Assembly: GCA_005790605.1 (NCBI GenBank)
Contig: SXUI01000068.1
Coordinates: 1-64,000 of the forward strand
Reading direction: 5' to 3'
Source of the DNA: Planctomycetia bacterium
GTDB taxonomy: Bacteria; Planctomycetota; Phycisphaerae; Phycisphaerales; SM1A02
DNA: 64,000 bases
In this document: positions 1 through 64,000 of the stretch, one piece after another
How positions within the stretch are numbered: position 1 is the first letter of the stretch
Layout: every line of letters starts with the position of its first letter
Notes under the pieces: model-generated
What the model was told of the DNA's origin: nothing
The model's input: the letters and a program-made list of their open reading frames with translations, nothing else
Database searches by the model: none
Made by a program: the position numbers and the translations under genes

Positions 1-610
1 CGCGCCCTGCGCGCGCATGTCCTTCAAGCACATCGCTGGTCTTTCGAAGACCTGCGAGTTCAGGGCAATCGAGTGTCTGCTCGTAGGTTCGATTGAGGAG
101 TGCGCAGAGTGATTCGCGTGCGCCATCTTGGGTGAGGTCGATGCCTTCAATCGACCAACCTGCCGCGAGCTCGGGTATTGTCGGCGCGAGGAACTTCGGC
201 ATCGGTCGCTCGAGATACTCAAGCGTCGCGAGAGGCGAGAAGCCAGCGCACTTGAATGCATGTGCTTCAAGTACTCGCTCGGGCGGGACGAGCGCTTGCG
301 AAAGATCCACCTCGTCGCGCACGAGCCGCACTGCAAATGCGATGAGTGTTGAGAGGAGTTCCGCCTTCTCTAAGCTCATGGGCTCAGAGGTCGCGAGCAT
401 TGCGGTCCTGCCAGGGGCGACGATCGGAAGGACTGAAGCGAGCAGACGGCCCTCCGGGTCACCCAAGCAGGAGAGGCGGTTCACGGCAATTCCGGTTTCC
501 CGTGCGTGCGCAAGAAATCGCTCGCCCGCACTCGGCCCGCCGCCGACAAGGAGTCCCGCGGCATCGGCCAATCGAGAGGGTGGACAGAGAAAGGTCTGGG
601 AGTTGAGCAT
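1..610 (-). CDS. GNAT-family N-acetyltransferase, 3' end cut by window edge
   Basis: The minus strand is open from an ATG at 610 to the window edge (203 codons), with a TAA 18 codons further upstream in frame. The protein begins MLNSQTFLCPPSR. Near the truncated end it reads YEQTLDCPELAGLRKTSDVL, a pattern I associate with mycothiol-synthase-like GNAT proteins of planctomycetes. The acetyl-CoA binding half would lie outside the window, so neither catalysis nor substrate can be judged. It is divergent from the secreted-protein gene at 703. The start is uncertain because upstream in-frame codons are open and no Shine-Dalgarno is obvious. The overlapping plus-strand reading frame (93-824) is a shadow. 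Confidence 0.6.
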   Translation of the reverse strand, partial: MLNSQTFLCPPSRLADAAGLLVGGGPSAGERFLAHARETGIAVNRLSCLGDPEGRLLASVLPIVAPGRTAMLATSEPMSLEKAELLSTLIAFAVRLVRDEVDLSQALVPPERVLEAHAFKCAGFSPLATLEYLERPMPKFLAPTIPELAAGWSIEGIDLTQDGARESLCALLNRTYEQTLDCPELAGLRKTSDVLEGHARAGR

Positions 611-689
611 GGAGAGCCAATCGACGCCGTCGGCTTCGCACGGGGCCCTTGCGAAGGCACCGTCTTACGCAGGTCGCGCGGAGAAGTTG

Positions 690-695
690 TACAAT
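690..695 (+). promoter_or_regulatory. -10 box TACAAT, 7 nt before ATG 703
   Basis: TACAAT followed by CGGCTCC and then ATG. The box sits in the 8-bp palindrome TTGTACAA (687-694), in the divergent GNAT/secreted-protein spacer. At this spacing the mRNA would start at or next to the start codon. Confidence 0.5.
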
Positions 696-702
696 CGGCT
701 CC

Positions 703-1365
703 ATGCGTCTGCGAGGATCCAAAGTCGTCTTTTCCCCAATGCACACAGTCCGCGTCGCGGTTCTTTGCGCGTCGCCCTTCGCCGCGAGCGTACTGCTGGC
801 GGGGAGCCTCTCCGCAGTCTCTGACGCTGCTCCTTTGCACGCGACCGTCGCGCCTCCGAGCAAGGATCTCTCCTGCACACCCAACGCCATGCGTGTCTAT
901 AAGGACCCGCAGAGTGGGCAGTCCTACGCGTACATCACCTTTGACCTCCTGAACTCGACCGGTGCGGACCGTCGGTTCGCGCCACGATTTGAACTGTTGC
1001 TTGACGACGGCGTCGTCGTAGCGTCAGGGAGCGAGGTCCCCTCGAAGGTCACGCGTGCAATCAAGACCGCGTTGGGTGATCCGCTCGTCGAAGATCAGTT
1101 TCAGGTGCTCGGAACAGTGCTTGAGGGCAAAGAAAACGCTCGCCGCGGTCTCGTCGTCTGGCGAATGACGGAGACTGAGCCCACGGAGGCCACGGTGTTC
1201 ATCACCGGACTCTCGCGCATGTCTGATAAGAATCCACACCCAACCAGTGGGGAGCCCCTGGTCCGTCGCCGGACAATGCGGGTGGACTATGTGATTCCGG
1301 GGGACGCTATCGCGCATACCACCGTGAGTTACGAACCAGGCAAGATCGAGTGGATCATGCGCTGA
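703..1365 (+). CDS. Secreted protein of unknown function
   Basis: 220 aa from ATG 703. An alternative ATG at 739 would give a shorter n-region (MHTVRVAVLCASPF). I chose 703 because of the -10 box directly upstream. A hydrophobic signal-peptide-like stretch ending near VSDAAP is followed by a mature part rich in beta-strand patterns (YAYITFDLLNSTG, FELLLDDGVVVASG, TMRVDYVIPGD). There are no cysteine clusters or catalytic motifs that I recognise. It may be periplasmic or cell-surface. The family is not recognised. The next gene, rpmA, has its own leader, so this looks monocistronic. Confidence 0.65.
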   Translation: MRLRGSKVVFSPMHTVRVAVLCASPFAASVLLAGSLSAVSDAAPLHATVAPPSKDLSCTPNAMRVYKDPQSGQSYAYITFDLLNSTGADRRFAPRFELLLDDGVVVASGSEVPSKVTRAIKTALGDPLVEDQFQVLGTVLEGKENARRGLVVWRMTETEPTEATVFITGLSRMSDKNPHPTSGEPLVRRRTMRVDYVIPGDAIAHTTVSYEPGKIEWIMR

Positions 1366-1373
1366 GAGTTTGA

Positions 1374-1379
1374 TATCCT
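1374..1379 (+). promoter_or_regulatory. Putative -10 (TATCCT) and long leader of rpmA
   Basis: TATCCT lies just after the preceding stop and would give a leader of about 150 nt to rpmA. The leader has a short CGCCC/GGGCG hairpin near 1396-1409 and a direct repeat of GGCTTGCGAG about 40-55 nt before the start, followed by an AGGAGA Shine-Dalgarno. No rplU precedes rpmA, so the usual L21 leader is absent. Confidence 0.35.
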
Positions 1380-1536
1380 CCGCGACTCGGAAAAACGCCC
1401 GCAGGGGCGCCGTGCAGCGTGTTTGGGTAGTTCATTTCAATTCATTGCAATGTTGGCCGTTGAAGCATCGTGCTTCTCGGTGAAGGCTTGCGAGTGACTG
1501 GCTTGCGAGCAATAGGTTTGCTCAGGAGATGCAGTA

Positions 1537-1809
1537 GTGGCACACAAGAAGGGCCAAGGCTCTACAGAAAACGGTCGAGACTCAAACGCGCAGTATCGAG
1601 GCGTGAAGCTTTTCGGCGGCGAGTTTGCGAAGGCAGGCTCCATCATCGTGCGTCAGTGTGGCACGAAGTGGAAAGCTGGATATCTCGTGCACCGCGCGAA
1701 GGATGACACACTCATGGCGCTCGCAGCCGGACATGTCCGATTCCGCGGCGGCAATGTTGACATCATTCCAGCTGATCCAGCGACGCCACGCTACTCCGCA
1801 GTCGGCTGA
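1537..1809 (+). CDS. rpmA: 50S ribosomal protein bL27
   Basis: 90 aa, normal bL27 length. It starts [20 protein letters not shown] and continues with the conserved [14 protein letters not shown] and a basic globular core; the N-terminal extension reaches toward the peptidyl-transferase centre in other bacteria. The start is GTG, fixed by homology and by a Shine-Dalgarno AGGAGA 7 nt upstream (1524-1529). There is no Firmicutes-type cleavable leader. In most bacteria rplU precedes rpmA; here the upstream gene is an unrelated secreted protein. Obg follows after 120 bp, keeping the common rpmA-obg order. Confidence 0.97.
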
Positions 1810-1929
1810 GTTTGCGCGGTCTCCACGCGCGACTCGCACCACGGATGCTTCTTGTGCCGCACCTTTGCCTCGCAGGCATCGCGTGCGGCGTTTCTTTCCG
1901 CGCTGTCTGCGCTCAGCCCGAACTTCAAC

Positions 1930-2961
1930 ATGCTTGTCGATGAAGCCACAATCTATGTCCGCTCTGGCCGCGGCGGCAACGGCATCGTGAGCTTGTTGCG
2001 AGAGAAGGACCGCCCGTATGCGGGTCCGGATGGTGGCGATGGTGGACGAGGTGGTGATGTGATTCTCGTTGGTGATCCGCACCTCGACACGCTTATCGAA
2101 TTCGCGTTCAAGCCGCACCATCACGCGGAACATGGTGAGAGTGGCAGTGGAAAATGCTGTCATGGGAAAGACGCGCCGGATCTTCGAGTGCGCGTGCCAC
2201 TGGGCAGCGTGATCGTGGATGTCGATAGTGGCGAGTTTGTCGCTGACATCACCGAGGCAGGACAAGAGGTCGTCGTCGCGCAAGGTGGCAAGGGCGGATT
2301 CGGCAACGCGCACTTCAAGACCAGTACGAACCAAACGCCGAGCGAGTCGCATCCAGCGGGTGAATCGATTGATCGCACGCTCCACATCGAACTCAAGCTC
2401 ATCGCGGACATCGGGCTTGTCGGACTTCCCAATGCAGGGAAATCCACGCTCCTGAAGGCTGTCAGTCGTGCGAATCCTAAAGTTGCGGCATATCCATTTA
2501 CAACGCTGAAGCCGCAACTCGGTCTTGCTGAATTGCCCGGCGACCGGCGGCTCATCATCGCGGATATTCCTGGCCTCATCGAAGGCGCGAGCGATGGACA
2601 TGGGCTCGGGCATGACTTCTTGCGTCACATCGAACGCACCAAGGCCATCGTGCACCTCGTTGAACTCGAACCGATGGACGGCTCAGATCCCGTGGCGAAC
2701 TACCGCGCGATTCGCGCTGAGCTGCACGCTTTTTCAACCGAGCTCGCAGAGAAGCAGGAGATCGTCGCGTTTAGCAAGGCCGATCTCCTTGACGAAGAGG
2801 AATGCACTGCGCTCGTGCGAAGATTCAGCGGCGCGATTGGAATTGCGAAGGACGAGCCGTACTTTGTTGTTTCGGGTGCGACCGGCACGGGCATTCGCGA
2901 GTTGCTCGAGGCCTGCTGGTCGCTCGTGAAGCCCGCTGAGAACACTTGGCGTCGCACCTGA
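1930..2961 (+). CDS. obg: GTPase Obg (ribosome assembly/stress)
   Basis: 343 aa. The N-terminal glycine-rich Obg domain (residues about 1-160; MLVDEATIYVRSG, GGDGGRGGDVIL) is followed by a GTPase domain with G1 GLPNAGKST and G3 DIPGLIEGASDGHGLGHDFL. G4 reads FSKAD rather than NKxD, so the base-specificity asparagine is serine (about residue 282). G5 is SGATGTG. No extra C-terminal OCT domain is present. Obg binds the large ribosomal subunit and couples growth to nucleotide state. The start ATG 1930 gives the canonical N-terminus; upstream in-frame sequence is not Obg-like. It probably shares a transcript with rpmA. Confidence 0.96.
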   Translation: MLVDEATIYVRSGRGGNGIVSLLREKDRPYAGPDGGDGGRGGDVILVGDPHLDTLIEFAFKPHHHAEHGESGSGKCCHGKDAPDLRVRVPLGSVIVDVDSGEFVADITEAGQEVVVAQGGKGGFGNAHFKTSTNQTPSESHPAGESIDRTLHIELKLIADIGLVGLPNAGKSTLLKAVSRANPKVAAYPFTTLKPQLGLAELPGDRRLIIADIPGLIEGASDGHGLGHDFLRHIERTKAIVHLVELEPMDGSDPVANYRAIRAELHAFSTELAEKQEIVAFSKADLLDEEECTALVRRFSGAIGIAKDEPYFVVSGATGTGIRELLEACWSLVKPAENTWRRT

Positions 2962-2978
2962 TTCGCGGACGGCACTCG

Positions 2979-4472
2979 CTAGCGACATAGGGATCGGTAG
3001 ACGCTGAAGAATTCGCCGAGTTCGTCATGGAAGCGATCGCCAAGCGTGAGTTGCGCGATCTCAGCGGTGAGGGAGTCTTCGTCCCCGAGTCGCACACTCC
3101 TGCCTCCGCCTGCAAGCGCAATCTCCGGAAACCACTTCACATCTTTCGCGTCCTCGGCGGCGTGCGCTTGAATTGTGTAGATGCGCATGCCGCGCTCTGC
3201 TGCGCTCTTGGCAAGTTCTTCGCACTTCGTTCCTTCGCCGACATGCGGGGGAGCGTCGCCGATGATGATCATCACGCGCTCTGGTGATGTGGCCTCAGCG
3301 CTCGATGATGCGTTGCCCGCGTCAGGTCGCCACGATGCCTGCGTGAGCGTTTCTCGCATCGCGCGGTAGAGCGATTCTGGTTCATCACCGCCGCCTTCCG
3401 CGGTCAAAGCCCAGAGGTTCTTACGCGCAATGAGCGGGTCACTCGTGAAGTCAAAGGCGCTGATTTCCCAGCGATCGTGCGCATCTCGATACCCCGCGAC
3501 CGCAGTGCGTAACGACGCTGAACAACCGCTTAAGAACCCTAGAAGGTCGTCCGCTCCGCCTTGCGCTTGCGCGAGTTCCCCCGACATGCTCGCGGTGCAA
3601 TCGATGAGAATCGCGAGGTCAATCGACTTCGTTGCGAATGCGCCGAGGTAGACCTCCATCTGCACGAAGTCTGGCGCATCGAGGCGTGCCACGGCGTTGA
3701 GTGGCGCGCGGCGGGATCCGGGCTCCCCGCGGGGGACGATGAACGCTCCCTCGTATCCTGGATTTGTGCTGTGCTTGCGCATCCACTCGCGCCATCGGTA
3801 ATCGCGCTTCACGTCGCTTCCTGAAGTGATTGCGGCGAGCCGAGGCGAGAAGACGCCAGCCTCGGCGCGCGTCATGCGCATGATGATGCGACTCAGGAGT
3901 GCGTCGAGTGCGTCGATCTCCTTCCGATCCGCAGCCAACGCCGCGCGCTTCTCTTGTGCATTCTCGGGTGGGGGTGCCGAAGGACGACTTGCTCGCACTG
4001 CGCAACTGAGTTCGAGTGTGAGTAACTGATCATCGAGCGAGTCGGATTTGCTTAGCCGTTCGACGGCCGCCGCGAGGCGGTGCGGTGGAAACGGAAATCG
4101 AGCGCGGAGAATCGTTCGCGCGACGAGTGCGCTCTGTTCACCGGCGATGAGCGAGGGAGAGATCTCCATCCCCCGACGGGCGGCGACGGCATACGCGAAT
4201 GCTCGCACCTGCCAAGCTTTGTCCTCGAGAGATTCCGTCAAGCGCGCGGCACTCTCGGGGCAATCAAATCGCTCGAGTCGAAGGAGAGCGAGGGCTCGAG
4301 AAGGCCAGAACGCGCCGTGTGCCAACTTCTCGATCGCGGCTCGCTCCGCGACGGAGGCGTCCTCGAGGAGCACGGGCTCGACAGTCGTTGGATTCACTCG
4401 GGGCGCCTCGATCGCCGGTGCGCTTGGTGGCACGAGTAGGAGCGCGAAACTGAGTGCGAACGCAAGCGGCAC
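2979..4472 (-). CDS. Secreted HEAT-like / von Willebrand A protein
   Basis: 497 aa from GTG 4472, chosen because TAGACT sits 7 nt upstream and because this start gives a clean signal peptide (PLAFALSFALLLVPPSAPA). Residues about 30-200 look like short helical HEAT-type repeats (AIEKLAHGAFWPSRALALL, KAWQVRAFAYAVAARR). A VWA domain follows from about residue 280, with a MIDAS-like DCTASMSGE, then GGGDEPESLYRA and IIIGDAPPHVGEG. It is likely periplasmic and may bind a divalent cation and a protein ligand. It is convergent with obg. Function unknown beyond the fold. Confidence 0.75.
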   Translation of the reverse strand: MPLAFALSFALLLVPPSAPAIEAPRVNPTTVEPVLLEDASVAERAAIEKLAHGAFWPSRALALLRLERFDCPESAARLTESLEDKAWQVRAFAYAVAARRGMEISPSLIAGEQSALVARTILRARFPFPPHRLAAAVERLSKSDSLDDQLLTLELSCAVRASRPSAPPPENAQEKRAALAADRKEIDALDALLSRIIMRMTRAEAGVFSPRLAAITSGSDVKRDYRWREWMRKHSTNPGYEGAFIVPRGEPGSRRAPLNAVARLDAPDFVQMEVYLGAFATKSIDLAILIDCTASMSGELAQAQGGADDLLGFLSGCSASLRTAVAGYRDAHDRWEISAFDFTSDPLIARKNLWALTAEGGGDEPESLYRAMRETLTQASWRPDAGNASSSAEATSPERVMIIIGDAPPHVGEGTKCEELAKSAAERGMRIYTIQAHAAEDAKDVKWFPEIALAGGGRSVRLGDEDSLTAEIAQLTLGDRFHDELGEFFSVYRSLCR

Positions 4473-4479
4473 AGGGATT

Positions 4480-4485
4480 AGTCTA
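4480..4485 (-). promoter_or_regulatory. -10 box TAGACT, 7 nt before GTG 4472
   Basis: On the minus strand TAGACT-AATCCCT-GTG. The motif helps decide the start of the VWA gene, since no ATG precedes the signal peptide closely. Confidence 0.5.
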
Positions 4486-4534
4486 CGCGCAGGCTGCCAT
4501 GAATCGCTGCATTTGTGATGCTGAGGAGTCGTGC

Positions 4535-5101
4535 ATGATTGACCGAGACTTGTTGCGTAGTGCATTTGCCCGTTCGCGCCCTTTCCCTGAGTACATCGCG
4601 AGCGATCCCGCGCGCGCCCCGCATTGGTGGCAGGTGCACGCACGCGCGCGGCTTTCATCCGATCAAGTCGCATCGCTCCGTTCGTTTTCACGAGAAATGA
4701 AGGTGCTCTGCCTCACGGGAACATGGTGCGGCGATTGCGCGCAGCAGGTGCCGCTGCTCCATCGCATCGCAGAGGAGTCGAGCCGCATCGATTTCCGATG
4801 CATCGATCGAAGCGAGGCGGGTGCGTGGAGCGAGCAACTCACGATTTGCGGAGGCGCTCGCGTGCCTGTGGCGATCTTTATGGCCGAGGACTTCGAAGTC
4901 TGCGCGCTGCTCGGCGACTGCACGCTCTCGCGATATCGCGCCATCGCCGCGCGCAAACTTGGTGATGCGTGCGAGGTTGCATGGGCGAAGCACTCAGAGG
5001 ATGAACTTCTCGCGACACTTGCGGACTGGCTCGCCGAGTTTGAGCGCGTGCAATGGATGCTGCGCCTTTCGCCGCGCCTGCGCGCCTTGCACCATGACTA
5101 G
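4535..5101 (+). CDS. Thioredoxin-fold protein with WCGDC motif
   Basis: 188 aa. Around residue 65 the sequence KVLCLTGTWCGDCAQQVPLL shows a redox-active CxxC of thioredoxin type, followed by a thioredoxin-like fold (FRCIDRSEAG, GARVPVAIFMAEDF with the cis-proline region). No signal peptide, so cytoplasmic. ATG 4535 is preceded by GAGGAG at a good Shine-Dalgarno distance; an ATG at 4499 would add 12 residues. It lies between two VWA genes and is divergent from the first. Partner and substrate are unknown; a cytoplasmic thiol-disulfide or peroxide-handling role is an inference. Confidence 0.8.
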   Translation: MIDRDLLRSAFARSRPFPEYIASDPARAPHWWQVHARARLSSDQVASLRSFSREMKVLCLTGTWCGDCAQQVPLLHRIAEESSRIDFRCIDRSEAGAWSEQLTICGGARVPVAIFMAEDFEVCALLGDCTLSRYRAIAARKLGDACEVAWAKHSEDELLATLADWLAEFERVQWMLRLSPRLRALHHD

Positions 5102-5132
5102 CCCACGATGGCATACGCATCGAAAGAAATCG

Positions 5133-5163
5133 GGCTCCGCCTGATGTTGAGTCAGGCGGAGCC
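5133..5163 (-). terminator. Hairpin terminator between convergent genes
   Basis: A perfect 12-bp stem (GGCTCCGCCTGA / TCAGGCGGAGCC) with a 7-nt loop. On the minus strand it is followed by CGATTTCTTTC, so it best serves the VIT/VWA gene that ends at 5206. It may also insulate the thioredoxin-like gene. Confidence 0.65.
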
Positions 5164-5205
5164 AAGAAGTTGGAGCGTGGTCGCACGACAGAACTGTTCT
5201 GGACA

Positions 5206-7479
5206 TCAACTCTGCGTTGGGGGGAACAGGCTCGAGGCGAGTTCCCAATCAGTGGATGGCAACCAATCACTTTGGATCCCGCCGCGCAGATTCTTAAGCG
5301 CTTCCACTTGAGCTTGCGAAGAGTTCCAGCCCTCGATTGCAGCCTGCAAAATGGCTTCGATTTGCAGCCAGAGCGGACTCGATTGATCTTCACCACTCGA
5401 GAATCCCCAGTACAAGATCTGGATCGCGTGATGGATCGATGGCGCAGGCGACATCACTTGCGTCCAGTCAAGAGCGCGGCGACCGGTTGGAGCAGTGGTG
5501 AAGCCGTTTGGGACAGGAGGGACTGAGGTGGCACGATTGCGTTGGGAAACCATGCTGTTCGCGAAGCGCCTCCGATCGTGCCGCGGCGCCCGTGCGAATC
5601 GCGGAGTAGGTTCGGCGTAGCATGCGATGTCGTCGCAACTGGTGATAGGACTGCATTTCAAGCTGAAACACGTCAGGGCTTGATCGTCCACGCGATCCGT
5701 CGGTTGCGCGATCGCGATCGGTTCGCCGTGCACATTGCTCTGCTCATCGACAGCGACGAAGGAGGTGAACCGAGTGAGCAATCGATGCTTCACGCCGAGT
5801 TGCGCGATGTGCTCTTCGAGTTCATCACGCGACTCCGGTTCGGAGATGATGCGATCTTCAAGGCGCTCGATGATTCCGCGCGCCCAGATCGAACCCAAGT
5901 CCAGGGTGGTTCGCACGACCGTGCACTTCCCAACGAACGCTCCGTCGCTTCCTTCGATGCTCACCGATGCACGCGACGCCTCGATGAAGAAACTCGAGGA
6001 CCGACCCGCAAAGAGATCGCAGTGCGCAGTCTTCGTGGCTCCTACTTCGCGGAGGTTCATCGCCATCGGTCCGTTGCATTCGAGTCGGAAGCGCGTCATT
6101 TCCGCCTCGATGTCATCGCCGTCCTCCAGCGCGAGGTAGGAACCGCCACCGAGTCGGGCGAGTCGCGACAGCATCGCATTGGATGGTGCTAAGCCGATGC
6201 CAAGCACGAAGAGCCGCGTGGCAGGGTCGAAGTGCCTCGTCACCTCCAGAAGCTCTTGATCGTTCCCGACATCTCCATCGGTCACGAACAGCACCGTGCG
6301 AGCGACACTCGTCGGAACCGCGGTAGTGCAGGATTTCACCAGCGCAGGGAGCGCAACCGTTCCGCCACGAGCATCGATCTTCGCGAGCCAGCCGAGCGCC
6401 TTCTTGACATTCTTTGGCGACGCGACGCAAGCCTTCTCGCTGAAGCACTCGGCTTCATCATCAAAGGCGATGAGTTCAAACGAGTCCGTCTCGCGCAGCG
6501 CCTTGAGCGCAGAAGCGATCGCGCGCTTCGCGGCATCGATTCGTTCGCCAGACATCGAGCCAGAACGGTCAAGGACGAACGACGCGATGAGCGGTTGCTC
6601 AAGGGATGGTTGCGCCTCCGAGGGAGGATGCACGACGACGAGGGTTCGCTCGCCATCGGTGTACGCGCGCAGCGCCGTCTTCGATTCACGCGAGTCAAAT
6701 CGCAGAACAACATCACGCGAGCAAGTTGCTTCAGGCGCGAGCGATGCAGTCGTCTGATCATCTTGGCGCTTCACCAGGAGTGCGGCGTTGCTCTTGATGT
6801 TGCAATGCGCACCTTCGCAGACGAGCGAAAACTGCAGGGAGGTTCCGCCCTCGAGCCTGATTGGCGGCGAGAGGAAGGACGCATCCGGCGCCTGATCGGT
6901 ATCCGGACTCGTTCCCTCGCCGGTGTGTCCAATCGGCGTGCCTGGAACGAACTTCGGCGAAATGGCCGTCGGGAAGCGGTACTCAAGCGTCCCGTCGCGC
7001 GTCGTGAGCTTCTCCACCAGTTCCATGCGAACGGTGATGTTTGATTTCGCGGGAACATTGCCGAGCGAAATCGTGTGCACATCATCACGCACGCTCTCGA
7101 CCATGGCGGCGGTCTTGCCACGAGCAAGCGCGCTTGCAAAGTCAGACTTCGCTTCCGCCATTCGCTTGCAGAGTCCCTTCGCGACGCGCGTGCCCGAAGT
7201 CAACTCAAACGCGATGACTGCTGCGCCGAAGGGCAATGGAATGGTGTGCGTCACATCCATCGGCCTGGCGTGCGGATTCGAGTAGTGCTCCACGAGCGTG
7301 GTGTGCGCGCAGTCGCCGACGATGCGCGTATTGACGACGACTCGTTGCAGTGGGAACACTGCGGGCACTGATTCTCGCGTCTTGCCTTTCGTCGGCAATC
7401 CGAGAAGTTCGCCGAGCGTCTTTCCTGAGTTGGATGGTGCGAGTGTTGCGGACACAAGTTCACAGAGTTGGGTAGACAT
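5206..7479 (-). CDS. VIT + VWA domain protein
   Basis: 757 aa. Residues about 40-175 form a VIT (vault/inter-alpha-trypsin) domain (ALEYHY-like LVEHYSNPHARPMDVTHTI, FELTSGTRVAKG). A VWA domain from about residue 290 has a complete MIDAS (FVLDRSGSMSG) and FVTDGDVGNDQ. The C-terminal 150 residues (MVSQRNRATSVPPVP to the end) are not recognised. No signal peptide is visible, so it is probably cytoplasmic. The start has a strong GGAGGA Shine-Dalgarno and overlaps the stop of the MerR gene as TGATG, so the two are translationally coupled. The MIDAS suggests cation-dependent protein binding; the biological role is unknown. Confidence 0.85.
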   Translation of the reverse strand: MSTQLCELVSATLAPSNSGKTLGELLGLPTKGKTRESVPAVFPLQRVVVNTRIVGDCAHTTLVEHYSNPHARPMDVTHTIPLPFGAAVIAFELTSGTRVAKGLCKRMAEAKSDFASALARGKTAAMVESVRDDVHTISLGNVPAKSNITVRMELVEKLTTRDGTLEYRFPTAISPKFVPGTPIGHTGEGTSPDTDQAPDASFLSPPIRLEGGTSLQFSLVCEGAHCNIKSNAALLVKRQDDQTTASLAPEATCSRDVVLRFDSRESKTALRAYTDGERTLVVVHPPSEAQPSLEQPLIASFVLDRSGSMSGERIDAAKRAIASALKALRETDSFELIAFDDEAECFSEKACVASPKNVKKALGWLAKIDARGGTVALPALVKSCTTAVPTSVARTVLFVTDGDVGNDQELLEVTRHFDPATRLFVLGIGLAPSNAMLSRLARLGGGSYLALEDGDDIEAEMTRFRLECNGPMAMNLREVGATKTAHCDLFAGRSSSFFIEASRASVSIEGSDGAFVGKCTVVRTTLDLGSIWARGIIERLEDRIISEPESRDELEEHIAQLGVKHRLLTRFTSFVAVDEQSNVHGEPIAIAQPTDRVDDQALTCFSLKCSPITSCDDIACYAEPTPRFARAPRHDRRRFANSMVSQRNRATSVPPVPNGFTTAPTGRRALDWTQVMSPAPSIHHAIQILYWGFSSGEDQSSPLWLQIEAILQAAIEGWNSSQAQVEALKNLRGGIQSDWLPSTDWELASSLFPPTQS

Positions 7480-8138
7480 CAGTTTCCTCCGATGGGGTCT
7501 TTTGGGGTGCGTGGGGAAGCACTGGCTGGACTGCGTGGATCCGATCGATCTGCAGTCGTGAGGTGAGAGCGCGTGAGTTGGCGGAGCGCGGCGGCAAGTT
7601 CAGCGGGGGCGTGGATTTCGTTTGGATCGATGAGAAGAGTGACTCCTTGGATAAGGGTGAACGATCGAAGTTCGGCGACGGCGTGGTCTGGTGGTGGGAC
7701 GGAACTGGCCTGAACAGTGGACGGTGTTTCGCAATGCGTGGGCTCCTTGGTTGGGCGATCGAAAAGTACAGTGAGGTGCGATTCGGCAGGCATTGCGAGG
7801 GTGAGCGCTTGGACGAGCGCGTCATCGCTTTGCTGAGGCAGCGCAGACTGAATCTGCGCGAGGGAAAATCCTTCTGCTTGGAGTTGCTTTGCGGCGAGCG
7901 CGCGAACGAGATGTGTCAAGGCGTAGACCGCACGGCGTCCCTGGTAGATGGGCTTTGGGAGAATTCCGAGCGTTTGGTAGAAGCGCACGGTGCGCGTGTC
8001 GATTGCCGACGAGGTCCGACCATCCTCTGATTCGATCCCGAGCTCAAGGAGCGCGGTACTCGCGAGTGAAGTCAGTTCTTCGAGCGACAGTCCGCTCTCG
8101 GGAATTGCTTCAAGGATGTTGGCAATGGCGATTGACAT
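7479..8138 (-). CDS. MerR-like regulator coupled to VIT/VWA protein
   Basis: 219 aa. A winged-helix MerR module spans about residues 15-115 (DTRTVRFYQTLGILPKPIYQGRRAVYALTHLVRALAAKQLQ, residues conserved at the HTH and wing). It is preceded by an N-terminal extension and followed by a proline-rich linker and a short C-terminal domain (SFTLIQGVTLLIDPNEI) with no cysteine ligand set, so it is not a classical metal sensor. The upstream palindrome overlapping a TTGACA -35 implies autoregulation. The TGATG overlap with the VIT/VWA gene suggests that both act in one circuit, perhaps with the VWA protein modulating the regulator (inference). Confidence 0.85.
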   Translation of the reverse strand: MSIAIANILEAIPESGLSLEELTSLASTALLELGIESEDGRTSSAIDTRTVRFYQTLGILPKPIYQGRRAVYALTHLVRALAAKQLQAEGFSLAQIQSALPQQSDDALVQALTLAMPAESHLTVLFDRPTKEPTHCETPSTVQASSVPPPDHAVAELRSFTLIQGVTLLIDPNEIHAPAELAAALRQLTRSHLTTADRSDPRSPASASPRTPKDPIGGN

Positions 8139-8144
8139 GCGAGT

Positions 8145-8172
8145 ATCTTACAGTAACAGCAATCAATGTCAA
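8145..8172 (-). promoter_or_regulatory. Sigma70-type promoter of merR-VIT/VWA operon
   Basis: On the minus strand a -35 TTGACA (8167-8172), 16-bp spacer and -10 TAAGAT (8145-8150), then only ACTCGC before the ATG at 8138. The transcript would be leaderless or nearly so. This is the best -35/-10 pair in the window. Confidence 0.8.
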
Positions 8173-8184
8173 GTGATGTTGACA
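8167..8184. promoter_or_regulatory. Inverted repeat operator TGTCAA-N6-TTGACA
   Basis: A perfect 6+6 inverted repeat with a 6-bp centre, one arm being the -35 hexamer. TTACTGT occurs twice on the minus strand, next to the distal arm and again over the -10. MerR proteins bind palindromes near or in the spacer; this one overlaps the -35, which would fit repression. Confidence 0.6.
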
Positions 8185-8246
8185 GTAAATCGTGAAAATC
8201 ACATAACCTCTTCAAATCAAAAGAGTTGCGGAATCGAAGTTTGGGA

Positions 8247-10922
8247 TCAAACGCCGGACTTGAGCCGACGGAGTACGTCAAAGGCATCCATCGGGGTCAT
8301 GGAGTCTAGGCTGAGCGTTCGGAGTTGTTGCAGCACCGGGTGTTCAAGGAACCCCGTGAAGAGCGGCATCTGCGTTTCGTTCCGCTCGCGTTTGGGGAGC
8401 GCGATTGGCGTGCGATGCGTTGCAGCGTCCGGTGACGGAAGCACCGCGAGCGCTTCGAGAATTTCCTTCGCGCGCGCGATCGTTTCTGGCGGAAGACCTG
8501 CAAGTCGCGCAACATGAATGCCGTAACTGCGATCGGTGCGGCCGAGCAGAATGCGATGCAAGAACACGACCTCGTCATTCCACTCTCGCACCGCGACATG
8601 AAGATTGACGACGCGCGAATCTTCTTCCGCGAGTTGTGTGAGTTCGTGATAGTGCGTGGCGAAGAGCGTGAGTGATTGCCGTTGTGTGAGCGTCTCAGCA
8701 GTGGCCCACGCAAGGCTGAGTCCATCGAGCGTGCTTGTGCCGCGACCGATCTCGTCGAGAATGACAAGGCTTCGCTCCGTGGCATGGTGGAGAATGTTGG
8801 CTGTCTCAGTCATCTCCACCATGAATGTGGATTGACCGGTGTGCAGTTCATCGGCGCTTCCGATGCGAGTGAAGATTCGATCGAGAAGCCCGATCGTCGC
8901 GTCTTCAGCAGGAACGAAGGAGCCCACATGCGCGAGCAAGGCGATAAGCGCCGTCTGCCGGATGAAGGTGCTCTTGCCAGCCATATTGGGGCCCGTGATC
9001 AGTGCGAGCGTTCCAATCGAGCTCGACGCATGCGATCCGCCGAGCGACAGGTCATTGGGCACGAAGCGGGTGCCAAGCGATCGCTCAAGCACGGGGTGGC
9101 GACCGCCGGTGTAGTGGACGATCGGTTCAGCGACGATGGTTGGACGGGTCCACCTGTACTGCTGCGCCGTCGCGGCGAGTCCAAAGAGCGCGTCGATTTC
9201 CGCTGCGATTTCCCCGAAATGCAGGATGCTGCGAACAATCTCAAGGCCTTGGCCAACCAGTTGGGCGAGGAGTTCCTTCTCGCGTTCGAGCGCGCGACTC
9301 TCGGCACGCAGGACCTTCTCCTCAAACTCTTTGAGCTCGGGCGTGATGTAGCGCTCGGCGTTTCGGAGGGTTTGCCGTCGTGTGAAATGCGCGGGAGCTT
9401 TGGCGCTCGACGCGGCGGTGAGTTCGATGTAGTACCCAAAGACGCTGTTGAAGCCGACCTTCAGGTTGGCAATTCCAGATTCTTCAGCGAGCTTGGTTTG
9501 GTATCGCGCGAGCCACGCGCTCGCATCCCGTTGCAGCAGTCGCTGTTCGTCGAGGAGCGCGTCGACGCCGTCGCGAAACACGCCACCTGTGTGCGCTGCA
9601 AGTGGGGGCGCATCAACAAGCATGTGCCGGAGCGTCTCGCCATACGGCACCAGCACGGCTGCGAGTGCTGTCGCCGCGCTTGCGTATTGGTGCAGCGCAT
9701 CGTGGCTGCTGATGATGTCGCGAAGCGCATCCGCTTGGACGAGAGATCGAGCGAGTGAGGCGAGGTCGCGTGGCGTGACGCGAGCAAGTGCAACGCGACC
9801 GCCGATGCGCTGCACATCGGCGATGCAATCAAGCAGACTCGCTGTCGCGTCACGGAGTTGTTCGACTTCGATAAATGCAGCGACCGCCCGTTGGCGCGCA
9901 AGTATTTTGTCCTCCTGCGCGAGTGGGAAGCACAGCCAATCGCGGAGGAGTCGTTTGCCCATGGGCGTGCGAAGTCCGCCAAAGACGCTCAGGAGGCCGA
10001 GCGAGCTATCAAGCGATCGCATCGTTCGCTCAACCTCAAGCGCGCGCAGGCTTGAGGCATCGATTGCGAGCGCGCTGCTGAGCGATCGTCGCTTCGGTGG
10101 AGCGACGTGTGCTAAAGCTCGTGTATGCGGCGTGGAGGCGGGTTGCGTTTCAAGGACATATCGAAGGAGCGCACCCGCGGCGCTCAGCGCCGGATCTTCT
10201 GCGGTGAATCCAAATCCCTCAAGACTTCCAACGCAAAACTGCGCTTTGAGCGCGTCGATTGCATCCGTCTGTCGGAAGTACCAACCAGGTCGCGCCGTCA
10301 GTGGCGTCGGCGAACTCGCGTGCAGCGATGCAATGTGCGCAGGGAGGATCCCGTCTCGCGCTTCCGCAAAGAGAATCTCGGACGGTGCGAGCCGCGCCAA
10401 CTCGTCGCAGAGCGAGACGAGTGGCACATCAATGACTTCAAACGCGCCCGTCGAAAGTTCGATCGATGCGAGATGCGCGACGTCGGCCGCGCAATGCACG
10501 GCGACCGACTTGCACGCGCTTGATGGATCGAGCAGCGCATCGTCGATCAGTGTGCCTGGCGTAATGACTCGCGTGACCGCTCGTTCAAGGACTCCCTTTG
10601 CGTCCTTCGGATCTTGCGTCTGTTCAGCCACCGCGACGCGGTGCCCGAGGGCGACCATTTTCCGCAGATACGGTTCCGCTGACTGATACGGAACGCCAGC
10701 CATCGGAAGGCCCTTGGTCCGCTCCGTGAGGCTGATGCCAAGTGCCTTGTGCGCGACGAGCGCGTCTTCCGCGAACAACTCGTAAAAGTCGCCCATGCGG
10801 AAGAACAGCACGCACTCGGGATGCGCGGCTTTGAAGGCCGCGTACTGCTTCATGGCTGGCGACTGAAAGTGCTGCGCATACGCGGTCGCACTTGTGGAGG
10901 AGGTTTCGCCCGTCGCGGCCAT
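8247..10922 (-). CDS. mutS: DNA mismatch repair protein MutS
   Basis: 891 aa, normal for MutS1. The N-terminal mismatch-binding domain carries the Phe-x-Glu motif region (CVLFFRMGDFYELF). The ATPase domain has Walker A ITGPNMAGKST, DEIGRGTSTLDGLSLAWA (Walker B and signature) and FATHYHELTQL. It recognises base mismatches and recruits MutL; no mutL is in the window. The start ATG 10922 is supported by TAGACT 6 nt upstream. It is convergent with nothing; merR lies 108 bp downstream on the same strand with its own promoter. Confidence 0.98.
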   Translation of the reverse strand: MAATGETSSTSATAYAQHFQSPAMKQYAAFKAAHPECVLFFRMGDFYELFAEDALVAHKALGISLTERTKGLPMAGVPYQSAEPYLRKMVALGHRVAVAEQTQDPKDAKGVLERAVTRVITPGTLIDDALLDPSSACKSVAVHCAADVAHLASIELSTGAFEVIDVPLVSLCDELARLAPSEILFAEARDGILPAHIASLHASSPTPLTARPGWYFRQTDAIDALKAQFCVGSLEGFGFTAEDPALSAAGALLRYVLETQPASTPHTRALAHVAPPKRRSLSSALAIDASSLRALEVERTMRSLDSSLGLLSVFGGLRTPMGKRLLRDWLCFPLAQEDKILARQRAVAAFIEVEQLRDATASLLDCIADVQRIGGRVALARVTPRDLASLARSLVQADALRDIISSHDALHQYASAATALAAVLVPYGETLRHMLVDAPPLAAHTGGVFRDGVDALLDEQRLLQRDASAWLARYQTKLAEESGIANLKVGFNSVFGYYIELTAASSAKAPAHFTRRQTLRNAERYITPELKEFEEKVLRAESRALEREKELLAQLVGQGLEIVRSILHFGEIAAEIDALFGLAATAQQYRWTRPTIVAEPIVHYTGGRHPVLERSLGTRFVPNDLSLGGSHASSSIGTLALITGPNMAGKSTFIRQTALIALLAHVGSFVPAEDATIGLLDRIFTRIGSADELHTGQSTFMVEMTETANILHHATERSLVILDEIGRGTSTLDGLSLAWATAETLTQRQSLTLFATHYHELTQLAEEDSRVVNLHVAVREWNDEVVFLHRILLGRTDRSYGIHVARLAGLPPETIARAKEILEALAVLPSPDAATHRTPIALPKRERNETQMPLFTGFLEHPVLQQLRTLSLDSMTPMDAFDVLRRLKSGV

Positions 10923-10928
10923 GAACGG

Positions 10929-10934
10929 AGTCTA
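10929..10934 (-). promoter_or_regulatory. -10 box TAGACT, 6 nt before mutS ATG
   Basis: TAGACT-CCGTTC-ATG on the minus strand, with a weak -35 candidate TTCGCG 17 bp further upstream. Confidence 0.5.
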
Positions 10935-10987
10935 GTGTGGAACCTCTCCGCCGCGAAGTTCGCCGATCAGAGACCTTCGGGATGGCG

Positions 10988-11020
10988 TAAAAAAACTCCC
11001 CATCAAGATGGGGAGTTTTC
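10988..11020 (-). terminator. Intrinsic terminator of tRNA-Ala
   Basis: A 13-bp perfect stem AAAACTCCCCATC / GATGGGGAGTTTT with a 2-nt centre. On the minus strand it is followed by further T residues. It begins 6 nt after the tRNA 3' end. Confidence 0.85.
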
Positions 11021-11026
11021 AAGAAG

Positions 11027-11099
11027 TGGAGTGGATGAGAGTCGAACTCACAACCTCCTCGATGCGACCGAGGCGCTCTGCCAATTGAGCTACCACCCC
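11027..11099 (-). tRNA. tRNA-Ala (anticodon CGC)
   Basis: 73 nt, folds into a full cloverleaf: acceptor GGGGTGG/CCACTCC containing the G3-U70 wobble that identifies tRNA-Ala, D arm GCTC/GAGC with GG in the loop, anticodon stem CCTCG/CGAGG with loop GTCGCAT (anticodon CGC, reads GCG), and T arm GTGAG/CTCAT with TTCGACT. The 3' CCA is not encoded. A terminator follows directly. No promoter could be assigned with certainty. Confidence 0.95.
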
Positions 11100-11163
11100 A
11101 ACACTTCGGGGGGCGAACTATATCCGATGCCCCGAGTCGAGGCAACGGGATTTGCCTCTGCGA

Positions 11164-11169
11164 TATCCT
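11164..11169 (+). promoter_or_regulatory. -10 box TATCCT, 8 nt before ZIP gene ATG
   Basis: TATCCT-CCTGCCCC-ATG, located between the tRNA gene and the transporter start. Confidence 0.5.
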
Positions 11170-11177
11170 CCTGCCCC

Positions 11178-12221
11178 ATGCAATCAACCGCGCTCGATCA
11201 ACAATCTCCTGTGCTCGGCATCTTCGTCGGCCTCATCTGTCTTGCGTCCGTGGCCGGCGGCGCGTTGGCGACAGCGCTGAAACTCGGGCACCGCCGATTG
11301 CAGCTGGCGTTGAGTGTGGTCGCGGGCGTGATGTTGGGGGTCGGGTTCCTCCATCTCCTTCCGCACGCCGTGATGCTCGCGCTTGAGCCCGCGATGGACG
11401 GCGCCGCCGCGGGGGGGCACGATTCGCACGGTTCGATGCATGCGAGTCTTGATGGCGTGATGCTGGCGATGCTTGCTGGCTTCGCGATCATGTTCTTGCT
11501 CGAACGACTCTTTCATTATCACCAGCACGAGCCGCTTGAAGCGGCGCATGAACATGATGCGTGCTGCGATGGTCACCACCATCCGCCGCTCACAGGCCAT
11601 GGGAAGTCGCGATCTGAGCGTGGGACGCCAGCGCACGCTCATCATGGCGTCCGCCAAACTTCTTGGATCGGCGCGGCTGTCGGCATGTCCCTTCACAGTT
11701 TTCTCGAGGGCGTTGCGCTCTCGGCGGCGGTGATGGCTGATCTCGCCGCGGGCGGCACTGGTGCGATCGCTGGACTTGGGACTTTTCTCGTCATTCTGCT
11801 GCACAAGCCGTTCGACTCGATGACCGTCATCACGCTTGCGCGCGCGAGTGGTCGTTCGACTGCGCAAGCGCACCTCATCAACATCGGGTTCGCACTCGTC
11901 GTTCCAATCGGGTCGCTTGTCTTCATGCTCGGTGCGCAGGGGCATGAATCAACATTGCTTCCTTACGCGTTGGCGTTTGCGGCGGGGACCTTCGTATGCA
12001 TCGCTTCGAGCGACTTACTTCCAGAATTGCAGTTCCATAGGCATGACCGCGTGGCGCTGAGTTTGGCGCTCTTGTTTGGCCTTGCCATCTCGATTGCCGC
12101 AGCTCGAATCGAGTCGCACTTTGCGCAGCATGTGCACGACGCCGCGACCGACGCAACAGGAGCAGATCACGAGGGGCATGATCACAAGGGTCATGATCAC
12201 GAGGGTCACTCCCATGATTGA
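11178..12221 (+). CDS. ZIP-family divalent metal transporter
   Basis: 347 aa, about eight predicted membrane segments. The cytoplasmic His-rich loop (LFHYHQHEPLEAAHEHD, GHHHPPLTGHG) and the transport motif GMSLHSFLEGVALS together with LLHKPFDSM place it in the ZIP family. The C-terminus is a repeat of HxGHDHEGH units encoded by a nearly tandem GGTCATGATCACGAG repeat. It likely imports zinc or another divalent cation across the inner membrane. The ATG at 11178 is 8 nt after TATCCT. A small gene follows 18 bp downstream and may be cotranscribed. No metal-dependent regulator is next to it. Confidence 0.92.
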   Translation: MQSTALDQQSPVLGIFVGLICLASVAGGALATALKLGHRRLQLALSVVAGVMLGVGFLHLLPHAVMLALEPAMDGAAAGGHDSHGSMHASLDGVMLAMLAGFAIMFLLERLFHYHQHEPLEAAHEHDACCDGHHHPPLTGHGKSRSERGTPAHAHHGVRQTSWIGAAVGMSLHSFLEGVALSAAVMADLAAGGTGAIAGLGTFLVILLHKPFDSMTVITLARASGRSTAQAHLINIGFALVVPIGSLVFMLGAQGHESTLLPYALAFAAGTFVCIASSDLLPELQFHRHDRVALSLALLFGLAISIAAARIESHFAQHVHDAATDATGADHEGHDHKGHDHEGHSHD

Positions 12222-12239
12222 AGCAGACCAGAGGGATTC

Positions 12240-12419
12240 ATGAAGATCAAAGTGGAAAGCGTGCTCGCGGAGTTGAATCGTCAGCGGAGTGACCTCGACA
12301 AGGATCTGACCGATCCTGAGTACTTCGCATTGCACCACGCGTTTTGTTTCATCTCCTACAAGATGGGCGAGTTTCAGAAGTATCTCGACGAGGTCGTGAA
12401 ACCCGGCGAACATCCTTGA
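12240..12419 (+). CDS. Small hypothetical protein (59 aa)
   Basis: ATG 12240 to TGA 12419. The protein starts MKIKVESVLAEL and is charged, with predicted helices (SVLAELNRQRSDLDKDL; FISYKMGEFQKYLDEV). GAGGG lies just upstream as a Shine-Dalgarno. It follows the ZIP gene by 18 bp on the same strand, so cotranscription is likely. Codon use resembles its neighbours. No family is recognised. Confidence 0.7.
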   Translation: MKIKVESVLAELNRQRSDLDKDLTDPEYFALHHAFCFISYKMGEFQKYLDEVVKPGEHP

Positions 12420-12454
12420 GGTGCTGCGCGCGTCAGGGAGCGTGAGCCTGCGTT

Positions 12455-13726
12455 TCAGCGCGTTGCGATGGCGACGAGGTCGTCATAGTCGCCCTTGATC
12501 GCGCCACTCTCGCGCACCGTGAATCCACATGCTCCAAGTTGCCGCAAGAGTTCATCCATGCGGTACTCCTCGAGGTGATGCACTGGATCGGGAGAACTGC
12601 CGAAACGCCAAGAAGGGGTGACGACGAGGAGCACGCCTCCGGGTTGGAGGACTCGTCGGATCTCACGCAGAGCACGAACTGGGTTTCCAAGATGCTCGAT
12701 GACATCCGCGAGGAGGGCTGCGGAGAAGGATGCGTCTGGATAGTCGAGTGCCTCTGCGTTGCCGAGTTTCACGGACGCGCGAGCTTGGCGGTTCTGCAAT
12801 TCGGCGTTCGCCGCGGCGATACCACTCGCTTCGCGTTCGATGCCTTGCACAGAGTGCTTGGACTGTGAGAGCAGCCACGAGAACAGTCCATCCCCCGCAC
12901 CAACATCAAGAATCGGTCCGTCGAGCGTGCCCTTTGCGAGGGTCGTGAGCAGGAGTTGCGCGATCGAGTCCGCGCGCTGTCGAAACGGGGCGTGCGAGGC
13001 GTAACTGGTCCAGTGATAGGCGCCGCGCTCGGCGTACTTTGAAAAATCACCCGGTCGCCCCCAGAGTTGTGCATTCCATCGCGTCCACGCAAACTCGATT
13101 TCTTGAAGCGGCGCGAGATCCGCGGCGAGTGGATCGATGTTGAATTCGCGTGAGAAAGCGTTGCGCGCCTCAGGCGTGATGGAGAGTTCTGGATCTTGCT
13201 GTTCAAGCAAAAGATCAGGAAGGGTCACGACACGCACGCTCGCGCCGAGGGACCGGCGGATACCCAGCGTGAGCGCTGCCATCGTGAGATCGCCAAAGTC
13301 GCCTGCGAGCAGCGTGCGACCCTGTGTGACATCAAACGCTCCACGCCGAATAGCGACTGCGCCATCCGCGATGCAATCGCACTCACAACCGAATCGCGCG
13401 GCTGCTGCTGGGGCGCCACGGAGGCGAAAGTGGAGTCCCTTCGGATGGAGGAGAAAGTCGCCCGCCGAGAGAACCGCGCCGTTTCGAAGTCGGCATCCTC
13501 CAACGGCAGCAACGGCACCCGGTTGGCGCGCGAGCGCGTTGGCGAGCTCTGCAACATCTGACGCGCTCACCCATGGTTTATGGACGACGACGCACGCTCG
13601 GTCACTCACGACCCGAAGGTCGCCAACGGATTCCTGAGTTTTCGAGCCTTCTGGCATGGTGGACAAGATCGGCTTCAGACGAGGAGGCGCATGAAGCATG
13701 AGGGGAGCGCTGATATCCTGCGGCAT
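12455..13726 (-). CDS. SAM-dependent methyltransferase with N-terminal glycosyltransferase-like region
   Basis: 423 aa from ATG 13726, which has TATTGT 7 nt upstream; a more upstream ATG at 13780 would overlap ileS. Residues about 30-190 resemble part of a family-2 glycosyltransferase (AVAAVGGCRLRNGAVLSAG, GAVAIRRGAFDVTQG) but lack a clear DxD. Residues about 270-423 are a class I methyltransferase: motif I ILDVGAGDGLFSWLL, AEALDYPDASFSAALLADVIEHL, RRVLQPGGVLLVVTPSWRFG. The acceptor is unknown. It is divergent from ileS. Confidence 0.8.
   Translation of the reverse strand: MPQDISAPLMLHAPPRLKPILSTMPEGSKTQESVGDLRVVSDRACVVVHKPWVSASDVAELANALARQPGAVAAVGGCRLRNGAVLSAGDFLLHPKGLHFRLRGAPAAAARFGCECDCIADGAVAIRRGAFDVTQGRTLLAGDFGDLTMAALTLGIRRSLGASVRVVTLPDLLLEQQDPELSITPEARNAFSREFNIDPLAADLAPLQEIEFAWTRWNAQLWGRPGDFSKYAERGAYHWTSYASHAPFRQRADSIAQLLLTTLAKGTLDGPILDVGAGDGLFSWLLSQSKHSVQGIEREASGIAAANAELQNRQARASVKLGNAEALDYPDASFSAALLADVIEHLGNPVRALREIRRVLQPGGVLLVVTPSWRFGSSPDPVHHLEEYRMDELLRQLGACGFTVRESGAIKGDYDDLVAIATR
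13714..13719 (+). promoter_or_regulatory. Putative -10 (TATCCT) of ileS
   Basis: TATCCT lies about 60 nt upstream of the ileS ATG and inside the start region of the divergent methyltransferase, so the two transcription units would overlap at their 5' ends. Confidence 0.3.
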
Positions 13727-13733
13727 TCGAGCG

Positions 13734-13739
13734 ACAATA
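13734..13739 (-). promoter_or_regulatory. -10 box TATTGT, 7 nt before ATG 13726
   Basis: TATTGT-CGCTCGA-ATG on the minus strand; it decides the methyltransferase start among several in-frame ATGs. Confidence 0.45.
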
Positions 13740-13778
13740 CGACCGCAGTGACCTTTCTTTCCTCTCTTCGCGCATGCC

Positions 13779-16604
13779 ATGACCGACGCAAGCAGTACTC
13801 GTAGTTACAAGGAAACCGTTCGCCTTCCGAAGACGACCTTCGCGATGAAGGCCAACTTGGTGCAGAACGAACCAGCTTCCATGAAGCGCTGGGATGCCAT
13901 GGACCTGCAGTCGCAACTGCTTGCCCTTCGGCGCGCTGCGGAGCCTTTCGTCTTTCACGATGGGCCTCCGTATGCCAATGGGAACATCCATGCGGGGCAC
14001 ATGCTGAACAAAGTCTTGAAGGACTTTGTCGTGCGCGCGGCGCTCATGGAAGGTCACCGAGTGCACTATGTCCCTGGATGGGATACGCATGGGCTTCCCA
14101 TTGAGCACAAGGTGATGACGGAACTCCATGAGAAGGGGAAGGCCGCCAAGATTGATGGTCTCGAACCCGATGCGCGGCGCATGGCGATCCGCCGCGAGTG
14201 TGCCGCGAGTGCGAAGAAGTTCATCGACCTCCAGACGACGCAAATGAGGCGGCTCTTGACACTCGCCGACTACGCGCATCCGTACTTCACGATGATGCCG
14301 GAGTTTGAATCGAAGGTGCTCGAAGTCTTCGCGCTCTTGCTTGAACAGGATGTCGTGTATCGCGCGCTCAAACCAGTGCACTGGTCCATCGCGAACAAGA
14401 CGGCGCTCGCAGAGGCTGAACTTGAGTACGAAGATAGGGTTGATCTCTCGGTTTATGTTGACTTCGAAGCAAGTGATCGCGCGAAGCTTGAGGCGGTGTT
14501 TGGCTGCGAGATCGATGTCACTCCGTCCTTCATGATTTGGACAACGACGCCATGGACACTTCCGGCGAATCTGGCGATCGCCGTGCATCCGCGCAATCGT
14601 TACGCGCTTGTCACGATGGACGGCTCAACTTCGATTTTGGCCAGTGAACTCGTCGATCGCGTCGCGCAGAAGGCGGGCGTGGAGAGTGTGGTTCGTCTCG
14701 CTGAAGTTGATGGTGAGCAGTTGCTCGGCCTCGCGTATCGACATCCGTTCTGTGATCGCGAGGGGCGAATCGTTGCGGCCGACTATGTCACGCTCGACGA
14801 TGGAACGGGACTTGTGCACACCGCGCCCGGTCATGGCGCCGACGATTACCGCACTGGATTGAAGGAAGGGCTCGCGGCGTACTGCCCGGTTCGCGAGGAT
14901 GGGACCTACGACGACACGGTTCCGGCATGGCTTGTCGGAAAGTTGATTTGGGACGCGAACGCGGAAGTGGTCGAGCATCTTCGCGAGAGCGGTCATCTTT
15001 TCTTCGATCACAAGTTCACACACTCGTACCCGCATGATTGGCGATCGAAGACACCAGTCATTTTCCGTTCTACGGAGCAGTGGTTCATTTCTGTCGATCG
15101 ACCGACGAAGCGCGACAAGAAGAGTCTGCGCACGATGGCAGTCGAAGCGGTCGACCAGCACATTGCATTCGTGCCCGACTGGGGACGCAACCGCATGCGC
15201 GGCATGCTTGAATCCCGACCAGATTGGTGTCTCTCGCGGCAGCGTGCGTGGGGATTACCCATTCCGGCATTCCGGAGACCCGACGGCAGCATTTTCCTCA
15301 CCGCGGCAAGTGTGCGTGCGATCGCTGCGCGTGTCGCGGAAAAGGGGAGTGACTGCTGGTTCATGGAGACACCAGCGGAATTGCTTTCGAAGTACGACGC
15401 GGCGAACGACCCGGACGCTCCCCAGGACCTCGATGTCTCGACCATCACCAAGCTTTACGACATTTTCGATGTCTGGTTTGAGGCCGGGAGTTCATGGAAT
15501 GCTGTGCTGCGCGCGCGTGGCCTCGGATACCCAAGTGAGGCGTATCTGGAAGGTTCGGATCAGCACCGCGGGTGGTTCCAGCTCTCACTGCTGCCCGCGC
15601 TTGGAGCGACCGGCGTTGCGCCGTTCAAGCGCCTCGTGACGCATGGCTTCATCGTCGACCGCGATGGAAAAAAGATGTCGAAGTCGCTTGGGAACACGAT
15701 CGAAGTCGAAGCCGTGATGAAGGATCATGGCGCGGATGTCGCACGATGGTGGACGAGCTCCATCGACTACGAGAACGACATTCGTATGGACATGGAGTAT
15801 TTCAGTGTCGCAGGCGAGTCCTATCGCAAGGTTCGCAACACGCTTCGGTATCTGCTCTCAAACCTTGAGGACTTTGACCCAGCGGCTCACATGATTTCGC
15901 CGAGCGCACATCGCCCTGATTCACTTGAGGCGTGGATGCTCGGAGAGCTCGCTGCGCTGCAGAGTGGCGTTCGAGCGTCATACAAGGCGTTCCAATTCCG
16001 CGACGGCACGCGGGCGATCTTTGACTTCTGCAATGACACGCTGAGTGCTGGGTATTGCGTTGCCACGAAAGACCGTTTGTACTGCGATGCGCTCGATGCT
16101 CCGCGACGCCGAGCAGCGCAGAGTGCGATGTACACCGCAACGGCGACGCTCTGTCGATTGCTTGCGCCGATTCTCCCACACACTGCGGATGAAGCGTGGC
16201 GCGTTCTTCTTCGCGACGACACGGCGTGCATCATGCGCGAGCAGTACGCTGCACTTTCCGTGATCGCGGATGCGGGATGGAAGGCAGTCTTCGCGCTCGA
16301 GGAGCGGGTTGGCAAAGCGCTTGAAGAGGCAAAGGCTTCTGGCATCGACAACAAACTCGACGCAGGTCTCGTGCTCCCTGACGAGCTCGGAGTGCTGCGC
16401 CCATTTCTTGCGGATCTCGCCGATGTCTTTGGCGTGAGTCGCGTGCGATTGACGACCGATGTGGCCTCAACAGCGGTGCGAGTGGAAGACCTCCGCGATC
16501 AGCCGCGATGCGAACGAAGTTGGCGCCGAGACGCGAGCGTTCGACTCCGAAGCGACGGAGGCATGCTCAGCGATCGAGACGCGCTCGCGGTCGGTCTTGT
16601 GTAG
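13779..16604 (+). CDS. ileS: Isoleucyl-tRNA synthetase
   Basis: 941 aa, class Ia synthetase charging tRNA-Ile. The HIGH motif is seen in PYANGNIHAGHMLNK and KMSKS in DGKKMSKSLGN; the CP1 editing domain has TTPWTLPANLAIAV, and WCLSRQRAWGLPIP is typical. The anticodon-binding C-terminal part is present. The terminal zinc finger of this family, normally two CxxC pairs around a KCeRCW motif, has decayed: it reads PRCERSWRRDASVRLRSDG with one cysteine and no second pair. The start MTDASSTRSYKETVRLPKT matches family N-termini. It is convergent with the beta-helix gene. Confidence 0.97.
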   Translation: MTDASSTRSYKETVRLPKTTFAMKANLVQNEPASMKRWDAMDLQSQLLALRRAAEPFVFHDGPPYANGNIHAGHMLNKVLKDFVVRAALMEGHRVHYVPGWDTHGLPIEHKVMTELHEKGKAAKIDGLEPDARRMAIRRECAASAKKFIDLQTTQMRRLLTLADYAHPYFTMMPEFESKVLEVFALLLEQDVVYRALKPVHWSIANKTALAEAELEYEDRVDLSVYVDFEASDRAKLEAVFGCEIDVTPSFMIWTTTPWTLPANLAIAVHPRNRYALVTMDGSTSILASELVDRVAQKAGVESVVRLAEVDGEQLLGLAYRHPFCDREGRIVAADYVTLDDGTGLVHTAPGHGADDYRTGLKEGLAAYCPVREDGTYDDTVPAWLVGKLIWDANAEVVEHLRESGHLFFDHKFTHSYPHDWRSKTPVIFRSTEQWFISVDRPTKRDKKSLRTMAVEAVDQHIAFVPDWGRNRMRGMLESRPDWCLSRQRAWGLPIPAFRRPDGSIFLTAASVRAIAARVAEKGSDCWFMETPAELLSKYDAANDPDAPQDLDVSTITKLYDIFDVWFEAGSSWNAVLRARGLGYPSEAYLEGSDQHRGWFQLSLLPALGATGVAPFKRLVTHGFIVDRDGKKMSKSLGNTIEVEAVMKDHGADVARWWTSSIDYENDIRMDMEYFSVAGESYRKVRNTLRYLLSNLEDFDPAAHMISPSAHRPDSLEAWMLGELAALQSGVRASYKAFQFRDGTRAIFDFCNDTLSAGYCVATKDRLYCDALDAPRRRAAQSAMYTATATLCRLLAPILPHTADEAWRVLLRDDTACIMREQYAALSVIADAGWKAVFALEERVGKALEEAKASGIDNKLDAGLVLPDELGVLRPFLADLADVFGVSRVRLTTDVASTAVRVEDLRDQPRCERSWRRDASVRLRSDGGMLSDRDALAVGLV

Positions 16605-16620
16605 TACTCTGACGCGCGAT

Positions 16621-18090
16621 CTAACTGCACGATCCCCAAGCCGCAAGCATTGCGGCGAGGTCTGCTGCATCGACCGTTCCGTTCTGGTCGATGTCGGCAC
16701 TTCCGCTTTGTCCCCATGCGCCCAAGAGAATCGCAAGGTCCGCGGCATCGACATTGCTGTTCCCATCGAGATCTTCAGGGCAGGGGGGTGGCGGAGGAAG
16801 TTGAGCTTCGTAGGCGCCGCGATCTACGATGGGCGCGGTTCCCGCGCCCGTGTCAGCCACCGTTGGAATGTCAACAAATCTCGGCGCGCCAGCCATGTCC
16901 ACCACAGTTCCAACGGGGACCATCGCGTTGGAACCCGCGTCGATCGCAGGGGAGGTGAGGAGCAACTGGTAGTTGCGCGCTGGTGCATCGACAAAGAGCG
17001 GGTCGGCGTTGACATTTCCTGTGCCGGTAAGCCCGCCTTGCGCAATCGTGTACGAGACGGTGGTTGATCCTCCCGAGTTGGTGAGCTGATTCGCAGCCGT
17101 CATGCCGCCCGGTCCGGTGTTCTGCCAGAGGATGCAGTTTGAGATCGTCGAAGTGCCGCTGGTATTGATGATGCAACCCGCAAGCGTCGTGGCGGAGTTC
17201 GCGACGAAGGTCGAGTTTCGAATCGTGCACGCACTTGAGGTTCCAATCCACATCGCGCCACCGCCATTGGTTCCTGTGGCGGAGTTGCCGCTGAAGATGC
17301 AATTGGTGACCTTCGTCACACTCGATCCGTAACTCTCAAGTGCACCTGCCCGCGCGGCCGTGTTCCCAATGAAAGTGCAGCGATCGAAGGTTCCGGTGAC
17401 AGCGTTCATATCGAACGCGCCGCCATACGAGCCGCCAACATTGTTCTCGAAGCGGCAGTTCGTGAATGTTCCGCCTGCCGTGAAGATGTATCCCGCGCCG
17501 CCGCCGAATGTGCAACGGTTGCCAATGAATTTGCAGTTCCGAATAGTCGGGCTACCGCTGCTCACGATCAAGATGCCCCCACCCTTGTCGTAGTTTGATG
17601 CCGTTGCGCCGTTGGCGTATCCGCCCTTCACCGTGAATCCATCGAGGATCGCGGACGCCGCTGCGCCACTTCCAACAAAGCAGTGGTAACTGTTGTCCGT
17701 GAGGTTGAGTGCACCATTGTCGTTGCCGAGGAGGTCACCGGTCACGATCGTCGGATTCGCTTGCCAATCTCGTTGCGCGAGTTTGTTCTCCGTCCCAGTG
17801 AATCCGCCGTAGATACCCACGCCGGTCTTGAGCGTCAAAAAGATCGTTCGCGTCGTCGTTGCCGTTGGCTTGTAGGTCCCTGCGGCGACCCAAATCTGGT
17901 CGCCGCTCACGCTCGCAGTGAGCGCAGTCGCGAGGCCGCCAACGCCTTGGTATGCATCCGCCCAACTCGTGCCGTTGTTCAGTCCCGTGGTGGACGCAAC
18001 ATTCACGAATCGAGTGGCAGCGGTCGCTGGAGAAACCAGCGCGAGAAGGGCGAGCGTAGAGAGTGCGGCGCGAGAGAACTGAGTGTGCAT
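16621..18090 (-). CDS. Secreted right-handed beta-helix protein with dockerin-like C-terminus
   Basis: 489 aa. Signal peptide (STLALLALVSPATAA). The central 350 residues are a parallel beta-helix of polymorphic right-handed type (SPTIRNCKFIGNRCTFGGG, KVTNCIFSGNSATGTNGGG, CTIRNSTFVANSAT). A proline run (PPPPPCPED) leads to two EF-hand/dockerin-like repeats (DLDGNSNVDAADLAILLGAW; DIDQNGTVDAADLAAMLAAW). The tail is typical of Phycisphaerae secreted proteins and probably has an anchoring or calcium-binding role (known for the family type; inferred here). No catalytic site was identified, so the role may be adhesion or polysaccharide binding. Confidence 0.85.
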   Translation of the reverse strand: MHTQFSRAALSTLALLALVSPATAATRFVNVASTTGLNNGTSWADAYQGVGGLATALTASVSGDQIWVAAGTYKPTATTTRTIFLTLKTGVGIYGGFTGTENKLAQRDWQANPTIVTGDLLGNDNGALNLTDNSYHCFVGSGAAASAILDGFTVKGGYANGATASNYDKGGGILIVSSGSPTIRNCKFIGNRCTFGGGAGYIFTAGGTFTNCRFENNVGGSYGGAFDMNAVTGTFDRCTFIGNTAARAGALESYGSSVTKVTNCIFSGNSATGTNGGGAMWIGTSSACTIRNSTFVANSATTLAGCIINTSGTSTISNCILWQNTGPGGMTAANQLTNSGGSTTVSYTIAQGGLTGTGNVNADPLFVDAPARNYQLLLTSPAIDAGSNAMVPVGTVVDMAGAPRFVDIPTVADTGAGTAPIVDRGAYEAQLPPPPPCPEDLDGNSNVDAADLAILLGAWGQSGSADIDQNGTVDAADLAAMLAAWGSCS

Positions 18091-18521
18091 AGATGAAGTC
18101 CGTCGAAACTGCCGAGGCGGGCTCGGTGTGTGCTGAAGTTACATTCGAAGTGGTGTTGTGCGAGGGTGGAGCGAGGAAGACTCTCGGAAACGCGAAAACT
18201 GCTGTAGTTCACGGACTTACGGACGCCGATTCGGACCTGTTCGCATGTGTGAAAAGCACAGTTCTGAGCGAAGTTGGCGCAAAGTGGTGCAGGCGGCGTG
18301 CAAACTAAGCCCCGACGCCTTGACTCGGACTGATTTTGTGGCAGATTCTGCCCGAATGCATCCGTCTTTGGGATGTGATTCCGGAGTGAGGTTCAAGGGC
18401 GTGAGGAATGATCTTCTCGGAGTAGGCCGAGCAGGATTTTTCTTCGTGTGCGAGCATTTGCGACGCGCCCGTTCTTGAGTCCACCGTTCCAATCATTGCG
18501 AACGCAGGGCGCGCCGCACGC

Positions 18522-18648
18522 AGCCATCGGATCTGTTGATCCGGGTGCCAAATGACTCTCCTCTGGATGAGTTGCGGTAGATGGCTTTCCTTGTCCTAAA
18601 GGGACGACCGTGGGGTTTCGGCGGAACGAACCCCGCGGTCGGTTTTTT
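18522..18648 (+). ncRNA. Candidate structured RNA ending in intrinsic terminator
   Basis: An outer 7-bp stem AGCCATC (18522-18528) / GATGGCT (18580-18586) encloses CGGATC-TGTT-GATCCG (18528-18543) and a weaker ACTC/GAGT hairpin, a three-way junction. It is followed after about 20 nt by the strong terminator at 18605-18648. The downstream gene starts from its own -10 box after the terminator, so a free-standing RNA is more likely than a riboswitch for it. No promoter or known RNA family could be assigned. Confidence 0.35.
18605..18648 (+). terminator. Strong orphan intrinsic terminator
   Basis: A 13-bp stem with one G-U pair (CGACCGTGGGGTT / AACCCCGCGGTCG), an 11-nt loop and then GTTTTTT. On the plus strand there is no protein gene upstream before the divergent beta-helix gene, so its transcript must be non-coding or unrecognised. 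Confidence 0.8.
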
Positions 18649-18704
18649 GACGGCGAGCTCGGTCGCCCGTTGCGGGTTGGATGTGCGAGCAGGGGACTCG
18701 GCGG

Positions 18705-18710
18705 TACATT
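18705..18710 (+). promoter_or_regulatory. -10 box TACATT, 8 nt before ATG 18719
   Basis: TACATT-TCAATCAG-ATG, placed 57 nt after the orphan terminator's T run. Confidence 0.5.
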
Positions 18711-18718
18711 TCAATCAG

Positions 18719-20290
18719 ATGATCGCCGCTTCCTCGAACTCGATGGCTCTTCTCCTCGCGGACTCCTCACCTGATCTGTGGATGGCACTTGGACGCCTGC
18801 ATCCGCTCTTCCTCCACTTTCCAATCGCGCTTGCGGTGCTCGCCGCACTCGCCGAGTGCTGGCGCGGGATACAGCGGCGGACAGGTCTCGCGCCGATCAC
18901 GCTGCCACTGATTCACATCGCCGCAGTCGCGTCCGTCTTCGCGGTAGTGACTGGATGGGTGTTTGCGTCGTATCAATACGGCGAAGATGGAAGTGAGACG
19001 CTCTTCTTCCATCGTTGGATCGGCATCGTGTCAACCGCGCTTCTGTGCGCACTGTCAATGTGGGGCTGGCGCTGTCGTTCGCTCGGAGGGCGTGCTGCGC
19101 CAATACAAGCGTCCTCTCGGAACTCCGCGCTGTACTTCCGAGGATGTTTGTTCACGACTGCCGTCGCGATCGGATTGACCGGCCATCTCGGCGGAGATTT
19201 GGTGTACGGCGAAGGTTTCTTTTTGAACGCAATGCTTGGCAGTAGCGCGCGAAGCGAGCAGCCGGACGCCGCGTCAGCGACCCAGGTCGCAGCTGTCGTT
19301 GCATTGAGTCCTGAAGAGACGGTGTTCATGGAGCAGGTCTTCCCAGTGCTCTCGGCGCGCTGCATTGAGTGTCACGGCCCGAACAAGCAGAAGGGCGGAC
19401 TTCGCCTTGATTCGAAGGCATGGTTGTTCGCAGCGAAGGAAGAGGAGTGGGTCGTCGTTCCAGGCGCGCCTGACGAGAGCGAACTCCTCGAGCGGGTGAT
19501 GCTGCCCCGCGATGATCCAGATGCCATGCCGCCGAAGGGCGATGCGCTCACCGAGTCGCAGCAACTCGCAATCCGAAATTGGATCGCGGCCGGTGCCGCA
19601 TACCCCGCGAGTGTGGGTGCGGCATCGCAGCAGGCATCAGGCGGCGCGGCGACGGGCGTGTCGAGTGGCGCGCTGACCGCGCTCGGATACGCGAGCACCA
19701 TCGGTGTCCTTCCGCCGATTGATGAAAAGGTTCGACTCCGCGCAGTCGCTGCAGCAGAAGCGCTCGCGAAGCGCGGTGTGTATGTGCAGCCGCTTGCGGC
19801 AGGAAGTCCGCTCTACGACATCAATGCGAGTCGAGTCGAACCCGCGCTTGCGGACGCCGATGCGGTGCTCCTTCACGATGTTGCGCCACTTATTGCGCAC
19901 CTGAATCTCGCGAACACAACGCTCTCGGATGACATGCTTATGCGCGTCGGTCAACTCCCGCTCGTGGAACGGTTGCGACTCGATCACACCGCGGTCAGTG
20001 ATGCTGGTGTGCAAGCACTCGGAGTGCTTCCCAAACTTGAATCGGTGAACCTGGTCGCGACCGAAGTCACGATGGCGCTTCGGGATTGGCTGCGAAGTCA
20101 ACCGAGCCTGAAGCGCGTGTATGTCTGGCAGAGCAAGATTTCCGATGCGGATGCGAAAGCACTCGCGCTCGATCAGAAGTTTGAAGTCATTTCAGGGGAT
20201 CTCCCGCTCGCGCAGCCTTCCACACCGCTGCTTCCCGAAGTTCCTGCAGTTCCACCCACACCCACACCGCCGCCGCCACCTACGACTTGA
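18719..20290 (+). CDS. Planctomycete-type cytochrome c with DUF2231 membrane region and LRR-like tail
   Basis: 523 aa. The N-terminal 160 residues hold four membrane segments of DUF2231 type (RLHPLFLHFPIALAVLAAL). A single heme-binding CIECH sits at about residue 220 (CIECHGPNKQKGGLRLDS, the planctomycete cytochrome c domain), followed by MPPKGDALTESQQLAIRNWI with the distal Met. A leucine-rich-repeat-like section (VERLRLDHTAVSDAGVQALG) and a Pro-rich C-terminus complete it. It probably transfers electrons in the periplasm. An ATG 18719 start gives a normal DUF2231 N-terminus. The NHL-propeller gene follows 11 bp downstream and is likely in the same operon. Confidence 0.88.
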   Translation: MIAASSNSMALLLADSSPDLWMALGRLHPLFLHFPIALAVLAALAECWRGIQRRTGLAPITLPLIHIAAVASVFAVVTGWVFASYQYGEDGSETLFFHRWIGIVSTALLCALSMWGWRCRSLGGRAAPIQASSRNSALYFRGCLFTTAVAIGLTGHLGGDLVYGEGFFLNAMLGSSARSEQPDAASATQVAAVVALSPEETVFMEQVFPVLSARCIECHGPNKQKGGLRLDSKAWLFAAKEEEWVVVPGAPDESELLERVMLPRDDPDAMPPKGDALTESQQLAIRNWIAAGAAYPASVGAASQQASGGAATGVSSGALTALGYASTIGVLPPIDEKVRLRAVAAAEALAKRGVYVQPLAAGSPLYDINASRVEPALADADAVLLHDVAPLIAHLNLANTTLSDDMLMRVGQLPLVERLRLDHTAVSDAGVQALGVLPKLESVNLVATEVTMALRDWLRSQPSLKRVYVWQSKISDADAKALALDQKFEVISGDLPLAQPSTPLLPEVPAVPPTPTPPPPPTT

Positions 20291-20301
20291 GAGGCTTGCC
20301 C

Positions 20302-21348
20302 ATGGAATCACCGCGCCGAGCATTTCTTCAAACCGCCGCAGGATTCGCCGCGGTGTTGCCGTGGTCGAACGCATTCGCACGCGCGCTTCTCGAAGGTGAA
20401 GTGACGACGGGTGCGGGGGAGTACCGCTATCGGGTGCAGCATGATTGGCTGATGCCCCCAGAGGGCCTTGCGTGGGGCGACACGCACGGGGTCGCGCAAG
20501 ACAAGTCGGGAAACATCTTCATCTCGCACACCGTTGGTGCAGAGGCGAAGAAGGACGACGCGATCTATGTCTTTTCGAAGGATGGCAAGTTCGTGCGCTC
20601 GATGTGTCCGGAGTTCAAGGGCGGCGGACATGGACTTGATCTTCGCGTCGAAGATGGAGTTGAGTATCTCTATCACTGCGATGTCAATCGCCGCCGAGTC
20701 GCGAAGTCGACGCTCGATGGGAAGATCCTGTGGGAGAAGGGCGCGCCCACAGACGCGAGGTTCGCCAACGAGCAGATCTACGCAAACGAGAACGACTGGA
20801 ATCCCACAAATGTTGCGTTCTGTCCCTCCGGCGACATCTTCGTCGCGGACGGGTACGGCAAGAGTTTCGTGCACTGCTATTCGAAGGATGGTGTGTACAA
20901 AGAAACGATTTGCGGCAGAGGTTCCGGCGAAGGACAAGTCGCGCAACCACATGGACTGTGGTGGGACGATCGAAAGGGCATGCTCGCAGTCGCGGATCGC
21001 GCGAATCGACGTATTCAATACTTTGCACCCGCCGGAAAGGGCGAGCCGTGGAAGCATGTCGCGTTCGTGACGCAAGCAATGCGTCAACCCTGCCACTTCA
21101 AGACTCGTGAGGAGTTGCTCCTCGTGCCGGATCTCGCTAGCGTCGTGACGCTGCTCGGAAAGGACAACACTCCGGTGGCATCGCTTTGCGACGGTGACCC
21201 AAGTTCATTGCGCGGTGCAGCGCGCGAAGCGTTCATCCCTGGCAGATTCATCCACCCGCATTCCGCGACCTTTCTTGCGGATGGGTCGATCCTCGTTGTG
21301 GAGTGGGTGCCGAATGGTCGCGTCACACGACTCGAACGCATCGGATAG
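20302..21348 (+). CDS. Tat-exported NHL-repeat (6-bladed propeller) protein
   Basis: 348 aa. It begins MESPRRAFLQTAAGFAAVL, a twin-arginine signal (RRAFLQ). The mature part is an NHL-type beta-propeller (HGVAQDKSGNIFISH, PTNVAFCPSGDIFVADGYG, QPHGLWWDDRKGMLAVADR, HPHSATFLADGSILVVEW). ATG 20302 is preceded by GAGAGG at a good distance. An in-frame TTG at 20287 overlaps the previous stop. Tat export suggests folding or cofactor loading before export. It is probably cotranscribed with the cytochrome c gene and may be its periplasmic partner (inference). Confidence 0.82.
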   Translation: MESPRRAFLQTAAGFAAVLPWSNAFARALLEGEVTTGAGEYRYRVQHDWLMPPEGLAWGDTHGVAQDKSGNIFISHTVGAEAKKDDAIYVFSKDGKFVRSMCPEFKGGGHGLDLRVEDGVEYLYHCDVNRRRVAKSTLDGKILWEKGAPTDARFANEQIYANENDWNPTNVAFCPSGDIFVADGYGKSFVHCYSKDGVYKETICGRGSGEGQVAQPHGLWWDDRKGMLAVADRANRRIQYFAPAGKGEPWKHVAFVTQAMRQPCHFKTREELLLVPDLASVVTLLGKDNTPVASLCDGDPSSLRGAAREAFIPGRFIHPHSATFLADGSILVVEWVPNGRVTRLERIG

Positions 21349-21374
21349 TTCCGTCGCATGCACTGCCGCGAAAG

Positions 21375-21448
21375 CGTCCCGGGATGGATTCGAACCATCG
21401 ACCTGCGGCTTAGAAGGCCGCTGCTCTATCCAGCTGAGCTACCGGGAC
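21375..21448 (-). tRNA. tRNA-Arg (anticodon TCT)
   Basis: 74 nt cloverleaf: acceptor GTCCCGG/CCGGGAC with discriminator G, D arm GCTC/GAGC, anticodon stem GCGGC/GCCGC with loop CTTCTAA (anticodon TCT, reads AGA), T arm GATGG/CCATC with TTCGAAT. The 3' CCA is not encoded (the DNA continues CTTTC). It lies between the NHL and tdk genes, on the opposite strand. Confidence 0.95.
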
Positions 21449-21509
21449 TCTGTGTTGTGGATCCTATGACGAAGTCGTCGCGGATGTTACGCATGACGGA
21501 GCCACGATC

Positions 21510-22052
21510 GTGAGTGGTCGGCTTGAAGTGATCTGCGGACCGATGTTTGCCGGCAAGACAACGGAGCTCATCCGCCGGGTTGCGCTCGCGCGAGCGTCGC
21601 AACGGCGCGTCGTCGTCCTTAAGCCGACGCGGGATAGTCGATCGGCAGCTGATGAAATCGCGACGCACTCCGGCACTCGATTCGAAGCGCGATCCGTAGA
21701 GTGTGCTGCGGACATGGTGGCGCTGACATGTGGAGTGGAGATCCTCGCGATTGACGAAGTGCACTTTTTCGGATCGGAGTTGGTCTCCGTGCTTCCGCAA
21801 CTTCTTACTTCGCCGCGAGTCATCATCGTGAGCGGCTGCGACCTCGATCACTTCGGGGAGGTGTTCGAGCCGTTTCCCGCACTGCTGCAGCGTGCCGATG
21901 AGATTGTGCGCTTGAATGGGTGTTGCGCGAAGTGCGGCGCACCCTCGACGCACACGCAGCGGAAGTCGCATGCACGAGAACGGATTGTCGTCGGCGGCAG
22001 TGGCGAGTACGAAGCGCGATGCGCGGCTTGCTTCATTCCGACGGCTCGTTGA
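21510..22052 (+). CDS. tdk: Thymidine kinase (type II)
   Basis: 180 aa. P-loop GPMFAGKTTELIRRV, lasso/DEVHFF motif (ILAIDEVHFFG), and a zinc site made of CCAKCG and CAACF near the C-terminus; the expected type II TK layout. It phosphorylates thymidine and deoxyuridine with ATP. GTG start at 21510, with GGAG upstream. Its last 20 bp overlap the end of the convergent uridine-kinase-like gene. With that gene and nupC it forms a pyrimidine-nucleoside salvage cluster. Confidence 0.95.
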   Translation: MSGRLEVICGPMFAGKTTELIRRVALARASQRRVVVLKPTRDSRSAADEIATHSGTRFEARSVECAADMVALTCGVEILAIDEVHFFGSELVSVLPQLLTSPRVIIVSGCDLDHFGEVFEPFPALLQRADEIVRLNGCCAKCGAPSTHTQRKSHARERIVVGGSGEYEARCAACFIPTAR

Positions 22053-22659
22053 GGATCACAAAGTCTGCCGCGCTTCGGTACTCGTCCGCGAAGCGAGCGT
22101 ATGTCACCTCTGCGACTGTGTGAAAGAAGTGCTCAAGGTACGCGAGTGACCAGCCGCGCTCGCCGGACTGTTCACGCGCGACGCAGCGTTTCCACCGCGC
22201 GGCTTGGGTTGCATCGACAAACACGCGCAGATCGAGGAGTTCGCGTGGCAGTGCATGAAGCGCATGCAGGCCCTCGCATACGACGATCGGTGCGCTTGGG
22301 ACTTGCAGCGCGCCCACTCGGCTATGGCTCTCAAAACTCCACTGCGGAATCGAGGTCGTCTGCCCCGCACGCAATGAGGCGAGGTCGCGCGCGAGGCGGC
22401 GCAGGTCCGAGGACTCCGGAAGATCCCGGGCCGCTTCTGGCGTTGCGTCGTAGTCGGGAAGATAGTGGTCCGTACTTACGATTGTCGACGAGAGCGCCCG
22501 AGCCAGCGTTGACTTGCCTGCCGCGACTGCTCCTGTGATGCCAACCATGACGCATCGTGGCTCATGCGGCTGCGCGCGCTGTTGCAGTGCCGCGACGCGC
22601 GCGAGAATTGCGGGAGCCGCATCGCTCCATGTAAGGGTGGTCTGTGGTCGGTCGATCAC
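22033..22659 (-). CDS. Uridine kinase-like P-loop NTPase
   Basis: 208 aa. Walker A GITGAVAAGKST, substrate-region STDHYLPDY, and VVCEGLHALH, the pattern of uridine kinase / phosphoribulokinase family proteins; HP- and lid-type residues follow (ARWKRCVAREQSGERG). It probably phosphorylates uridine or cytidine. GTG start at 22659, with TAGAGT 6 nt upstream. It is divergent from nupC and convergent with tdk, which supports a nucleoside role. Confidence 0.8.
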   Translation of the reverse strand: MIDRPQTTLTWSDAAPAILARVAALQQRAQPHEPRCVMVGITGAVAAGKSTLARALSSTIVSTDHYLPDYDATPEAARDLPESSDLRRLARDLASLRAGQTTSIPQWSFESHSRVGALQVPSAPIVVCEGLHALHALPRELLDLRVFVDATQAARWKRCVAREQSGERGWSLAYLEHFFHTVAEVTYARFADEYRSAADFVILNEPSE

Positions 22660-22665
22660 GCGCGC

Positions 22666-22689
22666 ACTCTATGCCAATCGCATTATGCT
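22666..22689. promoter_or_regulatory. Divergent udk-like / nupC promoter region
   Basis: Minus strand: TAGAGT (22666-22671) 6 nt before the kinase GTG. Plus strand: TATGCT (22684-22689), which would give nupC a leader of about 20 nt with a GAGGA Shine-Dalgarno. The two -10 boxes are 12 bp apart, so polymerases probably compete. Confidence 0.45.
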
Positions 22690-22714
22690 GCGAAGTTCAA
22701 CCGAGGAATCTTCC

Positions 22715-24016
22715 ATGCAGCAACTCACCGGTGTCTTGGGCGTGGTCGCCATCTTGATGATCGGATATGGCCTCTCCAAGCATCGCGCGCAGATTAACTA
22801 TCGCACGATCATCCTTGGCGTGGGATTGCAGATTGCGCTTGCGTTCCTTTTCCTGAGCTTCCCGCCCATCGTCGCGCTTTTCGATGGTGTCGCTGCGGGC
22901 GTGACCAAGGTGATCTCGTTTGCCGACGAAGGAACGCGCTTCATTTTTGGGAACGCAGCGGATCCGTCCGGCGCGTGGGGCTTCATCTTTGCCGTACGAG
23001 TTCTTCCGATCATTATCTTTTTCGCCGCTTGCATGGCGATTCTCTACCACATCGGTGTCATGCAGAGGGTCATCGCGTGTTTCGCGCACGCGCTCCGAAA
23101 GGCGCTCGGCATCACTGGGACAGAAGCGGTCTCCGCCGCAGCGAACATCTTCGTTGGCCAGACAGAAGCGCCGCTTGCCGTTCGGCCATTCATCGGTCGC
23201 ATGACCAACTCGCAAATCATGTGTGTCATGGTGTGCGGCTTTTCGACCATCGCGGGCAGCGTGATGGCTGCCTACATCGTCATGATCGGCGGCGACGACG
23301 CCGATGCTCGCGTCGCGCTCGCCAAGCATTTCATGACCGCGAGCATCATCTCGACCGTGTCGGGCATTGTGATGGCGAAACTCATGTGGCCTGAGACGGA
23401 CACGCCCGAGCCAGAGTCATCCGAGGCGATGCGCGCGATGCCGCAGACCTCGATCAATGTGATGGACGCGGCAGCACAAGGGGCGACCGACGGCCTGAAG
23501 CTCGCGCTCAATGTTGCCGCGATGCTCGTTGCCTTTGTGTCGCTGCTTGCGTTGCTGAACTGGCCTCTCGCAGCATTGAGCGAAGTGAATGCCTCGTGGC
23601 TTCCGCTTGCCTCGTGGCGCGCGGATCTTGGAATTCCTGTGTTGACCTTCCAGAACATCCTCGGCGCGGTACTGACGCCGCTTGCGTGGTTGATGGGAGC
23701 CGGAAGTGATGCATCGAAACTTGCGTCGCTGATGGGAACCCAGATCATCGCGACCGAGTTCGTTGCGTATGTTGACCTCGCGAGCGCAATCAAGGCAGGG
23801 ACGATCAGTCCACGCGGGGCAACCATCGCGACCTATGCCTTGTGCGGCTTCGCGAACTTCCCGTCGATCGCGATTCAAATCGGCGGGCTCAGTGCCCTCG
23901 CGCCAGAGCGGCGCGGTGACTTCGCAAAGATCGGCCTGCGCGCGATGGTCGCCGGTGCACTCGCGTGTTGGATGGCTGGCGCGATCGCGGGGTTGTTTGT
24001 GTCACCGAGCACTTGA
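22715..24016 (+). CDS. nupC: Concentrative nucleoside transporter (CNT/NupC family)
   Basis: 433 aa with about nine hydrophobic segments. Diagnostic CNT motifs: GQTEAPLAVRPFIGRMTNSQ and the C-terminal TEFVAYVDL and YALCGFANFPSIAIQIGGL. It should import nucleosides with Na+ or H+ across the inner membrane. ATG 22715 is preferred over 22685 because it has GAGGA 7 nt upstream and fits the short family N-terminus. It sits next to the two kinases that would trap the imported nucleosides. Confidence 0.93.
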   Translation: MQQLTGVLGVVAILMIGYGLSKHRAQINYRTIILGVGLQIALAFLFLSFPPIVALFDGVAAGVTKVISFADEGTRFIFGNAADPSGAWGFIFAVRVLPIIIFFAACMAILYHIGVMQRVIACFAHALRKALGITGTEAVSAAANIFVGQTEAPLAVRPFIGRMTNSQIMCVMVCGFSTIAGSVMAAYIVMIGGDDADARVALAKHFMTASIISTVSGIVMAKLMWPETDTPEPESSEAMRAMPQTSINVMDAAAQGATDGLKLALNVAAMLVAFVSLLALLNWPLAALSEVNASWLPLASWRADLGIPVLTFQNILGAVLTPLAWLMGAGSDASKLASLMGTQIIATEFVAYVDLASAIKAGTISPRGATIATYALCGFANFPSIAIQIGGLSALAPERRGDFAKIGLRAMVAGALACWMAGAIAGLFVSPST

Positions 24017-24051
24017 ATTCGCCCGAGTGCACAAACGCGAGTGCAGCGTTT

Positions 24052-24069
24052 TTGCGGCGCGCGCCGCAA
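24052..24069. repeat. 18-bp perfect palindrome
   Basis: TTGCGGCGC followed directly by its reverse complement, flanked by T and A runs, in the spacer between convergent nupC and nuoC. It could extrude as a hairpin and back up the terminator next to it. Confidence 0.6.
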
Positions 24070-24077
24070 GAAACCTG

Positions 24078-24119
24078 TCGCGAGCGCTCAAGGGACGCGC
24101 TCAAGGGACGCGCTCGCGA
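24078..24119 (-). terminator. Hairpin with tandem-repeat loop after nuoC
   Basis: A 10-bp stem TCGCGAGCGC/GCGCTCGCGA directly after the nuoC stop. The loop is a tandem duplication of a 13-bp unit (plus strand GCGCTCAAGGGAC twice). On the minus strand it is followed by CAGGTTTCTTG, a weak T run. Confidence 0.5.
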
Positions 24120-24120
24120 T

Positions 24121-24675
24121 TCACCTTGACTCGCGGTCAAGCACCGCGAAGTGTTCGCGCTCGCCGCGGCCGCGCAGGGGATAGTCCTTGCGAAGCGGAT
24201 GGGCAGGGAAATCCTTCCAGAGCAAGATTCGTCGCAGGTCTGGGTGGTTCTTGAACCGAATGCCGTACATGTCGAACACTTCGCGCTCGGGCCATTCTGC
24301 GCCCGGCCAGAGATCACAGACGCTCGGTAACTCAAGCGCCGGGTCCACAGCGATTCCACTCGTATCCACGGTTGGGTCGAGATACGCCTTCACCACGAGG
24401 CGCCGCTCATGCTGGTGGGAGAGCAATTGATACCCGACAGCAAATCGTCCGGGCTGTGCGACCGGATAGTCGAGGTAATCCACGCCGAAGAGATCAACGA
24501 GAAAGTTGTAGTCGCAACTCGGCGTGTCGCGAAGGAAGCGCAGCACCGGGTGAATGTGCTCCGCTGGCGTCACCAGCACCGTCATGTCGCGAAAGCTTGT
24601 CGCGAGAAAGCGAAGAGACGGAAATGCTGCTTTCACAATGGGCAGCGTTGGGTGGTCAAGTGTCGGCGTGGACAT
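24121..24675 (-). CDS. nuoC: NADH-quinone oxidoreductase subunit C
   Basis: 184 aa. The family signature is clear: CDYNFLVDLFGVDY, PSVCDLWPGAEWPEREVFDM and YGIRFKNHPDLRRILLWKDF, ending HPLRKDYPL. It belongs to the peripheral arm of respiratory complex I. No other nuo genes flank it; purH is 30 bp upstream on the same strand. TACACT in that spacer, 12 nt before the ATG, may provide a separate start of transcription. Confidence 0.95.
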   Translation of the reverse strand: MSTPTLDHPTLPIVKAAFPSLRFLATSFRDMTVLVTPAEHIHPVLRFLRDTPSCDYNFLVDLFGVDYLDYPVAQPGRFAVGYQLLSHQHERRLVVKAYLDPTVDTSGIAVDPALELPSVCDLWPGAEWPEREVFDMYGIRFKNHPDLRRILLWKDFPAHPLRKDYPLRGRGEREHFAVLDRESR

Positions 24676-24687
24676 TGGGGTTCGAAG

Positions 24688-24693
24688 AGTGTA
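24688..24693 (-). promoter_or_regulatory. Possible -10 (TACACT) before nuoC
   Basis: TACACT lies 12 nt upstream of the nuoC ATG in the 30-bp purH-nuoC spacer, giving at most a leader of a few nucleotides. Confidence 0.35.
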
Positions 24694-24705
24694 ACGGGTT
24701 CGAAT

Positions 24706-26304
24706 TCAGTGCCTAAAGCGGCGCGTTCCGGTGGTGAGGCAGGTGACGCCGCGGGCGTTGCAGAGATCAAACGTGTCCTGGTCACGCTTCGATCCGCCTG
24801 GATGCACGATGCACTGCACACCAGCGTCAATGAGCAGTGTTGGACCGTCAGCGAATGGAAAGAATGCATCGCCAGCGGCAACAACGCCAGCCGGTCGACC
24901 TGCAAGCCGTGCAGTCGCCTTTTCAATCGCGATGCGGCAACTTGCGACGCGATCCATTTGACCCGCGCCGGCACCCCAAAGTTCGCCCGCGCTGCCGATG
25001 CATACCGCGTTGCTCTTGAGATGCTTCGCGACGATCGTGAGCATCGCTGCATCCGCAAGGAACGCATCGCTTGGCTTCGGGCCCGCGACATGCTGAAACC
25101 CGTCCAGCGTGACCGGTAGACGATCTTGATCTTGCACCAGCATGCCGCCTGGAATGGAGCGCCATGCGATCGGGCGACCCGTTGATGCCTTGATCGCACC
25201 GACGGCGAGCAGACGCACGAGTTTCCAACGCGCGGAAAGCATCGCGAGCGCTTCCGGAGAGAAGTCAGGAGCCACGATGACTTCAAGGAACTTCTCACCA
25301 GCGACGATCGAAGTCGCGGTGGTCGCGTCGATCGTTTGGTTGCACGCGAGAATGCCGCCGTACGCCGCGAGACTATCGCCAGCGTACGCCCGCTCAAATG
25401 CGGCGAGCGGGGACGGCGCAACTGCGCAGCCGCAAGGATTGGTGTGCTTGAGGATCGCTGCTGCGCAGTGCTCGGGGAATGACTCGGTCAGATCTTGGAC
25501 GAGTTCAAGTGCCGCGGACGCATCGAGCAGGTTGTTGTATGAGAGCGGTTTCCCGTGCAAGAGTTGCGCGCGGAGCACACTTGGTCCACTCGCTGATGGG
25601 TCGGCGTATGCGGCCGCGAGTTGGTGCGGATTCTCTCCGTATCGAAGATCGAGTTGGCGTGTGAACCCGTGGCGCAAGACTGGCGGAAAGCGCTCGTGAC
25701 CGAGCATTCGGTGCGCCATCCACGCCGCGATCGCCGTGTCATACTCAGCGGTGCGGGCGAATGTGAGCGCCGCGAACTCCCGGCGTAGTTCGAGCGATGT
25801 ACAGCCGTCCTGCGACTTCAACTCGCTCGCAACGCGGTCGTATTGCGATGGATCCGTGACGACGAGCACAGATTCAAAGTTCTTCGCAGCGGAGCGCAGC
25901 ATCGAGGGACCCCCGATGTCGATCTGTTCAATCGCATGATCTTCTGCGACGCTCGCATCGCGCACGGTGCGTTCGAATGGATAGAGATTGACGCACACGA
26001 GGTCGATGGGCTCAATGCCATGCGCACGCATCGCTTCGACATGCGATTCGACTTGCCTTCGCCCAAGCAGTCCGCCGTGGACCTTCGGGTGCAGCGTCTT
26101 GACGCGACCATCGAGCATTTCTGGGAAACCTGTGAGCTGATCGATCGAGCGCACGGGGATGCCAGCAGCGGCCAAAGTGCTCGCCGTGCCGCCAGTCGAG
26201 ACGATCTCCACCCCAAGACCTATAAGCGCTCGCACGAACGCCACGATGTCGGTCTTGTCGGAAACAGAAACGAGCGCCCTGCGGACGCGAACGGCGCTAC
26301 TCAT
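24706..26304 (-). CDS. purH: Bifunctional AICAR transformylase / IMP cyclohydrolase
   Basis: 532 aa. IMP cyclohydrolase region: RRALVSVSDKTDIVAFVRAL, STGGTASTLAAAGIP, GRVKTLHPKVHGGLLGRR. AICAR transformylase region: RYGENPHQ, LSYNNLLDASAALELV, AILKHTNPCGCA, and FFPFADGPTLLIDAGV. It catalyses the last two steps of IMP synthesis. ATG 26304 gives MSSAVRVRRAL and has GAGAGG upstream; the longer reading frame to 26397 looks non-native. nuoC follows after 30 bp. Confidence 0.97.
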   Translation of the reverse strand: MSSAVRVRRALVSVSDKTDIVAFVRALIGLGVEIVSTGGTASTLAAAGIPVRSIDQLTGFPEMLDGRVKTLHPKVHGGLLGRRQVESHVEAMRAHGIEPIDLVCVNLYPFERTVRDASVAEDHAIEQIDIGGPSMLRSAAKNFESVLVVTDPSQYDRVASELKSQDGCTSLELRREFAALTFARTAEYDTAIAAWMAHRMLGHERFPPVLRHGFTRQLDLRYGENPHQLAAAYADPSASGPSVLRAQLLHGKPLSYNNLLDASAALELVQDLTESFPEHCAAAILKHTNPCGCAVAPSPLAAFERAYAGDSLAAYGGILACNQTIDATTATSIVAGEKFLEVIVAPDFSPEALAMLSARWKLVRLLAVGAIKASTGRPIAWRSIPGGMLVQDQDRLPVTLDGFQHVAGPKPSDAFLADAAMLTIVAKHLKSNAVCIGSAGELWGAGAGQMDRVASCRIAIEKATARLAGRPAGVVAAGDAFFPFADGPTLLIDAGVQCIVHPGGSKRDQDTFDLCNARGVTCLTTGTRRFRH

Positions 26305-26380
26305 GGTGCCATGCCTCTCAGAATCGTGACTCGACGCGGTGAATCGAAGTGCGCAATTGCTTGCGTCTTGACTCGCATGA

Positions 26381-27661
26381 TCAGTTACTCGCAGCATTCG
26401 CCGACGCGGAGTCTGCAGGTTTCTTCGCCGCCGCGCTCACGCGGGGTGCGAGGTACTCCACGCGACCATCCGTGTTCCACACCATGAAATCGCCTTTGAG
26501 CAAGCGATCTGCTTCGATCCACTCCACTTGCGGCATGGCGATGGTGCGAGCGATCGCGCCAGTGGCGAGGTCGACGACGACGACCTGCCGACGGACTGGA
26601 TCCCAAAGGAAAAGGTCCTGACCATGGGCGGTGAGCACCGGAATGCCGAGCCCTTGTTTCGTCCACCGGACGACGCCGCCTGGATGTCCGGCGCCACGAA
26701 GTTCGAAGCACATCAGGCCTTCGGTTGGCACGAATTGAATCGCGACTTCATCGGTTGCGAACGGAGGTGTTTCGAGCGAGCTCTCGGTGAAGTAGCTCCA
26801 CAACTTGGCGCCGTTGCGAATGTCGAACGCGTAGACATACTGATCTTGTGAAGCGACGATTGCGGTGTCATTGGCTGCAGCGATGGACGCGCGCACGCCC
26901 TTGCCAAGTTTGGTCCGCCAGTAGCTCGCTCCGTTTGCTGCGTCGAGCGCCGCCACGAATCCATCCGTTGTGCCAACGAGCACGCAACTGTCTGCATAAA
27001 GCGTTGGTTTTGCCACAATCGACGCGCCAATGGTCTTGGCGTTCACTTCAGCGCCAGTTGCAAATCGGTGCCAGCACACGATGCCTGAACGCGTGCCCCA
27101 CACGAACGCGCTCGAGGTTGCCACTGGAGCGGTCGAAGGCGTGCGATGGACAGGCTGCTTCACGGTGAGCGGAACTGGAGAGTGCAGTTTGCCATCGACG
27201 GGCGACACGAGATACACGCACGTGTTCGTCGCAACGGCGATGCGGTCGACCGCTGACTGGGCGAATGGAACCTGCATCGGTTGTACGGCGAGGATCGTGT
27301 CGCTCGTTGGCGCGCCGGAGGAGTACCACACGATCGTTCCATCATGCGGGCGGAGCATGGTGAGTTCGTTGCGAGTGTTTCCGACGAAGACGCCTTGAGC
27401 GCTCGCCCAAACGCGCGTCGTCTGCATGCCAGTCGGAAGCGTAAGACGCGTCTGCCAACCGATCGTTGTTCCCAAACTCTCCGCGGCATCGGGTGCGACG
27501 AGGTAGAGCGCCTCAACCGAAGCCTTCAGGGCATCAACCGCGCTCTCCCCAGCCTTTGGAGCTGGTGTTGCGGTTTCCGTCTGCGCGTAGGTCGCGGATG
27601 CGAGCACTGCGGTGGCGAACAGGGTTGCGGCGATGGAGCGGTGGGGGTCTCGAGCGGTCAT
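26381..27661 (-). CDS. Exported PQQ-type beta-propeller protein
   Basis: 426 aa. Signal peptide (IAATLFATAVLASATYA). The mature part has blades of the PQQ/BamB type: VGTTDGFVAALDAANGASYW, VASQDQYVYAFDIRNGAKLW, DLFLWDPVRRQVVVVDLATG. It resembles BamB in fold, but no Bam partner is nearby, so membership of the outer-membrane assembly complex is only a possibility. An Ala/Lys-rich tail follows. An ATG 18 bp upstream (27679) is also possible. It lies 76 bp upstream of purH on the same strand. Confidence 0.78.
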   Translation of the reverse strand: MTARDPHRSIAATLFATAVLASATYAQTETATPAPKAGESAVDALKASVEALYLVAPDAAESLGTTIGWQTRLTLPTGMQTTRVWASAQGVFVGNTRNELTMLRPHDGTIVWYSSGAPTSDTILAVQPMQVPFAQSAVDRIAVATNTCVYLVSPVDGKLHSPVPLTVKQPVHRTPSTAPVATSSAFVWGTRSGIVCWHRFATGAEVNAKTIGASIVAKPTLYADSCVLVGTTDGFVAALDAANGASYWRTKLGKGVRASIAAANDTAIVASQDQYVYAFDIRNGAKLWSYFTESSLETPPFATDEVAIQFVPTEGLMCFELRGAGHPGGVVRWTKQGLGIPVLTAHGQDLFLWDPVRRQVVVVDLATGAIARTIAMPQVEWIEADRLLKGDFMVWNTDGRVEYLAPRVSAAAKKPADSASANAASN

Positions 27662-27792
27662 GGTTATTCTCAAAGCCATGCAGTCAATGGAAGGGTTACA
27701 AGGTACCCGAAGCGCGCCTATTCGGGGATGGCGTGGGCTCGTGTGGAGGGGCTGTTTTCGAATCCTCGCCGACGCCGTTGGAGCACTCGCGC

Positions 27793-27798
27793 TACGCT
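27793..27798 (+). promoter_or_regulatory. -10 box TACGCT, 6 nt before ribE GTG
   Basis: TACGCT-CGAAGG-GTG. The GTG start is fixed by the conserved (M)FTGLIQ N-terminus of riboflavin synthase, so this spacing does not depend on the motif itself. Confidence 0.6.
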
Positions 27799-27804
27799 CG
27801 AAGG

Positions 27805-28413
27805 GTGTTCACCGGACTCATTCAAACGCTAGGAACGGTGCGAGCGAACGAATCTGTCGCAAGCGGACGGCGGCTTGTCATTGAACCGCCCGTTGGATTT
27901 CCTACGCAATTGCCAGGCGCGTCAATCGCGGTGCACGGCTGCTGCTTAACACTCGTTGCGGGTGAGGGCAGTGCGCTTCGGTTTGATGTGATCCCGCAAA
28001 CTCTGGCATTGACAACGATCGGCGACCTCGGCGCCGGCGCAACCATTCACCTTGAGATCAGCGCGACACCGAGCACCCTGCTCGGTGGACATCTCGTGCT
28101 TGGGCATATCGATGGAGTCGCGGTTGTGCGCGAAATCTCGGTTGCAAGTGGAGAGCATCGTGTCACCCTCGAAGCGCCGATCGAAGTTGCGGAGGCGATG
28201 GTGGCGCAAGGATCCGTCACGCTCGACGGAGTCTCCCTCACCATCGCAACCGTGCACGGTGGCGCGAGCGCGGCGGCCCTCTTCGATGTCTGCTTGATTC
28301 CTGAGACACTCGCGCGCACGACCTTGAGTCGTTGGCGGGTTGGCTCACGGGTCAATCTTGAAGCCGATTATCTCGCGAAACTTGTCGCGGCTTGCGTGAA
28401 GCGCGCGCGGTGA
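27805..28413 (+). CDS. ribE: Riboflavin synthase, alpha subunit
   Basis: 202 aa with two lumazine-binding repeats. Repeat 1: FTGLIQTLGTVRA, VHGCCLTLV, LGGHLVLGHIDG. Repeat 2: VAQGSVTLDGVSLTIATV and LARTTLSRWRVGSRVNLEAD. It dismutates two 6,7-dimethyl-8-ribityllumazine molecules into riboflavin. The usual MFTG start is a GTG at 27805. No other rib genes are adjacent. It is convergent with the pterin dehydratase gene (18 bp). Confidence 0.96.
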   Translation: MFTGLIQTLGTVRANESVASGRRLVIEPPVGFPTQLPGASIAVHGCCLTLVAGEGSALRFDVIPQTLALTTIGDLGAGATIHLEISATPSTLLGGHLVLGHIDGVAVVREISVASGEHRVTLEAPIEVAEAMVAQGSVTLDGVSLTIATVHGGASAAALFDVCLIPETLARTTLSRWRVGSRVNLEADYLAKLVAACVKRAR

Positions 28414-28431
28414 GACGGGTTTCTGAGGCAC

Positions 28432-28746
28432 TCAACTGTTTTCGCGCGCCTGATCGGCGATGCTGGCAAATGCGAAGTCTTTCGCGCTGATGCCGCCCGC
28501 GTCGTGCGTCGAAAGCGAAAGCGTGACTCGATTCCATCGAACAAGAATGTCTGGATGATGCTGGACGGATTCGGCGCGTTCACTGATCGCATTGACAAAT
28601 CGCATCGCATCGACGAAGTTCGCGAAGACAAAGGTCCGTTGGAGTTGGTCGCCCGAGTGCGACCACTCGGGTAGCGTCTCGAGGCGCCGCGAGATTTCAC
28701 CATCCTCAAGCCGCTGCGGTTTCGAGCTGCTTTGTCCATGAGCCAT
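28432..28746 (-). CDS. 4a-hydroxytetrahydrobiopterin dehydratase
   Basis: 104 aa, normal for PCD/DCoH. Conserved FVFANFVDAMRFVNAISERA, AESVQHHPDILVRWNRVTLSL and GGISAKDFAFA; the HHPD region carries the catalytic histidines. It dehydrates the 4a-carbinolamine of pterins and supports aromatic amino-acid hydroxylases, none of which is in the window; in bacteria lacking those enzymes the family is often linked to molybdopterin. TACGAT is 8 nt before ATG 28746. Confidence 0.93.
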   Translation of the reverse strand: MAHGQSSSKPQRLEDGEISRRLETLPEWSHSGDQLQRTFVFANFVDAMRFVNAISERAESVQHHPDILVRWNRVTLSLSTHDAGGISAKDFAFASIADQARENS

Positions 28747-28754
28747 GACGTTGC

Positions 28755-28760
28755 ATCGTA
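28755..28760 (-). promoter_or_regulatory. -10 box TACGAT, 8 nt before PCD ATG
   Basis: TACGAT-GCAACGTC-ATG on the minus strand. Confidence 0.5.
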
Positions 28761-28842
28761 CGACTTCAACGATCATGGTGACAACCACCGCTTGGAGGCG
28801 ATTTCGTCACGGTCGGACGCCGCTTCAGCCTTCGCGAGCATG

Positions 28843-28848
28843 TACGAT
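28843..28848 (+). promoter_or_regulatory. -10 box TACGAT, 7 nt before DUF192 ATG
   Basis: TACGAT-TTCACGC-ATG. The same hexamer serves the divergent pterin dehydratase 82 bp away. Confidence 0.5.
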
Positions 28849-28855
28849 TTCACGC

Positions 28856-29377
28856 ATGTGTCGACCCCAGCGCGCCTTGCGCGTCATTCTCTCCGCTCTC
28901 CTCGTGTTCGTATGCCCCGCATGCTCCTCCGGCGGTGTTGCGTCAACCTCGGAACCTGCAGTTGAAGATGTGGTGCTTGGCGGCGAGACGTTCCACCTCC
29001 GCCTTGCAATCAACGATGCGCAGCGGCAAAAGGGGCTTGGGGGCGTTGCATCACTTGCTCCAGATGCGGGCATGCTCTTTGTTTTTCCCGACGCTGCTCC
29101 GCGAAGTTTTTGGATGTATGGATGCACCATCGACCTTGACATCGCGTATGTCAGTCCGCTCGGCCGCGTCGTAAGCGTGTACACCATGCCCAAGGAGGCC
29201 CCGCAGGCGGAGGGGGAGAGCGTCGCGGACTACAGCGCGCGCCTTCTTCGTTATCCAAGCGGGAGTCCTGCACGGTATGTCATCGAGGTGCAGCCTGGAA
29301 CGCTCGCGCGACTGGGAATAACAGTCGGGACGATGCTGGAATTGGATCGAGAGCGCCTCAAGACGCTCGCGCATTGA
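28856..29377 (+). CDS. DUF192 family exported protein
   Basis: 173 aa. It begins MCRPQRALRVILSALLVFVC and has a cysteine in PACSSGG, so it may be a lipoprotein, although the -3 position is not typical. The DUF192 fold follows: QRQKGLGGVASLAPDAGMLF, FPDAAPRSFWMYGCTIDLDI, GRVVSVYTMPKEAPQ. The domain is widespread on bacterial and archaeal surfaces; no reaction is established. It starts next to a -10 box and is divergent from the pterin dehydratase. Confidence 0.88.
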   Translation: MCRPQRALRVILSALLVFVCPACSSGGVASTSEPAVEDVVLGGETFHLRLAINDAQRQKGLGGVASLAPDAGMLFVFPDAAPRSFWMYGCTIDLDIAYVSPLGRVVSVYTMPKEAPQAEGESVADYSARLLRYPSGSPARYVIEVQPGTLARLGITVGTMLELDRERLKTLAH

Positions 29378-29510
29378 GCCGATTTCCTTTCTAGAAGTGA
29401 GGGAGTATTGCACGCGATGCATGGGCGTCGCCGCATCATCGTTGAGCAAGCGTGTGTAGTCGTCCACTGCGCGCGCGAGTGAGGAAGTCCGAGGTTGCAG
29501 GAGGTTTGTC

Positions 29511-30758
29511 TTGGCACAATCGCGAGGCGTTGTTCCGTGTGCGCGTGGCGGCTCCGTGGTTGTTATTTCGGCGAGTGAGTGCCTGCGGCAATCCACAGCA
29601 CTTCGCGCGGCGCTTGAGGCAGGATTTGAATCCGCCGCACCTCAGGACAAACCGGCAATCGCACACATGGCATTAAGTGGATGCGCCACCGCGTCCTTAC
29701 GGTGTGACGCCGTCGTCCTGGTTGCGGAAGCGACGCCTGCGGCGGCACTCGATCTCGTCCTCGCGTCTATCGATCCGACCGCTGCACCCGAAGTCATCCT
29801 TGTAGCCACGCTGCCAATGGGCGCTGGTCTTGAGCATGACGCACTCATTTACTCGCCGACCGATGATCCGTCTATCCTCGTGGGGATGCTTCGCGGCGTG
29901 CTGCGTTGTGCGCAAGCACGGCGCGCGGTGACGCAAGAACTTGGCCTCGTCACTCGCGTGCTTGGGAATCTGCGCGAGGAGCTCGACGCGCGCGAAGAGG
30001 AGATTCAGATGGCCGCGATGGTGCAGCGCGACTTCTTGCCGCTGCACCGCAACCTCGAGCATGGATTTCAGGTCGCGACGCTGTTTCGTCCTCTCGCTGG
30101 AGTGAGCGGTGATGTTTTCAACATCAAGCCACTCGATGACAGTGCGGTTTCGATTTTCATTGCCGACGCGGTTGGTCACGGTGTGCCCGCGGCGTTGCTT
30201 GGCATGGCCGTCGCCCGTTCCGTCGAACTGACGGAGCGCGAAGGCACATCGCATCGGATCCTCGGTCCAGCCGAGACTCTTGACCGTCTCAATCGCAACT
30301 TGATTGAACATCAGCGCGGGACGACGCGCTTCGCGACTGCGGTTGCGGCGCTCCTAGATTCCTCCTCTCGCACTCTTCGCCTTGCAAGTGCCGGACATCC
30401 TGCGTGTTTCTTGATGCGGGCGGGCGAACTGCCTCGCTCGCTCGAAATGCCCGGGGGGTTGCTCGGCGTGTTCCCAGAAGAGCAGTATGTCGAAGCATCC
30501 GTCGTGCTTGAGGAAGGCGATGCGGTGGTCTTCTACTCTGACGGCGTTGAACAGGCGTTGTACGGCAGCGATGGACCGGGGCATCCTCGAGCGTTCGCGG
30601 CCGCGAGCGGCGCGTCGAGTGCAGAAGAGGTCATCGAGAGACTCGCTGCGGAACTTGACGCGCATGCGGGATCTTTGCACCCAGAGGACGACGTCACGCT
30701 GCTTGTGCTGTACGCGGGGCCAAAGTCAGAGGCAAGCGCCGCGCGCCGCGCGGCGTGA
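29511..30758 (+). CDS. SpoIIE/RsbU-type serine phosphatase
   Basis: 415 aa. The N-terminal 140 residues form an uncharacterised receiver-like domain (VVVISASECLRQSTALRAAL, CDAVVLVAEATPAAALDLVL). A coiled segment (REELDAREEEIQMAAMVQRDFLP) leads to a PP2C-type SpoIIE domain: LAGVSGDVF, IADAVGHGVPAALL, AGHPACFLM, VVFYSDGVEQA, EDDVTLLVL, with metal-binding aspartates present. Such phosphatases act on anti-anti-sigma or partner-switch proteins. The start is TTG 29511, decided by a strong AGGAGG six nt upstream. No partner-switch gene is adjacent. Confidence 0.88.
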   Translation: MAQSRGVVPCARGGSVVVISASECLRQSTALRAALEAGFESAAPQDKPAIAHMALSGCATASLRCDAVVLVAEATPAAALDLVLASIDPTAAPEVILVATLPMGAGLEHDALIYSPTDDPSILVGMLRGVLRCAQARRAVTQELGLVTRVLGNLREELDAREEEIQMAAMVQRDFLPLHRNLEHGFQVATLFRPLAGVSGDVFNIKPLDDSAVSIFIADAVGHGVPAALLGMAVARSVELTEREGTSHRILGPAETLDRLNRNLIEHQRGTTRFATAVAALLDSSSRTLRLASAGHPACFLMRAGELPRSLEMPGGLLGVFPEEQYVEASVVLEEGDAVVFYSDGVEQALYGSDGPGHPRAFAAASGASSAEEVIERLAAELDAHAGSLHPEDDVTLLVLYAGPKSEASAARRAA

Positions 30759-30775
30759 GTTTCGCGTCGCGAGCG

Positions 30776-31819
30776 TTACTCCAATGCGCTTCGTACGTGG
30801 CTGGCGCGCGCCGCGCGATCGTCGCTTCGTGCGCTCGGCGTGAGCGTGAGGATGCGCGTGAGATGGGCGGGCTGCACTTCAAAGAGCAGTCGGTTGATTG
30901 TTGAAATCGAAATCTTCTCGATGATGCCTACGGCAACACCCAGTCGAACTCGCGAGAGGTACTTGTAGGACTCTTCGAGAGAGAGGAGGCGCGCGCTTCG
31001 GAGGATGCCGAGCGCTCGATGCGCGCGGTCTGTCGCGGTTGCTGCGTCGCTCTCAAGCATGCGGTGTCGTGCTTGCCGTTCGTACTCGACAATTTGCGGG
31101 ACGATGACGCCAGCGAACTCCTCCAGCAGGTCTTCTTCGCTGCGACCGAGCGTCACCTGATTCGAGATCTGAAAGAGTTCTCCGAGTGCATCACTGCCTT
31201 CTCCGTGCACGCCGCGAACCGCTAACTTCAACTCCTTGGCCGAGCGGCGCATCTTCTCGAGTTCGTCGAGCACGCGCAGCGCCGGGAGGTGCAGCATGAC
31301 GCTCATGCGGATGCCGGTTCCGAGGTTGGTCGGGCAGGCCGTGAGGTATCCGAAGCGAGGGTGATATGCGTAATCGAGCGATTTTTCGAGCGAGCGATCG
31401 AGGTGCGTCATCGCTTCGACAAGTGCATGCAATCGAAATCCGCCCGCAAACATCTGCGCGCGGAGATGATCTTCCTCATTGACCATGATGCTCGCGCATC
31501 CATCAGCGCTCAGCGCGACGCATCGAGGGTGGGTGCCCTCAGAGAAGTGCTTCGAGATCAGATTCCGCTCAAAGAGCAGCGTGCGATCCGTTTCATCACT
31601 CGACGCCAAGTTGATCCAACGGGTTCCAGTTGCGAAGGCACCGCCGATCTGCGTGACTTGCACGCGGTGCATCACCTCGGTCAGTTGATCGGGAGTAGCG
31701 CGATTGACGAATGGATAGCCACTGATGTTCCGTGCGAGTCGCACGCGGCTTGAAAGCACAACATCGCCAAGCGGTGTGTCGCTGTCGTACATCGCGGTGA
31801 GGTCATCAGAGCGCTTCAT
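30776..31819 (-). CDS. mcsB: Protein-arginine kinase McsB
   Basis: 347 aa, normal for McsB (guanidino-phosphotransferase fold). Conserved blocks: LSSRVRLARNISGYPF (about 22-37), ASIMVNEEDHLRAQM (about 110-124) with the catalytic Glu pair, and LTACPTNLGTGIRMSVMLHLP (about 158) with the active-site Cys. In Firmicutes it phosphorylates arginines to mark proteins for ClpC-ClpP. The C-terminal pArg-binding RDxxRA motif appears as DRAARA, with the first two residues swapped. It follows mcsA by 44 bp on the same strand, and clpC is also in the window. Confidence 0.94.
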   Translation of the reverse strand: MKRSDDLTAMYDSDTPLGDVVLSSRVRLARNISGYPFVNRATPDQLTEVMHRVQVTQIGGAFATGTRWINLASSDETDRTLLFERNLISKHFSEGTHPRCVALSADGCASIMVNEEDHLRAQMFAGGFRLHALVEAMTHLDRSLEKSLDYAYHPRFGYLTACPTNLGTGIRMSVMLHLPALRVLDELEKMRRSAKELKLAVRGVHGEGSDALGELFQISNQVTLGRSEEDLLEEFAGVIVPQIVEYERQARHRMLESDAATATDRAHRALGILRSARLLSLEESYKYLSRVRLGVAVGIIEKISISTINRLLFEVQPAHLTRILTLTPSARSDDRAARASHVRSALE

Positions 31820-31863
31820 GATGGGTCATGGGCAGGCAAAGGGAGGAAGTCGCATGCGGGGCA

Positions 31864-32418
31864 TTAGGTTTGGCTTGAAGCGTCGCAGTTTGCGTCGAGA
31901 TCATCGGCGCCAGGTGTGCCAAGTGTTGAGAGGCGATCTCGTAGTCGCGCGGCGCGCTCGTACTCCTCTCGGCTGATGGCGTCGCGGAGTTCCTTCGCGA
32001 GACGGTTTCGAAGCGCTGCACGGTCGATGGAGCATGCGGCTTGCTCAGGATGTCGACCGACATGCACCGATGCTCCACCCTGTGCGCGGGCAATCAATCC
32101 ACTCAGCATGTCCTCGAACACGCGGTAGCAATCGGGGCAGCCAAGCAGTCCGCTCGACTGCAAGCCCGCGATCGTCATACCGCACGACGCACATGTCTTC
32201 GCGGGCCGAGGCGTGCTCCGACGCGCCGTTGGATGCGCAGCATGCGCGGCGCTCAAGAGTTGCGAGATGTTGACGGTCACTCCGCCCGCGCCTGGAATCA
32301 CGAATCCTTGTGCTCTCGCATGGTCTGCGCAGAGGTGGATCTCCTGCGCAACGCCATCCCGAATGAGGGTTTCATGCACGGACGCGGGTTGATCGCAGTG
32401 ATCGCAGCGACGAGTCAT
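31864..32418 (-). CDS. mcsA: McsA-like zinc-finger/UVR protein
   Basis: 184 aa. Two zinc sites: CDHCDQP with CADHA near the N-terminus, and CASCG with CPDCY in the middle. A UVR domain at about residues 130-165 (LRNRLAKELRDAISREEYER) is the same type found in the ClpC M-domain and UvrB. In B. subtilis McsA activates McsB. The start ATG 32418 has AGAGGA 6 nt upstream (a TAGAGG -10-like hexamer overlaps it). Upstream of mcsB in operon order, as in Firmicutes, but without ctsR. Confidence 0.9.
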   Translation of the reverse strand: MTRRCDHCDQPASVHETLIRDGVAQEIHLCADHARAQGFVIPGAGGVTVNISQLLSAAHAAHPTARRSTPRPAKTCASCGMTIAGLQSSGLLGCPDCYRVFEDMLSGLIARAQGGASVHVGRHPEQAACSIDRAALRNRLAKELRDAISREEYERAARLRDRLSTLGTPGADDLDANCDASSQT

Positions 32419-32553
32419 TTCGTTCCTCTACAAACGCACTGCGCCAACCGTACGCATCGAAGTCGCGTTCCAGGTTGCCCCGTGCATGAAGGAGTGTATC
32501 GGCATGGTTCGCAGCGTCCACACTTTTGGGGGCTCAAGGTGTCTTCGCGCAGA

Positions 32554-33390
32554 TCAGGGCTTGCCGATTGCGCGGCGTATGCCGGCAAGTGATCGAAGAA
32601 GGTCAGGGACACTCTGCAGAGGCTGAATCGTCGCTGCATCTGAAGCGCTCGCCGCGGGAGTCGGGTGGCATTCAAGGAACAACGCATCCACGCCAGCGGC
32701 GATCGCCGCGCGAGCAAGGAGTGGAACTCGATCTGCGCGCCCCGCGGTTGCCGTGATACTGCCGCCAGGAAGTTGCGCCGAGTGCGTCGCATCGAAACAA
32801 ACTGGTACACCCATGTCCATGAGGTCGCCGACGCCAATGAAATCGTTCACGAGTCGGTTGTATCCGAAGAAGGTTCCGCGCTCGGTAAGCATCGGCGCAG
32901 TGCATCCACCCTCGCTCAGTTTCACGAGGACGTTCTGCATCTCTTGCGGCGACATGAATTGTCCCTTCTTGACATTCACCGGTCGCCCGGTTGCAGCGGC
33001 GGCGACGAGAAGATCAGTTTGTCGGCAGAGAAACGCTGGAATTTGCAAGAGGTCGATCACACGCGCGGCGAGGGCTGCTTGTTCGGGCGCGTGAATGTCC
33101 GTGGTCACCGGAACGCGAAACTTCTCTCGGATCCGCCCGAGTTCACCAATGCCTCGCTCCATGCCAAGACCGCGCTTCGAGTGCACGCTGGATCGATTCG
33201 CTTTGTCGAAGCTCGCTTTGAACACAAACGGGAACTTGAGTTCCGCGCAAATGTCGTGGAGCGTCGATGCGATCAAGTCATTGGTCGCCGCGTCTTCGAG
33301 CACGCAGGGCCCTGCAATGACGAGAAGCGGACGGGGCGCACTCGCGGAAAACCAGGCGAGCAGTGCGTTGTGCATAGGGTCGTGGGACAT
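32554..33390 (-). CDS. kdsA: 3-deoxy-8-phosphooctulonate synthase (KDO-8-P synthase)
   Basis: 278 aa. Signatures of the KDO8PS/DAHPS-I fold: LLVIAGPCVLED, FKASFDKANRSS, PVTTDIHAPEQAA, NVKKGQFMSPQEMQNV, FDATHSAQLPGG, FLECHPTP. It condenses phosphoenolpyruvate and arabinose 5-phosphate to Kdo-8-P for lipopolysaccharide. The gene supports a Gram-negative envelope with Kdo. ATG 33390 gives MSHDPMHNALL; a second ATG 15 bp inside is possible. Confidence 0.95.
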   Translation of the reverse strand: MSHDPMHNALLAWFSASAPRPLLVIAGPCVLEDAATNDLIASTLHDICAELKFPFVFKASFDKANRSSVHSKRGLGMERGIGELGRIREKFRVPVTTDIHAPEQAALAARVIDLLQIPAFLCRQTDLLVAAAATGRPVNVKKGQFMSPQEMQNVLVKLSEGGCTAPMLTERGTFFGYNRLVNDFIGVGDLMDMGVPVCFDATHSAQLPGGSITATAGRADRVPLLARAAIAAGVDALFLECHPTPAASASDAATIQPLQSVPDLLRSLAGIRRAIGKP

Positions 33391-33432
33391 CGAGAATCTT
33401 GGGGCAATCGAAGGAGATTGGGGAAAGCGCGG

Positions 33433-33438
33433 AGTGTA
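33433..33438 (-). promoter_or_regulatory. Possible -10 (TACACT) of kdsA
   Basis: TACACT on the minus strand about 42 nt upstream of the kdsA ATG would give a leader of roughly 35 nt. An AT-rich stretch lies further upstream. Confidence 0.3.
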
Positions 33439-33660
33439 AGGCCTTCAACAGGCGGGCTTGAGGCTTGAGGTTCCGTCGAAGTGTGAAATTTTTGCCGAAA
33501 AGTCAAACAAGGAATTCAAAAATCTCACGAGTTCGCAAGAACGCGATGGGGGGATCCGTCCGAAGAGATTGTTGAGCGGGTGTTCATGATGGAGCCTGCT
33601 CGACCCGTTCGTGTCGTAGACCGCACCCTGTGATGTTTTCTTCTGACGAAGGGAGATCCC

Positions 33661-34449
33661 ATGTCCTCGATGCCGATTGAACCGCATGCTTTCAGTGATG
33701 CCGTGGTTGACCTCCTTCGAGGCGCATATCCAGAGCGTGTCGCGCAATTGACAGGACCATTGCACTTGCTTCTCGATGGCAGGCATCTCGGTCTTGAGAA
33801 TCTTTATCGCATGGTGCTGCGAGATCCCGAGCATGGTTCGGAGATCGTGCAGGGGTATCTCGAACGATTGATGGAAGGCGATCAACTCTCCGGAGCGCCG
33901 CTTCCGCTTGCCGTTGCCCGCGCGCGGATCATGCCTCGCATCCAACCCGAATCGATCTTTGAGCATCTCGATCCCGAGCAGGTTGCGCATGTTCCTTTCG
34001 TGAACGGCACGGTCATTGTGTTCGTCATCGATCTGCCGCAGTTGACTGTTTCGATCACCACAGAGCAGATGATTCGTTGGGGCATGCAGCCTGATGATCT
34101 CGAACTCATTGCACGCGAAAACCTCGCGAAGTACACGCCAGAACTCGAAATCAAGATTCTCGACAATGCCGCGGGTGGCCGCGCCGCAATCGTGAGTCAG
34201 CAAGATGGATACGACGCTGCGCGCTTGTTGCTCGGCCGTCTCCACGGCCGTTTGAAACGCGAATTGCACGGGGACTTCTGGGTCGCGACGCCCTCACGCG
34301 ACACATTCCTCGCCATCAGCCAGGGACCGGAGCAGTTCCTCGATCGCTTGCGCGAGCGCGTGCAGGAGGACTTCCGACGCCTGCCGTATCCGATCACGAA
34401 AGATCTCTTCTTCGTGACGCGCGATGGTGTTGCAGGCACCGCGGCGTGA
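33661..34449 (+). CDS. DUF1444 (YtpQ-like) family protein
   Basis: 262 aa, cytoplasmic. Family features: HVPFVNGTVIVFVIDLPQLT, SITTEQMIRWGMQPDDLELI and ARENLAKYTPELEIKI, then DGYDAARLLLGRLH and DLFFVTRDG near the end. The function is not known in any organism that I recall. It has GGGAG 5 nt before ATG 33661 and a 270-bp upstream spacer shared with divergent kdsA. The spacer contains a 15-codon open frame (MMEPARPVRVVDRTL) just upstream, which may be chance. Confidence 0.8.
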   Translation: MSSMPIEPHAFSDAVVDLLRGAYPERVAQLTGPLHLLLDGRHLGLENLYRMVLRDPEHGSEIVQGYLERLMEGDQLSGAPLPLAVARARIMPRIQPESIFEHLDPEQVAHVPFVNGTVIVFVIDLPQLTVSITTEQMIRWGMQPDDLELIARENLAKYTPELEIKILDNAAGGRAAIVSQQDGYDAARLLLGRLHGRLKRELHGDFWVATPSRDTFLAISQGPEQFLDRLRERVQEDFRRLPYPITKDLFFVTRDGVAGTAA

Positions 34450-34478
34450 CGAGCGGAAGCGTCTGATTCGTTTCCGCA

Positions 34479-34484
34479 TACGAT
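34479..34484 (+). promoter_or_regulatory. -10 box TACGAT, 7 nt before GTG 34492
   Basis: TACGAT-TCGCGCC-GTG. The GTG is fixed by the conserved MLLLIDNYDSFT N-terminus. Confidence 0.6.
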
Positions 34485-34491
34485 TCGCGCC

Positions 34492-35097
34492 GTGCTCCTC
34501 CTGATTGACAATTACGATTCCTTTACCTTCAACCTCGTGCAGCGATTTGGGGAACTTGACGCATCGCTCGAAGTGATGGTGGTGCGCAATGACCGCATCA
34601 CCGTGGACGAGGTTGAAGCGCTGCAGCCCGAGTATCTGGTGATTTCACCAGGACCGTGCACACCCAAGGAAGCGGGCGTATCTGCCGCGCTCATTCAACG
34701 CTTCAAGGGCCGCATTCCCATTCTCGGGGTTTGCCTCGGTCACCAGACGATCGGTGATTGTCACGGCATGCTCGTTCGGCGCAATGACATTCCAGTGCAT
34801 GGCAAGACGAGCGAGCTTGAGCATGACGGGCGCGGCATTTTCGCGGGGCTCGCGCATCCTTTTATCGCGACGCGCTACCACTCACTCGTGGTTGAGCGTT
34901 CGACGGTTGGGCCAGAGTTTGAAATCAGCGCGTGGACCGCGCGTGGTGAGATCATGGCGTTGCGATGGAAGGCGCCCGAGGGACAGGCGCCGATGGACGG
35001 AGTGCAGTTTCATCCAGAGAGTTTTTTGACCCTTGAGGGTCCGAAGCTCATGGACAACTTCCTCCGTTCAGCGTCTCGCTACACTCTGTCGCCATGA
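34492..35097 (+). CDS. Anthranilate/aminodeoxychorismate synthase glutaminase (TrpG/PabA)
   Basis: 201 aa, class I glutamine amidotransferase. LLLIDNYDSFTFNLVQ, ISPGPCTPKEAG, the catalytic Cys in GVCLGHQTIG, and the His-Glu pair in GVQFHPESF. It provides ammonia to TrpE or PabB; neither is adjacent, so it may serve both pathways as in other bacteria with one copy. GTG start. The next gene overlaps its stop as ATGA, so a three-gene operon with the hypothetical and the oxidoreductase is likely. Confidence 0.93.
   Translation: MLLLIDNYDSFTFNLVQRFGELDASLEVMVVRNDRITVDEVEALQPEYLVISPGPCTPKEAGVSAALIQRFKGRIPILGVCLGHQTIGDCHGMLVRRNDIPVHGKTSELEHDGRGIFAGLAHPFIATRYHSLVVERSTVGPEFEISAWTARGEIMALRWKAPEGQAPMDGVQFHPESFLTLEGPKLMDNFLRSASRYTLSP
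35080..35085 (+). promoter_or_regulatory. Possible internal -10 (TACACT) in pabA operon
   Basis: TACACT-CTGTCGCC-ATG lies within the last codons of the TrpG/PabA gene, 8 nt before the start of the next gene, so this gene could be both cotranscribed and separately started. Confidence 0.35.
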
Positions 35098-35513
35098 CCG
35101 TACAGAGCCCTCGATTTCCCACGACTTGTCGAGCAACCTTGCTTGGCGCTTCGGATGGCCGCGTCGTGATTCGTCCGCCTTCGACGGAGTACGCGTTGAC
35201 CTTCGATTTGCCTGCAGGAATCGCGTGTCCCGTCGCGGTCGGGAGTCGCATCGCCGGAAAGATCTCTGCGCGCGCGCAGAAGATGCACTTCGCGCACGCC
35301 GGCGGTGAGTTCGTCGAGCCGCTTGTCGGATCGCCACGCATCGTGCAGGGCAAGATTCGAGAGGTTGATGCTGCACGCAACGCGCTGCTCATCGAAGCCA
35401 TCGTGCCGATGTGGATGTCGCTCGCTGAAGGGCAGCGCGCGTGTGACATGGAACTGGGTGCGCTCATGAATTTCTATGTCGAGCCTGGTGCGACATTCCA
35501 ACCCATCGCGTGA
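35094..35513 (+). CDS. Hypothetical all-beta protein
   Basis: 139 aa, no signal peptide or membrane segment. Beta-strand-rich by eye (RATLLGASDGRVVIRPP, YALTFDLPAGIACPVAVGSR, KIREVDAARNALLIEAIVP), which is compatible with a PilZ- or OB-like barrel, but no PilZ RxxxR motif is clear. It overlaps the upstream gene by ATGA and the downstream gene by GTGA. Family not recognised. Confidence 0.65.
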   Translation: MTVQSPRFPTTCRATLLGASDGRVVIRPPSTEYALTFDLPAGIACPVAVGSRIAGKISARAQKMHFAHAGGEFVEPLVGSPRIVQGKIREVDAARNALLIEAIVPMWMSLAEGQRACDMELGALMNFYVEPGATFQPIA

Positions 35514-36538
35514 GCGACTCTCCCGTGGCTTTCTCCTCGCCGGCAACCTGTTCTAGCACCATTGGCATCGGGCTCATCGGCCTAGGATTCATGGGACGCA
35601 CGCATGCAGCGGCGTACGCCGCGGCGCCACGCGCTCGGCTCGTTGCGGTCTATGATCAGAACCCCGACGCACTCGCGGCGATGACGACCGCGAACAATAT
35701 TGATACGGGAAGCGCCGCCGCCGGGGCGGCACTTGCGAAGGCGCGTCAAACGCAGAGCGTCGAGGCATTGCTGACCGATCCGGAAGTGCAGCTCGTGTCG
35801 ATCACGACACCGACGGATTCTCACATTCCACTCGCATTCGCCGCGCTTGAGGCTGGCAAACATGTGCTCGTCGAGAAACCAGTTTCGCTCGATCCAGTGC
35901 TCATCCGATCGCTCGACGCCTATGCAGCACAGCGTGGACTTCTCGCGATGCCTGCGCATTGCATGCGATTCTGGCCGAGTTGGGTCTGGATGTGCGATGC
36001 GATTCGGAGCGCACGCCTCGGCTCGCCGCTGCGTGCTCGATTTCAACGCATGGGACAGGCACCGCGTTGGAGCCAGAGTTTCTATCTCGATGACGCGCGC
36101 TCCGGCGGCGCGGCGATTGACTTGCATATCCACGACGCGGACTTCGTTCGTCATGCGTTTGGAGAACCAACCTCTGTTCGCGCGACGGGAACTCGTCGAC
36201 ACATTGTGACGGAGTATGGATTTGCGGGAGGACTTCGCGTTACCGCAGAAGGTGCGTGGGTGGATGACACTGACTTCGCGTTCGTGATGTCGGCGGTCAT
36301 CGAATGCGAGCGAGGCACGATTGATTTTCGACTCGGCCGCGATCGTGAACTTGTGGTGCGCGTCGGTGGCGTCGAAGAGTCGGTACAGGTCGACGCAGGA
36401 ACAGGGTATGACGGCGAAGTACGAGCGCTCTTAGAGGCGATCGCATCGGGCGCAACGACCGCGCCGGTTTCCATGCTTGACGCCGCGAAGACGCAGGAAC
36501 TTCTCGATCGCGAACTCGCCGCACTCACACCCGCGTGA
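35510..36538 (+). CDS. Gfo/Idh/MocA-family oxidoreductase
   Basis: 342 aa. Rossmann motif GIGLIGLGFMGRTHAAAY, then ITTPTDSHIPLAFAALEAGK and the EKP dinucleotide-binding motif (HVLVEKPVSLD). C-terminal region with GGAAIDLHIHDADFVRHAFG, where DxHIHD holds the catalytic His. It should be an NAD(P)-dependent sugar or polyol dehydrogenase; the substrate is unknown. GTG start overlapping the previous stop (GTGA). Convergent with the tandem TlpA gene, leaving 2 bp. Confidence 0.9.
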   Translation: MSDSPVAFSSPATCSSTIGIGLIGLGFMGRTHAAAYAAAPRARLVAVYDQNPDALAAMTTANNIDTGSAAAGAALAKARQTQSVEALLTDPEVQLVSITTPTDSHIPLAFAALEAGKHVLVEKPVSLDPVLIRSLDAYAAQRGLLAMPAHCMRFWPSWVWMCDAIRSARLGSPLRARFQRMGQAPRWSQSFYLDDARSGGAAIDLHIHDADFVRHAFGEPTSVRATGTRRHIVTEYGFAGGLRVTAEGAWVDDTDFAFVMSAVIECERGTIDFRLGRDRELVVRVGGVEESVQVDAGTGYDGEVRALLEAIASGATTAPVSMLDAAKTQELLDRELAALTPA

Positions 36539-36540
36539 CA

Positions 36541-37650
36541 CTAGTTCGCGGCGATCGCGAGCTTGACGACTTCTTCAACCCGACCATTCTTCACATCAGC
36601 AGCGAAGACCTTGCCGTCGCGGCCAATGATGTGATAGTCGGGGAAGCCATCGTTGCCGTAAGCCTTTGCGGACTTACCGCTCGTGTCGATACAGCAGGGG
36701 TAGGCGATGTGCTGTTCTTTGATTGTTGCTTCCATCTTCTCGCCACCGCGTTTCGCACAGATGCCGAGTACGACGACGCCGTCCTTTGCGTACTTTTCGG
36801 CGAGCGCGTTGTTCTTCGGGATGCTCGCGATGCACGGTGCGCACCAAGTTGCCCAGAAGTCGAGCACGACAATCTTTCCTTTCAGCGATTCGAGGGAGAC
36901 CGCTGATCCATCGGAACTCGCGCTCACATCAAGTGCGGGAGCTCCGTCGAGCGAGAGGAGTTTGTCCATGATTGCGCGATGCGCCCCGTCGCCCTCAAGC
37001 TCCGAGCTGCTCACCGCGCTTCGAGCGGACCCTTGCGCGGGCTTTGGTGCGTCGGCCTTTCCTTCGCTTGTCGTAGGCTCCGCGAGCAGTTGCTCAGCCA
37101 CTTTTCGAACGAATTCCGGTTGCAATCCAATCGCTCGCACAATTCCCGCTCGATCCACGACGGCGTAGGTTGGGAAAAACGACACGCTCCACGCTTCGAT
37201 CGTCGCAGGCGTCGCAACGGCATTGGCGTACGTCATTTTTTGTTCAGCGATCATCGCATCGAGTTTCTCGACGCCGCGCTTCGGCTCGTGCGCACCGATG
37301 ATGACGAGCCCCTTGTCGGCAAGTTCCTTCGACATCGCGACATTCTCCGGAATCGCTGCGCGGCAGGGTCCACACCATGTGGCCCAGAAGTCGATGACGA
37401 CGACCTTCCCCTTGAGTTTGGTGAGGTCGAGCGCGGTGCCGCGCCAGTCCTTCAACTCAAGTGCGGGCGCGGGCTTTCCCGTCATCGCGATGTGCTTCTG
37501 CGCGGCATTGCCGATTCGCCAGAACCAAGCCTCAGGGAATGCGTTGTCGGCCGTCGCGTTCGCGGTGGGCGGCGAAGGAGGAGCCGCATCCTGTGACCAT
37601 GTAGACGGGATGAGTGCGAGGCAGACGAGAACAGCGGTGTGCATGAACAT
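36541..37650 (-). CDS. Exported tandem TlpA/thioredoxin protein
   Basis: 369 aa. Signal peptide (MHTAVLVCLALIPSTWS) and two TlpA-like domains of about 150 residues each. Domain 1 has VVVIDFWATWCGPCRAAIPEN; domain 2 has IVVLDFWATWCAPCIASIPKN. Both keep the CxxC and the cis-Pro region (SFFPTYAVV, DGFPDYHII). The similarity points to an internal duplication. A periplasmic thiol-disulfide reductase or cytochrome-maturation helper is likely. AGGAG is upstream of ATG 37650; the repeat-protein gene ends 30 bp upstream on the same strand, so they form an operon. Confidence 0.9.
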   Translation of the reverse strand: MFMHTAVLVCLALIPSTWSQDAAPPSPPTANATADNAFPEAWFWRIGNAAQKHIAMTGKPAPALELKDWRGTALDLTKLKGKVVVIDFWATWCGPCRAAIPENVAMSKELADKGLVIIGAHEPKRGVEKLDAMIAEQKMTYANAVATPATIEAWSVSFFPTYAVVDRAGIVRAIGLQPEFVRKVAEQLLAEPTTSEGKADAPKPAQGSARSAVSSSELEGDGAHRAIMDKLLSLDGAPALDVSASSDGSAVSLESLKGKIVVLDFWATWCAPCIASIPKNNALAEKYAKDGVVVLGICAKRGGEKMEATIKEQHIAYPCCIDTSGKSAKAYGNDGFPDYHIIGRDGKVFAADVKNGRVEEVVKLAIAAN

Positions 37651-37680
37651 GCGAGAATCTCCTCAAGGTGGAAGCGCAAT

Positions 37681-39039
37681 CTATCTCGATGCAGAGAAAC
37701 TCTTCTTCTCCGTGCCGTCCGCATTGAATACCACAAGATCGCCAGAGCCCTTCTCGTTGGTCCCGATGCGCGCGAGATCCTTGCCTTGTGCGCTGCGAAG
37801 CACGAGCGCGCCGCCAGGTGCGTCAGCGGCAACGCCTGCTGCCACGACCGGTGCACCGGTGGCGTTCGAGATCGAAATCAACCCGCCCGTGGGGGCGGAG
37901 ACGAGCGTCACCGCGCGCTTCCCGCCGCGCGCGAGGAGGAGGGATGCTCCATCGTCCTTTCCGCCTTCCGCGACGATGACCGCATTGCCTTCGCCACTCG
38001 CGATCGCGAATCGTCCGGCGCCGTCCGCGTTCGCGGCGACTGCGAAGACTGGGAACTTCGCGGTGTTGAAGAGTTGCAGCGTCGCGCCGCTTGTTTCACC
38101 GCCACTCGCTCCCGCGAGAATGAGTGGATCTCCCTTCGCTGTGCGGCAGAGCAGGGTGCCGCCATCCTTGTTGCCCTGGAGTTCAGCGAGCGATTCTCCC
38201 GTCGGATTGACGACGCTGACAGTTGAGCCATCGACGCCAGTCCCGAGTTTCGCGGCGCCTGCTTGATCGCCTGCGAGAATGAAACACTCCGAGCCATCTG
38301 CGCGGGCAGCGATGCGCCGCGCGCCGTCTGGAGATGCGAGATCAAACTCGGCTCCGTCAACGCCAGCTCGAATTCGCCCAACAATGCCGCCCTTGGCAGC
38401 ACTCACAGCGAGGCTTCCGCCTTCTGCTGCCGCACCGAGAATGATCGCGTCGCGGTTCTCCGCATCGCCGATGCGAAGCGCGGCGCCAGCCGAACTAGCG
38501 CTCGCGCCAAACACTGCATGACCTCGCGCGTTAGAGAGTGCGATCGCTCCGCCGTCATCGTTGGACGCGAGGGTCGCGCTGCCGCGGCCTGCAGTCGCAA
38601 CTTCAACGCGGCCGCCCGCACGCGCCGCTGTTGCCGTCATCGCGATGTCGCCGTTGGAATTCCAGATTGCAAAGTCGCCTCCGCCGATCGCTGCGCTCGC
38701 ACGAAGCACATTCTGGCCACTCTTGTTCCAGAGATCGAGCCGCCCTCCGTCGGGCGCTGCCGTGGCGAGGAAAACGACGCGATTCTGGCTGTCAACGACT
38801 TCCAGTCTGCGCGTTTGGACGAGGGGCGAAACTTCTTGTCCGATCGTCGCAAAGCCTAGAAAACCAGTGCAAAGCAGGCTGATCGTCCCCACGGCAACGC
38901 ATCGCCAACGGCGGGTTTCGCTGCGAGCACGCGCGAGATCCAGTCGGAGTGCGCTCTCGAGTGTCAGAACTCGGGCAGCGAGTTGTGCGGAATCGAGAGG
39001 CGAAGTGATTGCGGGTGGAATGGCGGTGCTTTCAGTCAT
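37681..39039 (-). CDS. Membrane-anchored glycine-rich repeat protein
   Basis: 452 aa. A short cytoplasmic N-terminus, one membrane segment (VAVGTISLLCTGFLGFATI), then about 380 residues of roughly 28-residue repeats that alternate GG-L-x-(I/V) strands with AN/GD turns (GGRLDLWNKSGQNVLRASAA, GGDFAIWNSNGDIAMTATAA, GGSLAVSAAKGGIVGRIRAG). This suggests a beta-solenoid or beta-helix facing the periplasm. No enzyme motif is seen. It heads a two-gene operon with the tandem TlpA protein. Family not recognised. Confidence 0.7.
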   Translation of the reverse strand: MTESTAIPPAITSPLDSAQLAARVLTLESALRLDLARARSETRRWRCVAVGTISLLCTGFLGFATIGQEVSPLVQTRRLEVVDSQNRVVFLATAAPDGGRLDLWNKSGQNVLRASAAIGGGDFAIWNSNGDIAMTATAARAGGRVEVATAGRGSATLASNDDGGAIALSNARGHAVFGASASSAGAALRIGDAENRDAIILGAAAEGGSLAVSAAKGGIVGRIRAGVDGAEFDLASPDGARRIAARADGSECFILAGDQAGAAKLGTGVDGSTVSVVNPTGESLAELQGNKDGGTLLCRTAKGDPLILAGASGGETSGATLQLFNTAKFPVFAVAANADGAGRFAIASGEGNAVIVAEGGKDDGASLLLARGGKRAVTLVSAPTGGLISISNATGAPVVAAGVAADAPGGALVLRSAQGKDLARIGTNEKGSGDLVVFNADGTEKKSFSASR

Positions 39040-39102
39040 AAGTGCTTCTCAATCCGTGGGGAGCGAACGGCGTGCGGCTCGGAGATGCAGGAATCGGCGT
39101 TT

Positions 39103-39123
39103 AGCATACGGATCTCGTAAACT
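39103..39123. promoter_or_regulatory. Possible divergent -10 boxes (TATGCT minus, TAAACT plus)
   Basis: On the minus strand TATGCT (39103-39108) lies about 63 nt before the repeat-protein ATG. On the plus strand TAAACT (39118-39123) lies about 73 nt before the oxidoreductase ATG. Neither gene here shows the close leaderless spacing. Confidence 0.25.
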
Positions 39124-39196
39124 CTCCGCTTCGTCCCTCACGAAACGGATTGCGACTCTCAGGGTTGCATCAGTTCAGCACAATTGGAGCACCAGG

Positions 39197-40471
39197 ATGT
39201 CGCAGAAGTCCAAGACCAGCAGCGCACCAACGAACGCGGTCGCGTCGTCGCTTCCCACGCCCGGCGCAGGGCTCGGGGTGGCGATGCTGGGGACGAAATT
39301 CATGGGCCGCGCGCACTCCAATGCATGGGGGAAGTGCGCACAGTTCTTCGATCTCAAACGGCCTCCTCGCATGATCGTCGCCGCAGGACGCAACGCTGCG
39401 GAGACCGAGGCATTCGCGCGGCGCTGGGGATGGTCGCGTGCATCAACACAGTGGCGCGATGTCCTCGACGACAGCGCGGTTGATTTGGTCGATGTCTCCA
39501 CACCGAATCACCTGCACGCGGAGATGTCGATTGCCGCCCTTGAAGCGGGGAAGCATGTGGCGTGCGAGAAACCTCTTTCAAGCACACTCGCAGATGCCAA
39601 GCGCATGGTGCTCGCTGCGCGCGCGGCGAAGAAGAAGGGTGTGCAGACATTCGTATGGTTCAACTACCGCCGTTGCGGCGCAGTCGCGCTTGCGCATCGG
39701 TTGGTGAAGGAAGGCAAGCTGGGTCGGATTTTTCATGTGCGAGCGACATACTTGCAAGATTGGGGCGGTCCGGACACGCCGCTCCTCTGGCGCTTTCAGT
39801 CGGATCAAGCAGGCTCCGGCGCGCATGGCGATCTCAACGCGCATCTGATCGATATGGCGCGATTTATCACGGGCGACGAAATCGTGGACGTCGTCGGCGC
39901 GATCGAGGAGACCTTCATTAAGGAGCGCGCCATCGTTGCGGCGAATACCGAAGCGCTCGGCGCGAGCAAGAAGGCGAAGGGGAGCAAAGGCGCATCGAAG
40001 AGCGCGGGGAAGTCGACCGTCGATGACGCGGTGCTTTTTCTCGCGCGATTCAAGCACGGCGCCGTTGCAAGTTTCGAAGCGACGCGTCTAGCGACCGGCA
40101 ACCAGAACCGCAATTCCATCGAAATCAACGGCGAGTATGGAAGTGTGAAGTTCGACTTTGAGCGCATGAATGAACTGCAGTGGTGGGATCACACGCTCGA
40201 ACCGAAACTGCGCGGGTGGAGCCGAATCATGTGCACCGACGCCTCACATCCCTACGGAGGCCACTACTGGCCGGCGGCGCATGTCGTGGGGTATGAGCAC
40301 GGATTCGTGAGTCAAGCCGCTGACATTGCTGCGGTGCTCGGAGGCGGGGCAAGCGTGGTGCCGCTCCCAGACTTTGAGGATGCGCTGAAGACCCAGTGCG
40401 TGCTCGAAGCAGCCATTCGCAGTGCGCGAGAGCATCGTGCAGTTCCTATTCGCGAACTCGACAAGTTCTGA
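39197..40471 (+). CDS. Gfo/Idh/MocA-family oxidoreductase with Lys-rich insertion
   Basis: 424 aa. GVAMLGTKFMGRAHSNAWGK (Rossmann GxxG variant), DLVDVSTPNHLHAEMSIAAL, VACEKPLSSTLADAK (EKP), and GSGAHGDLNAHLIDMARFI with the catalytic His. A basic insertion at about residues 255-280 (GASKKAKGSKGASKSAGK) is unusual and probably a surface loop. A Shine-Dalgarno GGAG precedes ATG 39197. The long open frame further upstream is a shadow of the repeat gene. The SHC-like gene starts 12 bp after its stop, suggesting a two-gene operon. Confidence 0.9.
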   Translation: MSQKSKTSSAPTNAVASSLPTPGAGLGVAMLGTKFMGRAHSNAWGKCAQFFDLKRPPRMIVAAGRNAAETEAFARRWGWSRASTQWRDVLDDSAVDLVDVSTPNHLHAEMSIAALEAGKHVACEKPLSSTLADAKRMVLAARAAKKKGVQTFVWFNYRRCGAVALAHRLVKEGKLGRIFHVRATYLQDWGGPDTPLLWRFQSDQAGSGAHGDLNAHLIDMARFITGDEIVDVVGAIEETFIKERAIVAANTEALGASKKAKGSKGASKSAGKSTVDDAVLFLARFKHGAVASFEATRLATGNQNRNSIEINGEYGSVKFDFERMNELQWWDHTLEPKLRGWSRIMCTDASHPYGGHYWPAAHVVGYEHGFVSQAADIAAVLGGGASVVPLPDFEDALKTQCVLEAAIRSAREHRAVPIRELDKF

Positions 40472-40482
40472 GCTGCGCTGCG

Positions 40483-42525
40483 ATGCGTCACGACACCTCT
40501 TCGATGCAACTCTCCATCGAGCGGATGGAGGCACACCTCGAACGCGCGGTCGTCGCACTGACCCGTGCGCAACGAGCCGATGGACACTGGCGCGGTGAAC
40601 TTGAGGGAGACTCGACGCTGCAGAGCGAGTACCTCTTGATGAAGTGGATCCTCAGTCAAGAGGCTGCGCCGCTTGCAGATGGCTCGGATGCCCAACAACT
40701 GCAGCGGATGTGCAATCACCTTCGCGCGCAGCAACGAGCGGACGGGGCATGGAGCGCAACTCCCGACTCAACGATGGATCTCTCCGCGAGTGTCAAGGCG
40801 TATTTCTGCTTGAAACTCTTCGGTGACGCGCCGTCCGATCCACACATGGAACGGGCGTGCGCACGCATTCGACATGCCGGAGGTGCCGAGCGGTGCGATG
40901 CGTTCTCAAAATTTTTCCTCGCGGCGCTCGGCCAGATCGCATGGGACACGGTCCCAGCGATTCCGCCGGAGATCGTCGACCTTCCTCGGTGGTGCAGTCT
41001 TCATTTGCAGAACTGGAGCGCGCCCATCCGCACGCTGCTTGTTCCGCTCGCGATTTTGTCGTCACGTCGACCGACGCGCGCACTCGGACCTACCCTCGGA
41101 ATCGATGAGTTGTTCGTGGATCAAGTTGCGCGCCACCAGATGCACTGGAGTGGGCAAGGGAGCGCGGCTTGGAGCGCGCGCTTCCGAAAGCTCGACCGAT
41201 TCTTGAAGTGGCTGCATCGCTTTGGTCCGTTTGCGACGCGGCAGGGATCTCTCAATCGCGCCTTCGCATGGTGCGAGGAGCGAGCAGGTCAAGATGGTGC
41301 AGCAACCACGGACGGATTGGGCTCGAGTTTTTCGCCGATGGTGGCGTGGCAACTCGTGCTCCACGCGATGGGATATGCACGAACGCACCCGCTCGTGATT
41401 CGCGCCGAGCGCGATCTCGATGCGCTGCTCGTGCGCGTTGGCGCTCCCTCGGAGGAGTCGCTTCGCGTTCAGCCGCGTCTCTCTCCGGTTTGGGATACAG
41501 CTCTCGCACTCAATGCACTTGCGGATTGCGGCTTCGATGCCAGCGACTCTTGCGCGCAGCGAGCCTCTGCATGGTTACGCACGAAGGAGTGCGTTTTTCG
41601 CGGAGATGGGGTTTCGCATGGGGGGTCTGATGCGAGGGGAAGTAGCTGGAGCTTTGAGTACCACAATGCGTACTACCCAGATTGCCTAGACACGGCGATC
41701 GTCTCGATGTCACTGTTGCGGACCGGGGATCGAGAGGCGATGGCCGCAAGCGCGCGAGGAGTGAGTTGGCTTCTCAAGATGCAAAACAGCGATGGCGGGT
41801 GGGCTGCGTTTGACCGAACAGAGCCTCACACAGTGCTCGCATGTGTACCGCTTGCGGGGCATCACGCCATGCAAGACCTCTCTCGCGCCGGCATCACTGG
41901 GCGCGTGCTTGAGTTGTTCGCGTGGAGTGGGATGCAGCGGGAACATGCGAGCGTTCGCGATGCGCTGGTGTTCATCGCGCAGCAGCAGCAGGCCGATGGT
42001 TCCTTCGCCGGAGCGAGCGCTGCGACTTCGATCTACGAGACTTGGCAGTCGGTCATCGGGCCAGTGCGTTGCGGCGTGCATCCGTCAGAGCCGTGGGTGC
42101 AGCGCGCGGGTGTGTGGATGAAATCAGTGCAGAAGCTTGACGGAAGCTTTGGGGAGAGTGCTGCGCCGAAAGGCGCGGGTGTGTCCACGGCAAGCCAGAC
42201 TGCGTGGGGTGCGATGCTGCTGCTCGAAGTCTTTGGCAAAGATGACCCTGCTGTAGCTCGCGCGATCGCGTGGTTATGTCGGACGCAACTTGATGATGCG
42301 AGTGCGATCGATCCGATTTCGAATCCAGATCAAGACGAAGCGGGGACTTGGTCGGAGCGCGCATGCACTGGATCGGCGCTCGCGGGTGCCAACAATCTTC
42401 GTTACCAATACTTCCGTCTGTACTTCCCCGTCATGGCGATTGGGCGATTCTTGAGTGCACACGGCGCGGGCATCGCGGGCAAGCGCCTCCGCGACCGTGG
42501 GGTTCGAGCGGGTTTGTTCGGTTAG
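40483..42525 (+). CDS. Squalene-hopene cyclase homologue lacking the catalytic Asp
   Basis: 680 aa, full length for an SHC (about 630-720). Two alpha-barrel halves with QW motifs (AQRADGHWRGEL, QNSDGGWAAFD, QQADGSFAG, QKLDGSFGES) and family blocks EYLLMKWIL, DAFSKFFLAALGQI, SPVWDTALALNALA, ETWQSVIGPV. The DxDD motif that protonates the substrate (PDVDDTA) reads PDCLDTA at residues 399-405, so the middle Asp is Leu. Either the enzyme is inactive as a classical cyclase or it acts by another mechanism. It lies directly after the Gfo/Idh gene. No other hopanoid gene was recognised. Confidence 0.9.
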   Translation: MRHDTSSMQLSIERMEAHLERAVVALTRAQRADGHWRGELEGDSTLQSEYLLMKWILSQEAAPLADGSDAQQLQRMCNHLRAQQRADGAWSATPDSTMDLSASVKAYFCLKLFGDAPSDPHMERACARIRHAGGAERCDAFSKFFLAALGQIAWDTVPAIPPEIVDLPRWCSLHLQNWSAPIRTLLVPLAILSSRRPTRALGPTLGIDELFVDQVARHQMHWSGQGSAAWSARFRKLDRFLKWLHRFGPFATRQGSLNRAFAWCEERAGQDGAATTDGLGSSFSPMVAWQLVLHAMGYARTHPLVIRAERDLDALLVRVGAPSEESLRVQPRLSPVWDTALALNALADCGFDASDSCAQRASAWLRTKECVFRGDGVSHGGSDARGSSWSFEYHNAYYPDCLDTAIVSMSLLRTGDREAMAASARGVSWLLKMQNSDGGWAAFDRTEPHTVLACVPLAGHHAMQDLSRAGITGRVLELFAWSGMQREHASVRDALVFIAQQQQADGSFAGASAATSIYETWQSVIGPVRCGVHPSEPWVQRAGVWMKSVQKLDGSFGESAAPKGAGVSTASQTAWGAMLLLEVFGKDDPAVARAIAWLCRTQLDDASAIDPISNPDQDEAGTWSERACTGSALAGANNLRYQYFRLYFPVMAIGRFLSAHGAGIAGKRLRDRGVRAGLFG

Positions 42526-42608
42526 CGCGATGCGGGAAGCGATGTTTGGCGCGACGCAACCGTGCGCGTTGCGCGTGCGCCACAAGAGCCGAGCACGGAT
42601 CCCTCTCG

Positions 42609-42614
42609 TATCAT
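42609..42614 (+). promoter_or_regulatory. -10 box TATCAT, 7 nt before M1 peptidase ATG
   Basis: TATCAT-TGCGAGA-ATG. Confidence 0.5.
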
Positions 42615-42621
42615 TGCGAGA

Positions 42622-45252
<2,631 letters not shown>

Positions 45253-45259
45253 TCCGGAT

Positions 45260-45910
45260 TCACCACGGCTGCGCGGCGACGAACGACACGCGTTCATTTG
45301 ACACCGGGTGGGTGAACTCAAGCCTTGCGGAGTGCAGCATGAGTCGCGGCGTGAGCATCGCCACTTCGTTGGGCGCGTAGAAATGGTCGCCGACGATCGG
45401 GTGCCCGATCGCTTTCAAGTGCACGCGGAGCTGATGGCTTCGCCCAGTCTTGGGTTCGAGTTCTAAGAGTGTGGTAGGGCGGCCAAGGCGTTCGCTGGGG
45501 TAGCGCTCAAGCACGCGCCACTTGGTCACGCTCGGCTTACCGAGTTCAAAGTCGACAATTTGAATTGCCGTCCCTTGCGCCTGCTTTCGCATCGGTAAAT
45601 CGATCTCGCCTTCGTCTTGCTTGGGCGCGCCATCGACGATGGCGAGATAGAACTTTGCGGTCTCACGAGCTTCGAACTGTCGAGAAAGTTCACGGTGCGA
45701 ATCGGCGTTTCGGGCAAGCACGAGAACTCCCGAAGTATCCATGTCGAGCCGATGCACAATGCGCGCATCGGGAAACTGACCCTTGACGCGCGATATCAGG
45801 CAATCCGCCTTGCCTGGGCCAATTCCCGGAACGGTCAGCAATCCCGACGCCTTGTCGCAGATCACGATTTCGTTGTCGGAGTAGAGAATGTTGTAGCCCG
45901 GTCCATGCAT
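45260..45910 (-). CDS. RluA-family pseudouridine synthase
   Basis: 216 aa, close to E. coli RluA in length and lacking the S4 domain. The family signature HRLDMDTSGVLVLARN contains the catalytic Asp; EPKTGRSHQLRVHLKAIGHP is also typical. It would isomerise uridine to pseudouridine in rRNA and/or tRNA. The ATG at 45910 gives MHGPGYNILYSDNEIVICDK. It is convergent with the M1 peptidase and divergent from the PD40 gene, sharing an overlapping -10. Confidence 0.92.
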   Translation of the reverse strand: MHGPGYNILYSDNEIVICDKASGLLTVPGIGPGKADCLISRVKGQFPDARIVHRLDMDTSGVLVLARNADSHRELSRQFEARETAKFYLAIVDGAPKQDEGEIDLPMRKQAQGTAIQIVDFELGKPSVTKWRVLERYPSERLGRPTTLLELEPKTGRSHQLRVHLKAIGHPIVGDHFYAPNEVAMLTPRLMLHSARLEFTHPVSNERVSFVAAQPW

Positions 45911-45919
45911 GTGCGTGAG

Positions 45920-45926
45920 TACACTA
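45920..45926. promoter_or_regulatory. Overlapping divergent -10 boxes
   Basis: One 7-bp stretch TACACTA reads TACACT on the plus strand (9 nt before ATG 45935) and TAGTGT on the minus strand (10 nt before ATG 45910). If both are used, the two promoters exclude one another. Confidence 0.4.
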
Positions 45927-45934
45927 GTCGACCC

Positions 45935-47077
45935 ATGTTCGCCGTCGCTTCTTTCTGCCTCGTTTCCTTTGTGACATCCGCCGTCGCTCTTGGAGCGCCT
46001 CCTGTGGCATCCGCGCCGCCCGCTCAGGCTGCGAGTGCTGCCGAGCCCGGCGTAGGCAAGGCGATCCAGTTGACCTCGCCTACGCAATTCATCAAGGCCG
46101 GAGAGAACTACTTTTCTCCGAGCGGTACGCAGATTGTGTTTCAAGCGATTGAGCGACCTGCTGAGGGCGAAGTGGCGGACGAGTTCTACTCGATGTTTGT
46201 CGCGGATATCGTGTTTGACGCGCAGCAACACCCCGCAGGCGTTACCAATATCAGGCGCGTGAGCCCCAAGGGCAGTGCCAACACTTGCGGTTGGTTTCAT
46301 CCGACGAAACCAAACACGCTCATCTTCGCATCTACGCTCGTCGCGCCGACTGCCGAGGAAGCACCCGGATATCAACGGGGGACGAGTCGCTATCGATGGA
46401 GTTTTCCAAAGGAGATGCGCATCGTCGAGGTGGACCTCGCGAAGGCCGATGGTACGGCGACTCCACTGCAAACCATCGAGGGTGACGGCACCGCCTATGT
46501 TGCTGAGGGAAGCGTCTCCCCGGATGGCCGTTTTCTGCTGTTCTGTTCACTCGCGACTGGCGAAGGCGACATCTTTGCGCGCGATCTCAAGACAGGTGTC
46601 AAGGTTCCGTTGGTGATGGCGAGGGGATATGACGGCGGACCGTTTTTTTCGCCCAATGGAAAGCAGATCGTTTATCGCTCGGATCGCAACGGCGACAGTT
46701 TGCTGCAGGTCTATATCGCGGACCTTCTCTTCACGAGTGATGGTTCGTTGAATGGTGCGACGAATGAACGGCAACTCACGGCGAACGAGCATGTGAACTG
46801 GTGCCCGTTTTTTCGACCCGACGGAAAGACGATCGTCTATGCGTCGAGCGAAGTCGGCCACAGTAACTACGAAGTATTCGAAATCGTGTTGCCCGCAGCG
46901 CCAGACGCTGCTGCCACGCGCCGAAGAGTGACGGAAGCAGGAGGTGCGGATGTGCTTCCTGCGTTTTCCCCCGATGGGAAGTGGCTGCTGTGGACCGGTC
47001 AGCGCAATGACGCGAAGTCGAGCCAACTTTACCTCGCGCCGTACAGTGGGCCGAGTGCCGCGCCAAGCGCAAAGTGA
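45935..47077 (+). CDS. Exported PD40/TolB-like beta-propeller protein
   Basis: 380 aa. Signal peptide (FCLVSFVTSAVALGAPP). WD40-like PD40 blades: NYFSPSGTQIVFQAIERP, EGSVSPDGRFLLFCSLATG, PFFSPNGKQIVYRSDRNG, PFFRPDGKTIVYASSEVG, PAFSPDGKWLLWTGQRND. It resembles the TolB propeller but lacks the TolB N-terminal domain, so it is not the Tol-Pal subunit. nadB starts 10 bp after its stop, so they may be cotranscribed, although a functional link is not obvious. Confidence 0.85.
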   Translation: MFAVASFCLVSFVTSAVALGAPPVASAPPAQAASAAEPGVGKAIQLTSPTQFIKAGENYFSPSGTQIVFQAIERPAEGEVADEFYSMFVADIVFDAQQHPAGVTNIRRVSPKGSANTCGWFHPTKPNTLIFASTLVAPTAEEAPGYQRGTSRYRWSFPKEMRIVEVDLAKADGTATPLQTIEGDGTAYVAEGSVSPDGRFLLFCSLATGEGDIFARDLKTGVKVPLVMARGYDGGPFFSPNGKQIVYRSDRNGDSLLQVYIADLLFTSDGSLNGATNERQLTANEHVNWCPFFRPDGKTIVYASSEVGHSNYEVFEIVLPAAPDAAATRRRVTEAGGADVLPAFSPDGKWLLWTGQRNDAKSSQLYLAPYSGPSAAPSAK

Positions 47078-47086
47078 TGCATTGCC

Positions 47087-48760
47087 GTGCAGTACGCAAG
47101 TGAAACATCCTCTGACCGTCGCTACCTGATTCCATTTCGCTCGCAGCTTCTGCCGCAGATCTTCACGGATGTGCTCGTCATTGGCGCGGGCGTTGCGGGA
47201 TTGTGTGCGGCGCTTGAAGCGAGCGCGAGCGGCGAAGTCATTGTACTTGCGAAGGGCGCGCTTGATCGTTCTAACACCGCGCTTGCGCAGGGTGGCATCG
47301 CCGCTGTCCTCGCGAGTGATGATCGCGCGAGTGAACATGTCGAGGACACGCTTGTCGCAGGTGCTGGCCTCTGCGCGCGCGCGACGGTCGAGACTTTGGT
47401 GCGAGAGGGTCCTCAAGCGGTCGCAGATCTCATCGAACGCGGCATGCGATTTGATCGCGATGCAGATGGAAGTCTCTCGCTCGCACGGGAAGGTGGACAT
47501 CACAAGCGACGAATTGTGCACAGTGATGGCGATGCGACGGGCAAGGAGCTTGCGCGCACGCTGCTCGCGACGGTGGCGAGTACGCCGTCCATTCGAACCT
47601 TTACGCAGTGTTTCGCGCTTGATCTGTTGACTGCTGGCAACGGCAACGGCGGGGAGGAGCGCGTGCTCGGTGCGATCACCCATCATCCGAAGTACGGGCT
47701 GCAGATCATTTGGGCGCGTTCCGTCATTCTTGCGTGTGGTGGCGTGGGTCAACTTTGGCGAGAGACGACAAACTCGCGCGTGGCAACTGGTGACGGCGTT
47801 GCGATGGCGTGGAGAGCAGGCGCGAAGATCGTCGACATGGAGTTCGCGCAGTTCCATCCCACTGCGCTCTACATCGCAGGCGCGCCGCGCAGCTTGATCT
47901 CTGAAGCCGTGCGGGGCGAGGGAGCAAAGCTCGTGGATCGCGCGGGTCGGCGGTTCATGGAGTCCCAACATCCGCTTGCAGAGCTTGCGCCTCGCGACAT
48001 CGTCAGTCGTGGCATCATCGAGCATCTCGCTCGCGTGCAAGATTCCTGCGTGTTTCTTGATGCGAAAGCGATGGGGAGTGATGGATTCCGCGCGCGCTTT
48101 CCTGGTCTCTCGCGCATGCTTGCGGGTTACGACATCGACCCAGGTCGTGATCTCATTCCTGTCACGCCTGCGGCGCACTACACGATCGGGGGGGTCGCGG
48201 CAGATGTTGATGGACGAACGAGCGTCGCTGGATTGTTCGCGGCCGGAGAGGTCGCATGGAATGGTCTGCATGGCGCAAATCGCCTCGCATCCAATTCACT
48301 CCTGGAAGGGCTCGTCTTTGGGCGGCGTGCGGGCGCGGCCGCCGCGAGTGAACCAACGCCACGGACGCTCGCGCGCATCGTCAGTGACATTCGTCCAAGT
48401 GGCCGCGCGGAACTTGACCTTGCGGATTCGCGATCGAGTCTGACGAGCGCCATGTGGCGCAATGTCGGCATCGTTCGCAGCGGCGAAGGCCTCGAAGGCG
48501 CGCTCGACATGATCGGATTTTGGTCGCGCTACTCCCTCGACAAGATCTTTGATGATGAACAGGGTTGGGAGTTGCAGAACCTGCTCACCGCAGGATCGCT
48601 CGTCGCACGCGCGGCTGCGTGGCGCGAGGAATCGCGTGGGACGCACACGCGAACGGACTTTCCGCACGCGCTTGATCGCTTCCTCGTGCACAGCGCTTGG
48701 ACTCGGCAGCAATCGGAGCCGTCCATCGTCTCGCTCGATCCCGAGAAAGTGCCCGCATGA
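47087..48760 (+). CDS. nadB: L-aspartate oxidase
   Basis: 557 aa FAD enzyme. VLVIGAGVAGLCAALEAS (FAD Rossmann), TALAQGGIAAVL, catalytic region GGHHKRRIVHSDGDATGKE, MEFAQFHPTALY, PAAHYTIGGVAADVDGRTS, and GLHGANRLASNSLLEGLVFG. It oxidises L-aspartate to iminoaspartate, the first step of NAD de novo synthesis; nadA and nadC are not in the window. GTG start at 47087, with a close gap to the upstream gene. The downstream lipoprotein gene overlaps its stop by ATGA. Confidence 0.96.
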   Translation: MQYASETSSDRRYLIPFRSQLLPQIFTDVLVIGAGVAGLCAALEASASGEVIVLAKGALDRSNTALAQGGIAAVLASDDRASEHVEDTLVAGAGLCARATVETLVREGPQAVADLIERGMRFDRDADGSLSLAREGGHHKRRIVHSDGDATGKELARTLLATVASTPSIRTFTQCFALDLLTAGNGNGGEERVLGAITHHPKYGLQIIWARSVILACGGVGQLWRETTNSRVATGDGVAMAWRAGAKIVDMEFAQFHPTALYIAGAPRSLISEAVRGEGAKLVDRAGRRFMESQHPLAELAPRDIVSRGIIEHLARVQDSCVFLDAKAMGSDGFRARFPGLSRMLAGYDIDPGRDLIPVTPAAHYTIGGVAADVDGRTSVAGLFAAGEVAWNGLHGANRLASNSLLEGLVFGRRAGAAAASEPTPRTLARIVSDIRPSGRAELDLADSRSSLTSAMWRNVGIVRSGEGLEGALDMIGFWSRYSLDKIFDDEQGWELQNLLTAGSLVARAAAWREESRGTHTRTDFPHALDRFLVHSAWTRQQSEPSIVSLDPEKVPA

Positions 48761-49437
48761 AGTTTCGCGAGCGCGCCGCAGCCTTGATCGCAAGCGTCTG
48801 CGTCGCGCTCCCGCTCTTGAGCTGCTCTCAACCGCGCATCGTCTATCGACCGGTTGCCGCGTACATGCGTGAGGGCGGAGCGGAAGTGCCAGACGAAGTC
48901 GTGCTGCCGGACGGGAGGATCCTCAAGTTCGTAAGTGAGGAGGAGTTTGCGCAGATCAAGGCAGAGCAGCGCGGCGAGTCGCCGGTGATTTCGCTTGATG
49001 AGGATGCGAAGGCGTTCGCGCCGTGGGAGCAACAGGAGGATGGTTCGGTGCAAATCCGAGCCATGATTCCTGCGCATGTCGTCGCCAACACGATGGCCTG
49101 CCTGCGTGACGAGAGATACGCAGAGTTATGGCAGCAACTCGTTGCGTCAGGCGTCAAGAGTCGAGCCGAAGCTGCGGCGTATGCGCGCGGAGAACGCTCA
49201 AGCGCCGCAGAGGAGCAGTTCGTCGAGTGGTGCGTCAAGCATCGCGGTGATGCGATGATGCTCCTGAACCGCATGAGCTTTGGGCTCTCGAGTTCAAGCG
49301 CTGTCATGCGGAATCACGGCGGTGGGCGAATCACGATCGAGCTCTCGCCACAGATTGCGAAGGACACGGACTTCAAGCTGAAGACCGTCGAGATCATCAC
49401 GGAACCAGATGGTCTCAAACTCGGCGGCATTTGGTAG
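48757..49437 (+). CDS. Putative lipoprotein of unknown function
   Basis: 226 aa. MKFRERAAALIASVCVALPL followed by LSCSQ, a lipobox (LLSC) for lipid attachment. The mature part is acidic and helical (EEEFAQIKAEQRGE, SRAEAAAYARGER) with a small C-terminal beta region. It overlaps nadB by ATGA, so the coupling is physical. Conservation of the hydrophobic-polar pattern suggests a folded domain. Family not recognised; possibly envelope-associated. Confidence 0.7.
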   Translation: MKFRERAAALIASVCVALPLLSCSQPRIVYRPVAAYMREGGAEVPDEVVLPDGRILKFVSEEEFAQIKAEQRGESPVISLDEDAKAFAPWEQQEDGSVQIRAMIPAHVVANTMACLRDERYAELWQQLVASGVKSRAEAAAYARGERSSAAEEQFVEWCVKHRGDAMMLLNRMSFGLSSSSAVMRNHGGGRITIELSPQIAKDTDFKLKTVEIITEPDGLKLGGIW

Positions 49438-49461
49438 CGCGAGCGCGCATTCGCCGCAGCC

Positions 49462-49496
49462 GAAAGAAAACACCGGCGTCGTGAGGACGCCGGTGT
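49462..49496 (-). terminator. Intrinsic terminator of clpC
   Basis: A 11-bp perfect stem ACACCGGCGTC / GACGCCGGTGT with loop GTGAG. On the minus strand it is followed by TTTTCTTTC. It starts 24 nt after the clpC stop. It is less suited to the plus-strand lipoprotein gene because no T run follows on that strand. Confidence 0.85.
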
Positions 49497-49520
49497 GGGG
49501 ATTTCTCGGATTACTCCGTC

Positions 49521-52121
49521 TCAGTGCGCGTTGTCAGCGAGGACCTTGGGCTCTTCGCCGTTGCTGCTCGAGTCAGCGGGAGTCTCTTGCGTTGGGGCTG
49601 CGGTCGCCACGGTGAACGCGAGGTACTCCGCGCCTTCCTTGCGTGTGCAGAGGATTTCATCGCCGGCCTTGTACTCGCCCATCAGGAGGTTTTCCGCGAG
49701 CGGATCCTCGATGTAGGTGCCGAGTGCGCGACGCAGCGGTCGGGCGCCGTAGTCGGGGTTGTAGCCCTTCTCGATGAGGAAGTCCTTGGCAGACTGATCA
49801 ATAGTGAGCCGCAGTTGCTTCTCTTCAAGTCGCTTGCGCACCTTGCTGAGTTCGTACTCGATGATCGTGTTGAGGTCGTCCTTCATGAGTGGTCTAAAGA
49901 CGATCACATCATCGACACGGTTGATGAACTCAGGACGGAAGAACTTCTCGATCTCTCCCATGAGAGCCTTCTTCATCTTGTCGTAATCCTGCACCTCTGT
50001 TCGCTTGCCGAAACCAAAGGACGCACCGCCCTTGATGACATCTGCGCCGAGATTGCTGGTCATGATCAGGATGACATTGCGGAAGTCGACATGACGGCCA
50101 AAGCTGTCGGTGAGTCGTCCTTCTTCCATCATCTGCAGGAGCATGTTGAAGACATCTGGGTGTGCCTTTTCAACTTCGTCGAGCAGCAGCACCGCGTAGG
50201 GTCGACGGCGAATGCGCTCGGTGAGCTGGCCGCCTTCTTCGAATCCGACATAGCCGGGAGGGGCGCCGACGAGTCGGCTGACCGTGTGTTTCTCCATGTA
50301 CTCACTCATGTCGAGTGAAATCAAGGAATCAGCGTCGCCGAACATGAACTCCGCGAGTGCCTTCGCAAGCAGGGTCTTACCAACGCCGGATGGACCGACG
50401 AAGATGAATGAACCCATCGGACGCTTCGGATCCTTTAGGCCTGCGCGCGCCTTGCGAATCGCGCGAGCGACCGCCTTGACCGCGTCGTCTTGGCTGACGA
50501 CGGACTTGTGCAGTTCCTTCTCGAGGGCGAGCAGGCGCTCCGACTCAGACTTCTCGAGCCGAGTGAGCGGCACGCCAGTCATCTTCGAGACAACCTCCGC
50601 GATGATCTCTTCATCGACAGTGCCGACCGTTTCGGTCATGCGTTCCTTCCACTCGGCTTGGACCTTCTCTTTGTCCTTGCGATACTTGTCTGCGGCGTCG
50701 CGCAATTGCGCAGCTTTTTCGTAGTCCGCGTTCTTGACCGCTTCGTCCTTCTCGATGGCGAGCTTCTCGATCTTCTGTTCAAGATCCGCAAGATCCGGCG
50801 GCTTCACCATCGAGCGAAGTCGCAAGCGCGCGCCAGCCTCATCGATGACATCGATGCTCTTGTCGGGCTGCACGCGACCGGGGATGTATCGACCACTCAG
50901 TTCGACAGCGGTGCGGAGCGCTTCATCGGTAACCTTCACGCGATGGTGCGCCTCGTACTTGGGTCGGATGCCCTTGAGGATTTCGAGTGTCTGCTCCGCG
51001 TTCGGTGGCTCAACGGCGATCGACTGGAAGCGTCGTTCGAGCGCTGCGTCCTTCTCGACATACTTGCGGTACTCATCGTACGTGGTCGCGCCGATGCACT
51101 GGATCTCGCCGCGTGCGAGCGATGGCTTGAGCACATTGGACGCATCGATCGCGCCCTCTGCGCCACCAGCACCCACGAGCGTGTGCAGCTCGTCGATGAA
51201 GAGAATGATGTTCTTCGCTCGGCGCACTTCGTTCATGACCGCTTTGATGCGCTCTTCGAACTGACCGCGATACTTCGTACCGGCAACCATGAGGGCAAGA
51301 TCGAGCACGACTAATCGACGGTCGTGCAGGAGATCCGGCACTTCCTGATCGACGATGCGCTGCGCGAGTCCTTCAACGATGGCGGTCTTGCCAACGCCCG
51401 CTTCGCCGAGCAACACGGGGTTGTTCTTCGTGCGGCGGCAAAGCACTTGGACGAGTCGTTCGATTTCATTCGCGCGACCAATCACGGGATCGAGCTCGCC
51501 TGATTTCGCGAGCTCGGTGAGATCACGCCCGAAGCTGTCGAGAGCGGGGGTCTTGCTCTTGGTTGGGCGTCGTGCGGTGCCGCCTTCGCCGGCAGCTGCG
51601 CCACCCATGCCTGCGCCTGGGCCGCCGCTCATTGGACCTTCTTGTGGTTCCTGTGGCGAAGCGGTTTGCTCTTCGCTCTCAGCGCCCGCGCCAAGAAGAT
51701 TGAGCACTTCTTCGCGAACCTCTTCCAGCTTGAGGGCGAGGTTCATGAGCACTTGCGCAGCAACACCGTCGTGCTCACGCAAGAGTCCGAGCAGTAGGTG
51801 CTCGGTGCCGACATAATTGTGGTTGAGGTTGCGCGCTTCTTCGATCGCGTACTCGATCACCTTCTTGGCGCGAGGAGTTTGCGGGAGCTTGCCCATCGTG
51901 ACCATCTCCGGGCCACTCTTGACGAGCTTCTCCACTTCGAGCCGCACCTTGCGGAGATCGATGTCGAGGTTCTTGAGCACATTGGCGCCAACGCCAGAGC
52001 CCTCTTTCACGAGGCCAAGCAGGATGTGCTCGGTCCCGATGTACTCATGGTTGAGTCGTTGGGCTTCTTGATTCGCAAGGGCCATGACCTTGCGTGCACG
52101 GTCGGTAAGTCGCTCAAACAT
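49521..52121 (-). CDS. clpC: ATP-dependent Clp protease ATPase ClpC
   Basis: 866 aa. Two Clp-N repeats ([40 protein letters not shown]), a Gly/Ala/Pro linker, AAA1 with LGEAGVGKT and [13 protein letters not shown], an M-domain with a UVR sequence ([20 protein letters not shown]), AAA2 with VGPSGVGKT and [14 protein letters not shown], and a D2-small domain. It unfolds proteins for ClpP and, in Firmicutes, reads McsB-made phosphoarginine. The start is the canonical [11 protein letters not shown] hairpin-rich leader precedes it. Confidence 0.97.
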
Positions 52122-52439
52122 CGCTCACTCACTTTCTGCCCTCCGCGCGTATGCGGAGTGCGTTCCATCCTCACCGGAAACTTCCGGTCTACCAGTCGCA
52201 TGCTAGGACAACTCGCAACTGCAATGCCTTGTTCCACAAATGACTACTAGAGTCTCCGCTCTAGGGTTCGTCGTTTCGAAGCGGCGGAAGACAATCCGCC
52301 CGACAATAGGGCGACGAACCCATCCCTCTTTTCGGCGATCAGTACAGGTTGGATATGCGAATCCTTCGTAAACTCTCAAAGGACTTAGGCCAAGTTTAGG
52401 CACCCCGCCACCGCGAGTACCTCTGAGAGGGTTCCCAAT
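52122..52439. other. Hairpin-rich divergent spacer upstream of clpC
   Basis: No gene. Four consecutive inverted repeats in 180 bp: CTCCGC/GCGGAG (52141-52158), ACCGGAA/TTCCGGT (52173-52188), CTAGAG/CTCTAG (52247-52264) and a 10-bp GGGTTCGTCG/CGACGAACCC (52264-52273 and 52312-52321) that encloses GGCGGA/TCCGCC (52283-52300). No CIRCE or CtsR box and no convincing -10/-35 for clpC were seen. The last 120 bp before the plus-strand gene look unstructured. Confidence 0.6.
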
Positions 52440-53819
52440 ATGACGCACAATCTCAAGCGCGCCTTCGCCACTCTCGCGTTCGTCATCGCTGTCGATACTT
52501 GCGCCGTTTACGCGCAAACCCCTGCAAATGCGCCGTTTGCAGCGCAGGATGCGGCGCCCGCAGCCGGAACGGAAGTGACCGCGAACCTGAAGTTGACTGG
52601 CTCGCGCGTGCTGCGAGGAAGGGTGATTTCTTGGGATTTGCTCAAGGTGCAGGTGCTCGATGCCTCGGACAAGAATGTTCCGCCTGCCACGCTCGAAGGG
52701 AAGTGGAATGACGCGACGGCCATAGAGGCTTGGGCGCTGCTCAAACGGCTCGGGCAAGCTGAGGTAACTCGTTGGCCAGATGTGGTGACGGTGCTCGCCG
52801 CGCACCCCAAAGGGACAGCGATGCTCAAGCAGGCTGTCGATTTGGCACGCGGCGCGGGGGTCGCTCAGAGCGCCATCGATGAAGCAACCGCCCGTGGCGC
52901 AGGCATGCTGCGCGATGCCGAAGAAGAGGCGCGTCGAGCGGCGCAGCGCGCACTTGCGCGAAGTAATCCCGAGGCCGCGCCATTTGTCCCTATGCAATGG
53001 ACTCCGGTGACGAAGTTGGAATTCGATGCGAACTCGACCGCGCAGCTCGATGCCGCGCGCGAGTATCTCGCTCGAGCGGGTGGATCGGGTACTGCGTACC
53101 AAGGTGAGTACATCACACTCCTCACGGAGTACGCTGACGAGGAAGAGAAGGGCTTCGCAGCACGCGTCGATCTTGATGCGAAGGGAACAATCGCGCTGCT
53201 CACGGAGTCGGGAACTGCGCCGCAGCCTCCGGGTCGCATCGTCATCATTCAAACACGAGAAGTCTCGAGATACCGACTGCTTCTCGAGGCTGCGCTCGGG
53301 GTGGATCCTGCGGCGTTTCCAGGCGGAGTCACGGCCTATCCACCGGCTGGTTCCGTCGTCGTCGTGCCACCGATCCCAAACGCCACGGAGCGCGAATCGC
53401 ACATCGCATGGTTGACCGCACGCGCGGTCCTGCATGCATGGTCGTCGAATACGCGTCTCCCTGCGTGGGCGAACGAAGCCATTCCACTGATCGTTGCCGA
53501 TCTCGCTGTTCCGGCTGCGAAGGGCGACATTTCATGGCGAAAACAGGGGCTCTCGGCCATTCGCGGTGGCTCGCCACTCTCGCAGCTTGTGAACAGTGAC
53601 TACGCGAGTGCAGCGTGGCAGTCGAAGCGCGCGTTGAGCGAATCTTCGGCGTATCTCTTCGGTCGGCGAGCGTTTGAAGAGAATCGCGCCGCCTTCCTGC
53701 TCTGGGCCTTAGCCGTGAAAAATGGAGAGGAGCCATCAGTGGCGTGGACGAAGTACTTCCGCGTTGCGCCTGCTGTCTCTCTCAACGCATCCAACCGTTG
53801 GTTCATGACGAACGATTAG
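52440..53819 (+). CDS. Exported hypothetical protein, possibly peptidase-like
   Basis: 459 aa. Signal peptide (FATLAFVIAVDTCAVYAQ). A helical, charged middle (EEARRAAQRALARSNPE). The C-terminal part (HIAWLTARAVLHAWSSNTR, LPAWANEAIPLIVADLA) resembles secreted gluzincin-type proteins in which an HExxH helix precedes (L/I)PxWxxEG; here neither the HExxH nor the EG is present, so any enzyme is probably inactive or the similarity is superficial. GAGAGGG lies before ATG 52440. It is divergent from clpC and overlaps the lolD-like gene end by 4 bp. Confidence 0.6.
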   Translation: MTHNLKRAFATLAFVIAVDTCAVYAQTPANAPFAAQDAAPAAGTEVTANLKLTGSRVLRGRVISWDLLKVQVLDASDKNVPPATLEGKWNDATAIEAWALLKRLGQAEVTRWPDVVTVLAAHPKGTAMLKQAVDLARGAGVAQSAIDEATARGAGMLRDAEEEARRAAQRALARSNPEAAPFVPMQWTPVTKLEFDANSTAQLDAAREYLARAGGSGTAYQGEYITLLTEYADEEEKGFAARVDLDAKGTIALLTESGTAPQPPGRIVIIQTREVSRYRLLLEAALGVDPAAFPGGVTAYPPAGSVVVVPPIPNATERESHIAWLTARAVLHAWSSNTRLPAWANEAIPLIVADLAVPAAKGDISWRKQGLSAIRGGSPLSQLVNSDYASAAWQSKRALSESSAYLFGRRAFEENRAAFLLWALAVKNGEEPSVAWTKYFRVAPAVSLNASNRWFMTND

Positions 53820-54523
53820 TGCGCCGATTCGGCGCGGCCATCGGCGAGGTGGATCTGTCGAGATGCGCGTGCGGCGATCGCTTGATCGTGCGTGACCATG
53901 ACGACGGTTGTGCCAGTTCCGTGGCGGCTCGCGATGAGATCGAGAATTCCGTGGCCGGTCTTCACATCGAGATTTCCCGTGGGCTCATCGGCGAGCAAGA
54001 CGCGTGGACGATTGATCAGCGCGCGGGCGATGGCAACGCGTTGCCGTTCGCCGCCAGAGAGTTCGCTCGAACGATGCTTCAGACGGTGCGAGAGTCCGAA
54101 GTCTGTGAGCAGTGTTGCCGCGCGTTCCGTGATCGCCTTCTTCTCTTGCGCAAACTGCAAGCGTCCGAGACCCACCAATGCTGGAATCATCGCATTTTCA
54201 AGCACCGTCAACTCGGGGAGCAGGTGATAGAACTGAAACACGAATCCAACATCACGATTGCGATAGCGATTCTCCCGTGCGGGACTGAAGGCGCGAAGGT
54301 CTTCACCAAGAAAGGTAATGGGACCGCTGTTCGCGTCGACGCGGTCGAGCCCGCCAAGCAGGTGCAGGAGCGTGCTCTTCCCGCTGCCCGAACTTCCTAC
54401 GATCGCAAGCCATTCGCCCTCTTGAACATCGAGGTCGACTCCCGAGAGCACTGGAACATCAACACGACCGAGTCGGTAGGTCTTTCGGACATCTTGTGCG
54501 CGAAGGAGTGGTGCTTCGTTCAT
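53816..54523 (-). CDS. lolD: LolD-like ABC transporter ATPase
   Basis: 235 aa. Walker [13 protein letters not shown]-loop [16 protein letters not shown], signature [15 protein letters not shown], Walker [13 protein letters not shown] and switch His MVTHD, the MacB/LolD/FtsE subfamily layout. It powers release of outer-membrane lipoproteins from the inner membrane together with a LolC/E permease. ATG 54523 overlaps the permease stop as TGATG; a GTG one codon earlier is also possible. Confidence 0.92.
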
Positions 54524-56184
54524 CACTCGTACCTCAAGCTTCGCACTGGGTCAGTGTCCGCAGCCTTCGCCGCGGGAACTGCAGCGCCGACCACGCTAAA
54601 CACGATGCCGCCAAGCGCGGTTGTCACCGCTGTAAACAGATCGAGATCACTCGGAATCTTGGTGAAGTAGTAGACACTCGGATCCCAAATCTGAAATCCT
54701 TGGTGGAACCAGAGGACGATAGCAGCCGCGATGAGCCCCGCCGCGCCGAAGCCCCAGAGCACTGTCGCGAGCGCGCGATTGCGCCATGCACTCTTTCCGC
54801 ACCACAGCACGGAGACGAGAGCCGCGAGCATCGTGAGAAGTTTGAGCCACATGGGCGCGGGGACTCCGAGCGCCGCGTGGATGTCGTTGATGCGGCTCAC
54901 GACGAGCGTCGCGATGCCAATGCCGACGCTACTTCCGACGATTCCGATGAACAACCCATATCGCAAGAAGATCCACAGAATCCCTGCGCGCGATGCACCG
55001 ATGGCGCGCAGGATTCCGATGTCTCGTGTCTTTTCCGCAACGATCGCCCAGAAAATCGAGAGAACAAGTCCCGCGCAAACGAGATAGATGATGGAGAAGA
55101 GCGTGCGCATGAGTTCGCGCTCTTTTTCGACCGGTCCAATCAGATCTTGAAGTCGCTCTTCCCAAGTGCGAATGTCGACATAGGCTGGAAGTCGCTGCGC
55201 AATAGCGCGATCGGGTCCAACGCTTTCTACGAACTTCGCGTACGCCGATTCGACGATCTCCCTGAGCGCCGTCGGGCTCGTGCCGTCCTTTGCTTTGATA
55301 AGAATCGTTGTGGCGCGCGGGGAGGACATGCCCAACACCACTGGGTTTCCCGCTGCGTCGACCTCGGTCCGAGAGACGATCGGCGCAGCGTCAAGCATGA
55401 GTAGTCGCTGTGCAGCCTTCAGTCCGATGAGCACGCGTTGTGCGTCAATCTGATACACGCCAGATTCAAACTCATTGACGACGCGAAACTTGCTCTTGCG
55501 TTCGCCTTGCATCGACCCGCGCTCGGACACTGGCACGAGGGTCAGCGTGACTCCCTCTGTTGCAGGCATCCAATACGCGCGACTCTGTTCGCCTGTCAGC
55601 GGATCTTCCGTTCGGTACGAGCCATCGCGTTGGCGCTGATTGAACGGCGAGATTTCGATGCCCAGAACGATGCCGTCCTCCTCGGTCGATCGCTTCTGCA
55701 TCGCCATCGCATCCGCAAGTCCGTCAAACCGAGGGTCGCGGCGGGGGTCTTCTTCATCTAAAGCAGGAAGCAACGCCTCTGCCGGTTTCTTCCAATACAG
55801 CGTCTTCTGATATCCCGTCGTTTCATCAAACGAAACCGGATCGATGCCCCAAACTTGCACAGTCTCAAGGCGACGGCCACCGGCAACACCGTAGGGCATC
55901 TGTAGAAGCCCGAAAGTTTCGATGACCGGGCTCGCGCTGTGCACTTCTGGTAGCGCTTCGAGCTGCGCGATGAACTCGTCGTAGAACGGGAGGCCGACGA
56001 CATCGTGTGTCACGACAACATCGCCAATCTGGCTTCGCCCCGTTTCGCGCACCATATTGAGGAATCCGCTCATCACGCTCACCACGATGATGACGAGCGC
56101 GACGCACAACGCGACCGCGCCGACGGCGATAAAGGGGATGACCCGGGAAGTGAGGTAGCGATTGGCGAGGAGTGGCGCGTACAC
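54523..56184 (-). CDS. LolC/E-like lipoprotein-releasing permease
   Basis: 553 aa, longer than E. coli LolC/E (about 400). MYAPLLANRYLTSRVIPFIA with a first membrane segment, a large periplasmic domain (GDVVVTHDVVGLPFYDEFIA), and an FtsX-like C-terminal domain with membrane segments (TLFSIIYLVCAGLVLSIFWA, GIVGSSVGIGIATLVVSRI) and the APAAKAADTDPVRSLRYE-like end. An additional hydrophobic pair (VLWGFGAAGLIAAAIVLW) is inserted before the last segment. Only one permease gene is present, implying a homodimer. The GTG start (56184) is chosen by family length; the upstream open frame is long. Confidence 0.85.
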   Translation of the reverse strand: MYAPLLANRYLTSRVIPFIAVGAVALCVALVIIVVSVMSGFLNMVRETGRSQIGDVVVTHDVVGLPFYDEFIAQLEALPEVHSASPVIETFGLLQMPYGVAGGRRLETVQVWGIDPVSFDETTGYQKTLYWKKPAEALLPALDEEDPRRDPRFDGLADAMAMQKRSTEEDGIVLGIEISPFNQRQRDGSYRTEDPLTGEQSRAYWMPATEGVTLTLVPVSERGSMQGERKSKFRVVNEFESGVYQIDAQRVLIGLKAAQRLLMLDAAPIVSRTEVDAAGNPVVLGMSSPRATTILIKAKDGTSPTALREIVESAYAKFVESVGPDRAIAQRLPAYVDIRTWEERLQDLIGPVEKERELMRTLFSIIYLVCAGLVLSIFWAIVAEKTRDIGILRAIGASRAGILWIFLRYGLFIGIVGSSVGIGIATLVVSRINDIHAALGVPAPMWLKLLTMLAALVSVLWCGKSAWRNRALATVLWGFGAAGLIAAAIVLWFHQGFQIWDPSVYYFTKIPSDLDLFTAVTTALGGIVFSVVGAAVPAAKAADTDPVRSLRYE

Positions 56185-56235
56185 GAGTGCGGGTTTGGTG
56201 GAAAGGGTAACAATCCATGCGGCCGCGTGGGTGGG

Positions 56236-56241
56236 TACGCT
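56236..56241 (+). promoter_or_regulatory. Possible -10 (TACGCT) before GT2 gene
   Basis: TACGCT lies 30 nt before the ATG at 56272 in the divergent permease/GT2 spacer, leaving a leader of about 24 nt with no clear Shine-Dalgarno. Confidence 0.3.
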
Positions 56242-56271
56242 GCCGATGCGAGAGAACTCGATTGCTCGCGC

Positions 56272-57459
56272 ATGATGACCCCACTTGGTTGGACAATCTT
56301 TGCCCTCGCCTGTTGCGGAGCGCTCTACTGGTTGATGCTCTTCGTACGCATCGCTCGCGCGCTTCCTGCCATTCCCCGTGTAGAGGACGCCGATGGATTG
56401 CCGCACGCACAAGCTCGGGTGTCCATCGTTATTCCAGCGCACAATGAGAGCCGGGTGATCGCCGAGAGCGTGCGAGGGCTTCGTGCGCAGGTCGGTGTCG
56501 ACTTCGAAGCGACCTATGTGCTCGATCGGTGCAACGACGACACCCGCGCGCTGCTCGTCGCCGCGGCTGAAGGCGACCCGCGTATTCGGTTCATTGAAAA
56601 CGCGCACTGCCCAGACGATTGGGCGGGGAAATGCTTCGCGGCGAGTCTTGGCGCGAAGCAAGCGACGGGAGACTGGATCCTCTTCACGGATGCGGACTGC
56701 CGATTTGGAGAAACGCTCGTTCGAAGCATGCTCCGCATCGCGGCGAAACGCCAGACGGCGCTGCTCTCTGCGATCGGACGACTCACCTTTGGACGAAGCT
56801 TCGAACGGCAACTCCAGCCGGTTGCGTCGATGGTGCTTCTGCGCATTTTTCCGCTTGACAAAGCGAATCGTGAAGATCGTTGCTGGCCATTCGCAAATGG
56901 CCAGTTCTTGCTGTTCAAACGAGAGGCGTACGAAGCGATCGGTGGTCACGCGAGCGTGAAGGACGATCTGTTGGAGGACCTCGCTTTCGCCAAGCGGTTG
57001 CATGTGGCAGGCCAGCGCATCGGTGTGGTGGATGCCGGCACTCGGATGGAAGTTTCGATGTACGACAGTCCGCTCGCGATGCGTCGCGGCTGGACGCGCA
57101 TTTTCATTGAGAGTTGTGGTCGTCGACCGCGGGCGCTGCGGTTGCGGGCGGCGGAGTTTTTCACAACTGGAGTTGTCCTCCCCCTCGGTGCGTGTGCTGC
57201 CATCACCGCAAGTGGTTCCTACGAGGATGACATCGCAGCGTTTCTCATGCTCTCGCTTTCAGGCGCGTGTTCCCTCGGATGCATGGTGATCAGTTTGACT
57301 TGGATGCATCGGCTTTCCTACGCGCCCTATCGCGGCATTTGTTTTCATCCGTATGCCGCGTTCACGATTGCGCGCTGGCTCCTCGACGGTGCTCGCATCC
57401 TCGAGAGACGCGAGCGTGTGCGTTGGGGCGGTCGCGAATATGTCCTCGATCCAAGGTAG
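56272..57459 (+). CDS. Membrane-bound family-2 glycosyltransferase
   Basis: 395 aa. One N-terminal membrane segment (TIFALACCGALYWLMLF), a GT-A domain with VSIVIPAHNES, the DxD-type FTDADCRFG, and WPFANGQFLLFKREAYEAIG plus LEDLAFAKRLHVAGQRIG, then C-terminal membrane segments. It is close to glycosyltransferases of carotenoid or hopanoid lipid pathways (CrtQ/HpnB type), but the acceptor cannot be named. surE starts 9 bp after its stop. It might act with the SHC-like protein, 14 kb away; this is speculation. Confidence 0.82.
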   Translation: MMTPLGWTIFALACCGALYWLMLFVRIARALPAIPRVEDADGLPHAQARVSIVIPAHNESRVIAESVRGLRAQVGVDFEATYVLDRCNDDTRALLVAAAEGDPRIRFIENAHCPDDWAGKCFAASLGAKQATGDWILFTDADCRFGETLVRSMLRIAAKRQTALLSAIGRLTFGRSFERQLQPVASMVLLRIFPLDKANREDRCWPFANGQFLLFKREAYEAIGGHASVKDDLLEDLAFAKRLHVAGQRIGVVDAGTRMEVSMYDSPLAMRRGWTRIFIESCGRRPRALRLRAAEFFTTGVVLPLGACAAITASGSYEDDIAAFLMLSLSGACSLGCMVISLTWMHRLSYAPYRGICFHPYAAFTIARWLLDGARILERRERVRWGGREYVLDPR

Positions 57460-57462
57460 CAT
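57457..57462 (+). promoter_or_regulatory. -10 box TAGCAT overlapping the GT2 stop codon
   Basis: TAGCAT-CATCGA-ATG, with the TAG stop of the upstream gene forming the first three bases of the box. surE could therefore be transcribed as a leaderless mRNA from the end of the upstream gene. Confidence 0.5.
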
Positions 57463-57468
57463 CATCGA

Positions 57469-58266
57469 ATGCGGATTCTGCTGACGAATGATGATGGTAT
57501 TCACGCGCCAGGCATTGCGGCGCTTCACGAGGCGATGCAAGGAATGGGCGAGATCCTCGTGGTTGCGCCTGCGGATGTGCAGAGCGCCACGAGTCACGGC
57601 ATCACATTTCATACGCCGCTCTTGGTGCGCGAGGTGCAGGTCTCTCCACGCATGAAGGGTTATGCGGTGGAGGGCCGTCCGGCGGATTGCGTCAAGCTTG
57701 GCATTCGGCGTATCTGGGCGGACCTCTTTGGTGAAGGAACGCGCCCAGACCTTGTGGTCAGCGGCATGAATTCAGGCGCGAATGTGGGCATCAATGTCAT
57801 TTACTCAGGCACGGTTGCGGCAGCAGTTGAGGCAGCGTTTCTCGGCGTGCCGTCGATTGCAGTGAGTCTCCACATGCATCAGGGTGGCGGAAAGAGTGAG
57901 CCACACTGGCAGCGCGCGGCATCGATCGCGCGCGTCGCTCTTGATCGAGTGGTGCAGCACACGATTGATCCGCACACGGTCATAAATGTAAACATCCCGC
58001 GGACCACGAAGGCTGATGCGCCCATACCGCCGTTTCGCGTCGTTGCGATGAACACCGCCGCGGGCATTGACAACTACGAGAAGCGCACTGCGCCGCATGG
58101 GCAGGTGTACTACTGGCCCAACGGCAATGGCATGGAGTTCTTCCACACGCGCGAGGGTTCGGATGTTGAAGCGCTCAATGCGGGTTTCGTCACGATCACG
58201 CCGCTGCAGTACGACTTGACGGACCACGCGAGGACGCAAGGCTGGCGCGAGCGACTCGAGTCGTGA
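57469..58266 (+). CDS. surE: 5'-nucleotidase SurE
   Basis: 265 aa. The family N-terminus MRILLTNDDGIHAPGIAAL with the metal-binding Asp pair, then APADVQSATSHGITFHTPL, GRPADCVKLG, VVSGMNSGANVGINVIYSGT and VSLH, all typical. It hydrolyses nucleoside 5'-monophosphates, with a role in stationary-phase survival. The ATG is fixed by the conserved N-terminus and preceded by a -10 box overlapping the GT2 stop. Convergent with the TonB-like gene, 18 bp apart. Confidence 0.96.
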   Translation: MRILLTNDDGIHAPGIAALHEAMQGMGEILVVAPADVQSATSHGITFHTPLLVREVQVSPRMKGYAVEGRPADCVKLGIRRIWADLFGEGTRPDLVVSGMNSGANVGINVIYSGTVAAAVEAAFLGVPSIAVSLHMHQGGGKSEPHWQRAASIARVALDRVVQHTIDPHTVINVNIPRTTKADAPIPPFRVVAMNTAAGIDNYEKRTAPHGQVYYWPNGNGMEFFHTREGSDVEALNAGFVTITPLQYDLTDHARTQGWRERLES

Positions 58267-58284
58267 GTCGAGGGAACACGCGCG

Positions 58285-59733
58285 TCAGTCGGCGAGGAGG
58301 ATAAGTCGAATGCGAATCGTGAGCGTGTCGCCAGGCTTGAGCTTCTCGACTTGCTTTCCGCTCGCGCTCCAGCCATAGAGCGAATTCACGAGTGCTTCAT
58401 CGGCGCTCGAGTTCCCCGTCGATCGCACGAGTCTCGCTCTCATCGTCTTTCCATCTCGTCCAAGCACGAGTTCCGCAATCGGATTGCGGCCAATGCCATC
58501 GATCATGTTGAGCGCCGTAAAAGTGGGGCGCTTAGTCTTGAGGGTGATGCCCTTGGCCGCAAGTGGGCGGCCGCTCTTCCACAGGTTCGGTGGTACATCG
58601 ATGATGCTTGTGGCATCGCTCTCGCGATCACTCAGCGCTCCATCGCGAGAAACGATTTCGCTCGGCTTTCCTGCAGGTGTTGGCGGTGTGGGCTGCGTGC
58701 CAGTCGCTTCCGTTGGTGTCACCGCGGGGGTTGCGCCGCCGTTCGAATCGAGCGGAGACGCGTTCGAGTCTGGTGTTCCGCTGCTGCTCGCTGCGCTTGT
58801 CGCCGCGGGTTCGTGCGGTTCAACTGCAGGTGTTGCTTCAGCCGTTTCCTCAGCGATGGGCGCCGTCGTGGGCGGAACAGGCTTGATCTCTTCGACCGCA
58901 GGCTGATCGGGTGATGGGTGCGAACTTGGATCGAGCAGCGGAGGAAGTGGGACGGTGTGCTCCCCTTCCGCTGGAAGTGAGGAAGGCGTGTCCACTGAGT
59001 TGATGGGTGAAGTCACCTCGGCGGTCGATGCGTCGCTCGCCTTCTGCTCGACGCGGGGTTGCTGCGCCGTCGCTGGAACAGCTTCCGTCGGTGCCTCGCT
59101 CGTCGCGGCGGAGGTCGCTTCAGCGACGCTTGTCGTTGCGACGACCTCCGTTGGTACGAGAGCCGTCGAGGTCTCGTCGCCCTTGACATTCGCCGCCTGG
59201 GGTGAAGTGTTTCCTGGGAGCGTATTGAGCGGCTTGGGTTCGCTCGCTTGTGCCGCAGTGAGCGTAGGAAGCTGAGGCGGAAGACCTGTCGGTGCCGTTC
59301 CACTCGCGCCCGAGGCAATCTGCATTCGAAACGCCGCCTGCTCGACTTCGGCGAGTTCCGCGAGGTGCTCCTGATACTCGTCGTAGCCGATCCAGTTCAT
59401 CGTCTGCGCTTCGGAGTCGTCGACTCCGAGCCGCACAGGTTCTTCATGGTCGACAGGAAGTGGGGGTGGCAACTCAGCCAATCGCCGCCGTCGTTGTTTC
59501 GCGTGCTCGATCAGTTTCCGCGCGCGCTCATTGTCCATCCGGCCGCGATCGGGCTCCATGAATTCGCGCTTCGTGTCCTCGGCGTTCAACTGCGCGCCAC
59601 CAGGCCCGCCGACGGCGGCACCTCCGAGGGCTTCGCTTGGCGCGAGATGAATCGCGAGGAGAAACGAGTGCGCGACAAGCGAGAGCCCTACAGCTCCGAT
59701 GAGAGGCGCATTGTTTCGCCAGAAGGTCGGCAC
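58285..59733 (-). CDS. TonB-like energy-transducer protein with long Pro/Thr/Ala-rich linker
   Basis: 482 aa. One N-terminal membrane anchor (LIGAVGLSLVAHSFLLAIHL), a charged part (RARKLIEHAKQRRRRLAEL), then about 250 residues rich in Pro, Thr, Ser, Ala and Glu that could span the periplasm, and a C-terminal TonB-C-type fold (RNPIAELVLGRDGKTMRARL, SADEALVNSLYGW). The linker is longer than in classical TonB. No exbB/exbD or TonB-dependent receptor is in the window, so the partner is unknown. GTG 59733 has TAAGAT 6 nt upstream. Confidence 0.75.
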   Translation of the reverse strand: MPTFWRNNAPLIGAVGLSLVAHSFLLAIHLAPSEALGGAAVGGPGGAQLNAEDTKREFMEPDRGRMDNERARKLIEHAKQRRRRLAELPPPLPVDHEEPVRLGVDDSEAQTMNWIGYDEYQEHLAELAEVEQAAFRMQIASGASGTAPTGLPPQLPTLTAAQASEPKPLNTLPGNTSPQAANVKGDETSTALVPTEVVATTSVAEATSAATSEAPTEAVPATAQQPRVEQKASDASTAEVTSPINSVDTPSSLPAEGEHTVPLPPLLDPSSHPSPDQPAVEEIKPVPPTTAPIAEETAEATPAVEPHEPAATSAASSSGTPDSNASPLDSNGGATPAVTPTEATGTQPTPPTPAGKPSEIVSRDGALSDRESDATSIIDVPPNLWKSGRPLAAKGITLKTKRPTFTALNMIDGIGRNPIAELVLGRDGKTMRARLVRSTGNSSADEALVNSLYGWSASGKQVEKLKPGDTLTIRIRLILLAD

Positions 59734-59739
59734 GGAGTC

Positions 59740-59745
59740 ATCTTA
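59740..59745 (-). promoter_or_regulatory. -10 box TAAGAT, 6 nt before GTG 59733
   Basis: TAAGAT-GACTCC-GTG on the minus strand. Confidence 0.5.
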
Positions 59746-59795
59746 GCCGCGCGACGCGGGCCGAGCGCTCGTGTTTCGGGGGTGGCGGAGATGGA

Positions 59796-60455
59796 TCAGG
59801 CGCGTTTGCTCTTCGTAGCCTGCGCCTTGCGCGGATGGTGATTCGCGAGGATCGTTGCGAAGTGGTCGTCGGCGAGGCAATAGAGCCCAGACTGCGCGGA
59901 GTGGGCGATCACCGTTCTGAGCGAGTCGCCGCCGAGGCCGCGTCTGAGGCGAAGCGTGACACTCTCCACAAGTCGAGTGGTTCGAACGACGCTCTTCGCA
60001 ACTTCTCCATTTGATGCGCCTTTCCCGAGCAATCGATAGACCTCAAGTTCGCGTCGAGTAAGGTGCGCGAGTTCGCCTAGATGCGCGTGCATGCATGGAT
60101 GCACCTTTGCGAGGGCGTCGGGCTGAGTTAGATTCAACGAGATCACCGGCGCAAACTTCACCCGAAACAAATCTCCTTGGGACGGAGTCGTCCGTGCGTC
60201 TGCACTCACTCGCTCGATGCGGGTGATGCACGCTTTCCCAAATGCAATTTCAAGCAACCAACGGCGGCCCACCTGCGGCGCGGATGCGAGTTGCGCGACG
60301 CGCTCTTCAATCCACTCTCGCGAGAAACCCTGTGAAACCACGATGTTCCCGCCGTTGGCGGATTGCCGAAACGATGGCGGAGCTTCGACGACATTCCATC
60401 TCGCGTCGACGAGCCAAGGGACTCCGATCTCTTCGAACAACAAATCTTGTTCCAT
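59796..60455 (-). CDS. LuxR-type HTH regulator
   Basis: 219 aa. The N-terminal 130 residues are a PAS-like sensor or unrecognised fold (EEIGVPWLVDARWNVVEAPP, RWLLEIAFGKACITRIERVS). A LuxR/GerE DNA-binding domain starts at about residue 130 (LTRRELEVYRLLGKGASNGE, TTRLVESVTLRLRRGLGGDS). No phosphorylatable receiver domain is visible, so it may respond to a ligand. AAGGA lies close to ATG 60455. It ends 62 bp upstream of the TonB-like gene on the same strand. Confidence 0.78.
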   Translation of the reverse strand: MEQDLLFEEIGVPWLVDARWNVVEAPPSFRQSANGGNIVVSQGFSREWIEERVAQLASAPQVGRRWLLEIAFGKACITRIERVSADARTTPSQGDLFRVKFAPVISLNLTQPDALAKVHPCMHAHLGELAHLTRRELEVYRLLGKGASNGEVAKSVVRTTRLVESVTLRLRRGLGGDSLRTVIAHSAQSGLYCLADDHFATILANHHPRKAQATKSKRA

Positions 60456-60722
60456 GCATCCTTCACTTCAGCTGAACTCAATCGAGGTCGCACAAAGACT
60501 CGTTCGAGCGACAGCCGCTGCGTTGACTCAATATCCTCAATACGCGTACGCGCCTCACCCGGTTGATCGGCGCGCGCTCCCGATGTGCAATGGAGCATTC
60601 TCTGACGGACAGAGTTTGGCGCAAGTCCATGGGAAATGCAAGTGCCAGCGAACGCCGCGCAAGACGTAACGAGGCGCGCGGATGGGATTGCATCATGAAT
60701 CAGGGTTGACTCGGTGTCAGGG
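60456..60722. other. Spacer with no gene seen
   Basis: About 270 bp upstream of the LuxR-type gene. The open frames in it do not resemble known proteins. With the remnant that follows it forms a degenerate patch of about 420 bp. Confidence 0.5.
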
Positions 60723-60827
60723 TTACTCGCACGCGCCCCAGTCAGAGAGCACCATGGCGTAGTCTGCAACATGGACGATGCCATCGTCATCGATGCCCGC
60801 ATCGAGTTTTCCTGGGCTATCACCCAT
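60723..60827 (-). pseudogene. Orphan dockerin-like C-terminal fragment
   Basis: The minus strand encodes GDSPGKLDAGIDDDGIVHVA then DYAMVLSDWGACE and a TAA, the typical end of Phycisphaerae secreted proteins (compare the beta-helix protein). No signal peptide or body precedes it; in the same frame a TGA at 60876-60878 ends the upstream hypothetical. An ATG at 60827 could start a 34-aa peptide, but a broken gene end is more likely. Confidence 0.6.
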
Positions 60828-60875
60828 CGAAAGTGCCACCGCCCGCGGTTTGGTCGGCCGCAGCCGAGTTTTCGC

Positions 60876-61400
60876 TCAAGGGGTTGAGCGTGGATTGTTG
60901 TGTTCCATCACAGTGTCTCGTTTGGGTATGGCGCCTCGAAGTTGATGCACATCCTCTGAAAAGACGGAGGCCGGAGTCGCGCGCACTGCGCACCACGCTC
61001 CGGGTCTTGTTGGCGTGTGAGCGACGGAGATTCGCAACCAGTCAGTTGCATCCCTCCATGACGGATGGAGTGTGATCCGCAGCGCAATCTGCCCAGGAAG
61101 ACTCGGGGTGGGGATGTCCCATGTGCCGTAGCGTGCGGACTCAGCCATGCAATCCGCGTAAGGCGTGAGGTCGAGCTCATCAATGTTCATTGGGAGTCGC
61201 CCATGCGTGTCCTCGTGGAAAGCGAGGGCGGCGAGAAGTTGATCGCCGCACTCGGTCAATCTCACGAGTCTTGATTCGTCGAACTCCACGCGCATCCGGC
61301 GGTGCTTCATGGAGCGCAACGCAAACCAAGCCAGGAGGACGGCGAGGCCGAGCACGAGTGCCGCACCGCCTGCGAGGATGGCTGCGATGAACGGGCGCAC
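60876..61400 (-). CDS. Membrane-anchored hypothetical protein, pseudopilin-like
   Basis: 174 aa. An N-terminal membrane segment (IAAILAGGAALVLGLAVLLA) is followed by a helix and a short region that resembles major pseudopilins (LLAALAFHEDTHGRLPMNID ending ELDL), but without a prepilin peptidase site before the hydrophobic stretch. The start is GTG 61400. The dockerin remnant lies in the same frame after its stop. No neighbouring secretion genes. Family not certain. Confidence 0.55.
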   Translation of the reverse strand: MRPFIAAILAGGAALVLGLAVLLAWFALRSMKHRRMRVEFDESRLVRLTECGDQLLAALAFHEDTHGRLPMNIDELDLTPYADCMAESARYGTWDIPTPSLPGQIALRITLHPSWRDATDWLRISVAHTPTRPGAWCAVRATPASVFSEDVHQLRGAIPKRDTVMEHNNPRSTP

Positions 61401-61478
61401 ACGCGCACGCGCTTGGGCCGGAATGCCATCATGGTGGAGGGGCGCGTCCGCATTGCGCGCACGCTGCGCACGGTGTGT

Positions 61479-61811
61479 TCATCCAGAAATCTCGACGATG
61501 CGCTGTCCGGCCGCAAACGCTTCAACGATCGACGGTAGGGCGCGATCCATGACCGCAAGGAGTGCATCCTTTCGGCAGTTTCCAACCCGAACCCAAAGCA
61601 ATTGGCCGCTTTCGCCCGCGCGATTCGCGAGATAGAACAAGTCCTCGTCCTTGCTCACGATAACCCGACCCTCGCGCTGAGCCCACGACCACAAGGCAAG
61701 ATCGCTTGACGCGTCAAGCCCAACATTGGCAACATGTACTGCATCGTGACCCGCTTCAACGAGGTGCCGAGAAAGGCTCGGAGGCAATTGATTGTCGACG
61801 ACAAACCTCAT
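61479..61811 (-). CDS. DUF5615 PIN-like protein (putative toxin)
   Basis: 110 aa. FVVDNQLPPSLSRHLVEAGH with the first acidic residue, LALWSWAQREGRVIVSKDEDLF with the acidic pair typical of PIN-like nucleases, and a short C-terminal helix. Predicted to be a toxin ribonuclease paired with DUF433. Its start overlaps the upstream DUF433 gene by ATGA. Activity not demonstrated for this protein. Confidence 0.82.
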   Translation of the reverse strand: MRFVVDNQLPPSLSRHLVEAGHDAVHVANVGLDASSDLALWSWAQREGRVIVSKDEDLFYLANRAGESGQLLWVRVGNCRKDALLAVMDRALPSIVEAFAAGQRIVEISG

Positions 61812-62038
61812 GCGACCCGGACGACCGCGTGACTCGTTTGGACGGCGGCATATGCGATGGCCGCGAGGATGTCATCCCGTTCAAGTGTGGGATGATCCGC
61901 AATGATCTCGTCGATCGTCGCTCCACTCGAGAGCAACTCAAGGAGGTCGCACACACGCATGCGCTTCCCCCGGATGCACGGACGACCGCCACACTTGCCA
62001 GCTTCAAGGGTGATGCGCTCAAGCAGCAGGAGGTTCAT
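61808..62038 (-). CDS. DUF433 protein (putative antitoxin/DNA-binding)
   Basis: 76 aa. The family layout is clear: ERITLEAGKCGGRPCIRGKR then VCDLLELLSSGATIDEIIAD and HPTLERDDILAAIAYAAV, a helix-turn-helix-like fold. It precedes and overlaps DUF5615, the usual order. TATACT is 7 nt before ATG 62038, with a 14-bp palindrome directly upstream, which suggests autorepression by this protein or the complex. Confidence 0.85.
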   Translation of the reverse strand: MNLLLLERITLEAGKCGGRPCIRGKRMRVCDLLELLSSGATIDEIIADHPTLERDDILAAIAYAAVQTSHAVVRVA

Positions 62039-62045
62039 GATGACG

Positions 62046-62051
62046 AGTATA
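62046..62051 (-). promoter_or_regulatory. -10 box TATACT, 7 nt before DUF433 ATG
   Basis: TATACT-CGTCATC-ATG on the minus strand, the closest match to the sigma70 -10 consensus in the window. Confidence 0.6.
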
Positions 62052-62064
62052 CCGCTGCAGCGGT
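62051..62064. promoter_or_regulatory. 14-bp palindromic operator candidate (ACCGCTGCAGCGGT)
   Basis: A perfect palindrome that abuts the -10 box of the DUF433/DUF5615 pair and lies in the -35/-10 spacer. The position fits a repressor site for antitoxin autoregulation. Confidence 0.5.
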
Positions 62065-62317
62065 GGATTCATTGAATTTCTCGCCATTTCGGCGCTGAGC
62101 GAATGCGCCGCCGGTGGGGGATGAACGAGTTGAGTGACCAAGGACGACACTGGGCGCAGGAATTGGCTCGCCGCCCTAGACATGGACATGCACGCCCCTC
62201 GGAGCGCATGGTTGAGCAGCCTTTAGCTTCGACAATGCTGTCGTGTTGGATGAGACCTTCGCCGCTCGAAAGCTCCTTTTCCTCCTCATGGCGAAGGATG
62301 CGCCAGCTCTCGGCATT

Positions 62318-63145
62318 TCACTTCGGGCATCCCCCCCAACCATTGAGCACGATGGTGAGATCTGCAGCATCGACTGTGCCATCTCCGGTGAGGTCAGTTA
62401 CGAACTCGCCCTTGCCGGATGATCCCCAATCGCCAAGAAGAGCTGCGAGGTCGACGCCATCAATCGTGCCGTTGCCGCTGACATCACCAGGACATGGACT
62501 ACAAGAAACTCCGGCGTCGCAACAATCAGGAACCCCATTGGAGTTTGCGTCCTCGAAGGTGCCATCGAGAATCTGTCCGTAGTCGACGATGCCGTCGGCA
62601 TTGCAATCGGCAGACCATTCGATGACATAGGACGGGCCGGACAAGTTACTCCCACACGGATCGGGGTAGCCCGCATCATTCCACCAATCAGACGGCATCC
62701 CAGAACCATTCTGTGTTACGAAGTCGAGGTAATCCTCGCCACCACAACCATCGTTCGGTTCACCGCTCTACCAATGCGACCATGTCCACGGTTCGCCTGA
62801 CACCCAAGTCCACTCGGCATGGGGTTCACCTGTTCCCGCCGGTTGGTAGCCACCGAGCCACGGACCGACCATGTATGGGGGGCTTGCGTTCCAACCAGCC
62901 GGATTGCTGCAGACAGTCGCAACAAAGGCATTTTCTAGTTGCGAGGTTGGGCAAGCCAAGTATCCACCCGCGTTCGTCGCTTCGACTTGCGCATCATTCC
63001 AAGATATCTGCGGCCCGATTATGAATTCATATCAATGCGCATTCCCGCCATCCTCAATGCGCCACTGCACCGCTTGCCCGTTCGCAAACTGCGAGCATGT
63101 GAACAGCCCCGCGAACACCGATGCCACCACGAGTTCAAGTTTCAT
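62318..63145 (-). pseudogene. C-type-lectin/dockerin secreted protein broken by two nonsense codons
   Basis: One frame runs from ATG 63145 to TAG/TGA-free end at 62318 except for TGA at 63032-63034 and a TAG at 62767-62769. The N-terminus is a signal peptide (LVVASVFAGLFTCSQFANGQ); then VQWRIEDGGNAH-stop-YEFI (a Trp codon TGG to TGA would restore GGNAHWYE), a C-type-lectin-like domain (SWNDAQVEATNAGGYLACP, GPWLGGYQPAG, SGEPNDGCGGEDYLDFVTQN), an SADCNADGIVDYGQILDGTF motif, and two dockerin-like repeats. No frameshift occurs, so the decay looks recent. Confidence 0.8.
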
Positions 63146-63265
63146 GAGCGTTTCTCCGTGAACGATGCCACCTACGCGCAGGGGATCGAAACCTCTTCGA
63201 ACCGCACGCGCCGTACTTATCCATGCGAAAATCGCGACAGAGTCCTCAATCAAATCGCCAAAGTT

Positions 63266-63293
63266 TTGCGTAATGGAGGGGACGGGGTACAGT
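63266..63293 (+). promoter_or_regulatory. Promoter of ECF sigma gene (TTGCGT-N16-TACAGT)
   Basis: TTGCGT (63266-63271), a 16-bp spacer and TACAGT (63288-63293), then 6 nt (TTCGGT) to GTG 63300. It decides the GTG start over an ATG at 63273. Confidence 0.55.
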
Positions 63294-63299
63294 TTCGGT

Positions 63300-63887
63300 G
63301 TGTCGGCACCCACACTCACTGCGAAACTGAACCTTGCGCTCGAAGGCGACGCCGTAGCGGCAGAGCGAGCCTGGAGCGAGGTTTACGCCGAGGTGCGCGC
63401 CATTGCCGCCATGGCGCTCACGCACGAGTCGGGCCCGGAGGTAGCGGGCGCGGATCTTCAGCCCACCGGCCTCGTGCACGAAGTTTTTCTTCGGCTTGAC
63501 CGAAGCCCGCCACGAGAGTGGGAAAGTCGGCGCCACTTTTTTGGCGCGGTCGCGCAGGCATGCGAGCGGGCCTTGATCGATCTCGCGCGGTTGCGCAATG
63601 CGGCGAAACGCGGTGGGGGAAACCCTCATATACCCCTTCGTTTCGTCGCTGGAGAACTTGCTGATCCACAAAGTGCAGCGTCGGCGGCGGAGTTCGGTCT
63701 GCCGGCCGTGCTTTCGGCGTTTGCGCTGAGGTATCCGCGCGCCGCCGAGGTCGCGCGATTGCGCTACATGCTCGGATTACCAAGCGCCGAAATCGCGCGT
63801 GCGCTCGCGGTGAGCGAATCGACCGTCGAGAAGGATTGGGCGTTCACCCGTGCGTGGCTTCGACGCGAACTTGATCGATCGTTGTGA
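63300..63887 (+). CDS. ECF-family RNA polymerase sigma factor (planctomycete type)
   Basis: 195 aa. Region 2 includes EGDAVAAERAWSEVYAEVRA and region 2.4-like HFFGAVAQACERALIDLARL; AKRGGGNPHIPL lies between; region 4 (ARLRYMLGLPSAEIARALAV, SESTVEKDWAFTRAWLRREL) is a clear helix-turn-helix. The pattern DLQPTGLVHEVFLRL is typical of the planctomycete ECF group usually paired with a Ser/Thr kinase. A gene of that kind may start at 63918. Confidence 0.9.
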   Translation: MSAPTLTAKLNLALEGDAVAAERAWSEVYAEVRAIAAMALTHESGPEVAGADLQPTGLVHEVFLRLDRSPPREWESRRHFFGAVAQACERALIDLARLRNAAKRGGGNPHIPLRFVAGELADPQSAASAAEFGLPAVLSAFALRYPRAAEVARLRYMLGLPSAEIARALAVSESTVEKDWAFTRAWLRRELDRSL

Positions 63888-63917
63888 ATTCATTACGGAA
63901 CGCTCTGCCGATTTCGC

Positions 63918-64000
63918 ATGGATGATTGCATGGATCCCGCTTTGACACGCTCACCTGACAGCGCGCAAGAGGCCTTCGCCGAAGCGATCGCGCTTCCGCT
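63918..64000 (+). CDS. Start of next gene, possibly a Ser/Thr protein kinase (truncated)
   Basis: ATG 63918 opens a frame MDDCMDPALTRSPDSAQEAF that runs to the window edge. The start of such kinases, which commonly follow this ECF group, often has an acidic helix and a LP motif (AIALP here). Only 27 codons are visible, so the identity rests mainly on context. Confidence 0.4.
   Translation, partial: MDDCMDPALTRSPDSAQEAFAEAIALP

What the first reader, a model, noticed from the sequence alone, without database searches (positions are those of the whole stretch)
690..63300. Many genes look leaderless: TANNNT -10 box 6-9 nt before the start codon
By hand I find a TANNNT hexamer ending 6-9 nt before the start in 19 genes: 703, 4472(-), 8138(-), 10922(-), 11178, 13726(-), 18719, 22659(-), 27805, 28746(-), 28856, 34492, 35094, 42622, 45935, 57469, 59733(-), 62038(-), 63300. 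For ribE, surE, the TrpG/PabA gene, DUF433 and mutS the start is fixed by homology, so they are independent support; at 703, 4472, 13726 and 63300 the motif itself helped choose the start. With A and T each near one fifth of bases, chance predicts roughly 1 gene in 100 per offset, so a few percent over these offsets. The pattern is known from Deinococcus-Thermus and Actinobacteria; I do not know it as described for this group.
Basis: partly seen in the sequence, partly recalled or inferred. Interest (0 to 1): 0.8.

Follow-up and report, generated by a model that had tools for sequence, protein, structure and literature searches.

The report
Leaderless genes in a freshwater planctomycete
About a fifth of the genes in this lake bacterium appear to start transcription and translation at the same base, behind a three-letter promoter signal that has been largely removed from the inside of its genes, in a group not known for this way of reading genes.

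Summary
All 19 listed TANNNT boxes are present. In held-out DNA of the same genome (1.27 Mb, window excluded) in-frame ATGs carry the box at 6-9 nt in 136 of 1600 cases, out-of-frame ATGs in 12 of 2092. A motif-blind scan ranks TA...T at -12..-7 first. The box marks first genes of transcription units (35 of 58 close divergent genes, 14 of 150 operon-internal genes, near background), excludes Shine-Dalgarno sites and has no detectable -35 partner. This fits sigma-70 -10 boxes of leaderless transcripts; 5' ends remain unmapped. The organism is probably a freshwater Phycisphaerales. SurE keeps a box at 6-10 nt in all 16 rows of its clade. Beyond the finding: TANNNT is depleted in coding DNA on both strands (0.23 of expectation; TATAAT 1 of 36), and three divergent pairs share one symmetric -10 between starts 17-27 bp apart. 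Leaderless genes are a known kind; the 2011 survey's list of groups lacks Planctomycetes, but a 2017 paper hinted at them.

The parts
690..695 (+). TANNNT -10 box, d=7, start 703
   Evidence: codon-score start is 835
4480..4485 (-). TANNNT -10 box, d=7, GTG start 4472
8145..8150 (-). TAAGAT -10 box, d=6, start 8138; TTGACA 16 nt upstream (exception to the -35-less rule, read by eye)
10929..10934 (-). TANNNT -10 box, d=6, mutS start 10922
   Evidence: MutS profile position 2 at residue 21
11164..11169 (+). TANNNT -10 box, d=8, start 11178
   Evidence: codon-score start is 11211
13734..13739 (-). TANNNT -10 box, d=7, start 13726 (divergent from gene 13779)
18705..18710 (+). TANNNT -10 box, d=8, start 18719
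   Evidence: codon-score start is 18581
22666..22671 (-). TANNNT -10 box, d=6, GTG start 22659
27793..27798 (+). TANNNT -10 box, d=6, ribE GTG start 27805
   Evidence: start fixed by NCBIfam profile position 1 on residue 1
28755..28760 (-). TANNNT -10 box, d=8, start 28746 (4a-hydroxytetrahydrobiopterin dehydratase)
28843..28848 (+). TANNNT -10 box, d=7, start 28856 (divergent from 28746)
   Evidence: codon-score start is 28877
34479..34484 (+). TANNNT -10 box, d=7, trpG/pabA GTG start 34492
   Evidence: start fixed by profile
35080..35085 (+). TANNNT, d=8, start 35094; lies inside the preceding CDS, doubtful as a promoter
42609..42614 (+). TANNNT -10 box, d=7, start 42622
45920..45925 (+). 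TANNNT -10 box, d=9, start 45935
   Evidence: codon-score start is 45617
57457..57462 (+). TAGCAT -10 box, d=6, surE start 57469
   Evidence: start fixed; a box conserved in relatives
59740..59745 (-). TANNNT -10 box, d=6, GTG start 59733
   Evidence: same spacing in the L082 orthologue, no box at d 6-10 in 7 of 8 relatives with a reachable start
62046..62051 (-). TANNNT -10 box, d=7, start 62038
63288..63293 (+). TANNNT -10 box, d=6, GTG start 63300 (ECF sigma factor, TIGR02999)
   Evidence: codon-score start is 63273

Best explanation
The TANNNT boxes are -10 elements read by the housekeeping sigma-70-type factor. They sit at the textbook -12..-7 position relative to the first base of the start codon, so transcription starts at or within about 3 nt of the start codon and the mRNA is leaderless. 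These promoters consist essentially of the -10 alone, with no -35 consensus. Roughly a fifth of genes use this mode (157 of 731 have the box, 26 of 731 in the out-of-frame control), and about a third of genes with a divergent neighbour (87 of 244); operon-internal genes more often have Shine-Dalgarno sites. Because so short a signal would otherwise fire everywhere, the genome has lost TANNNT, above all its strongest sigma-70 versions, from coding DNA on both strands. Shown: motif, spacing, gene context, lack of -35 and SD, conservation at surE, depletion in genes. Inferred: the exact 5' ends, translation by leaderless initiation, sigma identity, and that the depletion is selection against spurious transcription.
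For: Held-out in-frame versus out-of-frame test 136/1600 v 12/2092. Motif-blind ranking puts TA...T at -12..-7 first (50 observed v 1.5 expected) and at -13..-8 second (42 v 3.0). Context, window included: divergent gap under 100 bp 35/58, divergent wider 52/186, same strand 30-100 bp 25/124, same strand 100 bp or more 31/213, same strand under 30 bp 14/150; out-of-frame controls in the same order 4, 4, 4, 7 and 7. SD cores at 5/157 TA-led starts, 75/731 random in-gene positions, 57/136 operon-internal starts without the box. No -35: best TTGACA match 2.75 v 2.68 in shifted controls. Pyrimidine at -1 in 98/128 TA-led ATGs v 219/345 others, p = 0.008. surE box at d 6-10 in 28 of 80 relatives and in 16 of 16 rows, window included, of a supported clade. 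Ten TA-led genes elsewhere (picked because they were TA-led) match NCBIfam models near their N-terminus: an asparagine synthase beginning MCG, sucD, manC and cysS from profile position 1 on residue 1; trpS, alaS and gltX have 7-10 extra residues. Avoidance in CDS is strongest for T, A, A at the three middle positions, i.e. towards TATAAT; TATGAT 3/156, TATACT 0/42, TACAAT 8/114 while TACAA[ACG] is 416/349. Positive control D. radiodurans MP1 16/189 v 2/172; negative control E. coli, 50 kb only, 2/81 v 2/117.
Against: No mapped 5' end. A tail at d = 10-12 (36 in-frame ATGs) suggests that some transcripts have leaders of a few nt. Gene starts come from a home-made caller. Only 15 of 40 window gene calls and 157 of 731 sampled genes carry the box, so many first genes must use another arrangement or have a misplaced start. 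The homology-anchored test over the whole sample yielded only 7 genes, 2 with the box at d 6-10, one of them surE itself, because too few relatives were held. In the relatives of gene 59733 the box is seen in 1 of 8, so it turns over. 48 of 76 surE relatives with an aligned start codon have no box at d 6-10. TTG starts show little enrichment. Same-order genomes are convincing only when pooled (e.g. G082 2/102 v 1/116). Avoidance of TANNNT also occurs without start enrichment (G060).
Confidence: 0.88

Rival explanations
1. The boxes are real -10 elements but the transcripts have very short leaders (about 2-8 nt) rather than none, so initiation is short-leader rather than strictly leaderless.
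For: d runs from 6 to 12 with a tail; d = 9 is the commonest distance at surE in relatives (17 of 76 rows with an aligned start codon).
Against: In this genome the peak is d = 6-7, which puts position +1 on the start codon. For the 22 d = 9 ATG sites positions -2 and -1 are each 81% pyrimidine, which disfavours starts before the A of ATG.
Confidence: 0.2
2. The motif is a translation-initiation element, such as an A/T-rich or S1-binding site as discussed for Bacteroidetes and Cyanobacteria, not a promoter.
For: A 2017 survey could not separate leaderless from RPS1 signals (passages seen).
Against: A translation element should also mark operon-internal genes, yet there it is near background (14/150 v control 7/150) while close divergent genes have 35/58. 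It is one fixed-spacing pattern. It is avoided on the antisense strand of genes as strongly as on the sense strand (0.22 and 0.24), which has no meaning for translation.
Confidence: 0.04
3. The pattern is an artefact of choosing start codons that have the motif.
Against: Motif-blind in-frame versus out-of-frame comparison on held-out DNA; motif-blind triple scan; homology-fixed surE starts in relatives.
Confidence: 0.01
4. The depletion of TANNNT in genes is a side effect of codon or dinucleotide bias at high GC and has nothing to do with promoters.
For: TA is avoided generally (0.46-0.68 at other gaps). Across 20 sequence sets avoidance tracks GC (Spearman -0.79), and among the 14 sets with GC above 0.57 it does not track start enrichment (-0.13, p = 0.67). 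One hexamer far from the consensus, TAACGT, is also strongly avoided (2/110).
Against: Expectation comes from synonymous shuffles that keep protein and codon usage. The dip is confined to gap 3 in TAN(g)T (0.24 v 0.46-0.52 at gaps of the same phase), is equal on both strands, and the most avoided middle bases spell TATAAT. Sets of like GC (G050, G107) show much less.
Confidence: 0.12

Closest known systems
TA-led (leaderless) genes of Actinobacteria and Deinococcus-Thermus (Zheng et al. 2011, PMC3160421; abstract, passages and section 7 seen)
   Same: TANNNT about 12 bp upstream of the start (first T), around a fifth of genes, weak middle bases at high GC, coexistence with SD genes.
   Different: Different phylum: the list of groups with leaderless genes (207 of 953 genomes) does not name Planctomycetes, and the word does not occur in the main text; the paper's table of genomes was not seen.
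-10 region adjacent to ORFs in Deinococcus-Thermus (Zhong et al. 2025, PMC12340547; passages and section 11 seen)
   Same: -10 motif alone sufficient for leaderless expression there, weak dependence on other sequences, motif next to the start.
   Different: Tested by experiment there, only predicted here. Its bacteria-wide figure (S7) was not held, so whether Planctomycetota are in it is unknown.
Avoidance of spurious sigma-70 -10 motifs (Froula and Francino 2007, PMC1939733; abstract, passages and sections 5 and 6 seen)
   Same: -10 hexamers under-represented in coding DNA; seen in 24 of 42 genomes (over-represented in 9).
   Different: No planctomycete in its species table. Here the loss reaches 0.23 overall and under 0.1 for several hexamers against synonymous shuffles, in a genome with -35-less leaderless promoters; the paper reports deviations in SD units, so sizes are not directly comparable.
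Non-SD genes in one planctomycete (PMC5397173, 2017; passages seen)
   Same: Reports a nucleotide bias in Planctomycetes attributed to leaderless mRNA and/or RPS1.
   Different: One species; in the passages seen no motif, spacing or gene-context test for it; signal not separated from S1 sites.

Membership tests
Bacterial leaderless (TA-led) genes | TANNNT -10 about 6-9 nt before the start codon above background | tested here: met
   136/1600 in-frame v 12/2092 out-of-frame ATG, window excluded
Bacterial leaderless (TA-led) genes | Concentrated in single or first genes of transcription units | tested here: met
   35/58 and 52/186 divergent v 14/150 operon-internal
Bacterial leaderless (TA-led) genes | No Shine-Dalgarno site before the start | tested here: met
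   5/157 v 57/136 operon-internal, 75/731 random
Bacterial leaderless (TA-led) genes | mRNA 5' end at or within a few nt of the start codon | not testable with these tools
   no RNA data held; -1 pyrimidine bias is indirect support
Bacterial leaderless (TA-led) genes | Translation starts from a 5'-terminal AUG or GUG without leader | not testable with these tools
   needs in vitro or reporter assay
-10-only promoters (Deinococcus-Thermus type) | No conserved -35 | tested here: met
   best TTGACA match 2.75 v 2.68; flat logo upstream of the box; 8138(-) in the window is an exception
-10-only promoters (Deinococcus-Thermus type) | -10 alone sufficient for transcription | not tested
   needs reporter assay; depletion in genes is indirect support
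Selection against spurious -10 motifs | -10 hexamers below expectation in coding DNA, specific to the -10 pattern | tested here: met
   0.24 sense and 0.22 antisense; gap-3-specific dip; graded by hexamer
Selection against spurious -10 motifs | Avoidance scales with leaderless or -10-only usage across genomes | tested here: inconclusive
   Spearman -0.65 over 20 sets but -0.13 among the 14 with GC above 0.57
Bidirectional promoters with a symmetric -10 | Overlapping -10 hexamers on both strands, each at promoter distance from its gene | tested here: inconclusive
   3 of 122 divergent pairs (L056, L007, L058), picked out by eye; sequence only

The most novel reading that the evidence does not exclude
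A single-hexamer gene-expression economy: in this Phycisphaerales lineage three specified bases (TA...T) are enough to start both a transcript and a protein, so the lineage has purged these hexamers (the strongest 10- to 30-fold) from both strands of its genes. The purge lets divergent genes pack to 17-27 bp between start codons around one shared symmetric -10. Promoter specificity would then reside in the absence of decoys rather than in the promoter.
Probability: 0.4. Interest if true: 0.78.

Novelty: new variant of a known kind. Interest (0 to 1): 0.63.

Why it matters
It extends abundant predicted leaderless expression to a planctomycete order, where gene callers that look for Shine-Dalgarno sites may misplace starts. 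It gives the order an internal start-codon marker. It offers a genome in which the -10 preference of the housekeeping sigma factor can be read off from what coding sequences avoid, and makes testable how RNA polymerase finds promoters that hold so little information. The minimal divergent leaderless pairs are compact test objects for bidirectional promoters.

Tried and rejected
Homology-anchored starts across the sample: tblastn of the called ORFs against the held relatives gave hits for 203 genes but only 7 usable anchors, so no conclusion was drawn. Following the 19 window proteins into the same loci (surE treated apart) gave hits for three others (13726, 59733, 63300) and usable N-termini only for 59733. 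A link between avoidance and leaderless usage across genomes is not shown: it vanishes within high-GC sets. A -35 element was looked for by a gap-free logo and by best TTGACA match and word counts, and not found. A general enrichment of symmetric -10s was not seen: A at -4 from the box is 13%, below the 20% background, and pairs with both genes TA-led (18 of 122) are hardly above the 15.5 expected if independent. Loss of sigma region 4.2 as the cause of -35-less promoters is not supported: what looks like the principal sigma, apparently split over the ends of contigs C37 and C48, keeps a region 4.2 close to E. coli RpoD. A pattern search found no clear 16S 3' end of this genome in the sampled stretches. 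Some single-genome results are too small to call (G023 3/34 v 1/83; G020 4/107 v 1/117). Neighbouring loci there are partly orthologous, so these counts are not independent.
Full report
Organism and material. The window is contig 57 of an 80-contig, 3.03-Mb, 99% complete genome, GC 60%. A protein search with its SurE found 170 relatives, of which the best 80 were kept; the nearest is 88% identical, and the titles of the 80 are nearly all planctomycete names, many of them Phycisphaerales, some clearly wrong (e.g. Chitinophaga). I take it as a freshwater Phycisphaerales (inference). I sampled 1.33 Mb of this genome including the window and called 813-816 genes with a simple codon-usage caller that does not see the motif.

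Noticed in passing
L056:10127-10145, L007:11986-12012, L058:14447-14475 (own genome; L058 is contig 57, beyond the window): Divergent gene pairs with 17, 25 and 27 bp between start codons and one symmetric -10 shared by both strands.
   Followed up: partly
own genome CDS, both strands: TANNNT reduced to 0.23 of synonymous-shuffle expectation; several sigma-70-like hexamers nearly absent.
   Followed up: yes
window 8138-8200 (-): The 8138(-) gene (weak MerR match) has a full TTGACA-16-TAAGAT promoter plus an inverted repeat TGTCAA/TTGACA over the -35, unlike the -35-less rule (by eye).
   Followed up: no
window 63300-63887 (+): ECF sigma factor of the Sig-70_X6 subfamily (TIGR02999), itself predicted leaderless.
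   Followed up: no
L244-L251 and L236-L239 (unnamed planctomycetes G060, G020, G023): G060 avoids TANNNT strongly (61 of 190) without start enrichment; G023 and G020 show slight start enrichment outside the order.
   Followed up: partly
own genome CDS: The trinucleotide TAA is even more depleted (0.20) than TANNNT; cause not examined.
   Followed up: no
own genome, 25 nt upstream of in-frame ATGs: Several other base triples are enriched (e.g. C....A.G at -16..-9, 53 v 9.9); not explained.
   Followed up: no
window 34492-35097 / 35094-35513: Overlapping genes (start of the second inside the stop region of the first); the TANNNT before 35094 lies in coding sequence, so coupling is an alternative there.
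   Followed up: no

Follow-up and report, generated by a model that had tools for sequence, protein, structure and literature searches.

Squalene-hopene cyclase (SHC) genes are taken as a sign of hopanoid production, and hopanes serve as fossil biomarkers. In oxidosqualene cyclases the corresponding motif holds a single Asp (DCTAE). The SHC reaction is started by the middle Asp of the DXDD motif, and SHC have been selected by this motif together with the domains PF13249 and PF13243 (PMC9290348). The window analysed here, a stretch of 64,000 nucleotides from a planctomycete genome (contig SXUI01000068.1), encodes an SHC homologue that resembles AacSHC (PDB 1SQC) in both domains, full length, QW motifs and best fold match. 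Unlike AacSHC, the window protein is without the catalytic Asp, D447 and most cavity aromatics, falls below the TIGR01507 cut-off, and belongs to a genome without squalene synthesis. With oxidosqualene cyclase (lanosterol synthase, PDB 1W6K) it shares superfamily and fold (TM 0.78), and the single catalytic Asp of that enzyme aligns with D376 (AacSHC numbering, used throughout for cavity residues), which is Leu in the window protein; both fold and sequence place the window protein closer to SHC. Like pseudoenzymes generally (review PMC10211241), it lacks the catalytic motif in its sequence yet retains the fold. A literature search returned no open-licence paper joining squalene-hopene cyclase and pseudoenzyme, and open-licence papers on hopanoid gene loss announced no such case in title or abstract. 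Judged from sequence, the window SHC would constitute a pseudoenzyme branch of the SHC family.

The SHC homologue, its DCLD motif and its fold

The homologue, a predicted catalytically dead pseudoenzyme of 680 aa, lies at 40483-42525 (+) of the window, with its start ATG at 40483 assigned by position, 11 bp past the stop of an upstream oxidoreductase gene. PF13249 (1.5e-84) and PF13243 (1.7e-74) match over the full length, the protein aligns end to end with AacSHC, and GC by codon position is inside the range of the neighbour genes, in agreement with the initial annotation, which had described a full-length, retained gene with neighbour-like codons. The score against the NCBI equivalog TIGR01507 misses the cut-off (393.3 vs 431.1 bits).

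In the frame from this ATG, bases 41680-41691 (+) read GAT TGC CTA GAC and encode D400-C401-L402-D403, as first annotated, giving DCLD in place of DxDD. The stretch YYPD-C-L-D-TA aligns without a gap, so Leu402 (codon CTA, 41686-41688) stands at AacSHC 376, the catalytic Asp and proton donor, and the annotated loss of that residue holds; D374 and D377 are retained. The annotation had allowed that the Asp might be supplied from a shifted position, and none that could substitute for D376 was seen in the alignment with AacSHC. The closest relatives (G003 and G001a) have DCDD with the Asp codon GAT, from which CTA differs by 3 nucleotides, and a single sequencing error is therefore excluded. A clade of DCLD proteins, for which the annotation had suggested a search, did not emerge: DCLD was a singleton, found in the window only, among ~125 SHC homologues, yet active-site loss with an open frame recurs in three further lineages of this family.

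At all six tested QW positions the window SHC keeps the same pattern as G003, a live sister (6/6). The AlphaFold model has pLDDT 86 and pTM 0.88, with low confidence at an altered near-C-terminal loop, and its best fold match is AacSHC (1sqc; TM 0.87 by query, 0.93 by target); as the alignment behind the model was built from live relatives, this supports folding and does not prove it. The equivalent of AacSHC 212-240, a segment to which we assign a presumed membrane-contact role, lies at 41164-41250 (+) and is conserved at 22/29 positions vs 21/29 between live enzymes. The N-terminal part and this presumed membrane helix are conserved about as between live enzymes.

Erosion of the reaction cavity and loss of squalene supply

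Orthologues from the same order (46 genomes) were aligned, and almost all live copies in this alignment share the same cavity residues. Among 184 positions near-invariant in live orthologues, 38 are changed in the window SHC and 0-1 in sampled live copies. Losses fall on 15/32 cavity positions vs 22-23/~152 other near-invariant positions (p ~1e-4 to 2e-4), the 32 positions being the AacSHC residues that we take to line the cavity. Replacements were found at W169, I261, P263, Y267, C307, D376, D436, D447, W489, G600, F601, F605 and Y612. By alignment with AacSHC they include, all on the (+) strand, W169 to Pro (41023-41025); I261S, P263S and Y267A (41326-41346); D436G, C445R and D447G in the acid-supporting segment (41857-41892); W489 to Ser (42016-42018); and G600A, F601L, F605N and Y612F in a cavity loop (42376-42414). 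The cation-stabilising residues and the second acid are thus affected by W169P, Y267A, W489S, F601L, F605N and D447G, with W312 and F365 retained. The annotated view that the surroundings of the motif are intact applies to the QW motifs but fails for the active-site cavity around the motif, which is heavily eroded.

The window genome (3.03 Mb, 99% complete) contains one SHC, so the single copy visible to the initial annotation is the only one found; the second SHC with DxDD that it had proposed to look for was not found in this genome, and weak matches on contigs C46 and C55 are short toroid-repeat proteins rather than SHC. Squalene is synthesised through hpnC, hpnD and hpnE, names that rest here on family matches and gene order. 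All three are absent from the window genome, in which the squalene/phytoene synthase family (PF00494, SQS_PSY), and with it a squalene supply through hpnC/hpnD, had no match. In the sister genome G001, hpnC-hpnD-hpnE lie between ispH and queG, and in G003 they lie by queG, up to the contig end; ispH directly neighbours queG in G002 and the window genome, so the operon has been excised cleanly there. The window genome combines a full-length SHC with no squalene genes and no plausible squalene cyclisation, so the lipid cannot be read from the presence of the gene.

A search for hpnH located it in G001, G016 and G009, with none found in G000, G002 and G003. Squalene synthase was not detected in G103 and G118, whose SHC active sites are complete, perhaps through gaps in these metagenome-assembled genomes (MAGs). 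G089, G132, G033 and several other genomes of the order have squalene-synthase family genes without a full SHC match, possibly with carotenoids or squalene as end products.

Dead cavities in other lineages

Among the ~125 homologues, DxDD is missing only in the window protein and in the type represented by G002 and G001b, in which it reads NASD with a segment deleted. Further cases came from domain-score surveys, one of which took in 181 genomes of the family; the motif was read in part of the live-scoring genomes among the 181, and more dead cases may exist. The SHC of G135 (581 aa) has the DxDD segment deleted, and squalene synthase is absent from its genome. The SHC of G197 (688 aa; locus L216, ~2.4-4.4 kb, open frame) has DLID, a second independent DxDD variant, in a genome that retains hpnC and hpnD, so loss of squalene supply need not always have come first; G197 may make squalene without cyclising it. 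Frames are open in all four dead lineages (window, G002/G001b, G135 and G197). Truncated SHC in G248 and G249, one of them at a contig end, were left out. G001b is the dead-type, G002-like copy on contig C77 (L053, 5.6 kb) of the G001 assembly; a second SHC paralogue in G001 was rejected, as this contig shares 96% identity with G002 DNA and probably represents bin contamination by a G002-like species.

The sets of lost positions overlap beyond expectation in every pair of the four dead lineages (p 2e-4 to 6e-6), and the replacement residues mostly differ between them. I41T occurs in 4/4 and C445R in 3/4; AacSHC has Thr at 41, so I41T may be a mere return to a common residue.

The SHC tree groups the window gene with the dead G002 type (98%). 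By flanking genes the window genome falls beside live G003 (97%); their concatenate contained a QueG query that was partly misframed, and its node placing G001 has 59% support. The same new residue is present at 5/26 sites lost in both the window and G002 proteins. A single shared loss for the two was rejected on the flanking-gene grouping and the few shared replacements; as, in addition, branches are long and the sister is live, the losses are taken as parallel, which is the preferred reading.

Selection, candidate second role and gene neighbourhood

Between the G002 and C77 copies, which were dead before their split, 45 synonymous changes stand against 34 non-synonymous ones (dN/dS 0.24, p = 5e-10), and a codon model for this pair gave dN/dS 0.22 with neutrality rejected (2dlnL = 42). 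On the window branch, which includes a live phase, omega was 0.13 vs 0.07 on live branches and omega = 1 was rejected; for G135 and G197, whose branches also include a live phase, omega was 0.19 and 0.14. Neutral simulation to an equal number of lost invariant sites gave a mean of 5-8 stops, with at most 3 of 400 runs stop-free; the window gene has 0 stops. The L053 copy ends its unit, which means that its open frame does not serve any gene further downstream, and polarity on downstream genes was rejected as the cause of the open frame for the G002 type.

For a split of dN, cavity neighbourhoods were fixed independently of the losses from known AacSHC residues, which we presume to define the cavity. 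Cavity dN was 0.003-0.017 in live pairs and 0.14-0.58 in dead-live pairs (window/G003 0.243 vs live pair G003/G001a 0.017). In the rest of the protein, dN was 0.187 (0.159-0.223) for window/G003 vs 0.177 for G003/G001a, and whole-gene drift since release of the cavity predicts at least ~0.35; G197, G135 and G002 also lie below their drift expectation. These comparisons indicate that selection is retained after loss of catalysis, the strongest test being that on the G002/G001b pair and the one for the window gene being indirect.

We consider it probable that the window gene, formerly an SHC, has lost squalene cyclisation and has been retained as a non-catalytic pseudoenzyme that is probably bound to the membrane, with a second, cyclisation-independent role; the non-catalytic role raised in the initial annotation (regulation, lipid binding) is likewise probable. 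The pattern in four lineages points to such a second job for the SHC fold, most plausibly that of a monotopic membrane scaffold or lipid-binding protein, which live SHCs of this planctomycete family may share. Once squalene supply or hopanoid demand ended, the second role alone would be selected and the cavity would be free to change; D376 to Leu in the window and to Ile in G197 would fit the swap of a buried acid now useless. SHC is absent altogether from hopanoid-negative relatives, the g18 genomes among them, so some lineages can do without this role, if it is real. More tentatively, this function of the fold may be general in the family, independent of hopanoids and older than the losses, with at least four lineages having stripped catalysis and kept it. 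That cavities were lost repeatedly while the scaffold stayed constrained would be a natural experiment that splits catalytic residues from those needed otherwise, and through it a second role of SHC becomes directly testable.

It is unlikely that the gene was recently abandoned, having lost its substrate with hpnCDE and entered functionless decay, its frame still open through shortness of time or harm from misfolded or truncated products. The missing squalene genes, the relaxed cavity, the complete loss of SHC in some relatives and the faster change of G002 and G135 outside the cavity as well would all fit such decay, but a rest-of-protein dN for the window gene close to that of live pairs, and well under the neutral prediction, would not, nor would the dN/dS of 0.22-0.24 between two copies already dead before they split or frames open in four of four lineages.

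Less probable still is a class II cyclase with changed chemistry, using another acid and a non-squalene substrate in a remodelled cavity. D374 and D377 persist and structural neighbours of the model include class II cyclases of different family branches, but D447 and most cavity aromatics are gone, and the cavity residues differ across the four dead lineages with no common new signature. The different initiation mechanism offered in the initial annotation is disfavoured by the same missing aromatics and second acid, together with the lack of squalene-making genes. An assembly or binning artefact is highly improbable: all genomes compared appear to be MAGs with 1-5% contamination, but the nine-gene order around the window SHC agrees with the sister species, 38 replacements clustered around one cavity are not errors, and three other assemblies show an equal state.

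Returning to a retained pseudoenzyme, no gene partner common to all four dead SHC copies was found. The upstream gene, a Gfo/Idh/MocA oxidoreductase assigned by domain match and gene order (38561-40471, +), has a listed frame that exceeds its domain match, so its true start lies further in; it was rejected as an obligatory SHC partner, not being detected beside SHC in G135 or G197. On the (-) strand of the window, 37681-39039 encodes a 452-aa protein with no Pfam match that is conserved beside SHC in many relatives, and 36541-37650 encodes two tandem thioredoxin-like/redoxin domains in one protein. In G001 (L056, 8292-11414), sigma-factor-like and serine/threonine-kinase-like genes lie between SHC and an M1 peptidase, and L053 bears genes resembling this pair.
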